The notes under the pieces: model-generated
Databases searched by the model: none
Seen by the model: the letters and a program-made list of their open reading frames with translations, nothing else
Told to the model about the DNA's origin: nothing
Position numbers and translations under genes: made by a program
Shown here: one piece after another, positions 1-64,000 of the stretch
Layout: every line of letters starts with the position of its first letter
How positions within the stretch are numbered: position 1 is the first letter of the stretch
Assembly (NCBI GenBank): GCA_030295235.1
Contig: AP026172.1
Span: 1 to 64,000 of the forward strand
Direction of reading: 5' to 3'
DNA length: 64,000 nt
Source of the DNA: Fistulifera solaris
Lineage: Eukaryota > Bacillariophyta > Bacillariophyceae > Naviculales > Stauroneidaceae

Positions 1-96
1 AACCCTAACCCTAACCCTAACCCTAACCCTAACCCTAACCCTAACCCTAACCCTAACCCTAACCCTAACCCTAACCCTAACCCTAACCCTGACCCT
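1..96. repeat. Telomere, CCCTAA repeats
   Basis: Fifteen perfect AACCCT units are followed by one variant unit (GACCCT) where the array stops. The C-rich strand reads 5'->3' from base 1, so this is the left end of a chromosome, with the TTAGGG strand running outward. This type is widespread in eukaryotes, including diatoms. Confidence 0.97.
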
Positions 97-460
97 TAGA
101 AACAAAAAGAGGGCAGGATTGACTCTGACAAGGTATTTTCCACGAAAATGTACCAGGAACCCTAGAAAATGAACACGGACTCTGTAGCCTTGGTACATAA
201 TGCTACACCACGTAGAAACCAGTACCAGTGGCTACATCCAAAAGAATTCCCAATGCACTTGCAAGGACCGACGTGGCAAGAGAAGAACCTTGTGGATCAC
301 TACAAATGACTCCAGTATGTCCGAAAGGTATTCCAGAAGCTATTCCGCACCCTGTGACTTCAAGCCAAAACTCCATAAAACCACTGTCGAACGCACTGTA
401 CCAGGGTACCGCTGCGTGTCCTCCAAGACACAGAACACGTACTTGAAATAAGTTTGTCAC
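97..460. other. Subtelomeric spacer
   Basis: Single-copy-looking sequence lies between the telomere and the minisatellite. Overlapping open frames of 72-85 codons on both strands show no recognisable domain and are not called as genes. No repeat or RNA signature was seen. Confidence 0.5.
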
Positions 461-1048
461 AACTTGCCAACAACTTGCACTTGTACTTGCTCAACTTGCA
501 CTTGCACTTGCACTACTTGCACAACTTGCACTTGCACTTGAACTACTTGCACTTGCACTTGCACAACTTGCACTTGCACTTGCACAACGCGACTTGCACA
601 TCGCGACTTGCACAACCTGTACAATGCACTTGCACTTGCACAACCTGCACAATGCATTTGCACTTCTTGCACAATGCACTTGCACAACTTGCACTTGCAC
701 AACTTGCACTTGCACTTGCACTTGCATTTGCACTTGCACTGCGACAACTTGCACTTGCACAACGACTTGCACATCGCGACTTGCACAACCTGCACATGCA
801 CTTGCACTTGCACAACCTGCACAATGCATTTGCACTTGCACAACGCACTTGCACAACTTGCACTTGCACAACTTGCACTTGCACTTGCACAACGCGGCAA
901 CAACTTGCACAACGACTTGCACAACTTGCACTTGCAGAACCTGCACAACGACTTGCACAACATGCACAACACACTTGCACAACTTGCCAACAACTTGCAC
1001 TTGCACTTGCACTTGCAGAACCTGCACTTGCACAAAGAACTTGCACAA
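461..1048. repeat. TTGCAC/TTGCACAAC minisatellite
   Basis: About 590 bp consists almost entirely of 6-base TTGCAC and 9-base TTGCACAAC units in irregular order, with occasional variants (CTGCAC, TTGCAT, TTGCAGAAC, GCGACTTGCAC). Because both unit lengths are multiples of three, several frames on both strands stay open across the array. These give repetitive Cys/Lys, Leu/Ala/Gln or Thr/Cys strings, which are by-products of periodicity rather than genes. The position just inside the telomere is typical of a subtelomeric satellite. Confidence 0.93.
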
Positions 1049-1085
1049 TTAAGCGGCATCAGGAGCAGCATAGTCCCTCACAAGC

Positions 1086-1873
1086 TCATAGTCTAGTGCT
1101 ATCTCGGTTTGAAGTCATCATGCACAGAGGTGGCTTTGTTTTGGGGTTGAAGGTGGGGTCAGACCATTTCTCAGCAAGTAACTCGTGCCATTTTGAAGGG
1201 CTTACATCAGACTTTTCGCATCTAACATCGCCTGGCTTTTATGATCATACCTGTGCAAATATGCATCTTTTACATCAGATTCACACAAGCAGTGCATCAG
1301 ACTAAGGAAAGGAAGTGCACTGCGCCACTGCTTATCTGTGTCTTGACGAAAGCACTGGTTTCCAGGGCATTTAAATTTTGACATTTTCGACCTCGTGCGC
1401 AAGAAATTAACATCCGCCTCATCGGGTTATCGGATTGTCATTCAGCCATTTTGTTGCCTTAGTCAATGTCCAATTTTTGGGTTTTTCACGGGTGAACGGG
1501 CGATGCACTTCTGAGCGGATTAAATCAATCTTTGGTTTGAGAGATCGCTTCCGATTCTGTTGCCGAGACACAAATGGTTCTTCATCAAGATCCATAAGTG
1601 CTTTGTCACCATCTTTCAAGCCCATACATAAAACAACCAAACAGTCAATAGAACCACCTTTTTCAATATAGCGGTGTTCTGCTGCCGTAATTGCTTTTGG
1701 GGCTTCAACGTATCGGAACTACTGTTACTTTTATGGACTGTGGGCTGGCGAAGTTGAAGAACTGGCTGCCCGTCCAGAGGAAGAGCTGGAATCATCTGTC
1801 CTGTCGCCAAAATTCAAGCTGCTTATTCTTGAGCGAAGTTGACACTAGCGTTATCACTGCTATCTTCACTCAT
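1086..1873 (-). pseudogene. Broken gene of unknown family
   Basis: Reading leftwards, consecutive pieces in different frames join into one plausible protein. It begins at an ATG at 1873 (start MSEDSSDN), which runs into a stop after 16 codons. A Ser-rich stretch follows (about 1800-1735), then a block around 1700-1420 containing IDCLVVLCMGLKDGDKAL and ending in WLNDNP. The next frame continues with ADVNFLRTRSK (about 1410-1200), and a last frame carries KWHELLAEKW and ends at a TGA at 1086. At least four frame changes or stops separate these pieces. The frame-to-frame continuity argues for one former gene rather than chance ORFs. The family is not identified; a repeated, transposon-associated family is possible. 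It abuts the minisatellite. Confidence 0.5.
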
Positions 1874-1966
1874 GTTTATATAATTGTGGTGATGAAAACA
1901 AAAGAGGACGAGTAATGAAGAATGGAGAAATGGTCAAAACCAATCCGGCACTCAACTCAATGTTTT

Positions 1967-2044
1967 CAACTCAAGGTTTTGAGTTTGTCACTCCAGATTT
2001 TGGCTGGCAAACTTTGAGTTGTCCAGCCAAAAACCTTGAGTTTG
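1967..2044. repeat. Nested inverted repeat (foldback)
   Basis: CAACTCAAGGTTTT near 1967 is matched by its inverted copy AAAACCTTGAGTTT near 2030. Between them lies a smaller hairpin, TTGGCTGG...CCAGCCAA. The left arm itself also folds (ACTCAA/TTGAGT). The region could form a cruciform or be a foldback-element remnant. No coding content was seen. Confidence 0.6.
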
Positions 2045-2167
2045 GGTACCTCAAATTTTATCCCGGCACCTAGGGCGGTATCCAAACTCAATGTTATTTT
2101 TTGGTAAATGGCCAAGGCCTTATTCCCCTTTTCCTAGCTTCACTTCTTCCTCAATTCCTCCTGCTTT

Positions 2168-2330
2168 GATTCCTACTTCCATGTAATGCTACCACTACTC
2201 AAATTCCTACTTCCTACTTCTAAGTTACCGTTTCTAATTCCTACTTCCTACTTCTACGCTTCCTTGTTCCAAGTTCCATGTTCCATATCCCAATTCCCAA
2301 ATTCCTAACCCTAACCCTAACCCTAACCCT
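2168..2330. repeat. Subtelomeric unit A ending in telomere repeats
   Basis: A pyrimidine-rich unit built of TTCCTACTTCC variants is followed by TTCCAAGTTCC and TTCCATATCCCAATT, and ends with four telomeric repeats (2304-2330). The same order of motifs recurs in unit B (2398-2486), so the two are copies of one subtelomeric module with internal telomere tracts. Confidence 0.75.
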
Positions 2331-2397
2331 GAAATCTTCTTCTTTTCCTTATTTCCAACATTTCCTTCTATTCCATCGTCCTTACTCCCTTGTTACT

Positions 2398-2486
2398 GAT
2401 TCCTACTTCCTATTTACCTAGTTCTAAGTTCCTTTTTCCAAGTTCCAAGTTCCATATCCCAATTTCCAAACTCCTAACCCTAACCC
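2398..2486. repeat. Subtelomeric unit B ending in telomere repeats
   Basis: A shorter, diverged copy of unit A. It starts with the same GATTCCTACTTCC, repeats TTCCAAGTTCCATATCCCAATT and ends in about two telomeric repeats (2473-2486). Confidence 0.7.
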
Positions 2487-2918
2487 GGTCTGTAGCATGC
2501 CTGCGGCCGAGGGATAGAGCCCCTCCGCGTCGATAGACCCACCTGGGATGGCTCAGGTCTTTGCTCTATTAGGGCTGCTGCTCTCCCATTTGAGTCAATT
2601 CTTCTTTGTGCAACCTGCCCCTTGTATTCCTGGTTGCATCATCCTCATTGCATCCTCCTCATCACCCTACATGTCTCACCAGGTGGTTTTCAGAGTTCTA
2701 GCTTAATTTCTTCCCATAGCTGCGTTTTTCCACCCTAACCCTAACGGTTTTGCACCAAAAGACGTTCAGCAATGGAGTACCGGATGACATGTACCATTCT
2801 CCATTTTTACGCCAAGGTTAGCATCAGCCTAATCCTAAGAATGAGGAATATTTTAAGATGCTACCAAATTATAATCTCAATTAGTTTTGTTCTTCATTTA
2901 CGAAGCCTCTTCATGTGC
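2487..2918. other. Spacer with a short internal telomere tract
   Basis: Spacer between the subtelomeric units and the 3' end of the E1 gene. The only feature seen is CCCTAACCCTAAC at 2733-2745, a third internal telomere-like tract. No gene is supported. Confidence 0.6.
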
Positions 2919-5900
2919 TTATCGAAAACGAAACTTGATGTAAGGTAACTCGACCTCTTCGTCCGTTTCCTTATCATTGGCAATCACTTCCAGGATTAAA
3001 AACAGCTGATTTGGAGGAAACTCTTTCTTGGTAATACTCGTTATCACTTCAGTCATCTTCATTGCTTTGCGCTCCTCAATTTTTTCTTGTTCGCAAAGAA
3101 CGAGTAGAGAATGCTGACACCGTGTGAAAGCATACTGATCTCGAGGTTGTATTGCTCTTCGAAGTAGTCCATGAACTCTCCCATTGTCATATCGCCCATT
3201 GCAATATCCAAGCTATCCCAAGCGGTCCATTCCCATTCCTTGCCCTGTAGCTTACTTTTGGTCTTGGCCGGTGGATTGGGTTCTGACATGGTCATGAACG
3301 GTACTGCCAAGTTCAAGAAACCATTCTTGTATGCCTCAATTGTCAACTTTTGCGCGGCGTCCCGATCAGCTTGTACAATTCAAGACAAATGAGTCCAGTC
3401 ACCAAAGCTGTCGTCGTGGCAATCGCAGGAATGATACGTCCTGCAATCGCTCTTGAGCGGTGAGCATCGGCAGTGGGGATGCTGTAATTCATTGCGCGAC
3501 AGTTGGAACAAGCAGTCACAAAGTTGTTGTGTGCGTCGATGTCTTTGTCGAATTCAATTGCTACAAGCTCCATGCCCGCAAGTTCAGCCGGTTTGGGTAG
3601 CTGCGCGAGCAAGTCTGACACGTTATCATTGTCTCCACTGCTTTTCTGTTCTTCAGCTTCGGCGTCGTTGGCAGCTATCTTGACACCTTCAGCAGGAACA
3701 AAGTCAGGAACGATGACTTGCTCCAACATATCCAGCACATCTACATCTGCAGGCACTTGAATGCCATACATTTCCGCTCGCAAGTTGGCGCCCATAACGA
3801 CGAACTCCAAATGGGTCTTCATATCATTAGCATCGACATCAATTGCGTTTGGGTCAAAACGAGGGGCTTGGGGCAACGCTTCGATCCCGACCAGAACAGT
3901 TGCCCGCTGCTAGTCACTTGATCGGCAGGAAAGTTGTGCAAAAGCTGTAAGATTTGGTTGGAAAACTGATTTTCGAACGTCAAACGCGCCCACGTCACGC
4001 AGTCTTGATACGTCGTGGGACGATCCAAAGTTTGGAGCAGTAGTTTAATAGTTTCGGCTTTGCTGTTTGGATGCAACGATTCCAAGTACATCTCACCTCC
4101 TTTGATATAGCCATTCACTTCCTCAGCAGCCTGTTTGAAAGCGCCTTCAAACCAGTCGCGCGCCCATTGCAACGTGTGCTCAATCTGGTTAGGGAAGTTT
4201 TCAGTGTGCAAACAGGAATACTCTTTTCGGGAGGGTCGCGAGTAGCACCGTAATGCTCCGTCACGTGGGGAACGACAATTTGAGTGTTTCCTTTGTTCCA
4301 AGAGTACCACTTTCCATCATTGGCAAGCGATAAAAGAGACAACGTTGATCGACGTACAATCGCGCTTCGACATTGTCCAACGCCGTACAAACCCCCGAAA
4401 GCTTGTCATAAAAGTCATCTCCGAACAAATGTTCAGTTTCGGGTGCAACCTTTTCCTGATATGCCGTGACTCTGAGTTGCGGGTTCATGTGTTGCGCCGC
4501 CTTGGCCGCCGTGGTACTCTTGAACTCGTTGATGTCCGTGTTCCGAAACAAAAATTGACGCGACAAGTTTGATTTCTCAATGCGATCCATGTCCGTGACA
4601 TGAACCATTCCTCCCGAACCGCAAGCAACACCCATCATGGCCCAGTTTTTGAGCATTTCACAACCAATGGCTCCAGCGCCGATCAAGAAGTAATTCAATG
4701 CTCCCAATTTCTCTTGCATGTCTTGACCGAACACAAGGACTTGACTGTCGTAGCGAGTGTTGGAGTTTGCTGTCATGTCCGATGACAACAACGTATCTGG
4801 TAAACACTCATCCGCGTCCAGATACAAGAAACCAGAAATCGGAGTGAACTTTCCGGAACACGCCTTCAAGACTTCCTGGCCCACTACACCTCCCAAGGCC
4901 GCACACGTGGGACTCAAGATCGCCCGACTGCCATGCGCCAAATGCAAGACGATACGCTCTGCTTTCGCGTCTGCGACAACATCGGGCTTGATCTGTTTCG
5001 CCAAGTCAAGCACTTGCTGACAAGCGACAGCATCCGGAGGAAGCTGTCCATGCTGATCTTGGTATTTCGCGACAGCTTGGAAAGCCACATGTAGCAAAGG
5101 AGGACGGTCAAACTTTGCGAAATCGCTCATCATCATATCTCCCGGATTCGCCAATTTGTCTTTGTAGGATTCGAAAGCCATCTTGACTGGTTGTTTGACC
5201 TGCGTAATGTAACCCTGTGCGTGCTGCACCGTTTGTTGTGTCAAATCGAGACCATCTAGCGTAAAGGTGTAGGGCCCAGTCACCGTGACAGGATATTCGA
5301 CATTGTTTTCGAGCCCAGTTACTCCTTGCAAACGCGAAAAGGTGACCTTGTCGCCCGTCTCCAAGCCATGGCGTCCTTGATCTTCCAATACCTTGACCGT
5401 GGAGGCGCCTCATCGGTCAAGACTGTTTCAATCTGAGAAGTAGCCGCTGGTTCCCCATCTTTGTCAAATACCGCAAATTCTGCACCGAAATCACAAAAGA
5501 CTTGGCCGAAGACCGACATTGTTAAGGCGTAAATGAAGGAAGCACCCACTGCACGGCACTGCTCATTGATGGCGAATAACGTCTCAGTGGGCAAAAGAAT
5601 GGTGACAACCACTACCGAGACGTTTGAAGTAATGAGTTCGGTGACTGTTTCGGTTGCAAGATCGGGCACATCCGCGAGATCGACCTTGACATAGGGATTC
5701 AACTGCGCCAAGAGAGGACGACAGAGACTAGCTCGACTTTTCCCGCTCGACAAGTCCTCCAGGGTCAAGTAAAAGTTTCCTCCCAAATCAAAGGACGTAG
5801 GAGACATCGGATCGACGAGAACGATACGATTCAAGCCAGCCAGAATAGTATTCTTGGCTACTTCGACACCGCAACCGGAAAGACCCACCAACAAACACGT

Positions 5901-6115
5901 CGAAGCCATCATACGACGTTGTGCTTCGTGTCCCATGACATACAGCTGACGTGAATACAACTTTTCGTCGACTGCAAAGAAAGAAGAAACAGAGAAGGAA
6001 GAGAGAGCTTGTGAGTCTGTGATGGAGAAAACAAGCAGTAACGACAGACTTTTGTATCTCTTTCAAGCGCACCTTCGGCTGTTGCGGAAGCATCCATTTT
6101 ATCTTGAGTCGTCAT
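2919..6115 (-). CDS. UBA1: Ubiquitin-activating enzyme E1
   Basis: E1 adenylates ubiquitin with ATP and passes it, via a thioester, to E2 enzymes. The order is canonical. The first adenylation half has [12 protein letters not shown] (about 5880). The second Rossmann motif is [12 protein letters not shown] (about 4680). ESGTLGTK follows, then the catalytic-cysteine motif PVCTLK-FPN (about 4210), and the ubiquitin-fold C-terminus ends in LPYIKFRFR at a TAA at 2919. Exon 1 runs from the ATG at 6115 to 6073; a 101-bp GT-AG intron (5972-6072) splits a Val codon. Joined length is about 1,030 residues, normal for E1. Six single-base gaps, at about 5402, 4290, 4200, 3862, 3361 and 3075, break the frame. 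Each is repaired by one base, usually in a short run, and the flanking conserved protein is undamaged. I read them as likely assembly errors, though a young pseudogene is possible. Confidence 0.93.
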
Positions 6116-6699
6116 CGAATAAGCTCTCTTTTCGTAATAGACTGCACAATAAAATATATTCAACAGAGATGATAATCAACACACGGGAAGTTATCAAACA
6201 AGAAGATTGAATAGCAAAACAGTACAAGTACAAGTACTGGTAGATAAAAGACTCAATAGTTTTGTTGCCTCCAAGATGGCAAGACGACGACGACGCCGCG
6301 CTTTTCGTAGAGGAGCGTCTACGTAAAGGTTACGGGCTGTGTTTAATGGATACGGTACCTCTTTTTTGCGATCTCCGCCGATGCGCAACGAAATCCTACC
6401 AGCGGTACCGGTACCGTACCGTTACCAGTAAGGAAACGGCGTTAAAATTCTGCCTCGTCGTGGACGCTACGTAGAATCTTATACTGGGAGGCAAAATTTT
6501 AACGTCCTTCCCAGTACCAGGTAAGTTGCGCGCGAAAGCAAAGGCGAAAGTGTCACATTCTATGGGTCAGTCATGAGCTACGAATCACGAATGCGAGAAG
6601 ACATTAAAGAAAAGAAAACGACATACGGAGTAATATTATAAAACACGCAACCAACACACAACAAACCATCATAATTGAACATCAAACTTCCTTTATCAT
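6116..6699. other. Intergenic region with MITE and GTACC palindromes
   Basis: Divergent spacer between E1 and the first GT8 gene, so it probably carries both promoters. It holds a short inverted-repeat element (6432-6512), a GGTACCGGTACC-type tract (about 6403-6425) and one TACGGAGTA motif at 6624. No gene is supported. Confidence 0.6.
6432..6512. mobile_element. MITE-like element, copy 1
   Basis: Short near-palindrome. GTTAAAATTCTGCCTC (6441) is mirrored by GAGGCAAAATTTTAAC (ends 6503), with an asymmetric centre containing CTACGTAG. The same element occurs at 49703 in the same orientation and at 31051 inverted. CCAG lies on both sides just outside, a possible 4-bp target duplication. There is no coding capacity, so it would be a non-autonomous DNA element. 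Confidence 0.75.
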
Positions 6700-8087
6700 A
6701 TGAATTCTCCTTTGGGTATGACGGCGGCTTTGTCGCGCTTACAAGCTATAAGACGAAAACGACCGCAACCGTGGAAGCTCGCTGGTGGTTTATTGTTGGT
6801 TGGATTGGGGCTCTTGCAAAGTCTCTACCATCTTCAGCAATCGCTTCAATTATCGAATTTTCAAGAGCAACTCGCTGATTTCACTTTACCGCTTGCTCTA
6901 TTCTCGAACCCTGAGGTTTCCTCCAAGAATTTCTACTACGACCACGATGACCATGACACGTATTCGCGCTTTGCTTACGCCTTTGTGATAGGAGGCTGCG
7001 ATCCCACGAATCTACCTACCTATCAAAATTATCTCTTTAATATTGCTATTGCGGCCCGCAATCTGAAACGTCTTGGGAGTCAAGCTGATGTTGTGGTGCT
7101 CTTTCAAATGTCAAAACCGCAACAGAATTGCAACTACCGAAACAAGATTTAGAATTGTTGCATGCGCAAAACGTCACTGTTTATTATATTCCTCAACAAT
7201 TGACTGGACGAGAGTCATTTTATCGAACGCAATTAGACAAGTTCCGAATACTGGGGCTCACACAATATGAGAGAGTTCTCTTTATGGATGGCGACATTAT
7301 GCCATTGTGTAATTTGGATCCTTTCATGGAATACGAAAAATTCCAACAAAATGTTGTCATGGAAGGTCTATACGAGCCATTCAATGGAGGATTTTTCATG
7401 TTGAAGACGGGATACTTAGAAGAGATACAACAAATTATTGAAAAGCGCGAAGAAATGGCAGCCGAGCTAGAGTATCCGCACTTTAATTTTACGATTGGTT
7501 GGGGTCAAGACTTGACATACGATCCTTGGGTGAGCTTAAGAGAAACTGGTACAAACTGGTCCTTTTAGCCGGATTCGCAGATCAGGGTTTACTCTATTAC
7601 TATACAAAATACCATCGCAAATCCGTCAGTCTGTTGCATCGTGATGGCGGCGTCCATCACTATGGGTGGAATGGCACGACCGTAACCGAAATTGGTCCCT
7701 TTAATGAGACCGTCGATAGCTTGCACAACGATACAGATTTGGATTCTATGATTCGCGTGCCCGGGAAGCATAGCCGATTCCATTATCCTTTAACTGTTTT
7801 GTGCATTTTACGGGCAATGCTAAACCATGGCTTTTGGGAGGAGCACCCGAAGATTGTTGCGTACCAGAGACACAAAACAAGTCAGCGAAACATTTTGGAT
7901 GTACGAGCTATCGGAGATACTGAAAGAACATGGGCGCACGGATGTTGATATTCAAACTCATTGGGATCAAAAGAAGAAGAGGCAAAGGCCGGCTTTGGGA
8001 TTGTATCCAACGTATACACAAGTTATCAATGCGAGCTCCGATATCATGACTCCTCTGAAGCGAGTTAGGCCGAGAGAACAATCATAA
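6700..8087 (+). CDS. GT8 (glycogenin-like) glycosyltransferase A
   Basis: Type II membrane enzyme that would transfer a sugar from a nucleotide-sugar in the Golgi. A basic N-terminus and hydrophobic anchor (about residues 27-45) precede a GT8 catalytic domain: FAYAFVIGG, the metal-binding DxD site in LFMDGDIMPL (about 7280), NGGFFMLKTG, GWGQDL and a HFTGNAKPW motif near the C-terminus. GT8 includes glycogenins and plant xylan glucuronyltransferases; the acceptor is unknown. Four single-base losses in A or T runs (7113-7116, 7563-7566, 7797-7800, 7893-7896) split the frame while leaving the protein otherwise intact. It is the first of three paralogues in the window (8540 and 15320). The start is the first ATG in frame with the anchor. 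Confidence 0.85.
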
Positions 8088-8539
8088 TCATCATTTTGGT
8101 AAATCTTTTCGTTATTCGTAGGCTTGTACCTTGTACCAGGGTAGAGTGTAGACATTCTTTTCGGAGCTAGACTCGAACTCTAGCACACTGCACTTGTCAC
8201 TTACTTTGTCCACAACACGTGACTCAAGACATAGCAGAAACGATAGTGCTACCAAAAACGTAAGTTATGTATTGATCAAAGAGTAGTGAATACACCCAAA
8301 CTCAAAGTCCTAACTTCTTTAGAAGTCCCCATTGCCCATTGCATCTAAATACTTTGTACCTACAAGTAGTAGGAAAATGCCCGACGAACACGACACACGG
8401 CATGTTGCGACATTCAAATGCATTAAAAGACTTTTCTTTGACAACAAGTACTGTACTTGCTTGATGAGCACATCTCATCATGGACAAAGAAGATGCCTTC
8501 AGAGACGATGCAGCAACACTCTTCCTTTTCGATTAAAAT
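8088..8539. other. Spacer between GT8 genes A and B
   Basis: About 450 bp separates the two tandem GT8 copies. An unconvincing 61-codon ORF lies on the minus strand. A tRNA T-arm-like string near 8168 has no matching acceptor stem. Nothing else was seen. Confidence 0.5.
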
Positions 8540-9786
8540 ATGGTTTTAACGATTATTGCTGTAGCGGTTATTCAATTCCGGGGAACATTCATTACGTGGA
8601 GACTGTTCTGGGGAACCCAAGGGATGCCTCGTCGACACCGTCAATAAATGAGCTTACAATCTCGTCCGATCATTCTTCACCCTCTGAGAGCGCCAAAGCT
8701 CTCCAATGTTCGCATACACGTTCGTTATTGGTGGCTGCGATCCTACGAATCGAGCCAGTTATCAGAACTACCTTTCAATATTGCTATCTCAGCACGAATC
8801 CTCAAGCGACTTGGAAGTCAAGCTGATATCGTGGCTCTCTTTCAAATGTCACAAACAGCCAAAGAGCCCCAACTTCCAAAATATGATCTAGATTTGCTTC
8901 AGGCACAAAATGTCACTGTATATTACATTCCTCAGCAACTGACAGGACGAGAATCGTTCTATCGAACGACGTTGGACAAGTTCCGCATTTTGGGCTTGAC
9001 ACAGTATGAAAAGGTCATTCTCATGGATGGAGATTTTTACCGTTATGTAATTTGGACTTTTCTTCCTACATGATACCTTTCAGGAGATTGTTGTGATGGA
9101 AGGTCTTTACGAACCTTTCAATGCCGGCTTTTTATGGTGAAAACTGGGATATCGCATTTACAGGAGGTCCAAGAAATCATAGAAAAGCGTGAGCGAGAGG
9201 CCCTCACCTTGACATACCCTTACTTTGATCTGAAAATGGGATGGGGTCATGATTTATCTGATGATCCTTGGGTTTCATACCGTCAAACTGGAACAAATTG
9301 GACCTTCGAATTTGCTTTTTCGGATCAGGGGCTTTTGTATTACTACGCCAAATATCACCGAAAATCGTACAGTTTGTTAAATCGTCGTGGTGGGGTGACG
9401 CATTACGGTCGAAATGGAGACACTGGTCAGAAGATAGGCTCCGTCGACCGTTCGCTCAGTCAATATAGCTCGGTTGCGGAACCAGTTGCAATGAAGTTGA
9501 AAGCGAAGACTCGTCGTCATCCTTTTCCGCTGCGCTGCATGCTTCATTTCACAGGAACGACAAAACCGTGGCTTGATGGGGCGCTCCAAAAGATTGCTGT
9601 ACAAACGAAACCAAATACAAGTCCGGTAAGCATTACTGGATGTTTGAATTGCACGAGCTCATGCAGGAAGTGAATCGTGATATCGATCTAAAAACGCATT
9701 GGGATCCCCTAAAGGCCAATCATCGACCAGCACTCGGCTTATTTGCTACTTCCGATCAAGCGCTGCACGCGCAAACCAATCTTTGA
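8540..9786 (+). CDS. GT8 glycosyltransferase B (frame-broken)
   Basis: Tandem paralogue of GT8-A with the same motif order: FAYTFVIGGCDP, VTVYYIPQQLTGRESFYR, LMDGD (DxD, about 9025), GWGHDL and HFTGTTKPW, ending LHAQTNL at 9786. A short hydrophobic stretch after the ATG at 8540 (MVLTIIAVAVIQ) could be the anchor. An in-frame TAA and a frame change lie between it and the catalytic domain, and the N-terminal region is shorter than in A. At least three further single-base losses in T runs occur, for example just after the DxD site and in the F-F-M stretch near 9130. The catalytic part would be complete if these are errors; the damaged N-terminus leaves open a genuine pseudogene. Confidence 0.7.
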
Positions 9787-10096
9787 CAAGTTTACAGCCG
9801 GTAAACGCTTAATTTCTACCAACAACAGCGCAATAGTGGAATTATAGCCTTAATCGGAATGACGTCATACATAGGATTCAGGATTCCCGACCTATAATCC
9901 GTACTGTTGACAGACTTTACTTCTTACACGTTTACTTACCGATCATGTCGCTTCACTTCAGTCATGGTATTCTTCGTGGCTTTATTCCGTTTGCACAATA
10001 AAAACAATAGGTGTTTTTCGTGTTTGACGCCTTTTAGTTGAACAAATACGACAGTCAGCTGTACTATCTTTCTAGTTTCACCAAATTAAAAGGAAA
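9787..10096. other. Spacer before RPS10
   Basis: About 310 bp between GT8-B and the ribosomal protein gene, presumably with the RPS10 promoter. No repeat or RNA gene was seen. Confidence 0.5.
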
Positions 10097-10506
10097 ATGT
10101 TTATCCCCAAGGAAAACCGCATCGCTACTTTCAGCTACCTCTTCAAAGAGGGCGTTTGTGTCGTCAAAAGGACACTCGTTCGCAGACGCATCCTCACATC
10201 GAAGGACCAACCAACTTGGAAGTTCTCATGCTCATGAAGAGTTTGCAATCGCGTGGCTTGGTCAAGATCACCTTCTCGTGGCAGTACAATTATTGCTACT
10301 TGACGGACGAAGGCATTGAATACCTTCGAAACTACTTGGCGCTCCCTGCTGAAATCGTTCCCAATACGCACAAGAAGCAGGCCGGTCGCCCTGATGTGCG
10401 CGAACGCGATGACAAGTTCGGCGGAGGTGGACGCCCTGCTTTCCGTGGTGGAGATCGTGAATACCGTGGTCGTGAAGGAGGATTCGGTCGTGGTGGAGGT
10501 CTCTAA
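10097..10506 (+). CDS. RPS10: 40S ribosomal protein eS10
   Basis: Component of the small ribosomal subunit. The protein begins MFIPKENRIATFSYLFKEGV, a clear eS10 start, and continues through the winged-helix core with LKSRG-like QSRGLVKITFSWQYNYCYLT, then GIEYLRNYLALPAEIVP, and a Gly/Arg-rich tail (GGFGRG-like), all family hallmarks. Length is about 136 residues, slightly short of animal eS10. One A is missing from the AAAA run at 10166-10169, which shifts frame between V-V-K and the rest. A broken copy of this essential gene is unlikely to be biological if it is the only one, so this site is a strong pointer to a sequence error. No intron is needed. Confidence 0.93.
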
Positions 10507-11076
10507 AGACAGAAGATAGTTGATTTCGGTTAGATTGACTTTTTCAAGCATTTATTATGTAGCTGATTGTGTGCAATTGCCTTCTGAAGTGCCACGAACG
10601 AATCTTCCAGCACCATCTTAGGCTTTATCGTTGATTGCCCCAACATCCGGAAAGGATGGTACAAGGTACGCTAGACATATGTTGGATGGCGGGAATGGGT
10701 ACTACTGTACCCCTTTGATTTTTGGAAAGCGGGTGGAAGCAATTGCCGACGCCAACGTGCTTGACAGGATGCAGAGTTAACAATTAACATCCGTAACCGA
10801 ACCTCACAACTCATGACTTAGGACATTGAGTCCAGTCTTGGTAGAAACGGACAACACTTCGGGCCATGCATAGTACTGTACCTGGTAAGTTGTACCGGTA
10901 CCGCACCGGTACTACGTACCTATGTATGTGGGCGCAAAGATGCGGCGACTTGTTTTTTTCTTTGAACCGCAAAATCGTGACTTCTTCTGTCGCCATGATA
11001 ATAACATTATGCGTTACGATCATTAGAATTAGAAAGACTTCTTGAATTCAGTGTCTCCTTATGTCTTTTATTGAAG
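10507..11076. other. Spacer with GGTACC palindromes
   Basis: Holds a GTACCGGTACCGCACCGGTAC-type tract around 10890-10921 and AT-rich sequence before the RING gene. No gene is supported. Confidence 0.5.
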
Positions 11077-11873
11077 ATGAGTAAATATCAAGCATTAAAT
11101 TACAGCGCGAGCGAATCATCAACGAGTGATCTTTTGGAAGATTCTTTGACGTGCCCTTTGTGCATCGAAATGTTTGATACAGATTTGGAAGTAGTTGCAA
11201 AACAGAAGCGAGACAAACTCATCGTTCCAGTACGGAATCACGGAAACCTCTGCTGTCTTCAGAGAATCGTTTACCCGTCTCGTGTACCGCTTGCTGGTTT
11301 ACGTTTTGCAACGCTTGTTTGCATCGAATAATGTATCGACCTGGCGGGGTTAAATGTCCCATTTGCCCTAATAAGGATCTCAGCGTAGCAGCGCCTGCTA
11401 TCAATTTGCCTCTGGTGCGTCTTTTACACCTGATAAAACCCATGGTAGAGACTCCGGTACTATCAGTTGATATGGTCCATACAGTAGTAACCCCTACAAA
11501 GGAGAAAACAAAAACGCCCATTAAGGCGACGAAAATAAGTGCAAAGAACGTTATTCAGAAAAGAGAGGACCATAGCGCTCCCAACGCAAGAGTTGCTGAA
11601 TACAAACGTTTAGCTGATAATTTGTATCAGGTGCAAGCCATTGTCGGTCGTCGCTCATCTCCCGGAAATAAGTGGTACAAAGTTCGCTGGGCCGGCTATG
11701 CAGAAGAGGACGATACTTGGGAGCACTGGAAAGGTTTAAAACACCTTGATAGTACGTTTCTCCAACAAATGCGACTATTGGACGAACAAGCCAAAAGAAA
11801 AGAAAACAAAATAGCATTTGATCATAGCTGTGTGTTGTCGTGTTTACACTCACCACGCGTGGAACGCACGTAG
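11077..11873 (+). CDS. RING-finger plus chromodomain protein
   Basis: The N-terminal half has a RING-type zinc finger: CPLC (about 11154), CTAC, CNAC with a following H (FCNACLHR), and CPIC (about 11362). RING fingers of this kind usually recruit E2 enzymes as ubiquitin ligases. The C-terminal half is a chromodomain: YQVQAIVGRR, WYKVRWAGY, then DTWEHWKGL with the aromatic residues expected of a methyl-lysine reader. The combination suggests a nuclear reader-ligase acting on chromatin, which is inference. A frame change near 11230, inside the long gap between the first and second zinc-ligand pairs, splits the ORF. The start is the ATG at 11077; an ATG at 11061 opens only seven codons. Length is about 265 residues. 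It ends close to the convergent sulfotransferase. Confidence 0.78.
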
Positions 11874-11969
11874 TTTGGTGCGTAGCATTCGATGCTGCCA
11901 TTTGAAACACTCAATCAAGTAATCATAATAGAATGATGAACATGTCTCTATTGGCAATATGTTCCGTTG

Positions 11970-12973
11970 TTACTGCAGTCTACTTATGTTTTGTGCCTCG
12001 TTCAACGAAGCAGTCTTCTTCGTGTCACTAAACCGTGAGGATTCAAACTCGTTCTGTTTCCCCCAACAGGACGCTTTGATACCTATCTTTTCTTCTAAGA
12101 GAGCACCTGCGTTGGCATCATCTAATGCAAATTCGATGTAGGTCAGAGATGGGTGCTCCGCTGCGAATTTTCGTACGTGCTTTGTTTGCCAAAGGTAAAA
12201 TTGTCGAATGTCTTCGTCCGTTCGATTCCGCTGTGGCTGTTGGGGCCAGAGCCGTCTGCAGGTTTTCAAATGTTCCATGAGACCACCCCAACGCTGCACA
12301 CTACTGACCCAATCATCCGGGTCTCTCGTCGACAAGATGATCGTTCCTTGGGGTAGGACCTATAAAATGCATCTAGAGCGTAGACAGATGGGTCCCAACA
12401 ACCCTCCATAGCGTTGTTATCCGTCCAGATATCGTAATTTCCGCATCCTCGGAACATATCTAGTCTTTTGGATAGATTTTTAAGCATGCAGACACCTGTT
12501 CGTAGTTTGTTCTCACCAAAGTAGTGCACCGAGCGCTGTTCCCCGCATTGAAAGTAGGAATGAAGCGACGTGGTGCCGCTTTTGAAAATACTCGCCACCA
12601 GTACGGGGAAAGGAATGTTTATCGGTGGTCTTTTGAGGGGTGCAACGCGTGTTTGCGATACAGGTTTCGAAAAGGGTTTGACTGTCTTGCTGGAATTTAC
12701 TGAAGTAATAAAAGAGCTTTTCTGTGGAGCGCGCTCATGAGATTGGACTTTTGTTTGTGCGATACCTTTCGGCAAAGCGTTGATTGTGACAATTTCAATC
12801 GTGTTATTTGCTGTTGTTTTACGAACTTCCAGCGATCGCTTCGAGTTAGCCACGAGATTCTTAACATCTGCATACATCGCCCAGGAAGCGAAACAGGCAA
12901 TACCGAGAAAAGCAAGTTGTGCAAAATAACGCATGTGCCTCCACCGCTTCCGTATTGGTCGTTTGATATCCAT
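11970..12973 (-). CDS. Membrane-anchored sulfotransferase
   Basis: Would transfer sulfate from PAPS to a carbohydrate or other acceptor in the Golgi lumen. A basic N-terminus and a hydrophobic anchor (YFAQLAFLGIACFASWAMY, about residues 16-34) make it a type II protein. The 5'-phosphosulfate-binding motif is seen as FKSGTTSL (about 12570) and the 3'-phosphate motif as STRDPDDWVSS (about 12330). One G is missing near 12346, just before that second motif, so the ORF is split; both halves read without other damage. Length about 334 residues fits the family. It converges on the RING-chromodomain gene. Confidence 0.82.
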
Positions 12974-13448
12974 GCTTTTGACAAGGACTAAAGGGTGTGT
13001 GAAAGTTATGAAAGTTTATGAGGCTTTGCACAAATACGGGGTTTTCGAGTAGTGTTGTTGGTTGTAAAATGAGAGGAATGACGGAGGTGCACGCAACACC
13101 GCAAAACACTCCGATCTCCGCGATCTTCGACGTGCGCCGTAACACGTTTTTACCTCCCTTTAACGAGGACATTGTGTCTGTTGTGAACACAAACTGCACT
13201 ATCCGTAGTATAGTGTCGATATTTGTATAAAGCAAATCGTACTAAAATAACTGGCTTTCCCCCTTATGTTTTTCCCCTCCTGTCATAATCCTCGCCATCG
13301 GCAATCGCTTTTTCCGTCAAGGAAAATAATAATACTCCGCAAAATAAGCTAAGAAACGTTGGGGTGCAAAATACAATTGATGAGGAATGTCATGAAGTGC
13401 ATGACATCTTGACTTGTCAGTTGTCAGCCTCAAAACCATAGCAAAGTC
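12974..13448. other. Divergent intergenic region
   Basis: About 475 bp between the sulfotransferase (reading left) and the glycosyltransferase (reading right), so probably both promoters. Small overlapping ORFs on both strands (around 12861-13235) show no domain and are not called. Confidence 0.5.
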
Positions 13449-14459
13449 ATGGGACGTTCCGGCAGAATAAGAATAGCTCGGCTAATAGTAGTTGCTTCTG
13501 TCACAATAAGCGGATTCTTCCTTTCTGCGACTCTTACTCGTGTTTACTTGGAAGCGGATGACCTGTCATGGAAGACAACAATTGACGAGCTGGAAGGAAT
13601 CATCTTAGATAGCGATGAAGAGAACGTTGTCGGTGAAGCGGATTTGCAAATAATAGTTGCTATCGTTGCTTGTACCAAGTCGAAAGACGACTGGAAGTCA
13701 GTCGAAACGACTGCTCTTCACAATATTCTTATTCCTTCGATTGAACGAACTGTTACGCCCTCCGAAAAAAAACACGTGCGGGTCGATCTGGTGGTCGGAT
13801 TTGATGATAACGACCCATTTTGGAATGATCCTGAAAATCGAAAAAAGCTACAAGCATCGACTCATGTCCCTATCAGTTTCATTTCTGTTCCGAAACAGCC
13901 CAGCCGGCCCTATCGGATTCCTTTCAACGAAGTTTGTAGGGCCAGCTATGAGTATGGGGCTGACTTTATTGCTCGCGTGAACGATGACTCGGAATTTATT
14001 ACTCCTGGATGGATCACCAAAGGTGTAAATCGGTTATCACACTACAATCCACCTTGGGTAGGCGTCGTCGGGCCAACGTGTCGACAAGGCAACACACAGA
14101 TTCTTACACATGACTTTGTACATCGAACCCACATGGATATATTTGAAAATTATTATCCAGATGAATTCGACAATTGGTGGATCGATGACTGGATCACTTA
14201 CGTCTATGGACCCAAAAGGACAACGAGGTTACCCGATTGGGAGATGTTTCATCATACTTCCAAACACGGACAAAGGTATCAAGTAGAACAATCCCTCAAG
14301 AGACAATTACCATTAAGTCTTCGTCGAGGCGCACAGCAAATTGAGTTGTTTGTACAGCAGAACGAATCACAAGTGCTGCTTCATCAGCGTACAGTATTGG
14401 GAACTGATCGATTGGCTGGTGTATGGGGTCCCATAGCAGATTTTGTTGCTTCACATTGA
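13449..14459 (+). CDS. Type II glycosyltransferase-like protein
   Basis: A single unbroken ORF of 336 codons. After a basic start, a hydrophobic segment (about residues 11-31) is a likely signal anchor. The body has a GT-A-like arrangement: VAIVACTKSKDDW near the N-terminal strand, VDLVVGFDDNDPFW, then RVNDDSEFITPGW, where the DD pair is a plausible metal and nucleotide-sugar site, and DWITYVYGPKRT with a further acidic pair. The exact CAZy family was not recognised. Its neighbours are a sulfotransferase and GT8 enzymes, consistent with a Golgi glycan role. It could instead be a non-enzymatic relative. Confidence 0.72.
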   Translation: MGRSGRIRIARLIVVASVTISGFFLSATLTRVYLEADDLSWKTTIDELEGIILDSDEENVVGEADLQIIVAIVACTKSKDDWKSVETTALHNILIPSIERTVTPSEKKHVRVDLVVGFDDNDPFWNDPENRKKLQASTHVPISFISVPKQPSRPYRIPFNEVCRASYEYGADFIARVNDDSEFITPGWITKGVNRLSHYNPPWVGVVGPTCRQGNTQILTHDFVHRTHMDIFENYYPDEFDNWWIDDWITYVYGPKRTTRLPDWEMFHHTSKHGQRYQVEQSLKRQLPLSLRRGAQQIELFVQQNESQVLLHQRTVLGTDRLAGVWGPIADFVASH

Positions 14460-15319
14460 GGGTAATATGGTTCTAGTCAGTTGCAACGTCATCTAAGGAC
14501 AAAAGCAGCTGGGATTACCTTCGGTGCGCATAGACTATGAATATCGACAACGACTGGGGGTTTATTTTTAAGTAAAGGGAGCATCGGACAAGGCAAGTCC
14601 TCCTGGGTTTGTAATTGCTGACTTTCGCTCTTACACTTGCGATAGAATGATGAACATATTTTCGTCGGCCATGGATCATGAATAGAATTGTTTTCCGTAC
14701 CAACTTGCTCCAGGCTATAATATTCTATCACGCTAGTCCTCAACGAAAAATTTCTCCACCTAGAATACTATACTACGTAAGTTTATCTGTTTTTCTTAAT
14801 TTGAAGCCAGCTGATTGTGTGATAGCTATGTGTAACGACTGTTCCGCTGACCAAAAACTGAGAATAAACGTGGGGACTGAAGTCAGTCACGGTGAGAGGA
14901 GCCAACACTAACCCTGATACCGTACGAACTACTTACGAGGCACATCAATGCGGAAAACATGAGCTACTGCTAACGTTCGACCTAATTGTTTTTCAATACC
15001 GAAAATCATGCTTGGGGCCTCGAATAGCAATGAGGTGAACGGAGTCGAATTGTTGTTCGGGACTGAGAATTAACCGAATCGCACAAAGAGTACATAGGTG
15101 GGGCTTAGACTTGGTCAATGTCCCCGTGACCGTGACCGACCCTTTTTTCTTCGTCCTCGTGACCCTTCTCTCCTTCGCACATAATATCGACGACATAACT
15201 CACTCTTCTTCATCATTCTTTTCGGACCGTTGTACGTTGCCCCCATTTTCGTCATCCTAGAACTCAGTAAAACAACTTGGCATTTCAAGGTTCAATAAGC
15301 AAGACGCGAAGAAGCTACG
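14460..15319. other. Intergenic region
   Basis: About 860 bp between two same-strand glycosyltransferase genes. Short ORFs on both strands lack domains. A small tandem CCGTGACCGTGACCG lies near 15124. Nothing else was seen. Confidence 0.5.
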
Positions 15320-16865
15320 ATGATCGCATCTCCGTCTGCTGCAACGCTCACCACAAGGGCATCCTTGTCGACAATTTCTACAGCAGATTCATTGCGTCGT
15401 TCTTTGATTATCAGTTTCTTAATAGCGCTAGTTATAGGAGCGTTACAGCACCTTCAATTTTCGAGAACGGTACGGAAAGGGTCTCATTTCGAGGTTCTAC
15501 ATCAACGCTTCGATCTACCTGTGATACGCTCCTCGTCGGCCACAAATAAATACGAAATTACCGAATTGGGCGAGGACTCCACTGATAGTCCTCCCACACA
15601 ACCAAGAGGCTCTTCTTCACAACAATTACGACCTCCACCACAACCTCCTCTTCGAACCCGAACAACCCATAATTCAATAAACAAGCCCCCGCCCAACGTT
15701 AAAGCCAGCAATCGCACCGATTTACCTTTCTCAATATCACCGTTTGCCTACGCATTTGTTATTGGTGGCTGTGATCCGGAGAACCCGCCCACGTATCAGA
15801 ACTATCTGTTCAACATCGCGATCGCGACAAAAATGCTAAGAGAAGTCAACAGCACGGCCGATGTAGTAGCGTTGTTTCAGATGGGACAAGATGTGCCCGC
15901 CGGGGAGTCACTGCCACAGCGTGATCTGCAACTGCTGCATGCCTTGGGAATATACGTCTATTACATACCACAACAAACAACTGGCCGGCAATCCTTTTAT
16001 CGAACACAGCTAGATAAATTCCGGATATTGGGGCTGACTCAGTACGAGCGCATATTGTTCATGGATGGAGATGTGTTGCCGCTGGGGAATCTGGATTTGC
16101 TTTTGAATTGAGTATGAATGGCACGTTACAAGAAAATGTCGTCATGCGAGGTTTGTACGAGCCAGCGAATGGCGGCTTCTTTCTCGTCAAACCGGGAACG
16201 CTAGAAGATATCCAACGAGTCATTGAATGGCGCGAAGAAACGGCATTGCAACTTCCGTATCCGCACTTCGACCCAGATATTGGTTGGGGCACGAACTAAT
16301 ATCGCCGTGGCTGGCACAAAAGAGCAAGGAACCAATTGGACGTTTTTGGCAGCCTTTGCAGATCAAGGTCTATTGTACTATTATACTATGTATCATCAAA
16401 AATCGGTCAGCTTTTTTGCTGCGAGACGGGACGGCGGAAAATTGGCAATATGCGCCCGACGGTACCGTGCAACTTCGCAATCATGTCTCATTATTGAATT
16501 TTAGTGTCGCGGAAATCAGTGCTATTCCGGGACGACATCACTACTACAAATTTCCGCTGAATTCGTTCATTCACTTTACTGGCGCAGGAAAGCCTTGGAT
16601 GCGAGGTGGTCCTCCTGAAGACTGCTGTACCGAAGAGAACAAGTTCAAAGAAGCCAAATATTATTGGTTCTGGGAATTATCAAAAATGAACGAAGCACTA
16701 AATTTGGGAATTGATTTCAAGCAGCATTGGAAAGGCGGCAAACATAGACCGCCGTTGGGCTTGCATCCTGTCTATGCTCACGCACTGAATGCTTCATCAA
16801 ACTTGCTGACACCGCTGGAGAGAGTCTATCCGGAAAGCGCGGCCGACTATAACACATTTCATTAG
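15320..16865 (+). CDS. GT8 glycosyltransferase C
   Basis: Third GT8 paralogue and the longest (about 515 residues). A hydrophobic anchor (SLIISFLIALVIGAL, about residues 28-42) is followed by a Pro/Ser/Thr-rich stem, then the catalytic domain: FAYAFVIGGCDP, VYYIPQQTTGRQSFYR, LFMDGDVLPL (DxD, about 16065), NGGFFLVKPG, GWGHEL and HFTGAGKPW, ending near PLERVYPESA. Frame changes at 16101-16104 (T run, one lost), 16286-16289 (G run, one lost), 16328 (G, one lost) and 16412-16417 (T run, one extra) split it into three ORFs. Stem length and C-terminus differ from copies A and B, so the three may use different acceptors. Confidence 0.85.
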
Positions 16866-17503
16866 TGGGCCGAGCAACATGTCGCTGCTCTTTGAGGGCA
16901 CGTTCTTTTGGCTAGGCTTAGCGTTTTGAATAGCATACGTTTACAATGTTGACATCAAGGATGTTCAAGATGCTTTAAGAAATGGAATAGAGTTAGCTCT
17001 AAGAAATCAGAAGGATAGCGCTATCAGACGTTTTGTCGTACACCCTTACCATTTCGCGCGTACTTGTACATACAACATACTATGGTACTTTGGATTTGTA
17101 CAATACGTTATTTTCGTGTGACTGAGAATTAGGGACTGACAATGACGGGTGTGACACCTTTCTATGGTCGAAAAAGTAGGATCGTCTACACGTCAGCATG
17201 AACCAGCGTAAATCCAAATGTCTTTGAACATGCACAAGCGAACATCTTTTTCTTCTCTCGCACGCTTCTTTTCTTCTCTCATTTGAGAAGAAAAGAAAAA
17301 GTAAAGACAGACTAGCCTTTCCGTCTCGTCTTAAGCTTCTTATTTGTAGAATATACTTCTCCTTGTAAACTTGGCATGAGCGGCAAGGAGCTTGTAAATT
17401 GAGAACACTATTATTTTCACCAAACCGAGATTCTTTCGTTTTCTCGCTATCGGCACATATATTTTTAACGGAAAGTGATAACAAAACAAAGCAACAAATC
17501 ACA
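16866..17503. other. Intergenic region
   Basis: About 640 bp, including a long polypurine/polypyrimidine stretch (TTCTTTTCTTCTC... AGAAGAAAAGAAAAAG, about 17245-17310) that could fold back on itself. A 140-codon minus-strand ORF here shows no domain and is not called. Confidence 0.5.
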
Positions 17504-18256
17504 ATGACATTACATAGGGTGCTTGCTTTTCTGCTAGTTTGCGCGCTTCCGAGTCATCTGTCGGCGTTTCATCCTCAACCGCAGAAAAGGCCGTACGCAA
17601 TCTCAATCAACAAACAGTTTCCGTTCTATATGTCCGATATTCCTCGTGAAGACAGTGAAAAGACGAGGAGAGAAACTCCTTTCAAGAAATTGTTAGCTTT
17701 TTAAAGCACCTCCGCCTCCGAAGATCTGTTTGTATTAACCGGTGATGTATTGGCGCTCTCTGTCTACGGTCTTGCCGATCACATTGTCTCACAAGAGATG
17801 ACACACCAAATGGTTTTAGATAGTCCGAATCCGATGGAACTGCAACAGAAAATGGCAGCTGATTGGGGACCGCCTGTGTGGCTTGATTCGACGCACAGTT
17901 ACCATCAGCACGTACTACAAGTCACACTTAGTGATAAACTCGTGACACATTACTCGCCGCTACTCGAACCCACAAGTGTAGCTGTGTGTTTGCTGTTAGC
18001 ATCGTGGCTACTGTCGGGATGGTGGCACCAAGCGTTCGCAATAGAAACCACACGAAATGCGGAACGAAACTTGTTTAAAACAGGACAGACTTGGCTGACA
18101 TCGACCGCAATACTTGTCAGCCTAGTGGCTGTTTCGCATCTCATCATGGAACCCGTTATCTTTACTAAAGGAGACATTTCGTTCCTCTTGGACACGCTCA
18201 CTGTCATGGCTATGTGGAGATTCATGGTCAGCTGTATAATAGATTGGAGATTGTAA
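17504..18256 (+). CDS. Plastid-targeted membrane protein, unknown function
   Basis: The N-terminus is a hydrophobic signal peptide (VLAFLLVCALP) ending in HLSAF followed by a basic stretch. This matches the bipartite presequence of diatom plastid proteins, in which a Phe follows the signal cleavage site. The mature part begins near SASEDLFVLTGDVLAL and has about four hydrophobic segments, including AVCLLLASWLLSGWW, STAILVSLVAVSHLI and a final LLDTLTVMAMWRF. The spacing of segments and the GDVLAL start resemble DUF3054-type membrane proteins, but this is tentative. A TAA at 17702-17704, in the same frame, separates presequence from mature part at a TTTTTAAAG run. It could be a true stop, an intron I could not resolve, or lost run bases. 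Length is about 250 residues. Confidence 0.6.
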
Positions 18257-18560
18257 AGTATCCCCAAGCAAAGAAAAGCCATACAATGAGCTCAGAGAGG
18301 GAATAACAAGGTGGAAGGCAACGGGCTGCTTTAGAAGCAATTCAGGCGCAATTATGTCGAAAGAACCAAGAGGTACTACCCCTAGAGACTAATGCTATCA
18401 AATAATTCCGTTACTAGATGGGTCTTGATGTAATTCATTTTTCTCTCTTACGGAGTATACAAAGAACTAACCGCATCCGAAAATCGGTGCGTTCTAGACT
18501 AGCAATCCTAGTCAAAATAAGCAACCACTAAAGCGCACAAACAGTGGCATTGCTCTGCGA
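18257..18560. other. Convergent spacer
   Basis: About 300 bp between the convergent 3' ends of the plastid protein gene and C2TerD-1. Contains one TACGGAGTA motif at 18449. Nothing else was seen. Confidence 0.5.
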
Positions 18561-21500
18561 TTAAGAGTATGTCATTAGAGAAGAAAGATGGCCTAGGTGC
18601 TTCTCGATCATGCAATTCTGCAGCGTGCGGGTACAGTCATCGATTGTCAAATCACACGACGATAATCCCAGCAGGGCAAATTCCCAGCTAGCACCGCTGC
18701 GAAACAAACACCAACAGTAACCGTTCTGGTAGGAAATGTGTCGAAATCCGGAAACGTACATCGAACTATCTCTGTCCCATCAGCAGAATTGAGCATATTA
18801 AACGCAGCAGACAAAATGTGGTCCGCTTGCTCGCCAAGGTACGGGCCCAGTGAAAAGCATATGTAATGAACATCAGTTACCGCTCTGGGTAAAGCGACTT
18901 GGAACCGATCTTCGACGTATGCAACAGAGAGATCTTCCGATTGAGAATTTTGACGATGTACAACGTCAAGAAGATGAGTATCTTTGTCCATCAGAAGGGC
19001 CAAGGGCAGAACATTTTCACCGTTGGCTACCTTCCAATACAATCCAATGCTAAGGTTTTCTGGTAGTGGTGCAGCATAGTCCTCGATTCGAATACTTTCG
19101 CCTGAGCGCATCAATGCTGTTCTCTCAGCTCGTCTAGATATGCGGGTTGCTGATCCCTGGGCAATCACCTGTATTTCCGGTTGCATACTGCCGAATTCGC
19201 GAAATCCTTGATAACCTGTCGCCATGACTTCTAGGTCCCACGTGTTTCTGTTCTTTGCTCGAGAAATCCGTAAGAGCACGACAGACGTGTCCGAAGGTGT
19301 AAGTTGAGGAACAAATCGACCAACACCTTGACCAGTAATAGCGTCTTTACACCGTATTTCTAACGACTCTATGCCAGAAAAGAGTTGTCTCTTGCGGTCA
19401 TTACAAGGCAGAGTGTTCCAACGTTCATTGGGACGTTGTCCAAATCGATCACTACCGTATCGATTGTCGGTTGACCCGGTAACTCTAACCGTTCAGGAAA
19501 AACAATAGAGCGGTTGGGATTAGTTCGGTTAGCAAAGTATACTGATTCATCCCACAAAATGAATCCATTGTCTAGATCAGTGGCTACGAAACTGGTCTCC
19601 AAGCACGGTCCCGACCTCCATGATAGGTCTAGCGCTATCTTCGAATGTTGTCTCAGAACAAAGACATGACCTGGCATCAAAACAGGATAGAACTTCGCAG
19701 TCATCTGGACCTTCACCTCTATTTGACCCGTAGCTCCGGCGCAATAAAATTCTCTCGCTTGCTCGGAACGCGCTGCCACAGTGTACCAACATGATACCTC
19801 CTCTTTCGGCAATGTTAGCATGATGGCCCCCATAAACGTTTCTTTGCTGATTTGACGATCATAAATACGAAGTTCTAGTTTCTCGCTCCTCTGCACAAGC
19901 TCTTTTGCCATATCCCCGCCAATTTCACAAAAGATTTCGTTTTCTTTCCATACAGGATTGCTCGATCGACGAGCAGGGCCCGTTTTACCACAAGACTTGC
20001 CACCGAGATACAGTTCAACAAGAGGTTCCGCTGACTTCATTTTACCAAATATGTTGCGATCCAGTGACACTAAACCACGGGCCTGTGAGACGGTAACGGT
20101 CAAAGTGGCGGATGACATGATCGAAGTCATTGCTTGTCCATGATTGTGGAATGGTATAGCACTACTTTCTTGCGAGTGAAAACTCGAAAGAGAGGACTGA
20201 CTAGCTTGAAGCCCAAATGAAGGGCTTTCGAACGACAATTCGGTGCTCCTTATCGACTCATTGGCGTCTTTCTCAACCGGAATAGTATTTTCAAGCTTGT
20301 TATTTACGGGCACCCCGCTTGTACCAACTCATATGTAGCTGAAACACCAAAGGAATGCATAGATTGTGAGTGAGGTTTTGTATAATCGACATCGATAGTT
20401 CCTGTTCTTGGCCCAACATAATGTAGCGACGATGACAACTGGCCAGAGGTCCGCTTTGTTAGTGCCATTGCTGGCAAGACGGGGGTCGTACTTGTGATGA
20501 CCGACGCCGGATTTTCTTTTCATTTAAGATGAAGTTCTTTGCGTCCTTCGCGAGTGATTGTTCAGCACTGACATTATTTTCGGTTCCTTTTGATGCAAGT
20601 ATGCGGCGCGGATGCACAACAGCGGTAACTTTTCGACTCCACAGAGATCTTTTGGTTTTAGAATCAGCACTCGACCCACTTGATGAGTTATATGTATGAA
20701 CTTCACACCCATTGTCCGCTTCAGATGTTAAGGTGTTTCGTTCGGAAATATTTCGTACCGTAAAAGTAGCTCCCAGTTTGGCGCAAGCGACTGCATCGTC
20801 AGAGGATTTCACACGAGAAGGAGGGGCGCAATTTCTATTGCTTGAAGTTACTTTATCAGCTGACAAACTCCACTTGGGCGTTTTTCGACGACCTCTATTA
20901 TTTTCATGGATCGGTGCACCTCCAATCGGTAGTACAGGATTAACCGTATAGCTAGCCGCTGACGGAATGCGATGAGTTTGTACCTCGTCATGCTCTGTCT
21001 CGCTAGTGTCAGAATCGCAATCACCGGACTTTTCATCCCTTTTGTCATCATCACCTTCCATTACAACGGTCAATGCTGTTTCGATAGCTGCAGGAGTCTC
21101 ATTGCTTGATTTGGGAATTAGTTTTGCTTGAAATAGTTTCGATTTGATGCTCGGTGATTCAATGTGATGGCCTGGCGGATCACGAAGCCGGTAATCTTGC
21201 CTTCCAGATCCCCTATCGCGACGCCCGCCACGTCGTTTTCCTGAAGATGAGATTAAATCATCAGAAGAGTTCCATCGTTTTAACGGCCTTCTTTTACGAC
21301 TCCCATTGTCGAACCCTTCATGAAAAGACCAGTTTAACAACTCTGGATTAGCCCATTGTACTCTTCTTTTTGTCGTTGCGTATCACTGTCTCTGCATGTG
21401 GGCCAGAACTGATCGCCGACTTGAATGTCATTTCTTGGCCCGTACTCATTATTATTCTTGGCCGCGAAGTATTCGAAGAAGAGTGCTGCCGCACCACGCT

Positions 21501-21851
21501 CACAACTTCGGCGCTAACTGCTTCACCCACAAACGATGATTGGTGCTCATCATTATGGACCATCACTTCGCTTTCCTCGCCCTCTGTGACTGATTGAGGT
21601 TGCGAGGAAATGTTCTCCTCTGGAGATTCGTAATCGTTCTCAAAACTATCTCCAGATTCCGTCTCAGACTCATCAGAATATGATCTTCCGTAAGATTCAT
21701 AGTCACTGTCGTAGCTTTCTTCTTCAGATTCCGAGTAAGGACTGTCGTGTAAATGCGGCTTCGAGGTAGAAAAGCTTCCGTCAATACTCGTAGGCTCACT
21801 TTCAGAATTATCAGACACCATTGCGTTGTCTTTTTCTTGCTTTTCCGTCAT
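18561..21851 (-). CDS. C2-TerD-TerD protein 1
   Basis: Large multidomain protein of about 1,095 residues. Its N-terminal third is low complexity: first acidic and Ser/Tyr-rich (21851-21350), then basic and Ser-rich. A C2 domain follows (about 20105-19740): LTVTVSQARGLVSLDRN, VELYLGGKSCGKT, SNPVWKE, LELRIYD, FMGAIML. Next is a TerD-like domain (about 19650-19180) with IALDLSW, an ILWDESVYFAN strand pair, VVIDLDNVP and a closing WDLEVMATGY. A second TerD-like domain (19110-18580) has LSIGLYWKV, LLMDKDTHLLDVV, DVHYICFSLGPY and WEFALLGL. No signal peptide or membrane span was seen. Frame changes near 21365, 20480, 20310, 19370 and 18680 mostly fall in homopolymers. The function is not known; a Ca2+/lipid-linked role is inferred from the C2 and TerD families. 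Closest in sequence to C2TerD-5. Confidence 0.78.
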
Positions 21852-22623
21852 GTGTAGATGCTTTTGAAGCCTTGAGGCGACTTTCCGTTATCTCTTGATC
21901 AATCTAGGCGCGTGTTGGCTCCTTTACCTGCTCTGGTAAGCGTCGTCGAAGGCCATGTCGTTGACTGTGCTTTTCATCGATCATGCGCGTTTATTGAGTC
22001 TGTAAACGAAAACGTTGCGACCCGTTTGAAACAAACAATAAAGAGCATAGAAGCAGGCAGGCAAAGGGGCTACACCGTATGTGAGAGTGCAGTGTTCAGT
22101 AAGCGTGTGAAAAGAAACGTCTTGGGTAAGCTGTGTTTCTGGAGGACTATTTCAGGTCGATGACAAAAATTGGAGTGACCAAAGTCCTGATTTTTTTTTG
22201 TAAAATTATCCATGGATAAGTTTGGGCTGCTAGCTTTTCTACAGGAGTGACAAGTACCTTGAGGATTAACTTAAGAGAGTTTTGGCCGAAATGACTGTCC
22301 TACGGAAATGGTTAATGGTTATGGTCATAGTGTGTGATAGAGACATTGTAAAATCGTGAATGAACTTGAATGAGTCCGGAGCGAAGGTGGCAAACTTGAT
22401 TATTCTGCGCGCGTTTAAAAAGCTGAAGCAAAACTGGTACTTGATACTGGTACAATGAATAGCACCTTAGCAGTGAAAATTTACTCCGTATTAGATCAGA
22501 AACACACATATTACGGTTTATAACTTGATTATATCCCTTCGAATCTTTTCTATTCCCAAAATCAACGCATATCGATGGCCTAATTTAATATTTTACTAGC
22601 CAAGGTAACTTCCTCTCGCGATG
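21852..22623. other. Intergenic region
   Basis: About 770 bp between the 5' end of C2TerD-1 and the 3' end of C2TerD-2, so it should hold the promoter of C2TerD-1. One TACTCCGTA motif lies at 22482. An 83-codon plus-strand ORF (21912) has no domain and is not called. Confidence 0.5.
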
Positions 22624-25600
22624 CTACCAAATACTGGCAACTTTCAGTAGAAAATCTTCAGGAATCATGATGCTTTCTTTTGGAACAGGCACCAGAGGAG
22701 GTAGTTTACAAGGTAGTTCAACAGGGAGATCTCCGGGGGTAGGTATTCGACTTCGTTTCACCTCTTCTCGGAAAGCGTGGGCAACTTCGCAGCTATTCGT
22801 CGCTTCTGTCGGACGTCCAATCACGTAAAACGTCCAGGGAGAGTCTACCGAGGATCGAAGAAAACACCCTATCAGAGCCCCCGTCCAAGTGGTAGGTTCT
22901 GGTACGTCATAACTTATGGCCACATGGTTATCGCCGCCCAGAATACTACAGTGCAAGCTCAATAAAGGATCAGCTACTTGTCCATTGTACGGACCCAAGG
23001 AAAAACAAACGAACATAGTTCGACTGGAAACGCGAGTCAAGTCTACTTCGACTTTGTCGCGGTAGCTTCCGACCGGAATGTCATCATCGTCCTCGCCTTC
23101 CCCTCCGCAATGCAGAACCGAGTTATCGCGACTGTTGGGATTTTCAAACAAGACCTCGTCTAGTTTGTGAAAGTCCCTGTCAAGCAATGTTATCACACTG
23201 TCAAGCCGCACTCGATAGTGCGTGCCCCATTGTATATGCACAGATATCTCATTCGCCTCCAAGTAATCTTCAACTCTGATGCAACTTCCTGGCCTTAGCC
23301 ACGCCGATCGCCGAGCCGGCGGAACCTTATCAGGAATCGTATGTCGACAGAAGGCATGAAGCTGCGGTATTAAGCTGCCGCATTCTCTTATAACAGGATA
23401 ACCTTGACCAATCGGACACAATTCCCATGAATGATCCTTTCGGGTAATCCGAAACAAAACCATACTGGTGTCACCTCGCGACAATTCTGGAATGAATCGA
23501 CATACTCCGTCATCGGAATCAGAATTAATGCAACGTACTTTTAGAACACCCAACGCACTTAGATCATCGCGAGGCATACATAAAACCATGAATAGCGACA
23601 TAATGCTCTTATGGACCTTCTCCAGTTCCAGTTGCCAAATTTCTTCGCCATCTGGACGGCAGTAAATCTTCTGGTCCGATCTCAGCACACCCCACTTCAC
23701 TATGCTTTGATTTGGGTTTACTGCCCGAGAGAAGTAGATGCTTTGATCTGGAATTACTTGGCCGACTTCGTCCAACGCCACACACGCTGACTCTGCCAAT
23801 ACATTCTGATACCCCCAGGAGAAGCCGATGGTTAAATGATTTGGCAATTGCAGCAAACTACCTGGCACTACATCCGGAGCAGCCGTTGCGATAAAGTCAA
23901 CAGAAACAAGGAGCTCTCCCGAAGCCCCAGGGCTGAACAAATCGTGATGTCGAGAACGCTTCATAACACGATACCATGTAGCGGACTGACTTCCTACAAC
24001 AGGAACTTGAACACACCCCATGAACTCATCATTCCCTAACATATCCTGGTCGCAAAGTCTCAACTCGATTTTTTCCCCAGAGCGAAGTAAGGCTCGAGCT
24101 TGGTCACAGCCTAGTTTTACCTGAAACATGCCCCGCTGGAATACTGGATTTAGTGTTTTATACACGGTATCACTTCTTCCGACACATTTCCAGTTGTAAT
24201 TTTCGAAAACAAAGGCTTTGACAAAGGATCGGACGTCGTAGGTCGTCCCAGTAAGTCTTTGTCCAGCGCTACCAAGTTTCGACCCTGCAAAACATGTATT
24301 AACATTGTGGCCGATCCCATCGTTCGACCAATTACTTTGCGAGCCACCGGCGCAACACTTTCGGCTTCAGTAAGGTCATCTGATATGACTGGGGTGCTTC
24401 TCGGCAGCTTAGCGATGGCTGCTCCTAATGAGGCTCGTCGATTCATACGACGCATCGCACTCGAACTAGCACCATGCGTTGTCGAGCCACGACGACTCGC
24501 CATTGGGGCAACCTGCGTACTAGTTGTTGCTTTTGGATTTACAGCAGTCGTTGCATCTGAAGTAAAAGTTTTGCGACAGAGATTACTTGTATTGGTTGCG
24601 GACATTCGCCTGGCAGCCGCTGCCACAGATGCTCGCCGTCCACCACGTCCAGCATCTGTTTCCGAGGTTCGGGATTGTTTCATAATTTTATTCCAGTCCG
24701 AGGCGGCATTTTCTTTTGCCTCTTTTTCTTTTTTCTTTTCCAAAATGGCTAGCATTCCCAAACTACTGTCTGAATTAGATCGTACAAGCACCGGCATACC
24801 ATCCCCCGACTGCTTACGATTACTTGCCCCGTTTTCTCTTGTCTCCAACATATCCATGAGATTCTTTGAAGAATTTCGACGCCGCGCTTTTGTCTCATCG
24901 TTTGGTTCTCCTAATCTTGGCCGAGAAGAGGATCGCTTAGGTGGCGATCCCTCCCCAACACGAAGCCGTCTCTCTTCATCACTGTGAGCACGTCGAGGCC
25001 GAGGCCGTGACGCCGGACGTACTTCACGCGGTTCATCCTCACCTAGAGCATTAATTCGTGACCGCGACGAGCTACGTTTTCTTCCTTCCTCGTTTCCTGA
25101 TTCTTTTGTTTTAGGACGACGACGAGCACCATCTTCAGGCCGGGGCTGTTGATCGGAAGACTTTGACTTTTGCGAAGAATCTTTACTGACATTCGAAAAT
25201 GAACTATCCGCCGCATTTGTGGTGAAGAAGGCTTTTTCCGTGCTGATTTTGATGACGAAATTAGATTTTCTAAACCGACATCATCGGTACTTTCGGAGTG
25301 TGTCGATGCTGTCAGAGAAGACGAAGTTCCCTTGCTTGATCTTTTTTGAGGTTTCTTGGCCTCTTCAGCTGTTGCATTTCTCTCTGAACGTTTTGGCTTA
25401 GAGCTAGAGCTGATTGTTTTTCGATTTGTGGGTGATAAATCAGTTTTGTCCTCATCGATCGTCGTTGACACTGGTCGAGTTGCCTTGCTTCGCTTCTCCG
25501 GACTATTGTGCAAAGATGTATGCAGTTCTTTATTCACCCGCAGCTTTCCAGTGTTCTTCAATAAATGAGGTGATGAATTTGATCGCGATACTCGCCTCCG

Positions 25601-25711
25601 AGGAGCTTTATCTTCATTATCAGTCTCAGGTTTGTCTCGAGGAGGTCGAGGACTTGAACGCTTCATCGGAGATATCATTTCGGCAGACGTCGAATCGCTG
25701 GCTGTCTTCAT
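22624..25711 (-). CDS. C2-TerD-TerD protein 2
   Basis: About 1,030 residues; the best-preserved member of the cluster. The N-terminal half is Ser/Arg/Pro-rich with many R-R-x-S type sites (25711-24320). The C2 domain (about 24290-23940) shows MLIHVLQGRNLVALDKDLLG, KTLNPVF, IELRLCDQD, EFMGCVQVP. TerD-1 (23870-23390): LTIGFSWGYQ, IYFSRAVNPNQSI, WQLELEKV, a strand with VLKVRCIN, then WELCPIGQGYP, very close to the W...GQG end of bacterial TerD. TerD-2 (23290-22770): ISVHIQW, ITLLDRDFHKLD, the acidic GGEGEDDDD loop, KVEVDLTRV, MFVCFSLG, TGALIGCFLR and WTFYVIG. The acidic loop corresponds to the Ca2+-binding region of bacterial TerD. Two frame changes (near 25200 and 24205) are explained by lost bases. 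It ends with a Pro-rich tail. Confidence 0.85.
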
Positions 25712-26645
25712 TGTGGCTTAATAATTCTCTATCTGTTTATTCCCAACTTTCTTCATTTAAGTTCTTTAAAAATAATAAAAAAAACAATGATGCTTCTCAC
25801 ACAAACCCGCGTCGACGAGAAGAAAGTCACTTGTTCTTATTATTTCTGCTTCTTCGCCCCTGTTTCGCTTTTCGGTTCCAAAACGGCAAACGGGCGAACT
25901 GGGACTATTGAGGAGAAGAGACATCACAACGCGGTCATCAATATAGGTCATACGGATCACATGGATGACCCAGAATTCTACAGGTACCAGGTACCGTACC
26001 TGGTAAATCTTAGTGCTCCCCTTCCTTTTGTAGTGACCTTGCGGTCTGTCGTCGTCGGTTATCCGAACGGTTCTCGCAATAAATATTTTAGTGGTTTTTA
26101 TCATACTGGTTAAAAAAAAAGTCAGTCTTCCTTGTTAAGTTCGACAAGTACATTCGACCGTGACTGAAGGAAATCCAGTCTTGGTTATCGCCGGCCAACA
26201 CTTTGATCTATAGTAGTTTGGACAGACCAACCACGAGAGTGCCATGGAAATTAATGCGGATGATAAATCTGACGAGAGACTAGACAATGGAGCAAATTAG
26301 CAGAACAAGTAAAGGATAAGCAACAGTCTATGCAAACCAAATATTCATGGATCACGACTAATGACTGCAATACAGTCTTAGTTACTATGATTTACACTTG
26401 ACCTATAAAGAAATGACTACGAACCAGAAGAATATTCGACGTAAGCAATTTAGCTGCTGATAATCAATATACAAGTATTGCTAACAGAAGATAAATAGAG
26501 CTTGCCGAGCCTTCTCAAAAACAAAAATAGCATTCTACGACGGAGAGTATTATGATTCATGGGTAAAATCCAGTCAGTACCTCTTGTCAAATAAGCCTAT
26601 AAGAACTAAATGCATTTAACTTCTTTGTACCCATATTCTCGCAGT
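25712..26645. other. Intergenic region with GTACC palindrome
   Basis: About 930 bp upstream of C2TerD-2. Holds a long GTAC palindrome tract, CAGGTACCAGGTACCGTACC-type, at about 25980-26007. Overlapping ORFs on both strands at 25766-26113 lack domains and are not called. Confidence 0.55.
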
Positions 26646-28919
26646 CTAGTTTCCTGAAGATGTTTTCATAGCTTTGAGCAATCGGTCAGCAAAAATAACT
26701 CCATCTGAACTATCTATATAAGATTTTGCTGGAACGTCAAACGGTTCGATCGCAAATAGGGACGACGGCTTCGGTGATGGGTGGAGATTGTAAACATAGT
26801 CGCACAATGCGTGTAATGAATTGCATTTCGTTGGCGAACCAATTGCCCAAAAGTCCCAATACGACTCATCTGACCGATTGAGACATCCGACCAGGATATG
26901 TTTGTAGCCACAACTGGGATCAATAGGGCAGTCCGTAAAGCGAATGAGCTGAGCTTCCGTTGCTGGATCCCAAACATGACAGGAGAATTCTGCAGTAGTA
27001 ATGAACGCTATTGTTTGAACTCTCATACCCACGCGGTGCAATTCCAGTTCAATCATTTTACGAGTCATTGTGGCACTGCGATCTCGCGACTTCGTGTGAT
27101 GTTGATCAACAACGTCAACGCGCTGACCCCGTTCATCTAAGAACAATGCCATGACATCACCTTTCTTGCATCGAATGTCTATGACCAAACTGATCAGTCG
27201 TGGACAGTAATCAAGCAAATGAATACATGTACCTGGTTGCATCCACGCTGTCCGTGAAACACTAAAAGGATCTTGTATGATATCGCACGCACACATGTGC
27301 AGCATTGGTATCAAAGCCCCAAGATCCGATATGATTGGAAAAGATTTCATTAAAGCCATCATTTCAAATCCATTGGATTCCAAGGTGATTCGACCAAGCA
27401 AGGTGATTTGACTCGCTGGAACTTTCATCCGACCAAGACCTATTCGCTCTTCCAAACGGCAGGTCGCAGGTTCTGACGAGTCATTCACCACAACAAAAAG
27501 AGAGCCGCTACCGACTCCGGGAGATTCTTCAAATTGCACCGCAATGAAGTAGATTGGCGTTCGAGTGATCCACTCTTGTTTGTATGAGACAAATCGCTCA
27601 AGCATTCATCCCACTGGACCAGCCCATGCTTCTTCGTTATTGCAATAGCCGAGATAGGAAGACTACAATGCCAGTAGCACGAGGTAGGTATATTCTTTAA
27701 AACCGAACCAGCGTCTAAGTCATGCATTGTAGACCCCTCTAGTGTAATATATGCACAGACTTCAAATGGTGAATCTTCTATCGAGAAAAACCAAGATGAT
27801 TCTGTGGTGTGCATAGGCAATGGTATCGACCCAAGAAATCGCGGACCATTGTAAATACGGAGCTCAATAGGTTTGTAATCCTCTTCATTTTTCAAAAATC
27901 CTTAGCCTCATCACACGACAGCGACATCTGTAATGTCACAGGTGAAACCGTGGTTCCCGCTATCGCTACTATCTGTGATACTTTTTCTGTCCACTCGTTG
28001 TGGGATGTCAAAGCGTACGCTTGATACCACAATTGTGACTTCGTCTGCATCCATTTTGAAGGGAAGAGCGCTTGTTGAAGTTCAATAGTGATTTGCAGTC
28101 CAGCTAGGGATCGTACAACAGTGCGGCGACGGGAAGGCGACTTTTTTGGACTAGAGGAGGAACTACTTTTCGTGAACTCCGTTGAGCATCATCACTGCTG
28201 TTTTGATGGCAACTCTCTGCACTGCTGCGATGCTGTCGAATCGACTGCTCTCCATGACTACCTTGAATGGATTGTGGTGTTTTGATTCTCTCCGACTCTG
28301 TACCAGCACTTTGGGATCTTTTAAGGATAGGCGGGGAAACAATTTGCAATTGTGCCGATGAATGCCGAGTCACCGGACGAGGTGTGACCGGAGTAGATGG
28401 ACCGGACGTCGATAGCGTGGGGACTTGGGCAACAACATCACCAACACGAGGCATACTAAGACGACGACGGGGACCGCCCGTGGATCGAATGGTACGACGA
28501 GAAAAGGGTGAGTCAGCAAGACTGCCGCGTCGGGGCGTGTGGTTACGCCCTGAATCAAAGCCACTCGCATTTCCTGTCGAGGAACGACGGTGCATCGATC
28601 GACGTGGCGACGAGCTGCGCCGCGGACTGACTCGTTCAGTCGCAAAAGTCGAATCGTGCGAGCCTCGGGTTGTACGTTGATGTCGCGAAATAGACGAACT
28701 CCTTCTTTGTGAACGTCTGCTCTCTGCTAAATCGCTTCTTTCCATGTCACTGCTACTTTTAGACGATATTGACCTCGATCGCGCAGCTCGTGACCTTTCT
28801 CTCCCAGGCTCAAATACTTCACCAGGCAGCCCGTCATCTTGGCACTCAATCGAAGTACTTCTCGGCTTTTTATCGGATTGATTCGAGCACAAAGCCGAAG
28901 GGCTTTCTTTGGCTGCCAT
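26646..28919 (-). CDS. C2-TerD-TerD protein 3 (divergent C2)
   Basis: About 755 residues. The N-terminus (28919-28110) is Ser/Arg-rich, with runs such as RRSSSPRRSMHRRSS and the motif RRRLSMPRVG. The C2 region (about 28060-27760) is recognisable by position and by LQITIELQQALFP, EWTEKVSQ, IELRIYNG and FLGSIPL, but has lost much of the usual consensus. TerD-1 (27700-27340) is truncated relative to its paralogues. TerD-2 (27260-26790) keeps ISLVIDIRC, ALFLDERGQRVDVVD, IELELHRVG, HILVGCLNRSD and WDFWAIG. Frame changes near 28130 (A run), 27900 (T run) and 27560 split it into three ORFs. The weak C2 suggests relaxed or altered Ca2+/lipid binding. Start: first ATG before the basic tail. Confidence 0.72.
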
Positions 28920-29470
28920 GTATTCTCTAGCTGATCATCTTTCACCATATCGGTCGACACCATCTCTTCAACCTCAATTCAGAAGCGCTTTGCCAGCAAA
29001 GAAAAACTGTTGCAAGAAAAATTATTGGTGATGCCAATAGAAAGAAAAGCCGAGAACAAGATTGATGTAAAACCAAACATCGACAAAGACTCTCTTCTTT
29101 CTTTCACAGGTCACCACAACTCGAAACCATTTAAAATTCAAATCTTAATAATGTCTCATCACGTCTCGAAGCATTATCAAATGCTCTACTCTCACGATCG
29201 CGAGACTGCGCAACCAAGGAACACCGCAGAAGCACAGTGGCTAGAAAAGTACTATTAATTTATCTTCTGAAGGCCGCGAGCATAAGGCCCACACCGTAGC
29301 CGATGGCAAACGTTAGTCGTGTCGTACTCGTGAAATGTTAGGCCGTTCATCTACACAAATCCGACGTGTCTAAAGAGTTTAGCCAAGAGTCGATTAAGTC
29401 GAGAAGTTTCTTTAGAATAGTAGGTTATTAACAATTACTAGCTTTAATATCACAAGGAGGGTTTAGTTCG
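28920..29470. other. Intergenic region
   Basis: About 550 bp between C2TerD-3 and the Ser/Arg-rich gene A, both reading left. An 82-codon plus-strand ORF (29010) has no domain. Nothing else was seen. Confidence 0.5.
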
Positions 29471-30282
29471 CTACTTAAAGTAGCTATCGTCGAGGCGTTG
29501 AAGGCCAATCAAAATGTACTTCTTCTGCGCTTTTTGCCGTAACAAGGGAGGCTTCTCCCGGCTTAATTGTTGCATGGATTGCGCGTGACGGGCCAGACGT
29601 CGAGCGGCGGGTGATTCAAGTGTTTCTGAGACTTGTGGGGATGCCGAACCTATTTTCGTCATGCTCAGACGGCGCCGTGGAGGTAATTCGGTTCCACTCG
29701 TGCGACGACGCTCAACAGAAGCTGTGCGTCTACGCCGGGGTTCCACGGAAGAAGAACGTCGAGCTCTTCGTGGTGTTTCTGAAGCAACTTCTGCTGCTGA
29801 TGGAGAAAGAACGAGAAATTCTTGCTCTAGTTTGACAGCCGAGGACGTTCTCCGTGGCCGACGACGGGGACTGCGTTTCGAAGATTCATTTGATTCGTTT
29901 GTTTCATTGGAGTGATTCGTGCATGTCGACATTCTCCGCCTCGGACGTCTAGGGATTGTTTTTCCTCTTGTTGATAAGGAGAAACGAGTGGTGAGCAACT
30001 TTGTATTTGCTTGAGTTTTTCTTTCGTGAGAGTATGCACATCTCGTTTCGGCGTCTGAAAAGAGCTTTTATCCACGCCTGTACTCCATTCTCCTGAAGAA
30101 TCAAAGGGAAAGTCATCTTCAAACGCACTAACAGAATCAGAATGCACTGTCGACGGAGTAGAAACAAAGAAGTCGTCGGCTTTTGATCGAGGTGTCGAGG
30201 GCGTAACAGACCCTCGTTTCTCGCGAGGTGTTGTTACAGGGCGCGGCCTGCTGCGACGACAGCGCGGTGTAAGTGGATCCAT
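29471..30282 (-). CDS. Ser/Arg-rich protein A
   Basis: About 270 residues, no C2 or TerD domain. The first half has TP and SP dipeptides and an acidic patch (EDDFPFDSSGEW). The second half is strongly basic with repeated R-R-x-S sites and ends with RRRLSMTKIGSASP followed by RRLARHAQSMQ. Nearly the same end occurs in Ser/Arg-rich gene B (RRLVSMPKVGSANP ... RRMARRMSLQ), so A and B are paralogues with a conserved C-terminus. A frame change near 29960 joins the two ORFs. I chose the ATG at 30282 (MDPLTPRC); an upstream ATG at 30363 would add an Asn/Ile-rich stretch that looks like leader sequence. Not recognised; the sites suit basophilic kinases such as PKA, which is inference. Confidence 0.6.
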
Positions 30283-31027
30283 GGTGTCTGCAACAATTGC
30301 TCTGTCGAGCCGATTATTGTTGATTTTGTTGTTGCTCTTGTTGATTGATGGATGAATGTTCATGTTTCAAGCCCACCATCGCTGGTTACTGGTGTGTGGG
30401 CGAACTTTGTGCGTCACGTCTTATTGTGTCAAGGGAAATGAAGGAAGGTCTTGCCGGTAATCTACTGGGTAATATGAGTTTAGCGTACTTAGGATAATAT
30501 TCTTAAGCCTCCTATCCACAATAGCTTCATTTGTAGCTCCGAGACATACCAGTGATTATCTGGATTTAACTTCGTTTGCAACTTGAACTTCCCACATGGT
30601 ACTATCTACTACGACCAATGGGTACGTAGTACGTAGTACCTTCATGACTACAACTACTGGGTGATAATGACCAATGACCCTCTTGCGAACTCGAGACGAA
30701 AAATCAAAAACGAAGGTGAGTTTATTGTTTGTTCATCCGTTTCATCCGTAAGAATCATCGAGGCAAACGTTGCATTGTGGCCAATAGACTCGAAAAATCG
30801 AAGGAAAAGTTTGTTCCATTATATCCCCAAAATTTAGATAGAGACTATGTTCAGGCTTCTGGTTCGTTTTTGAAGATCGTTCTGGGAGTGTCGGTTCATG
30901 CTTTTCAACATTATGTTGAACGACGTGCCATTGATAATGCCCGAATAAAGAGAATCTATTGTAATCGTCAAAGCAAGATATTGACCATCATCAACGCGAG
31001 TGTTGGGACTCTCACGGTATAATTGAT

Positions 31028-31455
31028 GAGGTCGAACCAAGCCCATATCCGGTAAGGACGTTAAAATTCTGTCTCCAGTACAAGATTCTACGTAGCCTCC
31101 ACGACGAGGCAGAATTTTAACCCCGTTTCCCGGGCTCTCCCTCTGCCGATAAATTTCTTAACGAAAGCTACGTGAAATGTACGCAGACATTCGAAGCGTT
31201 GTATCTTTCATGCTTTTTACGTATTGTAATCAATTTAACATCGATTATCATCTATCGGTACAAAATATCCATAGTGGTGAAAGCGATGCTGGCATTGGTG
31301 CTCAAAAGACCTGAAAAGTGGCAAGATCGAATCTAGCCAATATCCGGGTTTTCCTCTGGTCGACTGTCGATAAATATCTCTAGGAGGCCTACGTGTAATC
31401 TACGTAGACATGTATTCCAAGCGTTGCATCTTTCATCCTTCTCGACGTTCATTGA
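31028..31455. repeat. Degenerate tandem duplication
   Basis: First copy about 31028-31230, second about 31320-31455. Shared landmarks in order are: CATATCCGG / AATATCCGG, a CTCTGCCGATAAAT / CTGTCGATAAAT segment, TACGTG plus ACGCAGACAT / ACGTAGACAT, and AGCGTTGTATCTTTCAT / AGCGTTGCATCTTTCAT. The first copy carries an extra block of about 80 bp, the MITE-like element, directly after ATATCCGG. Confidence 0.75.
31051..31130. mobile_element. MITE-like element, copy 2 (inverted)
   Basis: Same near-palindrome as at 6432 and 49703 but in reverse orientation: GTTAAAATTCTGTCTC (31060) and GAGGCAGAATTTTAAC (ends 31121), with CTACGTAG-like centre reversed. It interrupts the first copy of a local tandem duplication whose second copy lacks it, and CCGG flanks both sides, consistent with a 4-bp target duplication. 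Confidence 0.8.
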
Positions 31456-31584
31456 GTTCGAATGGATGTCAAAGAATGATAATGACCTCTCTTATTCATA
31501 TCACTCTCCTTTCTCCTTGCTTCAAATAGACGAATAGAGATCCTTCTTGCGCAGGATAAGAAACTAAGATTGTCTGAAATCGCA

Positions 31585-33961
31585 ATGTCTTCTCAAACAG
31601 TCTCAAGACGGCCACGGCCTCGACGACATCCAGTTCAAAAGAGATCGCAACATGTACCCGGAAATAACAGCGGTCACGAAGACATCACTGGCGATATTAG
31701 TCCTAAAGATCGGCACGAGGACGCAGCATTAGCATCGGGAGTTACACACACCTCCCCTCGAAGACGTCTTGTAAGTCATCATCACAGTCTTCGTCGGAAA
31801 TTTGATCGAAGTCCTGTTCGAAAAACGCATCATGGGACGCCAAAGCTGCCGCTGCAAGGATCATCGTTGCCACCGCCGCCTTCCTTGTCGCCGAAGTTTT
31901 CGTCCAAAACAAACGATAAAAGCTGCGACCATTCTCATAGCCGTGAAGAAAACAAATCGACAATTGCGACTGATCGACACAAAGTACGACGTCGTCCTGC
32001 TATCGGTAAACTAACAATTCGCGTCGCACAATTAAAAGCAGAAAATTTGATGCCTGTCACTTATCAAGTGCCCCTGGAGATTAAAGCGGATTCGGTCAAG
32101 AATATAGGAGAGACACTTGTCAATACACTCAAACAACCAACAAATCTAAAACGTGCTTTACGCAAAGCTCCAGATGCTCTCATGAAGACGCCAGCAGCTG
32201 TTGTTTCCAAAACATCCGATGCCCTTAAAAAATCTGCCGACACCTTTGTGCAACTGCATTATTTTGATTATGGTTGGAAGTCCGGCCCGAAAAGCTCTAT
32301 ACAAAAGCGAACCTGTTCACCTGAATGGTCGGACGAAGTGCTTGAACTGCAATTGGGGGCCGATTCAGCGGAAGCGTTGTTAAAAAGCGGAGAGCGTTTA
32401 GAGTTACGACTATGGAGTCATGATAATGTCGTGGGGGATTCGTTTTTAGGGAGCATACAAATACCATTGCTGCCCAAAGAGAAGGAGAAAAGGGCAACGT
32501 ACCGTGTTTTGAAGCGATCGCCCAATGATTCCTCGTTACAAAGTCACCACGCGACCGGAGAGTTGACTGCGTACGTTTCCTTGCACGCCGAAACCATGGT
32601 TGATCTGCATCGCGGAGAAAGTTTTCCTTTGCAGCAATCAAAGATCACTCTGGGCGTTTCTTGTCGTAAGAACTGTTTTGAGAGCAGTATGGTCGTTCTA
32701 GATCAAGAGGGTTTTGAGAGCAGTATGGTCGTTCTAGATCGAGAGGGTACTGTTATGTGGGACGAATGTGCTTATCACGATCACTGCGTTACAGACGCTA
32801 TAAGCATTGCTTACAACGATTCCGAATCAAAAGATCTGCACTATTATCACATGGATCGTTGCACCATTGATGTAGATTTACATAACTTGCCAGACAAAGC
32901 GGTAGCGCTGTTTCTTATTGTTTATGTGCCTTCCGAGGAAGCTCCACTCCAGCTAAGAATTTTAGAAACGGAATCCAGGACAGCACTAGCTCGCTACCTG
33001 CCCCACTTAGTGAAAGCGTCGCACACTGTCATCTTGACGAGACTAGCGCGGCACTCTGAGGGTTGGTTTATGGCACCGATTGGCGAGAGTTTTGTCCAAA
33101 TACAAGATTTTGGCAATTTAGTCCCCGTTATACATAGCTTTGCGCAGGATTTGATTACAAAACATCTCTGCTCGCATAATATTTCTGCCACGGCGGTGCT
33201 TCGTCGACAGAGACCGATGCTTTTAGGAAATGGCAATGAGGAGTGGAAGCTTCGTATATCTTGGGAGGAAAAACAAAATGACCACACAAATATGAACTTC
33301 GTCACGAAAGCTTTGCTACTGGACGGGGATTATCACACTATGGACCACGTCGATGCAAACCTACAGAGCTCTCTGAGAGGTGGCGTTGTATACATCAAAG
33401 GATGGCGTCCGAAACGCTTTGAAAAATTTGAGGACTTTCTTGTTGACAAAGTCGAGGCTATCAACATCCACGATGTGAATAACGACACGGGCGATTTTAC
33501 TGACGAATTTGCTCTGCATCTTTCCAAATTGTCAGGACGTGTACGTCATGTCTGCTTCAATATTTTATTGGCTAAGAAAGGAGAGCAAGCTGGTAGGAGC
33601 AGCATAGAAAAGGTGACCCTGCTCGTACACGACGAGTTGAGCAACACCGAGTTCGCGCGTTTTGTGTCGCCGGTCCGCAATGATTCAGGTCTGCTTGTCG
33701 TTTGTTTTTCTCGATGTGATATGGACAGTCAGGGAAGGTGATTGGGTTTTTGAAGTTGCAGCGATGGCAGCTGGTCCGTCTGATGTGGGGAAGCAATGGA
33801 AATGGTTCTTCGGAGAGAGTGGACACACTGAGCCGTATGCGCTCGTTCCCCAACAAAGCGCCAATTTAGATATGCTGTCCAGAGAGATTCCCTCTTTCAA
33901 TGTTGTAAACGCGACGCCAAAAATCCTTGCCGATGAAACTTTACTCCAATATCGGATCTAG
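31585..33961 (+). CDS. C2-TerD-TerD protein 4
   Basis: About 790 residues, first of the rightward genes. Basic Ser/Arg/His/Pro N-terminus to about 31990; then a C2 domain (about 32010-32580) starting KLTIRVAQLKAENLMP, interrupted by an amphipathic Lys/Ala/Leu-rich insert (32090-32230), and resuming with FVQLHYFDYGW, SPEWSDEVLEL, LELRLWSHD, FLGSIQIPLL. TerD-1 (32630-33120): ITLGVSCR, VMWDECAYHD, CTIDVDLHNLP, ALFLIVYVP, GWFMAPIGES. TerD-2 (33220-33820): LRISWEE, ALLLDGDYHTMDHVD, DEFALHLSKL, RHVCFNILL and, after a frame change near 33740, WVFEVAAMA. A 36-base in-frame tandem repeat (32675-32746) lies in TerD-1. The ATG at 31585 is the first in frame. Confidence 0.8.
32675..32746 (+). repeat. 36-bp in-frame tandem repeat
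   Basis: Two adjacent 36-base copies differing at one base (GATCAAGAGG versus GATCGAGAGG) inside the first TerD-like domain of C2TerD-4. Each encodes FESSMVVLD plus three residues. The paralogues have one copy, so this is a recent internal duplication or an assembly duplication. Confidence 0.92.
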
Positions 33962-34538
33962 ATCGGCAGTACATTTCGTGCGCATTTTTTCTGATCAGTT
34001 GCAGCACGCAAGAGTTTGCGTTGAATCTGGTATCGCTTCGTTCCAAACTATTGTTCTCGGACGTTTCTTCAAATTAATGATGCATAGTCTGGTTAGGTTC
34101 CTAGTTATTTGGCCCTCTTTACATAGTTATCATCAATGGCGCTGTTTTTTAGAAATATATCCGGGACTGCTATTCTATTGAGTCACCCATACAATGTCAT
34201 TGTCGTACCAGTGAGAAGGTTACCTCAGTGACCGTCATTTGCACAACATTAAGCCCGCGGTGAAATGTCGATATATTTAGTAGGGAAGCGACATCGCGAG
34301 CATCTCATTGTTCTACTTTCCTGTATTTACCGCGGCAACTCGATGTAATAATACCCAATCCCGTATGCCTGTACTGGTACAAGGTACTACGTATGCTCGG
34401 AATTAACCCGACGGATCAAATCAAACGCGCTCATCGCTCCTCGCGCCTCTCGCTGTGTCGAGAGAGAGCGCGTTTTCAGCACCATTCGTCGAAAGCTGTC
34501 TCTTGCCAAACACTAGCAACACAACAATTATTTAAATC
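33962..34538. other. Intergenic region
   Basis: About 580 bp. Contains a TACTGGTACAAGGTACTACGT tract (about 34373) and a short pyrimidine/purine-rich stretch near 34440-34470. No gene is supported. Confidence 0.5.
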
Positions 34539-35220
34539 ATGCGACCAGAGAGCTCTTACGTAGACGATTGGTGTATTTTTGAGGATGACGAGCCTAGCTG
34601 GAATGACGATTCGACGAGTTTTGGAATCGACTTTGTGGTTGCCGCCGATCCAGCTGCTAGTCCGCGTCGTCGAGTTCGTCGAGCATCTCTTGCTTCAAGC
34701 TTATCACATACACCGGATGTTTCTGATTCGGCGATAGGAGGAGGCAGAAGCGTCAAATCGGAGCAGGTGAGACCGTCAAAAACGTCTTCAAGGGCAACAC
34801 GTCGACTGTCCCTTCGTGGAAGTTCTACGCAGCCCTCTCGTCCAGCGCCTCCTCGATCACCCGTCAAGAAAAACGCACATCGCCGCAGTTCAATATCACA
34901 CACAAACGACAAACTATGCGAAAACATGGCATCATGCAGTCTCCTTGATCTCATGAAAGTCAATCACATCAGTGTCGACACGGCTTCCTCCAGTAGCGGC
35001 TCGGCCACGCCTCCTCCTCCCAAAAACCAGCAATCACAGTCCCCGACGACGAACCGTAGAAGAATACAACAGTGCTCAGAGCAGTCCCCGCCGCTCTTCC
35101 CCTCGACGCACTCGTCGGCTCGTTTCTATGCCGAAAGTGGGATCCGCCAATCCTGGATCGCAATCCAACGAGAATGCGTGTACGCGTCGCATGGCTCGTC
35201 GCATGTCCTTACAAGCATAG
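34539..35220 (+). CDS. Ser/Arg-rich protein B
   Basis: About 227 residues with no globular domain recognised. Starts MRPESSYVDDWCIFEDDEP, an acidic aromatic start, then basic with RRVRRASL, RRLSLRG and RRSSIS kinase-like sites. After a frame change (about 34990-35050) it ends with RRLVSMPKVGSANP and RRMARRMSLQA, matching the end of Ser/Arg-rich gene A on the other side of the cluster. The shared C-terminus supports both the frame join and common descent. Function not known. Confidence 0.58.
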
Positions 35221-35773
35221 AGAATGCATAAATGTAAATAATTATAATTTTTAGGAGGATAGATTAAGAGACGCTAAGAGAGACGCCATGGTGATCTCGG
35301 TCTCATCGCTTGGTTCATCGACTCCTCGTCCCATTTTTTTATTGGGGTTAATTTCGCCTGCGCGCATCAGTATTACAAAGCCAGGAAAAGATCCTGTCGC
35401 TTGTCAACTTAGTACTAAAAAAATCGAATTCGTGACTCTGAGAAAGCGACACATTCAAAGCTTCAAAGTGTACCAGGTAGCGAACCCAATAATGGCCTTC
35501 GCAATTCGCAATCACGCTCAACCGCACACACACAACACACCTCTCTCATCATTCATCATTTCCAGGTACTCCGTACCAGTATCATTCATTGTCAAAGCCA
35601 CCTTCGAGGCAAACGTCAACTACTAACACTACAAAGTATATTATTTGCTGCTGATTGCAATTGAAACTAATTCCAGTTCAAGGGTGTGAGTTGTAACAGA
35701 TCGTGTAACGAAAAATTTGAACGCCAACAATCATCGTCTTCCTCACACACAACAACATGACACATTTGGACGA
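35221..35773. other. Intergenic region
   Basis: About 550 bp with a GTACCAGGTAG (35468) and a CAGGTACTCCGTACCAG palindrome (35563-35579) that includes one TACTCCGTA motif. A 112-codon ORF (35288) has no domain and is not called. Confidence 0.5.
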
Positions 35774-36982
35774 ATGGATGTCACCAAAAAGAAGCTTTAC
35801 CTCGAAGAATCGTTTACTTCATCAACACAGGCGTCGGACGACTGGGAGGTCTTTCCATCATGGCATGAAACGATTCTCGTCTCTACAATACCAGAATCTC
35901 CAGTCAGTCGTCGTTCGTCGCTCGGATGTAATAATGTGCACAGCGTCAGTTCCTTCAGTTCGCAGCGACTTCTCTCTAAGCCTGTTGAGTCGCCTCGGAC
36001 GACACGTTCCAGTCGGCAGCCGCCTTCCTCGCGAACACCTCGACGTGTCTCGGCATCAACTAGTTCCTGTCCTCATTTGAAAGAAAAATCCCTCGATTCC
36101 ACCGCTTCCCCGATTTCTGTCGTATCGAGTCGCAACGTGTCACCCTCTCGCCGCCGACGACCTTCCGCAGTATCCACGTCCCAGATGTCGGCAGGAACGA
36201 CCGATACAATGGAAGCATCCCGTCATCTCCCCCGAAGCGAACAGCGTAGTAATGTTGACAGTGTTCGACATTCATTGCAACCCAAGCCAATATCGCAGCG
36301 ACAAGCCCAAGCGAACTCGGAATCTAGATCCAAACAAAAGAAACTCGCAACAATCGTAGTGAAGAAAAACGATTTGTCACCCACGGTAGCGGATAGAAAA
36401 GAGTCTCGCCGGTCCTCTTATGAGAGGCGTCCATCAAACAGAAAGAAAGAAAACGTCCAATCACTCAAGGATACACCACGACGGAAACCGGAAAAGCCCG
36501 AGGAGTCACCGCAAATAGCACACAAGAACGTATCGAGAGAAGCAACGAAAACAAGGCCAAATTCGAGAAGAGCTTCCATGACAGAGGGGGTCCCAAACGC
36601 TGCAGAGAAATTCGTTTCGAAACGAACAAGCGATCATCGTGGCATTAGCCGCCGTTCTGCGTCACCGCGTCGTCGACGTGAGTCGATGGCTTCCAAAGCA
36701 TCCCTGCATCGTTCTAGCAGTCGATCGAAATCACGCAGCAAGGCACGTCCTATGGATGTCTCGGGTGATTCTTCCGCGAGGAACAGCAAAAGTCCCCTGT
36801 GCACATCACGGCATCGCTTGTCGACAGGATTCGGCACTGACAATCAAGTTTGCAAACTCGTTGTGCGACAACTTCCTCATCAAGGCTCTCTTCGAAAAGG
36901 ATGCATCGAGATTTTGGAGAAGTCGGATCATTCAGTGCTTTCCCCCTCGTCCGTTTCCCAACGTCGCTATTCCGTGTTTTGA
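35774..36982 (+). CDS. Ser/Arg-rich protein C
   Basis: An unbroken ORF of about 402 codons from the first in-frame ATG (MDVTKKKLYLEESF). After an N-terminal stretch with DDWEVFPSW, it is Ser/Arg/Pro-rich throughout, with many R-R-x-S, SP and TP sites (SRRSSLG, SPSRRRRPSA, RRASMTEG, SPRRRRESMASK, SSSRSKSRSKAR). No C2, TerD, transmembrane or signal peptide was seen. The N-terminal acidic/aromatic patch resembles Ser/Arg-rich B (DDWCIFEDDE). Composition is like RS-domain proteins, but no RNA-recognition motif is present. Function not known. Confidence 0.62.
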   Translation: MDVTKKKLYLEESFTSSTQASDDWEVFPSWHETILVSTIPESPVSRRSSLGCNNVHSVSSFSSQRLLSKPVESPRTTRSSRQPPSSRTPRRVSASTSSCPHLKEKSLDSTASPISVVSSRNVSPSRRRRPSAVSTSQMSAGTTDTMEASRHLPRSEQRSNVDSVRHSLQPKPISQRQAQANSESRSKQKKLATIVVKKNDLSPTVADRKESRRSSYERRPSNRKKENVQSLKDTPRRKPEKPEESPQIAHKNVSREATKTRPNSRRASMTEGVPNAAEKFVSKRTSDHRGISRRSASPRRRRESMASKASLHRSSSRSKSRSKARPMDVSGDSSARNSKSPLCTSRHRLSTGFGTDNQVCKLVVRQLPHQGSLRKGCIEILEKSDHSVLSPSSVSQRRYSVF

Positions 36983-37387
36983 ACAAAGATAGAAGAAACG
37001 CATATATTCGTCTGAGGCGTCAGGAACAATGGAGACAATTTGAAATGAGCAAATGACGGTGAATGGATTCTAAGCTTTCGAATGCAATGAGGATGAGATC
37101 TCCGCGCCCCATGCTTAGCCAGTAGTACTGTCCAAGTGTGAATTCTGCAAATCATTCACGAGTTTATTGTTTTACTGTTTTTTTATAGTGTACCCGGTAC
37201 AGAGCCTAAAAAAGAGCCGTTTCAACTGTGATTGCTTCGATAAATGGATCGTTCCTTTTTTCCCGCTTTTTACTTGCAACAACATGCAACGCGATCGTCG
37301 CATCAATCTCTCGATTGCGAGAGCGGCGGCTCCGGCATTATCTCTCTCTCCCTTTGCGGTCTGCAATCCTTACATTTCAACTCAATC
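36983..37387. other. Intergenic region
   Basis: About 405 bp with one TACCCGGTAC palindrome (37191). Open frames on both strands have no domain. Presumably the promoter of the next gene. Confidence 0.5.
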
Positions 37388-39266
37388 ATGAAGAATACAC
37401 AACAAGACGATGTCTCCTCGTCGGCCGGATCCAGCGTCGACGAAGACGTGTTTGCGGGAAACGATTGGTCCCCAGAATCATTGCATTCTTCAACGACGAC
37501 AACGAAGCCTCAGCAGCAACAGAATCAGCGACACAGCAAACAAAATGCAAAGACGACCGACTCATCCTTGTCTTCGAAATCTCGCAAGGTTACACGAACT
37601 CATTCGCAACTTCGTAATCTGGTCGTGAAATTGCTTTCTCCCGTTTTACGTTCGTCGAACGCAACACAAAGTTATCCCGCCGGTCCCGACAGGCCTCTGA
37701 AACGCACTGTGAAGGAAACGCAACAACCTCTGGAGAAGAAAGATAAAAATCGTCGACCTTGTAGCGGAGATTCAGCACCGCGACGTTCTGCGCCTCCCCA
37801 GAGTCGTCAACTTGCGCTTGCTGAAGAAAAGAAACAGTCACGGCGCGACTTGACGGCAAAGCAGCAGCACAAATCGATTGGTCGACTTTCGATTAGCAAC
37901 ACACCTCATCCCGAAGAAAATGTAGATACGAAACGAAAATCGATAGCAAATGGGACATCGGAGGGGGAAGAATACGGGTCGTCCTCGTACGTCATTTGTG
38001 ACGCAAGCCAGTGTCAAAAGAATGGGAACGGTACCTGCATTAAAGACTGTTTCGAAAAAGGACGTACCTCGATCCGATGAGATGATGAAACAATTCAAGC
38101 AATCGCCGAAACAAACTTCGAGACGTATAGAGCAGGGACTCGCCGCAGCAACTTCTATTCGACGCAGCCCTTCACCCAACAAAAAGCAAGCTTCGGATCG
38201 TAGACTCACCTTTGCCAAGACTCCGTCTCGTCGAACGATCAAAGAAGGACAACACGAGCCAGGTCAATCACGTCGAAAATTGGTAGAAGGCAGTGCTGCT
38301 CGGAGTGAACGCAACCTTATTCGCACGATGCCTTCGGCTGCACAGATCCCAACCCCGCCAATAACCGATACAGTAGATAATCGAGCAATACGGAAAGGAT
38401 TAGACGAAAGAACGAGTATCGCGAATAAATCTCGAAAGGAACTGATTCAGATGGCATCGCAACGACGCTTTTCGTCTTCCGGTACGGAAGATGTGTCGCC
38501 TCGGGAGCCGTCTCGGAGAGCCTTGACGAAAAGCCCCATTGCAAAAGATCGTGGAGCAAGGAAAGCGGTGCCATCCGTCAGCGATAAGCAACCGGATATT
38601 GAATGGAAGCCCGAAATCGAAGAGAGTTCCGGCCAAACAGGGTCTCCCGCACGCTCGAATGAATTGAAAATTGTTCAGGGAAGCGTCGTATCGCCCGATT
38701 CTCCCCCTCGTCAGGCACAACGGGTTTCCATGAGAACGATTGGTGCATCCTCTCTTTCGTTGCGCCAGATTCCGCAGATAATAGAGGAGAGTCTCTCCAG
38801 CGCGAGCCGTAGCAAAAGCAAAAAAGATCTTTCCCGCCGTGTTTTGCTGAGCTCGACGGGAAAATCTGAAGCCAGTTTCAAGTCGCAGCGTTCGGTGACC
38901 AAGAAGGGAAAAGATAGCAACCAAGTTGCTCGTCGAGACGTCGCTCAGCCACCGCGCGGCGCTCTCAAGAGAACTGACCCAGTGAAGAAGGAATCGACAC
39001 CGAAGCTGCTTCGCACAGAAGGTACGGCTATGTCGAGATCTTCTTCGAAAAAGAACGTAACAAATCGTACTGCTCGGCGCAGGTCTATCGACCTAAAGAC
39101 TAAATCTCCTCGGCGTCGTTCTGTCTCACCAACGGAACCTACCGAAAGCTCAGACTTTGACTACAGCCAGACAAAAATATACCCCTATACCGCCTCACCT
39201 ACAAGAATGATATCTTTCGCTCCGAACGTGTCCTCGAGAAGGAATATGAACTGGATCCAATTTTGA
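37388..39266 (+). CDS. Ser/Arg-rich protein D
   Basis: About 626 residues across a frame change near 37950-38080. Starts MKNTQQDDVSSSAGSSVDED with FAGNDWSPES, then Gln/Thr/Ser-rich, then long basic Ser/Arg/Lys-rich sequence with kinase-like sites (RRSPSPNKK, RRFSSSG, RRRSIDLK, SPRRRRSV-like). A central stretch, QRVSMRTIGASSLSLRQIPQIIEES, faintly echoes the RRLSMPKVG motif of proteins A and B. No globular domain was recognised. The acidic N-terminus followed by a basic tail is shared with B and C. Confidence 0.58.
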
Positions 39267-39624
39267 ACAAGGTAAAATAGTTAGTCTGACAACTACGCTC
39301 AGTAACCTCGTAATTTTAGCTCTCAACTCATTGCATCAATAGTTTATGTATTTATCTTGTATCGTTGTTGCTGATTACAATTAAGGGTACCTGGTAGCAA
39401 TGAATTAGCGTCAATTTCCTTTCATCGTTTTGAATCTTTAGCTCGCTTTGGCTTAAAAATTTTACACTATATCCCTTCTTGTAGTTTCGTTCGTCACACC
39501 GGTCATAATGCATCTTCCGAACAAAAGTCTCGTCCATTTTCGTTCTTCACTCAACTTAACAGCAGCAGGGAGGAGGATGAAATTCTTTCTCGAGCTCCTT
39601 CTTGCCCATAATACAGTTAATAAC
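39267..39624. other. Intergenic region
   Basis: About 358 bp with GGGTACCTGGTAG at about 39386. No gene is supported. Confidence 0.45.
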
Positions 39625-42173
39625 ATGGGAGAAGTCGACATTTCCGGTAGTCCCAGTGCAAAGGCAACAGTTCGGTTAGGGACCGCCATAACGACACGAT
39701 CTTCTCCGAATGTATTGATCGACGATGCAACGCTCGACACGATATTCTGTCCAGTTGATGGTCTTTCGATTGCTTCCACTCTTGACGATGTATTCTGCTC
39801 AGCTTTAACGGATGATTCGATCGTCGATTCGCCCACGCAGCGACGGCGGAAGCAGCTTGGCGAAGTAAAAGCCCTCAGCAACGAGATCGACAATCTCTTG
39901 TTAAGAAAGACAATAATAGACTCGTTTCACCGAGAAGTGCAAGCCGGCGTTCTTCGAAAAACCTTTCAAAGCAACGCAAAACAGAGTTGAAGAGCAGCCC
40001 GCGGTATCCAAGCGCGTCGAAACAGTTAATCATCGAACAGGAGTCGTTAAAGTCGCCTCATACTCAAGATGAAATGATTAAGAGAAATTTACCTTTGAGA
40101 AGTGTTTCAAAGTCGCGAATACAGAATCTCGAAACAAATGACGAAGACCTAGGGAAAACAACGAAAAGACGAAGTTTCGTTTTACAAAGAAAAGGTGCCA
40201 GAGAGCTACAGAACGATATACTCGTCAACAACTCAGACCCAAAACGAAGTTCGTCACGAAAGTCAGCAAGTAGGAATCTTGAAATGCGGATCGAACGGTC
40301 GGTTAGTTCACATCGACGAGGGAGTTCCGAACCACGGATAAGGGATCTGAGGCAACAAAATAAAGATGACTTGGTCGAAGGTGGATGTCGGTCGTCACGA
40401 ACACGGAGTTTAGAAAGGAAGGTCGAACAGTTACGAAGCGTTCATAAGAGAGGTGATGCTGACCCTGCTGAGAAACTAAACAAGGACAAAAGTGAAGATA
40501 GGCCAATGACCCCCAAACGCTTCAAAAACATTCCCGGGCGAAGCAGCTCAGCGTCGGGGCTAGAGAGATTAACTGGGCAAACAAGAAGAGCGCTTAACAA
40601 ACGAAGTACCTCAGATTCTCGAATCTCACAGATCGATCATCACCACGAAATTTATGAAGTTAAGGAGGACGTAAAGAAGAAAGTGTCGTCTCAGACCATC
40701 CGTTCGATACGGCGGAAAGAACGCTTGCAAAGTCCGTCTGGACGCTCGCGGCAATCACTGAAGAGAAGGAATTCCAATTCACGGATTGAAATTACCGAGG
40801 ACAAACTTTTAAAGGGCATTAAAGAGTCTTCAGAGCGCGCAGCTAGATCCCCAAATCGAAATAGATTAAAAGCGAAAGTTGACAATGGAGTTACAAGATC
40901 CGAACCTACAAGAAGCTCACACAGACGAAGAACTTCAAAATCTCCTGTAAAAGATTCCTCTTTACAACCAAAGAACGACGCCAAAGAAAAATCGCAACGG
41001 ACACGCGGCTCACATTGTTCAAAAAGTTTCCATGGACATATCAAAGAATCAATAAAACAAGAAAGTGAGCGACGGAGCATTTCACAGGATAAAAGGGAAA
41101 AGTTAGAACGCCGCGGCTCAAAGTTAAGGATTGTTCATCACGACGGTACGGACAAAGGTGACAGTTCAAGGAGTTCTGACGCGCGAGACAGCTCGATGTC
41201 TACTAACCAAAATTTGAAGAGAGAAGGGCGCAAAGTGTCAACTAAAGACACAGTGGTCCGTTCCGAATCTTCGCCGCACACACCTTCATCGGACGTAAAT
41301 TATGTCAGCCCGAAGACATGGACTGTAAACAATTTCCAAACGGATAAAGTTTACCTAATACGGCCCTTTTGGCGAAAAAACAATCCAACAAAAGGGCGCA
41401 ACACCAATTTTGAGTTAGTGGCGTCACAAGCACTACAGCATCCCCCACAGACTTTTGAGGATGAACCAGAGAATCATAACCAACATCACGTTACAGAGTC
41501 TACCATGAAAAGGACGTCTTTTCCCATGCTGTACTCAAGCTTGCAACCGCTTTCCGGGGAAATTGTTGGGGACGCGAAACTCTTACAAAATGAGTTGGTT
41601 GTGACGCGAGAGTATTTCCCCACTTCCTTGGAAGCATTTGAAGCAGCAATAACGCCGAGAAAAGAGGAAAAATTGGCACTTCTACAAACTGACGAAATTG
41701 ATGAGCATCACACGCCTGCGTCTCCACGTAGGCAAATCAAGAGTTTAAGTCCGACGAGATTTTTCAAGAAGGCATCTAAACGATTGAGTAGCGCGGTGGC
41801 GCAATTATCTGGACGCGTGTTCCCAGCAGGTACAAGCGATTCGTCGAGTCGAAAAGAAACATACCAAGAGGCGTCTGTCGCTCAGAACAAGGTAGATGTA
41901 GTCCGACAGGAAGCTCCTCGTGAGTCTGCTGTCCAACCTAAAAAATCTTATGGAAATCTTGCTCAAGACATGTACGGCAATGCCAAAGAAGACAGCGCTA
42001 AGGAGGACCCGATCACGTCGAAAGAGGGTGAAGGAAGAACCAACGCAAAGCAATCAACACTTTCACGGACCAGGGCCCGCAGTAGATCGGCGGGTCGTTT
42101 GCAGCTAGAAAATGATAATGCAAGGGCTTCCATTAAACGGACGAACAACGGCAAAAGTGTGCCCCCGCATTAG
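39625..42173 (+). CDS. Ser/Arg-rich protein E
   Basis: About 850 residues, the largest of the domain-less genes. The N-terminal 120 residues (from MGEVDISGSPSAKATVRLG) include a possible short helix (LGEVKALSNEIDNLLLRK). One A missing from the AAAA run near 39980 separates it from a long ORF rich in Ser, Arg, Lys and Glu with repeated RSSSR, RRGSSEPR, RRRTSKSP sites. A less biased segment around 41290-41650 (VNYVSPKTWTVNNFQTDKVYL ... EYFPTSLEAFEAAITP) may be a small folded part. The end is again RTRARSRSAGRL. Unrecognised. Size and position suggest the N-terminal half of a C2-TerD gene that lacks the second half, but no C2/TerD sequence was seen downstream before the next gene. Confidence 0.58.
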
Positions 42174-43883
42174 CTTCAAAATCCTTCCGTGACCTCGACT
42201 TATAGTGTCGAGCTTCTTTTTAGATGACATATGGGTCTGATGCAGGATCAAACCTTACATTACTAGAAGGCGGCCACCATATTCTGGAAGTCAGCTGGTG
42301 CGCTGCTCTTTGTTTTCCTCCTTCACTGATTAAGAAGAAGAATGTAAAATGATTGATTATAAACAAAAACACGTGGAGCATGGTGTTTTGAAAATTTGTT
42401 TATGGGACTTGCCACAGAGCGATTTTGTTCTAAAGGTTACAAAAAAGGCTACCGTCGCACGGGCTTGATCTGTTTTATTTATTTTACATAAGGCTCTCAT
42501 CACGAAAACTCATTAGCTATAAACATCTCCCAACTATGATTTTAAAACAGATGTTTAGAAAAGCCAACGAAATAAACTTGTTGAATGAATCGATTGTGCC
42601 GTGGACTCTCTCGCCATGATTCTGCTCTTTCATTATCAAACCGGCTTCCTACATGAAATGTAAGCGTCTGCATCGCACAGTTTGTGAGAGCGGTCAGCAA
42701 CCTGTTCCATTGCGATTGTGTGAAACAAGCCATCACATCCGTTCCCAACTCGAAATGTTTTAGGTGCGGGTAACCTGGCATCCACTTCAGGAGAGCCGAC
42801 GTAACCGAAATCATTAATGTTTTGTTTCCTTGTAAAATCTAATACGTCTGACAATACTGCTGCTGGGTGTAAAGCAACAACGAACCCGCCACTAATTCGA
42901 AGAGAGATCACATGACAATCTGATAGCGTTTTGCATGAATCATGTACGGAACCGGTAAATTGTTTGAATGAAAAGTGCAGATTCGATCGAATGAATCAGT
43001 CGACAACAATGTGTGTTAACGAAGTAAAGAAGTCGTTTGAAGTATGTCATCGAAACTTAAAGATGTGTTCGATTCGTAGATATACCAAAAAGTGTTGTTT
43101 GTTGTGCCAAGCTGTTTAGGAAAATGCTTTCAGCCTGGCGATTGGGAAAAGCCGTACCAGTACGTCTATGGAATACAAAGACGGTCGTAGACCTGGCCCA
43201 GATTGAGAACGACTCTGTTGATTGCTTTCCCGCTGTGGACTGTCTGATAGCGAGAGAGTCTTTTCATCTACACCATCTTTTTGACCTCGTTGCTCAACGG
43301 TCGCTCCTTTCTTTGGGTTCTTTTCTTTTTTTTCTTTTGACGACTCCTCTAAAGGAGTATGTGTAATATACTCCTTTGCATATACTCCTTTGACTCCTCT
43401 GTCCTCTGTGATTGTTGTGGTTTGTGGTCGAAAATCGACTGTCGCAGCTTTAGGTCTGTTATGTCACTTATAAGATCCTTTCTAATGGCAGCTCGGGACT
43501 GGACGCAACGGCTTTTCTCTTTTTCAAACCCGTACCAGGTACTTTGTGTATAAACGAAAAAGGTCATCCGCTTCTCCGGTTCTCCACAAATTTCGGCGAA
43601 CGCGACGAGAAAACAACTTTTCTGGGACAATTCGAGAACAGAAGTTGACAGTTGACCATAAAGTCCGTGTCACGAGACAAGAGCTGGATGGCTGCTTTCG
43701 GTCTTCTGTCTTTCCGTCGTTATTATCTCACCCAATGCATACTGCAACCGGAGTGTCAGATTTTTACGTTTTCATCGGAACACACAGTAAAGTAAGTAGT
43801 TTTCGTGTCGACACAGCAATAAAAACGAAAAAAGAAGGATGTTACTAAGCTTTTAAGATGGAATGGCAATAATCACTACAGCA
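42174..43883. other. Long intergenic region
   Basis: About 1.7 kb. A repeated ACTCCTTT/ACTCCTCT cluster lies near 43345-43395 and a GTACCAGGTAC palindrome at 43532. Two overlapping minus-strand ORFs at 42542-42911 show coding-like stretches (KWMPGYPHLKHFELG) but no full domain. Presumably the distal part is the promoter of C2TerD-5. Confidence 0.5.
42542..42911 (-). pseudogene. Possible gene fragment
   Basis: Two overlapping minus-strand frames. One has LLKWMPGYPHLKHFELG followed by WNRLLTALTNCAMQTLTFH, a pattern of spaced Leu and Asn reminiscent of leucine-rich repeats. The other covers the upstream part. No start context or complete domain was seen; it may be chance or a remnant. Confidence 0.2.
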
Positions 43884-46797
43884 ATGTCTTCTTCGAACGG
43901 ATCAAAAATGTGAAGCAAGAGGAGCAGATCCGCCGGGAAGATCGAAAAAAGCCAATCATAACAGCGGAAATACTGACGAAGCTTCTCCTGTTGAATTACC
44001 AAACAATGAGTTTTTCTCAGAGCGGCGTTCCAAGAGTCGAGGACGCTCCTTGGGGCGATCTACCAGTAGCAGGGGATTGCATAGAGCAACTAGCAGTCGC
44101 TCCCTTGCCAAATCTCAGCGTAGCGAGTCTCTGGCAGCGTCTAAGGATAAACATAGGAGTGAAGGTAACGAAAGATCAAAGAGCTTAGGAAGAGGAGAAA
44201 GAGGAAGATCGAAGAGCCGAGGAAAAAAGAAGGCCGCGACAGAAGACGGCAGATCAAAAAGTCGAAGACGGAAATCAGAACGCGGCGAAAGGTCTAAAAG
44301 CCGCGGAAGATTACAGCAGAAAGGGTTTCAAGAAACGATAACGTCCCCTCATCCTGACGGAAATGGAGATCAGCTACCAAAAAGAGATCGCACTCAGAAG
44401 ATAGAGGTGTCATCATCTAAAGCGGCACAGTCACCGCGTCCATCGATTTTAGAAAAGGCTCCGAGAACCCAGTCTGGTTCGAATCGTAGCACATCTCCAT
44501 CCATACAAAAACTCGATGCGCCTTTTATTCCACCAATTCGAAATGTTGAGCCAATTCCAACGTTATCAAAAGAAGCTGTTAACAAGTTACCGGCCGAAGC
44601 AAGCATTTCCTCTAAACCAGCTGCCGTGAATCGAGGTGTAAGGCGGAGTACCTCGGCACATGCCGACATGAAGACGGCAATAAGGTCCCCAAAGCGATCT
44701 CAGTCGACCGATGAGATCAAGATATCTCAAAGAAAAAAAGCTGCCAACGCCCCCTTTTTTCTGAAAGGGAACTCACCCCAGATGTACAAGTCAAAACGTT
44801 GCCAAGACAACGTCTTAGCAATTCAAATGCTTTTGACAGAGTAAGTCTTCTGAAAGACTTTCAGTCGACGGATGATAATCCTTTTCACCAAAGCAAGCGA
44901 TCGATAAGGCTGAGTATAATACCGTCACATATACCCAATCCACAAAAGTTGCAGTGAAGAGTTATTCTGATCTAACGAAGTCCAGTTATCAAACGCGACA
45001 TTCGCCGAAGACCAATACGCAAACCTTGGTGGCATCCAGCGTCGTTGTTTGTAACTGTTTCGGAAGGTCGTATGTTGGTCCCTATGCAGCGCAACATTCT
45101 TGGTTTCAAAACTTACTCTCATCCTTACATTGAGGTATACGTTGACGGGAAACTGCTTGGTAAAACAAAACATGCTTACCGAACCGTCAATCCTGCATGG
45201 AAGAGCGGCAACTCATTCTCTACTCATTATGACGCTATAACTGCCAAAGAAAAGGCTTCTCGCAGCGAAAGAATAGAATTACATGTTCATCATCTTGGAA
45301 AGGGCGGTGTTGCTGCATTTATGGGAGCTGTTCGCATTCCCCTCTTAACACCACGGTCGAGCAGAGTGGTACCCTGTGCAACAACGTTCTGCTCTGGATA
45401 GTGGATTGTATTGCATTAATGCCTCGGGAGAGCTGCAAGTGCAAGTGAATTTTACTGCGCATTCTTATCCAGAATTGAAGCCTGGTCACGAGTTACTGAT
45501 CTCTGGGAATGCTGAGATATCACTCAATCTATCTTGGTCCAGTGATTCTTCCCTTGAAACGAGCTGCGTCGCCCTTGACGGAAAGAATGGACCGCGTACT
45601 TTGGAAAGAATCGCGTTTACTTTGCAAATCGGATTAATATGAGTAAATCTGTTGCACGACCGGAGGTGCAAGATCACAAGGATATGGCGACACGAGATTC
45701 GTTGTTATTTGATTTTGGAATGGTGCCGGGAGAATGTTGCAGCTTTTTTTGTTGTTTTGACGATTCGCGACAAATCATTCACGCTGTCTGACTTACAATC
45801 CTTTCAGCTTTCTGTCAGGAATGAGTCGACACGCTGGAGGAATAGGGCACATATCGGTCAATTTAAGCTTCTAAGGAAACATCAGCTATTTTGTTGCGCA
45901 TCACTCGTTCGACTCTGGGGACAAGCAGCACGTGGAAAATTGCAACAATAATCAAAGGATATAAAGTATTTCGCGAGTTTGGAAGCCTTTTACCCCAACT
46001 TCAAGAGCTCTCGGGTGATATTCTGCCAAATATAGGAACCCCTACTGGACGAACAGCATTAATGCGATGTGGCGATAGCCTTCAACTTTTGGATTACGTA
46101 CCGGATCATCTACCAAGCAAATTGGTGACTGGCTTCTTCTGGAAGGTCAAAAACAGGGAACCATTAAAAGTCGCAGTATCTCTCCCTCGACGAAGAGTTG
46201 CGGAGGTAGACGCAATTCATAGGACACAACCAGGGTCACTCACGAGCCAAGGTGTTCTATACTCCGGAGGAAACGAAGAATCACGAGAAGTTCGAGGTAG
46301 CCTTTGCCCAACTATCATCAGATGTACATTACATCTGCTTTGTGTTAGGTCCTTGTAGCCGTCAGAAAGTTGATGATATCGAAAACGTGGCTTGTCATAT
46401 TGTAAACTCCGGCTTTGGGGGCTGAGTTAGCGCGATGTACATTGTCAAGCTTCGAAAGCGTTCCCACAAAATCAATCGGCCTAGGATGCTTCTACAAGAC
46501 GGAAAAGGATGGAGCTTTACCATTCTCGGTTTATGTTCCACTGATACTACCTTTGCGGGACGTCTGAGCGAGCTTCGCAATCACATATTCGAAAATCCCC
46601 TGGAACCCGCCGTCTCACTACCTCACCCTCGACTTCTAAAAAGCGTTATGCCGCCAGCCATTCCACTGCCACCGCCAAGACAACTAGTGTTTTCGGACAT
46701 CGTGGAAGCACATCACAAATTCAACCACGGACAAAATGTATCTACCTCTACTCTACTTACAGTACGCAGACAATCAGAGAAACAATATAAGATCTAG
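43884..46797 (+). CDS. C2-TerD-TerD protein 5 (most broken)
   Basis: About 970 residues if joined. The start ATG at 43884 (MSSSNG) leads, through frame changes, into a Ser/Arg/Lys-rich N-terminus with repeated RSKSRG and ERSKSLGRG units (44050-44330), then a Pro/Ser stretch. C2 (about 45035-45460): LFVTVSEGRMLVPMQRN, YIEVYVDGKLLGKT, NPAWKSG, IELHVHHLG, FMGAVRIPLL. TerD-1 (45490-45990): ISLNLSWSSD, NRVYFANR and a WKIATIIKGY end. TerD-2 (46060-46610): KLVTGFFWKV, DVHYICFVLGP, WSFTILGL. It ends with a Pro-rich tail like C2TerD-2. Seven or more frame changes occur, more than elsewhere in the cluster, including one in-frame TAG near 46425. Real decay is therefore more plausible here. Closest paralogue is C2TerD-1 at the opposite end of the cluster. 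Confidence 0.7.
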
Positions 46798-47941
46798 AAA
46801 GTCTAACAATATTTTGCTGTTTCCGTTGGATAGAAAATCACTTTCTGATGCTGCTTGGCTGCTTGAGATCCACGAAGACATCGACCGACTTACAAATCCA
46901 TAATCTAGGTACCTGGTAAGAGGAAGGTTGCCTTTAGGCACAGGGGCTATACAGATCTAATCTATTTGAAACATAAGCCAATGCGTGAACAAGAGCAAAG
47001 TACAAGGAAAAAGTAAAGTCTCTCGAGCTAGACTCTTTTTACTCTCCAGACTTTCGGTTGATGAGAGAGTTTAGGTTCTTCGGAGAAGAACCGTTTCTGC
47101 AACGCACACACAAGGAGACTCGGAATTTCATTCTTGCATGACACATGATACTTTGCATCATTCACCATGTTTTCAGCACTATAGAATAAAGTCTGCAGTC
47201 CCTAGCACAAAGAACACTTCAATTGATGTGTGAAATTTTCGGCAGTTGTGTGTGTGTGTGTGATGTGTTGTGTTTTGATTTCACATTTTGCAAAGGGAAA
47301 ACAGGTGATTGTAAGAGTAAGAGCGGACTGCGGCGAAGATGTCGAAGGTCGAAGGTGGAATGTCGAATAGACGTTCAAATTAAACGGAGCTAATGGTTAC
47401 TGGAATCGGTACATCATAGCCCATAGTTCTAGAGGTTCAGATTTGATTAGAAGGAGAATGCAGAACCGAAACAGCCGGATGTTTCGATTGTTCTATTTGT
47501 GGTAGAAAACAAGAAAGGTTTCCTTTTTATGTTTTCCGAATTGGGAGATGAACCTGACGTCAGGTTGAACTTCTCCTTGTGTGTAGAAGAAAAATGCTAA
47601 CATTGAACACGTCGGCCTTTTTTTTCAAGGGCGTGGATCGACGCAGTTTCTCTTTCTGGTCGCTGATTTTCACTTGAGAACTTCTGGCGTGAATGACCAA
47701 GTGCCGCAAGCTGTTTAGCCTGTTGCGAAGTACGTAACCTTTGTCGTAGCTGGTAACCTGAGAAAGGAAAAAGAGGGAAACGAAAATACACGAAGCAACT
47801 CCACGACTTCGTAATTCGAGTTGAGCACTTGTACCCGACAACAAAAGGCAAAAACAGGTAATCGAGAAAGCTCGAAACTCTTTTGTTACAGTAACAATAT
47901 GAATAGGCAAAGGTAAAAGGAAAGTTCAAAAGCGAAAACAG
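46798..47941. other. Intergenic region / unresolved 5' part of HSF gene
   Basis: About 1.1 kb. Has TAGGTACCTGGTA (46906), a short GT microsatellite (about 47248-47262) and a possible splice donor GTACGT near 47733. The first coding exon of the HSF gene probably lies here but I could not place it. Minus-strand ORFs at 47560-47956 overlap it and look like shadows. Confidence 0.4.
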
Positions 47942-49072
47942 TTCTTCCACTCTCAAGAACTGTTTCCCTTCGAAACTACACTACATCCTCAACGAGATGG
48001 AGAAAGACGGACTCGAACACATTATGAGCTGGCAATCGAGTGGTCGGTCATTCAAAATTCACAATCAACAGCTCCTTGAAAAGGAGGTTCTTCGGATGTA
48101 AGTGTACGGAAAAATTACTTCTTCAATCAGCAAAAAAAAACCGGAATAGCCAAGCAGTATTGAACAGGGAATCTATCGCAAACTAACATCTCCTTTCTTT
48201 GCTCATTTTAGGTACTTTACCCAAACCAAATATGCGTCATTCCAAAGGTACAGCCAAGCCTCGATTTTGTTTATGCTCTTTTCACTGTACCTAGCTAACC
48301 AATTTTAAAGACAGCTGAATATATACGGTTTCGTTCGAATCGGCTCTGGTACGTGAATAAACTTTCAACCTGTGCTTGCCTGCTGTTTCTCTACCAGTTC
48401 TTTGCCAACCGATGCGTTTCACTATTTCTGTCAGGTGCCGATAAGGGTGGCTATTACCATAGTATGTTCCTCAAAGACCGCCCTGAGCTCGCGAGTCAAA
48501 TCCCACGCGAAAAAGTAACCAAAACTGGCGCCAAGTCTCAAGTATCAAGGGCACCGGTCGCAGGTGTACAAGGTTCGAACGAGGGACGAGAAACAGCACA
48601 AGTTGTGTCTCAATCGTTCCCCATTTTGGGAAGCCCATCATTCGTCGCTTCCAATCTCCCCCCGATGAGTCGAACACACGTAGCGTCTCCTCCACCCATT
48701 CCGAACGCAATTGGCAATCTGGGTTTGCTGTCTTCGCTAGTCTTGTCTCCTACCACAACTACGGCGCTCTCCGACTTATGCGCAACTCAAATCGGCCAAG
48801 AGCTACTCTCGTTGCTTTCGCAACCCGCGCCACAGTTTTCGCAGCTGCCCAATGCAGCGATACCGTCCGTCAATCGAATACCTGTTGGGCTATTGCAATT
48901 TTCGTCTCCGGAGATTTCCGCTCTGTTGGAGCTATTACTGCGCAGTGAAGGTACTGGTACCAATATCAACGAGAACTCCATTCTCTCTGTCACAGAAGCA
49001 CACTTTCGGAGTCTGTTGAGCAATAATAATTCGCAATGGCCCCATCCTCGGCAACCCGGTGACCGTCCTTAA
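47942..49072 (+). CDS. Heat shock factor-type transcription factor (5' end unresolved)
   Basis: DNA-binding protein of the HSF family, which is expanded in diatoms. Joining four exons gives a textbook HSF domain: FPSKLHYILNEME, IMSWQSSGRSFKIHN, EVLRMYFTQTKYASFQRQLNIYGF (recognition helix) and DKGGYYHSMFLKDRPEL. Exons: ?-48097, 48212-48247, 48311-48348 and 48435-49072, all with GT..AG borders (GTAAGT, GTACAG and GTACGT donors) and codon phases that join exactly. After the domain comes KVTKTGAKS, then a Ser/Pro/Leu-rich tail, ending QPGDRP. I saw no clear coiled coil. The exon before 47942 (acceptor AAAACAG) is not identified, so the start is missing here. No frame break occurs. Confidence 0.85.
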
Positions 49073-49975
49073 GCCAAGGTTTTCCCATTTCAGGGGGGGA
49101 AGGGGGGAATGTCGTGAAATGACAACTGGTTTGATTTGTTTTGATTGTATTTGAATTCATTCATTTTAAAGATGTGGCACTTTTGGTAATAATAATTCTG
49201 CTTGAACAGAGCTCAGCCAAAACAAATTGTTTGTACGTATTGGAAAAGTAAGGAGATAGAGACCTGAAAGTAGAGACTCGGGATGAGCCTTTCGTTGTTG
49301 ATTATGTTGCGATGATTGATGTTGTCTTCTGTTGCCTCAATCGTCGGCACTATTTGACCTTCACGAAATGTGGTAAAATACCCCTTTAACTACTCCGTAC
49401 TAAGTACAAGTACAGAATACAGAATACAGAATGAATCATCGAGTGCCTACCTGGTACTACGTACTGGTACCTATACCGTACCTGATATACAAACGTTAGT
49501 AATTAGTGCCGACAATATTTAATCGCAATGAAACGGCTTTTCTCAGTAAGAAGCGTTATCTGTTCTGAAAAAGCTGCTGAGAAGTTAAAAACAAGTTACG
49601 CGGAGTACTCCGTAATAACAATGTAATACAAACAAGACTTGGACATGTTTGACCGACAAGCGGTGGTTAGGTACCGTACCACGTACCAGGTGCCAGGTAG
49701 CAGGGAACGGCGTTAAAATTCTGCCTCGTCGTAGACGCTACGTAGAATCTTGTACTGGGAGGCAGAATTTTAACGTCCTTCCCAGTTCGGTTTCGGAAAT
49801 AACTGGATTAATGACTAAAACTCAGTCGTGGTGAAGTACTGAGAACTTTTTATCTCTAGCCTTACCAGGTAGTGTGATGACGGGTGACGTTTTACGAGCG
49901 AAATTTTCCTTGACGTACAAAGGGAAGCAATTTCGTGGTCTTTTACAAGCACAATGATAACTGCCTTCCCTTATC
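49073..49975. other. Intergenic region with MITE and palindromes
   Basis: About 900 bp. Contains a CTGGTACTACGTACTGGTACC tract (49451-49480), TACTCCGTA motifs at 49391 and 49606, a GGTACCGTACCACGTACCAGG tract (49671-49690) and the third MITE-like element. The next gene's promoter must lie here. Confidence 0.55.
49703..49783. mobile_element. MITE-like element, copy 3
   Basis: GTTAAAATTCTGCCTC (49712) and GAGGCAGAATTTTAAC (ends 49773), nearly identical to the copy at 6432 and in the same orientation. Flanked by CAG / CCAG. Located about 200 bp upstream of a gene start, as is copy 1. Confidence 0.78.
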
Positions 49976-51100
49976 ATGGCTCTATCTTTATCAGAAGCAG
50001 TTGAACGATGGAAGGAGAGAAGGGAAAAGGACGGTTCGCACGTTTTTGACGTAATGGCGGTAGTGACTTACCGTCGCGACGAGTCGTCGTCGTTGATCAA
50101 CACAAGGAATGGTCGATATCGTCGAATGGGTTTAGCAGATCCAAAAGCACGTGCATTTCTTCGGATTTCCGCTTCAGTCAACTTTGCTAGCTTGCCTACA
50201 GAGGGAAGCATAATCATTTTATTTGGGGTTACTGTAAAGACTGAGGCGCACGGAACTGAGTTGCGGCAAGACGAAAGAACGCACGAAGGCCCTTTATGGC
50301 TAATAATGCTTTCACACAATGCCACTGGCGAACAGCGACAGGAAAATCAACAAGCTGCAGCTTTATGGCTGTGGTGGCAGCAACAGAATGACAATGCGTT
50401 ATCGGAACCAAAATGCGTCCATCGAACGCTTGGCGAAATGGCGCTGACGGCGGGCATGAAAGGAAACATTGTCGCTCATGTGTGTCAAGTTCAAGTTTGC
50501 CACCCCCAAGGCTTGAACAAACGAAGATTCGGTCGCACGCAAACACCGCATGTCATTGCTTTACTGACAGACGCAGCGCGCAAGACATTCGCATCATTTC
50601 TCGATAAAACAGGAACATTACTCCAAAAACTGCAACGCGCACATCAAACTAAGGAGCTCATTCACATAACCTCGTTGCAATCAACAACGAGCAATGGAGA
50701 AGAGGTTGTATTGGTCGCAACACACGACACACAGATTTATACCGTCGCGACGACGAAATTGCAGTATTCGTTCAGTCCGGAATCGCAGGCTTTCTTATCG
50801 CAAATGCCTTGCTCTCCACCGACCGACGTACGCAGCATCATCTCGCCCTTGTATCGTATCAATAAAAGTCGAACGGTTCCGCATCTTGCTCCGGGACGTG
50901 GGGCTATTTTGGAAATTGAAGGAGAATCGGTTATGGCGAGTTATTCTACTGTGTTTGAGGTACTCTCGTGTGGCGGTGACTTACTCCTATTGCAAGCCTT
51001 AATCGATGAAGCGATTCCATTACGGTGGACGATTCTTTACAACGGCGTTGTATCGCAGGTATCACTGGTCGGCTTCCCATTGAATGTCGAAGATACTTAG
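49976..51100 (+). CDS. Unrecognised protein, possible OB-fold
   Basis: An unbroken ORF of 374 codons starting MALSLSEAVERWKERREK. The N-terminal 100 residues have an alternating strand pattern (FDVMAVVTYRR, RNGRYRRMGLADPKARAFLRIS, GSIIILFGVTVK) that resembles an OB-fold, as in single-strand DNA-binding proteins. The middle has Gln/Trp-rich LWLWWQQQND, and the C-terminal third repeats a mixed alpha/beta pattern ending in LRWTILYNGVVSQVSLVGF. No catalytic motif, signal peptide or membrane span was seen. The OB idea is weak. Being free of frame breaks and of low complexity, it is probably a genuine conserved gene. Confidence 0.6.
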   Translation: MALSLSEAVERWKERREKDGSHVFDVMAVVTYRRDESSSLINTRNGRYRRMGLADPKARAFLRISASVNFASLPTEGSIIILFGVTVKTEAHGTELRQDERTHEGPLWLIMLSHNATGEQRQENQQAAALWLWWQQQNDNALSEPKCVHRTLGEMALTAGMKGNIVAHVCQVQVCHPQGLNKRRFGRTQTPHVIALLTDAARKTFASFLDKTGTLLQKLQRAHQTKELIHITSLQSTTSNGEEVVLVATHDTQIYTVATTKLQYSFSPESQAFLSQMPCSPPTDVRSIISPLYRINKSRTVPHLAPGRGAILEIEGESVMASYSTVFEVLSCGGDLLLLQALIDEAIPLRWTILYNGVVSQVSLVGFPLNVEDT

Positions 51101-52980
51101 TTTGATTGACACTTCGAATCTTCACACGAATGAGATAACACGAATAATCGGGAGCGAGGAATAGTCGAACGAGTCACCTCGATAAGCTGGAAATGAAGAG
51201 AAGTTTGCGTCGACTTAATCCATGATCATCTGCTTAAACAATCAAATGAACGGCGGACACCCAACTGCATATGCTACGTCCTGCTGTAAAAAAATCAATG
51301 AACGTAACGTTGTTTCATTACTTGGGTCGAGATCAGATCTCGACAGTGCGATGACTGCCACAGTGCTAATGATAATGGCGCAAGAAACGCAAATCCTCCG
51401 CACGCTGTATTTATTGACTTCGAGGACGAGTTACTCTAGTGATAGGTCAAACAACGATAAACAGTGCGAAAAATTACTTTATTTTCTTATCAATGCCTGT
51501 ATTTACAGTCGATAGCTTAATGTTGTTGACGATTTGCTATTTACATCACTATCAGTGTCTGAGACCGACAAACAAATGTGAAAGTTTGTGTTTGAAATCG
51601 CTTTGTATCGGCGTAGCACGAAAACAAGTTTTCTTCCTACATCATCTCTTATCTGACGACTTACCTGAGCTGAGCTTTGTACATTTTGTTGACGCTGTCC
51701 GGTGTCTGTGAAAACGAATAAAAAGAAATGGCGTTACGAAATCACTTACGACTAGCATGCCTTGTGGTTATTTAGCCAATCGCGACAAAGGCGCCACTGA
51801 TTAACAGATATTGTTCTTGTGATTCTTGTTCTTCCTGAAGAACAATAGTAGATGAGGAGTGTGTCGATGATGGGAGTGAAATGGAAGTCGAGTATCCTTG
51901 GAACGTCGAGTCGTCTTCTGAAGCGTCCCTGTTAAGACGCTGAACTGATTGCTTTGATCGAGACGAATGTTTGACATGAAGGTGTCGTCGACGTACGGCC
52001 TCCTTGCTGTGCTTTTGTTGGAGTTTCATGGTTAAGCTTTGCTGCTGATCTGGGTTGTGATTGTGGCACCTGTAACACAAGAGACGCTGACCCGTGCAAA
52101 ATTGCGTTTTTTTTATTTGCGTTCGATGGACGTAGAAAATGAACTTGATCCAATGTACCGGCTAAAAAAGTTGCCGACGACACTTCTCAATAGCACAAGA
52201 ACCAAGAACTCGCGAACTGCAGAATGTAGTTCAGTTCTCAGGACTTGAACCTTCAAGCCTTCCCGCCATCATCCGTCTTCGCATTCGTCGCAAGGTTCGT
52301 GAAAAAATGTGACGGCCTGTTCTTTGGATGTTTAAGCCACGTTCTACATATAGAGTAGGCAAAAACAACGGTATTCAAATTCGTATACGGAGTACTGGTA
52401 CCGGTACCGGTACCAAATAATAATAGTCTCTTCACCTTCTGCCCTTTTCCCTCCGCCTTCAAATAATCCGCAACCCCACCAATCCAAACTGCAACAAATA
52501 ATTTAGCATTCCCTCAACAACCAGCATGCAAACCATGAGGGGGCTAATTAAAAGAACTGAAAGGTTTGATACTCCGTCCTTTTTCAAAACGATCAGCCCA
52601 GGATACGGACACGTCGTCATAGCGATCCTGAGTTAATGAGACCCACGTTCATTCCTTTTTTCTAGACGACAAACGACAAGTTATACTGAAAAAGGAATCC
52701 AGGATGGCGAAATAACAAAATGCTGTCCTCCGACATTATGTTGAGATCGCGCAACCTGCTACTTTCATTCTTGTAAAATGGGAATTCAGTCAAGCTAAAG
52801 AAGTATTTGCTCTATCAATCCTCTCAAATGCCTCAATCGATCTGTCCGTGTTCACATTTCCATCGACTGAAAGGCACCAACAAAAACAACATGAAATCAG
52901 ATGATTTGTATCCATTATTTTGCGACTCACAAGAGTGTTGCCGGGTATCCACTCATAAACATTTTCAACGCTTGTGAAGA
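51101..52980. other. Long intergenic region with a possible spliced gene
   Basis: About 1.9 kb. The minus strand carries clear splice-like signals around 51550-52071 (see separate entry). The plus strand has only short ORFs. A GGTACCGGTACCGGTACC tract (52396-52414) follows a TACGGAGTA motif at 52386. No tRNA or other RNA gene was found. Confidence 0.45.
51772..52029 (-). CDS. Possible small spliced gene, 85 residues
   Basis: An 85-residue ORF from MKLQQKHSKEAVRRRHLHVK, basic then Ser-rich, then Gln/Glu-rich with LQEEQESQEQYLL, ending at 51772. Just upstream on the same strand is a strong acceptor (TTGTGTTACAG, about 52071). Downstream are a donor (GTAAGTG, about 51745), an acceptor (GTTTTCACAG, about 51720), a 41-base exon and another donor (GTAAGTCG, about 51664). 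Successive signals on one strand suggest a spliced transcript. If so, the stop at 51772 lies upstream of later exons, so the ORF may not be the true product. Function unknown. Confidence 0.3.
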   Translation of the reverse strand: MKLQQKHSKEAVRRRHLHVKHSSRSKQSVQRLNRDASEDDSTFQGYSTSISLPSSTHSSSTIVLQEEQESQEQYLLISGAFVAIG

Positions 52981-55286
52981 ATGAAACTCGCCCTTATTGC
53001 TATTTGTTTCTTATCGTCCTTCGCCTGTTTCGCGCAAGCGAATTGCGGTGAGTCTCCTCCTTCACCGCCGACGAACTTGATAGCATCGCCAACGGCCGGT
53101 ACGTTGCGAATTGATGCAACACAGTACTGCGAGAGCTCGGGGACTCGCATTGAGAAAACGAATCAAGGAGAACCGTATGTGGGTTTCTTGGATCCCAACG
53201 ACTGGATGGCGTTCGATGTCGACTTACCCACGGCGGGGTCGTATCAAGTGACTTACAGTGTTGCTTCCATGACCGGAAAAGGCGCCTTTCAACTCGAGCA
53301 GTTGGGAGGATCTACCGTCTATGGAAGTATCACTTCTGTTCCTAGCACTGGAAGTTGGTATTCGTTTGCGACGGTGGCTCACATTGTTCAGTTGCCGCAG
53401 GGCAAACAGGCATTGGCAGTGGCGATTCGTCAAGGTGAATTCAATCTGAACTGGATTGAGTTGAAAAAGATTTCTAGTGACGCTCCCGACAATACTGTTC
53501 CTCATGCTGCTTGTCGTGCGGATGAATACGTCCAGATCAGTCTGGGTCGAACGAACCGTGTATCTGCGGTGGATTATTGCGACGCACGAGGTGTTCAACG
53601 AAAGACCAGTCAGAATGGAGGCTACTACGTGAGCAGGGTTGATGCGAATGATTTTGTAGCTTATAACATTGAAGTGCCAAAGTCGGACCTTTATCGGATC
53701 AGTTATCGAGTCGCCAGCAAAGATGGATCGGGTGGACTGGTTGTCGAAGTGTATGATCAATCCTCAATAAAGACCGTGTCCAAGCAAGTCAACGTCCCAT
53801 CAACGGGCGGATGGCAGAAGTGGGCTACCGTATCGCATACGGTCTACCTATCGCAAGGGAAGAATATCTTGGTTATTCGTGGGAAAGGTAGTGGATGGAA
53901 TTTCAAGTCGATGGACATTGGGTTGGGAGCAGTATCGCCTAGCCCTCCTGAGGCCAACCCTGTGCCAGTGTCTCCTCCTGCTATGTTTCCTATACCTGCG
54001 CCCGTTCCAGCCCCTGTAGCAACCCCAGTGCGAGCACCGGTGTCTTCAACACCCAACAAGGGCTTTGTTCGCGCTGATGGGAAGCGCATTGTTGACGGTA
54101 GCGGTAACAATTTGATCCTTCGAGGACAAGGTTTGGGTGGATGGATGCTTCAAGAGCCCTACCAGATGCTCACAGTCGAAGCTGCACCAAAGGGGCAATG
54201 GCAGATGTTTCAGAAAATTGAGCAAACGGTTGGGACAGCTGGTTTAGAGCAGTATCATCGTGCGTGGCTGGACAACTGGTGTACGTACGAAGATGTCAAG
54301 GAACTCAAAGCGTCGGGATTCAATTCGATTCGTGTTGCTTTGCATTACAACCTTTTCACACTTCCCATTGAGGACGAACCCGTGCGAGGAAGAGATACGT
54401 GGATCCAAGACGGGTTTGATCGATTGGATTTACTTCTTGAATGGTGTCAAAGAGAAAAAATTTATTTGATCTTAGATCTTCATGCTGCGCCAGGGGGGCA
54501 GGGACGAAATTCTGCCATCAATGACTACGATGATTCGAAGCCAAGCATGTGGGAAGATGAAGAAAACGTCCGTAAATCGATCGCATTGTGGGTCAAGTGG
54601 GCAGCTAGGTACAAAGACAATACTTGGATCGCAGGTTATGACTTGCTCAATGAACCAAACTGGGGATTCGAGCCAGGACATCTAAATGGATGCTCGGAGC
54701 AGACAAACAAGCCGCTGAAGAACTTTTACGATCGTGCCATCGAAGCGATTCGCAAAGTCGATAAGAACCATATCATTTATATCAATGGAAACTGTTGGGG
54801 CAATAATCACAAAGGGATGTGGCCCTTCGCAGACAATAACATCGCTTTGAGTTTGCACCGCTATTGGATCGAAAATACCGACGCATCGATTAAGGAATTT
54901 TTAGACATGCGTGAAAAATATAACGTGCCTTTGTGGATGGGAGAATCCGGCGAAAACGACAACAACTGGTACAAAGGCGCAGTTCAGTTGTTGGAGCGTC
55001 ACAATATTGGATGGGTAAGTACCGCGACCGTTCTTGTCAAATGACCAAAACAGCAAGCTAACGTGCGCCAACGAAGGCATGGTGGACGTGGAAGAAACTT
55101 CAATCGGCCTCGGGTTCTTACTCGATCGACCCGCCTGCTCAGTATCAGACTCTGGTGGATTACTGGGCATATGGAGGTACCAAGCCAGCAAATGCGATGG
55201 AAACTTTGATGGAACTTGCTGGAAATGCCAAATTGAAAAATTGCATCCGCAACGATGAAGCGATTACAGCTCTTACCGGTATCTGA
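52981..55286 (+). CDS. Secreted GH5 exo-beta-1,3-glucanase with two CBM6-like modules
   Basis: Would hydrolyse beta-1,3-glucans such as chrysolaminarin or cell-wall callose. Signal peptide (LALIAICFLSSFACFAQA, residues 3-20). Two repeated carbohydrate-binding modules of CBM6 type (about 40-165 and 180-315), each with AxQYC/DYC...NDW/NDF..Y and a VPSTG-W...V..G pattern. A Pro/Ala/Val linker (325-355). Then a GH5 catalytic domain starting GFVRADGKRIVDGSG, with the acid/base Glu in DLLNEPNWG (about 54645) and the nucleophile Glu in WMGESGEND (about 54945), as in fungal exo-1,3-glucanases. Exon 1 is 52981-55014; a 62-bp intron (55015-55076, GTAAGT..AAG) joins to exon 2, ending NDEAITALTGI. Total 747 residues. 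No frame break. Converges on the hydrolase at 55358. Confidence 0.92.
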
Positions 55287-55357
55287 GGTCTAGTTCTTTT
55301 ATGGGTATGACCTTAATCAATAAGAGCTCCGGTAGAAAATGATTACATCCTTTCTCT

Positions 55358-57553
55358 CTAATCCTCCCTCGTAACTTCCAGAGGCGCTACTTCAAAAGAG
55401 ACGGAATCGATTCGCATTGAACCATTAATTTGTTCGAAATTGTGGACCAGTTGACCAGTCGCGCCTATACAAAGAGGACACGAATACATGTCATGTCGCA
55501 CTAGTTCGCCCTGTTCTCGTTTTAGACCGCATTGCACGATCGGATGATTTTGAAAATCTTGCATAGGCTCTTGTCGTTTGCAAGGCATGCAGAAGAGCCC
55601 CGCTGGTCGCAATGTAGGAAGGCCGTACACCAGCCACTTGACTGTCCCGAGTTGAATCGTATCTGAAACTTGCGTCCCCGCCTCTTCCGAATCATATTTC
55701 AGCAAACTTTCATACTTGCTACATTCCCACCACAGCTGTTCCAAGATTCGAATGATTCGCTGCCCCTCGTTTTCTTCGTTCAGCAAACCTAACCAGTACA
55801 GAACTGCTATTAACCGTGACTTGCTGATGAGCAGCGCGTCACTGTGCTTGACCGGAGCAGGTAGCTTCATCACTACGCTATCGGACATGCACAAAGCATT
55901 TGGTGCTGATCCTAGCAAGGCGAATCCGAGTAATCCCTTGTAAACAGCATTTGACGAAGGCAACGAGGAAGGGATGGGCCGGCGACCAACATTGGGCTGT
56001 TGCAAAGCCAGTATCATTTGCTCTAACCGAGCCGCTGCCACTGGACCGGTAACCCGATTCTTTTCTAAATCATGCATCAGTGCTTCCAAGTCGGCCGCAT
56101 ACACAGTCGTAAATACAGCGCGGCTCAAATCATCCCCATTGATGTTCCACTGCTTCTCCGTGGACTGGGGATTGGAAGCGCGGGAACGACGGCGTCGAAG
56201 TTGCGACGGACTACCATTGACACCAAACGCACCAGACACCGCCTCAGAAACTTTACGATCTGCAAATTGATTGTGCCATTGATTCAAATGATTAAGCACG
56301 AGCATTCCTCTCCTCAGTAATGATCGAAAACCCGGATTGATCAGCAGTTCACGTGACAGCGGTGACGGAGCAATTAACAAATTTCCGTTGCTGCTTGGCA
56401 GATTGCGACGATGATTACCGACATAAAAATGGGAAGCGACTTCAAAGAATACAGCGGGAGAGAACAATTTCCACCGACACGCATCATTCGGTTGACTCCA
56501 TTGTCGGGACATTAGATCGGTCGTGTACTCGTGACCCGGTAAAACAATGACACGATCTGCCGTCTCGCGTGGCATTTGCAGATGTGATGTGCATCGATGT
56601 AACAATTCGGCAAAGCAGCGTTCCATGGCGTATCCAGCGGCAGATGTTCGAAGAAGAGAATCGGCAGTCATTTTGTTGGCTTTAATTTCTTGATTGGTAT
56701 CAGTATCCGCTTCGAAGGGAACTCCCGACCCACCTGAAAACACTGTATCTCCCGTGAACAACAAGGCAGACATGGAGGAAGAAGAGGGTACCTTGGGACG
56801 CAAAACGTAGGCTAAAGAGCCACGAGTGTGTCCTGGCGTCGCCACGGCTTCAATTTCGATAAAAACATTCATATCGTTGGAATCATCCGCAGGAAGGGGA
56901 ATTATCTGACCATTCACAAGTGTGTAATTGCAACCTGGAACTTTCTCGACTGCACCTCCCATAATGTACTTCAATGTGTCTTTAAATTGTAGTTGCAGCG
57001 CTCGATTCCCCGCCGTATGATCGTGATGTTTGTGTGTACTGAGAATACTGACGACTTGTATCCTCCGCTTTCGGTAATGCCTTTCACCAATGAGATAAAT
57101 TTGCCGCGTGACCGCTTCAGCATCACCACAATCAATGACGAAAGCGAGAATGTTGCCGCTGGCATTGGGTGGCACCGAAACGATGAGATATCCTAAATTA
57201 TCCATGAATTGCGGCAGAGCATGCACAAAAACGCGTTGCTCCACGACGACCAATCGTTGCTCCATTGTTCGACTGTGGTATCCGTGGGACTTATCGAGAC
57301 GTCGAGCTTTCATGGCAAGACGCATGATATAAAAATGCACCCAGCGCCCTATCGAAAGGGGATACAAAAACTCGACAATAAATCCCATTCGATTTGTGAG
57401 CGGCTGTAATATCCAACCCAAGAGGAAGGTAGGGAATTTCAGAGCCATTGTGAGTAGCCAAAGTAAGCAAAGAAGAAGGAATCCAGTCAAAGTCAAAGGC
57501 GACATGAGGCAAGGATTGTGTCGCCATTCGCGAAACGAGAAAGGATTTGTCAT
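55358..57553 (-). CDS. Membrane-anchored metallo-beta-lactamase-fold hydrolase
   Basis: An unbroken ORF of 731 codons. The N-terminus has a hydrophobic segment (LTLTGFLLLCLLWLLTMAL, residues 20-38) and a second weaker one. The metallo-beta-lactamase fold is marked by the metal motif THKHHDHTAGN (about 57000; HxHxDH), TPGHTRGSLAY (third His), LFTGDTVFSGG (bridging Asp) and LPGHEYT, the pattern of glyoxalase II-type hydrolases. The insertion and C-terminal half (about 300 residues) are unlike standard glyoxalase II. They carry a basic RRRRSR stretch and two Cys pairs near the end (CMPC, CPLC) that could bind zinc. Substrate unknown. The start follows a short leader and is the first ATG before the anchor. 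Confidence 0.85.
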   Translation of the reverse strand: MTNPFSFREWRHNPCLMSPLTLTGFLLLCLLWLLTMALKFPTFLLGWILQPLTNRMGFIVEFLYPLSIGRWVHFYIMRLAMKARRLDKSHGYHSRTMEQRLVVVEQRVFVHALPQFMDNLGYLIVSVPPNASGNILAFVIDCGDAEAVTRQIYLIGERHYRKRRIQVVSILSTHKHHDHTAGNRALQLQFKDTLKYIMGGAVEKVPGCNYTLVNGQIIPLPADDSNDMNVFIEIEAVATPGHTRGSLAYVLRPKVPSSSSMSALLFTGDTVFSGGSGVPFEADTDTNQEIKANKMTADSLLRTSAAGYAMERCFAELLHRCTSHLQMPRETADRVIVLPGHEYTTDLMSRQWSQPNDACRWKLFSPAVFFEVASHFYVGNHRRNLPSSNGNLLIAPSPLSRELLINPGFRSLLRRGMLVLNHLNQWHNQFADRKVSEAVSGAFGVNGSPSQLRRRRSRASNPQSTEKQWNINGDDLSRAVFTTVYAADLEALMHDLEKNRVTGPVAAARLEQMILALQQPNVGRRPIPSSLPSSNAVYKGLLGFALLGSAPNALCMSDSVVMKLPAPVKHSDALLISKSRLIAVLYWLGLLNEENEGQRIIRILEQLWWECSKYESLLKYDSEEAGTQVSDTIQLGTVKWLVYGLPTLRPAGLFCMPCKRQEPMQDFQNHPIVQCGLKREQGELVRHDMYSCPLCIGATGQLVHNFEQINGSMRIDSVSFEVAPLEVTRED

Positions 57554-57865
57554 TGTCTCTGTTCGCGATAACAGCGTCTGATATTCGTTTTGCGTAGCAA
57601 TTTTGAATGATTTCGTTTCGCTTTTTTTTGATTGATAATCGCAACAGAGGAGAGCAGCTGCGAAAAAAGGATTGGGATTGAGATATTATTTAAAAGTTTA
57701 GAATTGCTGAATGGGTTGATTGACCGTCTTGCTCTCTTTAATCAAGTAATACAAATAGGGAAAAAAATGAAACGAGGCAGGGACCATCAACGCGAGCAGC
57801 GAGGAACTTTGTTACGTGAAAGGTTAAGGTTAGATGAACTTTTCCGGATATTATTGTGTTTAAGC
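57554..57865. other. Spacer left of the retrotransposon
   Basis: About 310 bp between the hydrolase start and the retrotransposon target site, so it holds the hydrolase promoter. No other feature was seen. Confidence 0.5.
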
Positions 57866-57871
57866 ACACTG
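57866..57871. repeat. Target-site duplication, left
   Basis: ACACTG immediately before the left LTR, matching ACACTG at 63167-63172 immediately after the right LTR. A 6-bp exact duplication. Confidence 0.85.
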
Positions 57872-58353
57872 TGTCAAAGCATGACGCCCTATGCGACATG
57901 ATGGTGTGTCGGACTGGTGCAAAGATGACGTGAGCACAGCGGACGCACAAAAGATGTCGCGGGTGATTGCGGAGGTGAAGTGGGCGACTGGGTTTTACTC
58001 TGTAGGGAATCGTGGAACGGAGGTTTTCCCAGGTCGCATGAAGGATTGGAATAATTGGAGCATCAGTCCGAATGTGGAGATTTCGGAGGTGATGGCTTAT
58101 GGAGGATACGGATTTTCTAAGGAGATGGGATTGACTAGGATTGACGGCAATATAGTAGAAGGTCAGGGGAAATTATTTGAGAGGACTAATTACCAGGATT
58201 GTTGGAGGATTGCGTCGAACAAGAGAGTTTAGTTTTAGATTATAATCTGTAGACAGAGAGTTTGGAACAAGTTAGGTTTCATAGAGCGTCTCACCAGGGA
58301 TCGAGTTCCGGTGGTGAGAGAGAAGAAGACAGAAGACCGCGGAGATTTTAACA
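57872..58353 (+). repeat. Left LTR (482 bp)
   Basis: Starts TGTC, ends AACA. Near-identical to 62682-63166. Holds a 92-codon ORF (57954-58232) and a CTCACCA/TGGTGAG hairpin (58290-58318). Confidence 0.93.
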
Positions 58354-58423
58354 CGCTTTAAAGCGTGGTGTTAAGTGTTAACCAAAAGGGCTAGAAGCAA
58401 GCAGCTAGAAGCTACGAAGAAAG

Positions 58424-59330
58424 ATGAGTGACGAAGGTGATAAGATTGCTACTTTGCGTTACTATCCGTTGAACGACAAGATCGCTGACACGGGTTACGA
58501 TGGTTGGCGTTACAAGACGATGGCGTACTTCAAGAAAACGAGGTTGGGCGGATGTGATCGAAAATGTGATGGTCAAGATCCCGACCAAGGAAGAGATGGA
58601 AGCGGAGAAAGTATCGAAGGAGAACAAGTTGTTGTTCAAGCACAATCAGGAGGTGTTTGAGCAGCTTGTGATCGCGTGCGAGGAAGTTCCGCTCGGGTTG
58701 GTGATGAGAGCTGATGGGGATGCAAGATTGGCATTCAAGTATCTCGATCGGAAGTATGCAAGAAACTCGGAAGAGGATTTGGCGGAGGGCGTTGGCTGCG
58801 TTCAGTCGTTGCAAGTTGGCAAAGAAAGAAGACGATCCTGACAAGTGGTTCATGGAAACGGATCGATTGAACAACAGGCTGGCGGCTATTGGGAGAGAAC
58901 ATCGGAAGTCGGAAGTTGAGTTGAAGGCGCATTACACCGGAAACTTACCAAAGGAGTACGGCGATTTGCTGACAAAGTTGAGTGGAAAACTTCGCCGACT
59001 ACGACGTGTTCGCAATCGAGGAAGAAATTCGGGAAACAAATGGAAGCGTGATTTCAAGCCCAGCGGCGAGGAAGCTGAAAAGAAAGAGAAAAAACCATGC
59101 ATTGAATGTGGAAAACGGCGGCAACAAGAAGAAAGGAGCAAAGAAGAAGTTCAAGGGACGTTGTCGGAAACTGTGGCGAGATCGGCCACAAGGCATTTGA
59201 GTGCAAGAAAGAGAAAAAAGTTGGTCTGTTACAACTGTGGCAAGGAAGGCCACAAGGCAAATGAATGTCCTGATAAAACAGACAAGAAAGATGATGACAA
59301 GAAAGACTTGGGAATGTTCGTTGGAATGAG
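58424..59330 (+). CDS. Retrotransposon Gag region (frame-broken)
   Basis: Starts with an ATG at 58424 (MSDEGDKIATLRYYPLN) and carries the capsid-like region. It ends with a CCHC zinc knuckle, CYNCGKEGHKANEC, at about 59227-59270. A second, upstream knuckle (around 59155-59200) is disrupted by an extra A. At least three frame changes occur between 58540 and 59180. In copia elements Gag packages the RNA; here it runs on into Pol in the same long frame. Confidence 0.8.
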
Positions 59331-62300
59331 TTTTTGCTGTGAAGTCAATCAAGGCGAAGGAAAATTTGTTGGGTCGACTGGAGCGGAAGAAAAGTTTTTG
59401 CTCGACAGTGGTGCGACGTGTCACGTTGTTGTTGATGAGACGATGTTGACCGATGTCCAAGATAAAAGAGATGTGTTGATTGTCGGAAACGGAAAGGAGG
59501 TGACGACAGTCAAGTCTGGGACATTGACGTTGCGTACTGAGAGTGGGTTAGTGAAGCTACTAAATGTTCGAGTGGCACCCACGTTTGCGAAGAACATTAT
59601 CAGTACCGGCTCGTTGGAAAAACAAGGCAATAAGATTGAGATGTCAAATGGTGTTATGACAATTACGGATGCCAGTGGAAAGCATTCTGTTAAGATCCCA
59701 AGGAGGAACGGGACGCTTTACTACTTAGAGGCGACGCCAGTCAGTGAAGGTGTCGATGCGGTGGAAAGTACGTCGAAACTGGATATCAACGAGGCGCACG
59801 AGAAATACGGACATGCAAGCAATACTCCATTGAAGGAGGTGTCGAAGCAGCTTGGTATCGTGCTCACGGGAGAGAAGAAAACGTGTGAGGCTTGTGCATA
59901 CGCAAAGGCGAAAGCAAAGGCAGTGTGCAAATCAACGCTTGTGAAGGCGACAAAGAAAGGCGAGCGCTTGTTTGTGGATACAAGTGGCCCGTACAAAATG
60001 TCGTTGGCGAAGAACTCGTATTGGATCCTGGTGGTGGATGATTTAACGCGCAAGGCATGGAGTTTCTTTGTTGACAAGAAGTCGAAGATCAAGGATGTGA
60101 TGGAGAAGTTCCTTGATAAGCTGAGTGGTTGTGGTGTGGAGGTCAAGTTCGTTCGATGTGACAATGCAGGCGAGAACGACAAGATGAAAGAAATGTGTGA
60201 AAAGAAAGGAATTACTATGGAATTTACCGCGCCGCTTTACACCGCAGATGAATGGCGTTGCAGAAAGGAAGTTTGTGACGATTCGAGAGACAAGGCCGTG
60301 GCTATGATGCTGGCGGCAAAGCTCACTGATGAGCACCAAGGGAAGTTGTGGCCTGAAGCGGTGAACTCTGCCACAAGGTTGGATAATGCTGTGCCGAACC
60401 GGAACATGAAAGAGAGTCCGGATCTCTTGTGGTATGGCAGTCAGCCAAACTTCTTGCAGCACTTGGTGCAATGGGGTCGAGTTGGATACATGACTATTCG
60501 AGACCAGCAGCCAAAGCTGTCGAAGAAATCGGTGCAGGTGGTCATGGTTGGATATGCAGACCTTCATTCGGGTGATACGTATCGGGTGTTCAAGCCTGAG
60601 TCGGAGACGGTGGTTCTTCAGCGTGATGTCACATGGGCAGACTGGCACGGATCGAGTGGTTCGGTCGCTGAAAGAGTTAAGGATGTTTGCCACCGATATG
60701 GACATCGACACCACGGATGATCAGATTGGGGAGGAAGTCGCTCAGGTCCCTACTGAAGCAGGGAGGAAAGAGTATGTGGAGCCGGAAGTCGCCGAAGAGA
60801 CAGAAAGTGCGAAGGATAGTGCTCCAGTAGCGACTCGGCGAGGAAGATTGGTGCGTGAGCTGGCACGGCCGGACGTCATACAATGTAGCGAACCCCGATG
60901 GTGAAGAAGCTTTTAATGAAGCGGTCAACATGATCCTGAGCATGAATTTTGAAGACTTGAAGAATGATCAGTATGTGGGTGGAGGGATCGATGATGCAAA
61001 GCAGTTTGTGTTGAATGCAGAGCTGATGTCAGATCCGGGGGAACCCGAAACCGTAAAGGAAGCATTGAGTGGAAAGGAAGCTGTTGAGTGGAAGGCAGCT
61101 TTGATGAAGGAGATAGAGAACTTCTTGAAGAGAAAGGCTTGGAAGAAAGAGCTACGCAAGAAGATGAAAGCAAAAGGGAGAAAACCTGTGAGCTCGAAGT
61201 GGATTTTCAAGAAGAAGAATGAAGTCACGGGCTTAAGGTTCAAGGCAGCGTCTGCGCCGCGAGGTTTTGTGCAGATTCCTGGCGTGGATTTCAACTTGTC
61301 GCACTCACCAGTGGCCTCGGACACTTCGGTTCGAATGGTCCTATTGGTTGTGTTGTATAAGAGAAAGGACAAGTGGATTGCCGAGTTGATAGATGTTGAA
61401 GGCGGCATTTTTGGAAGCGGGTCTTGATGAAGAAGTGTACCTGGAGTGGCCTTATGGATTGGTTGAATTTGGCTACATCACAGAGGAAGAAGCACGCGAG
61501 TATGTGATATTGTTGGATAGAGCGATGTACGGTCTGGTTCAGTCGCCTCGACAGTACTATTTGCTGTATGGCAGCGAGTTGGAGAAACTGGGACTCAAGC
61601 AGTGCGCAGCAGATCCGTGTGTTTGGTACAAAGAAGAGAATGGGGAGACTGTTTTGATCATTGTGGTTTATGTTGATGACTGCATTGTGGCTGGGCCAAA
61701 AGAACAAGTGGAGTGGTTCAAGACCCAGATCAAGAAAACGGTTCAATATCGCTGAGTTGGGACCAATCAAGAAGCATCTTGGAGTTTGGTACGAGCGAAA
61801 GTGCGATGCTGCAGGAGAGTATTATGAAGTAAGGATGGATGACTACAAGAAGGCGATTGTCAAAGACTGGAAGGCACTGTACGGCGAGTTGAAAGTGGAG
61901 AAGACGCCCGGTTATCCAAATGAGTCACTGGTTAAGAGTGAAGACGAACCGATTGACCTCGAAGTGTACAGGAAGTTTCTGGGTCGCATCATGTGGATGG
62001 TCAGAAAGGTAGCACCAGAGTGTAGCAACGCGACAGCGAGTTGGCAATGTTCATGGATAAGCCTGGGAAGGAGCATTGGAAGGCCATGAAGCGTTTGGTA
62101 GGCTATTTGGCAAGTACTGACGTGCACTTGAAGTTGCGAGAGCCGTTAAACCTAAAGGTATATGCCTGGGTGGATTCGAACTTTGCTACGAATAAAGAGA
62201 GCGAAAGAGTGTGACTGGATTTTTTTGTTACGGTGGGCGGTGGACTTTGCGTGTTTTCGAGCAAGTTGCAGCCGTCAGTGACTTTGTCCAGCACTGAAGC

Positions 62301-62681
62301 AGAGTATTATGCGGCGTCTCACGTGTGCAACGGATATCAAGTTTCTGCAGATGTTGTTTGAGGAGTTGTTTCCAAAGGAGTTGACTTCGGCCGGGTGTGT
62401 TGCTTGAAGATAACACCGGCGATCTTCCTTATGGAGAACCAAGTGGTTGGCAACAGAACTAAGCACATTGATATCAGGATGCATCATATCAGAGAGATGA
62501 TGTCGAAGGAAGGAAACATGGACCCGAGATTGGTTGTTAAGTTTGTCAAGTCAGAGAACAACATTGCAGATATTGCGACCAAGAACGTGACGGAGAAGGT
62601 TCATGATAGGTTGGCTCCCATTGTGCGTGAGGGACTAATGAGAGAGTTCATTAGAGCCATCTTGGCAGCCGACAGGGAGGA
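59331..62681 (+). CDS. Retrotransposon Pol region (PR-INT-RT-RH, frame-broken)
   Basis: Continues from Gag. The protease site is LLDSGATCH (about 59398). The integrase has an HHCC finger (KYGHAS ... CEACAYAKAK, about 59800-59915) and a core with LFVDTSG, VDDLTRK and RCDNAGEN, where the acidic residues fit the DDE triad. Reverse transcriptase has the YVDD box (about 61670). RNase H has STEAEYYA (about 62290) and a C-terminal ADIATK. Frame changes are present near 60250, 60710-60900, 61400, 61750, 62060, 62210 and 62330. Some pairs compensate (a lost A and an extra T near 62210), which again points to run-length errors. Order INT before RT defines copia. Confidence 0.85.
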
Positions 62682-63166
62682 TGTCAAAGCATGGCGCCCC
62701 TATGCGACATGATGGTGTGTCGGACTGGTGCAAAGATGACGTGAGCACAGCGGACGCACAAAAAGATGTCGCGGGTGATTGCGGAGGTGAAGTGGGCGAC
62801 TGGGTTTTACTCTGTAGGGAATCGTGGAACGGAGGTTTTCCCAGGTCGCATGAAGGATTGGAATAATTGGAGCATCAGTCCGAATGTGGAGATTTCGGAG
62901 GTGATGGCTTATGGAGGATACGGATTTTCTAAGGAGATGGGATTGACTAGGATTGACGGCAATATAGTAGAAGGTCAGGGGAAATTATTTGAGAGGACTA
63001 ATTACCAGGATTGTTGGAGGATTGCGTCGAACAAGAGAGTTTAGTTTTAGATTATAATCTGTAGACAGAGAGTTTGGAACAAGTTAGGTTTCATAGAGCG
63101 TCTCACCAGGGATCGAGTTCCGGTGGTGAGAGAGAAGAAGACAGAAGACCGCTGGAGATTTTAACA
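62682..63166 (+). repeat. Right LTR (485 bp)
   Basis: Copy of the left LTR. Differences seen: one substitution (GCATGG versus GCATGA), one extra C in a C run, one extra A in an A run, and one extra T near the end (CGCTGG versus CGCGG). Confidence 0.93.
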
Positions 63167-63172
63167 ACACTG
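63167..63172. repeat. Target-site duplication, right
   Basis: ACACTG directly after the right LTR, identical to the left copy at 57866-57871. Confidence 0.85.
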
Positions 63173-63572
63173 CTCTTCGGATCCTTCTTGCCGATAATTT
63201 CCTTTCCTTTTACCAACAAAGTTCGGCGCCTTTGCTGGTAACTGCAAACCAGTTCTTGGATGATTGTGGCAGAGCTCATGTGTTGCGAGATGAGCCACGC
63301 GTTCTCTGCTCGGCTACGACTGCCGTTTTCTCTTCTTCATCTAGGTGAGGCTATTCTTTTGTACATCTCTACCTCATTTGATGATGATTCGTCGAGAACC
63401 TAATCGTCCTGATGTTCTTATGTCGATCATAGAGATGCCGCTCGATTAGCTTGTTGCCACCTGGGGTTTGCCCTTTAACCGTGTTTTAAACCTACGCAAT
63501 GGCACGGTTTCGGAGTTTTTTACCATGGAAATTTAGCTGGAAGATCTTGCGATCTCAAAGTCGAAACCATCC
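63173..63572. other. Spacer right of the retrotransposon
   Basis: About 400 bp. Possible splice signals (CATCTAGGTGAGG at about 63340) but no clear exon. It presumably leads into the gene at the window edge. Confidence 0.4.
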
Positions 63573-64000
63573 GTGACCCATCCGGATTGTCTTGATGAAT
63601 TAAAGCCAGAAGACTTGTGTGTTGACGTGGATGAAGCAAAGGTGGAAGCTCCTCAAGGAGTAACACTTATCATCGACGTTTCGGGAAACCATGATGATGA
63701 TCCTATCGCCATTAACGCTTCTGTAGCATTGAATACGCCAGTCGTGACCATCGTTAATTCTCTCGATGGAGCACGTAATTGCCTTCGACTCCAGAAAACT
63801 ATCTCGGTACCATCGATCGATTTGCAAGTCAATGGGAGAGCTTACTGCGTGAGTACGAGGTTATCCCAGCAAATCTTTATTTCCCGAAGTGCTCCGATGG
63901 CAAAATCGAAGCGAGTTGTGCCAAGGACACGCTATACAAAGTTGACTTTTTCTTACTGGAATGGTACGGGTACCAACAATTGAAAGATGATCCGGAAGGG
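63573..64000 (+). CDS. Partial unrecognised gene at window edge
   Basis: The ORF with THPDCLDELKPEDLCVDVDE and VTLIIDVSGNHDDDPIAINA reads to about 63790. A single missing base (probably a C near 63791) moves it to a frame with ENYLGTIDRFASQWESLL, then NLYFPKCSDGK and EWYGYQQLKDDPEG, open to the last base. Both parts look coding and join smoothly. The 5' end is not determined and the 3' end lies outside. No family was recognised. The retrotransposon sits about 400 bp upstream and may affect its expression. Confidence 0.5.

Follow-up and report, generated by a model that had tools for sequence, protein, structure and literature searches.

The locus and its genes

We analysed a 64,000-nucleotide window of the Fistulifera solaris genome (contig AP026172.1, positions 1 to 64,000). 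The window is a chromosome end, and a telomere-type AACCCT repeat is read from the sequence at 1..96, so the five paralogous genes described here (g1–g5) form a subtelomeric cluster. F. solaris is allodiploid: two published guide targets each have two matches, on paired contigs. The paralogues share the order low-complexity tail, C2 domain, TerD domain, TerD domain. Three genes (g1, g2 and g3) lie on the minus strand and two (g4 and g5) on the plus strand, with a gap of ~10 kb between g4 and g5.

g1 (18561..21851; homoeolog at 15846-19160 of contig C19) encodes a C2 domain (20106-19783), a first TerD domain that spans a frame change (TerD1, ~19569-19205) and a second one (TerD2, ~19200-18700). 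g2 (22624..25711) is the best preserved and has a basic, Ser-rich tail, a C2 domain containing a frame change (~24297-23977), TerD1 (23835-23398) and TerD2 (~23262-22810); its homoeolog is a 709-aa frame on C19 (L002). g3 (26646..28919) is the most diverged, with a basic Arg/Ser tail, a C2-like region and two weak TerD-like domains; its homoeolog on C19 is a single uninterrupted 822-aa frame. g4 (31585..33961) has a basic tail, a C2 domain (32221-32487), a TerD1 (32602-33093) that carries a 36-bp in-frame tandem duplication (32675-32748) and a weak TerD2 (~33103-33738). g5 (43884..46797) combines a C2 domain (45042-45359) with TerD pieces (~45358-46700) and has many frame breaks in both subgenomes.

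The start ATGs and stop ends of g1–g4 agree with the gene limits proposed in an earlier note on this DNA, and g5 is scattered over many frames. That note also described a shared disordered basic tail. The tails of g2–g5 are indeed basic, but that of g1 starts acidic (net charge -30 in 234 aa, C19 copy), and disorder was judged from composition. No terA, terB, terC or TelA neighbour was found in the 20 of 127 window ORFs of at least 100 aa (the five genes excluded) that were scanned with Pfam.

Domain assignment

Pfam searches recovered C2 (Pfam accession PF00168) above its curated cut-off in g1 (E 1e-10), g2 (4e-7), g4 (5e-8) and g5 (1.5e-9). TerD (Pfam accession PF02342, curated cut-off 25.3 bits) was matched in g2 (8e-15 over two stretches, 55.2 bits) and g4 (1.3e-6, 28.4 bits). 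In g1 the TerD match is split across two frames and there falls below the cut-off (0.0085 and 1.6e-4); the C19 homoeolog gives 2.1e-14 over two stretches (53.8 bits). g5 lacks a Pfam TerD match in the tested frame. For g3, neither the whole 822-aa frame (at E ≤ 1, C2 included) nor TerD1 searched alone returned a Pfam match. TerD2 domains searched alone do not exceed the cut-off (g2, 1.2e-5; g1 on C19, 3.2e-5; g4, 0.025; g3 on C19, 0.03). NCBIfam gave no matches for four proteins.

A family profile built from 113 database members, with the window genes left out, recovers fragments of each of the five genes (best E: g2, 1e-77; g4, 2e-44; g1, 5e-39; g5, 8e-19; g3, 4e-9), and the C19 copy of g2 aligns to it over positions 11-574 of 591 (E 2e-91). 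When 1179 ORFs were reversed and shuffled, the same profile matched none of the resulting copies. The TerD domains of g3 and g5, which fall below the Pfam cut-off, were detected solely in this way. The g3 match lies mainly over TerD2, and its C2 and TerD1 assignments come from alignment to the paralogues.

When folded with the family rows, g2 yields an AlphaFold model with a pLDDT of 85 (33.5, and useless, from the single sequence). This model matches TerD and C2 structures; both TerD domains are predicted to adopt the TerD beta-sandwich, and g2 is the one gene whose C2 fold was checked. Pfam, the family profile and the g2 model together bear out the original claim of a C2 domain followed by two TerD domains. 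The architecture holds for all five genes, g3 being the weakest case. As judged from sequence, g1–g5 belong to a diatom C2-TerD-TerD family, which the C19 copy of g2 matches along the core.

A family in several diatom genera

We identified 283 related database proteins at E ≤ 1e-10. Both Pfam domains occur in 119 of the 120 listed among these matches, and thus in at least 119 proteins. Five of the listed matches carry organism names, and all are from diatoms, in four genera: Seminavis robusta (P0034 and P0101), Skeletonema potamos (P0109), Odontella aurita (P0076) and Chaetoceros debilis (P0121). Some family members are annotated as ‘Tellurium resistance protein (TerZ)’. Over the core, the order C2-TerD-TerD is common to these proteins and to g1–g5. 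The listed proteins have at least 43% identity to one member (P0001), no long tail and mostly intact Ca2+ ligands, whereas g2 shares 22-30% identity with the 113 family rows, carries a tail and has lost ligands. Searching the protein database with a single sequence gave no hit among 8000 scored candidates; a profile of the paralogues retrieved P0001 and a single bacterial TerD protein (P0002, E 3e-4).

The family is probably diatom-wide. The proposal of local expansion in a stramenopile is supported by the F. solaris cluster, and the fusion occurs in the same order in other diatoms; it is therefore not confined to this locus. As the earlier note supposed, our literature search found no published description of a C2-TerD fusion, although the databases already hold the two-domain proteins. 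Scans for a prokaryotic or viral origin, which reach close relatives only, confirmed none among 29 pattern matches in genome contigs, among 3 and 46 in viral contigs, or in phages.

Frame breaks and selection

Of the ten copies (five genes in two subgenomes), all but g3 on C19 have at least one frame break. It is possible that genes besides g5 are broken. A cluster of decaying pseudogenes with real frame breaks would account for this pattern, and for the observation that g2–g4 have no frame-shifting gap private to the window contig, a redundant contig (C51) sharing them all. We nevertheless consider general decay unlikely. The g3 homoeolog is fully open, and the cores of g1–g4 are under purifying selection (dN/dS 0.08-0.38; g2, 0.08). 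In addition, the gene for ubiquitin-activating enzyme E1 likewise falls into overlapping frames in each subgenome (introns are possible there), and the differences between C51 and C20 are mostly gaps (352 gap positions and 63 mismatches in 36.5 kb), which together suggest residual indel errors in the assembly.

g5 fits decay better, with breaks private to each subgenome and a dN/dS of up to 0.58, and it is probably decaying, even though its 3' end (dN/dS 0.13) does not look decayed. Gap counts were taken from MAFFT alignments, as blastn overstates gaps where the sequences have diverged; the blastn values (gaps per kb: g5, 14.4; E1, 9.2; g1, 8.5) speak against a sharp distinction of g5.

We rejected introns as an explanation for the frame changes: adjacent frames overlap, the C19 copy of g3 is open throughout, and many breaks coincide with single-base gaps relative to the homoeolog. 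GT-AG candidates are present at frame junctions, one of which, in g5, matches the donor in full, and by themselves exclude nothing. Branches between paralogues are long (2.9-4.1 substitutions per site), and such branches can pull unrelated lineages together.

Calcium ligands

We compared acidic positions with the ligands of Klebsiella KP-TerD (Ca1 residues 40-42, 78, 79 and 89; Ca2 residues 29, 82, 84 and 88). All 15 acidic C2 and TerD positions are kept in 99 of 113 aligned family proteins. In contrast, neither Ca1-site Asp (position 40 or 78) appears in any of the eight g1–g4 TerD domains in the alignment, where ligand columns adjoining gaps depend on the alignment. No copy with canonical Ca2+ ligands was found in F. 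solaris. By sequence, the g1–g4 domains are TerD by homology and lack the full ligand set expected of Ca2+-binding TerD domains. The acidic Ca2+-loop positions of C2 are complete only in g2 (five of five, one Asp to Glu), with three of five in g1, two of five in g4 and none in g3 or g5. Since g2 also keeps five of ten TerD acidic positions and has an acidic stretch close to the second TerD loop, it may retain some metal binding.

The earlier note had proposed a Ca2+-dependent, membrane-recruited TerD system, in which C2 and TerD would both respond to Ca2+ in all five proteins. The architecture, the conserved acidic positions of the family and the C2 site of g2 are consistent with this idea, which suits the wider family better. 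For all five F. solaris genes it seems improbable given the missing Ca1-site Asp pair and the eroded C2 sites, and the absence of that pair makes Ca2+ control through TerD doubtful in g1–g4.

Interpretation

We consider it moderately probable that a Ca2+-sensor family has turned, in the F. solaris lineage, into diverging membrane-adaptor scaffolds, with the five genes as a subtelomeric, fast-evolving branch. Conserved acidic ligands in C2 and both TerD beta-sandwiches suggest that an ordinary family member most likely senses Ca2+ in the cytosol and would dock on the membrane as Ca2+ rises. The ancestral F. solaris gene would have duplicated before the two subgenomes parted. Its descendants have a long low-complexity N-terminal tail (mostly basic and Ser-rich), and their TerD domains would have lost the Ca1-site Asp pair. 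We infer that their products are most likely membrane-associated scaffold or adaptor proteins. For g2, the C2 domain may continue to mediate recruitment by Ca2+; membrane binding by g1, g3 and g4 is probably independent of Ca2+ and perhaps helped by their charged tails; g5 would be decaying.

More tentatively, diatoms may share an undescribed single-chain Ca2+ sensor with three Ca2+-binding modules (C2 and two TerD), which would join a bacterial stress module to eukaryotic Ca2+ and membrane signalling. The Ca2+ sites of this sensor might have been dismantled in F. solaris and the gene multiplied at a chromosome end, Ca2+-independent, tailed scaffold paralogues replacing the sensor.

TerD proteins are common in bacteria, and their role is poorly understood. 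The C2 fusion, found in several diatom genera, links TerD with membrane and Ca2+ signalling and offers a testable handle on TerD function in genetically modifiable algae. Alongside a conserved, probably Ca2+-binding family, the cluster in F. solaris amounts to a natural experiment in ligand loss.

Comparison with known systems

Bacterial TerD proteins (KP-TerD, 2KXT/2KXV; Streptomyces, 3IBZ) have the beta-sandwich common to both domains here. They are single domains of ~190 aa with two Ca2+ sites, whereas the F. solaris genes join two degenerate domains to C2.

The g2 model aligns over 348 residues with chain A of PDB 7JTK (Chlamydomonas radial spoke 1), an axonemal protein, through a tandem TerD-like fold. 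One possible reading is a cytoskeletal or structural scaffold in which tandem TerD is a protein-protein module, as in the axonemal complex, and membrane and Ca2+ binding are secondary. We give this reading little credence: the VIA match begins at residue 14 of the chain and residue 133 of the model, which leaves C2 outside it, and a common fold is not proof of function. Moreover, F. solaris is a pennate diatom not known to bear flagella in vegetative cells.

Dictyostelium CapA/CapB and trypanosome FAZ28/FAZ30 are likewise eukaryotic TerD proteins; the parts of the sources available to us mention no C2 fusion in them and place C2 in other FAZ proteins. We know of no TerD partner for the C2 domains of ferlins, synaptotagmins and E-Syt2, which share the C2 fold with the proteins described here and the acidic loop residues with g2.

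A cluster of C2-TerD-TerD genes in Fistulifera solaris

We identified five loci at the left end of contig AP026172.1 (C20; 937,901 bases in a 51.7 Mb, 61-contig genome) that encode a low-complexity N-terminal tail, a C2 domain and two TerD domains (TerD1 and TerD2). Genes g1 (18561-21851), g2 (22624-25711) and g3 (26646-28919) lie on the minus strand, and g4 (31585-33961) and g5 (43884-46797) on the plus strand. This arrangement, proposed in an earlier note, is borne out at these positions, with the g3 C2 and TerD1 domains assigned by alignment with the paralogues; the ATG starts and stops agree with the coordinates proposed for g1-g4.

The note's TerD assignment was checked with Pfam (accession PF02342), which placed TerD over cut-off in g2, g4 and the g1 homoeolog. 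Scores for second TerD domains were weak, no TerD match was detected in those g5 frames that were searched, and g3 matched no Pfam family anywhere along its frame. A family profile built from 113 database C2-TerD-TerD proteins, leaving out the window genes, matches pieces of all five loci (in g3, mainly TerD2) and nothing in reversed and shuffled copies of 1179 ORFs.

AACCCT repeats occupy the very start of the window. Neighboring features include ubiquitin-activating enzyme E1 domains in several frames (3059-6062), a 688-aa frame with a GH5 cellulase domain and two CBM6 matches by Pfam (52978-55044), and a Ty1/copia-type gag-integrase frame recognized by its Pfam domains (58708-60720). A 785-aa frame lying within a stretch of strong AT skew (39816-42173) has no Pfam match and is 67% identical between homoeologs.

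Subgenomes and frame breaks

F. solaris is described as allodiploid (PMC13276009), with 42 homoeologous chromosome pairs (PMC5935921). Two 23-base guide targets for its apt and dde genes (from PMC13276009) each have exactly two matches in the genome, on C38/C39 and on C7/C8; a backward control had none. These matches identify the host genome as that of F. solaris. The homoeolog of the window is contig C19, which shares 24 aligned blocks longer than 150 bp, 22 of them collinear (78-92% identity) and two repeat cross-matches (74-75%). Contig C51 (49,208 bases) is a redundant copy of the C20 end at 98-99% identity. Over 36.5 kb the two differ mainly by gaps (352 gap positions, 63 mismatches), and C51 is probably an unmerged, error-rich contig.

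Frame changes interrupt nine of the ten copies on C20 and C19. The sole uninterrupted copy, g3 on C19, is one open 822-aa frame, and the cluster genes are therefore probably intronless. Many breaks coincide with single-base gaps between C20 and C19. Since C51 shares the frame-shifting gaps of g2-g4, none of which is private to C20 (g1 has two private), the breaks are either real or systematic assembly errors; C51 itself has 7-20 private frame-shifting gaps per gene in g1-g4. The E1 gene is also split in both subgenomes, which favors assembly errors over real breaks, with introns in E1 as an alternative cause. Separately, g4 TerD1 carries a 36-bp in-frame tandem duplication (32675-32748) that is absent from its C19 homoeolog.

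A wider C2-TerD-TerD family

Six open frames, representing four of the genes, were combined into a profile that retrieved, among 8000 scored candidates, one bacterial TerD protein (E 3e-4) and P0001, a 612-aa database protein with C2 and TerD domains by Pfam (E 1e-54, 95% coverage). Querying with P0001 identified 283 proteins at E<=1e-10. Both PF00168 and PF02342 are present in 119 of the 120 listed matches (query counted), five of which carry an organism name; the remainder are metagenome or unnamed transcriptome entries. The named organisms are the diatoms Skeletonema potamos and Odontella aurita, Chaetoceros debilis (assignment checked by taxid) and Seminavis robusta (two proteins). S. robusta is a diatom (PMC7335047). 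The fusion, which the earlier note had proposed to look for in other stramenopile genomes, thus occurs in diatoms of four genera; because only these four are named, a diatom-wide family is what we infer. 'Tellurium resistance protein TerZ' is one of the names given in the source databases, and 'stress response protein SCP2' is another.

Loss of calcium ligands

KP-TerD is reported to bind Ca2+ at Ca1 (residues 40, 41, 42, 78, 79 and 89) and Ca2 (29, 82, 84 and 88) (PMC8779313, citing Pan et al., 2011). If the 2kxt chain is numbered as in the paper, its residues 40-42 read DLD, residue 78 is the Asp in HTGD and residues 88-89 read DE; residue 29 would then fall on the Trp that precedes an Asp, which makes this position doubtful. 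Asp40, Asp42, Asp78 and Glu89 are invariant in both TerD domains of all 113 aligned family proteins, and all 15 counted C2 and TerD positions are acidic in 99 of them.

Asp40 and Asp78 are absent, replaced by another residue or a gap, from all eight g1-g4 TerD domains without exception. Acidic residues remain at one to five of the 10 TerD positions (g2, 5; g1, 4; g4, 2; g3, 1) and variably at the five C2 positions (g2, 5; g1, 3; g4, 2; g3 and g5, 0), with ligand columns adjoining gaps being alignment-dependent. An acidic run is kept near the second TerD loop of g2.

Whole-genome Pfam searches detected TerD only in this cluster and its homoeolog (three matches among four candidates), and two F. 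solaris queries matched only C19, C20 or C51. The best match to S. robusta P0034 was the g2 homoeolog (27% identity). These searches, which are lower bounds in a possibly incomplete assembly, found no copy keeping the acidic ligands.

Divergence and selection

The six F. solaris sequences (g1-g4; g5 left out) cluster together, apart from the 113 family proteins (support 0.998, stem 0.64), and sit on long branches. Each of the five genes has a homoeolog, so the duplications predate the subgenome split. The family has a median of 25 and a maximum of 93 residues ahead of the first C2 Asp, against about 200-580 before C2 in the window genes (from coordinates); among the sequences sampled, long tails thus characterize the F. 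solaris branch.

Homoeolog dN/dS values for the C2-TerD core (g2, 0.08; g1, 0.15-0.23; g4, 0.23; g3, 0.20-0.38) show that g2 is constrained as much as enzymes and the other cluster genes less. Comparison values were 0.11 for cellulase, 0.14 for metallo-beta-lactamase, 0.09 and 0.21 for E1, 0.22 for a chromodomain ORF, and 0.38 and 0.42 for two unknown ORFs; tails gave 0.17-0.49 and out-of-frame controls 2.1 and 3.9. Gene g5 differs from g1-g4 both in its breaks (12 private on C20, 22 on C19) and in its dN/dS (0.13-0.58), although the 0.13 is that of its 3' end.

Proposed function and relation to known proteins

Three acidic Ca2+ sites in one chain with C2 suggest that family members would dock to membranes upon a Ca2+ trigger. 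As the F. solaris proteins have lost ligands and kept the fold and purifying selection, they may instead act as a scaffold no longer reading Ca2+ through TerD. The Ca2+-dependent, membrane-recruited TerD system hypothesized in the earlier note is thus more consistent with the family, where the acidic sites are mostly kept, than with F. solaris TerD, where g1-g4 lack Asp40 and Asp78.

The claim that the fusion was undescribed agrees with our literature searches: none found a description of a C2-TerD fusion, combining TerD, C2 domain and diatom found no paper, and matches for TerD with stramenopiles were unrelated. A 2012 Ter review (Anantharaman and colleagues) may cover eukaryotic TerD fusions. 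In a Leishmania/trypanosome FAZ paper, TerD and C2 domains sit in different proteins. A tandem TerD-like fold occurs in the radial-spoke protein that forms chain A of PDB 7jtk, and eukaryotic TerD tandems may accordingly be more widespread than their annotation indicates.
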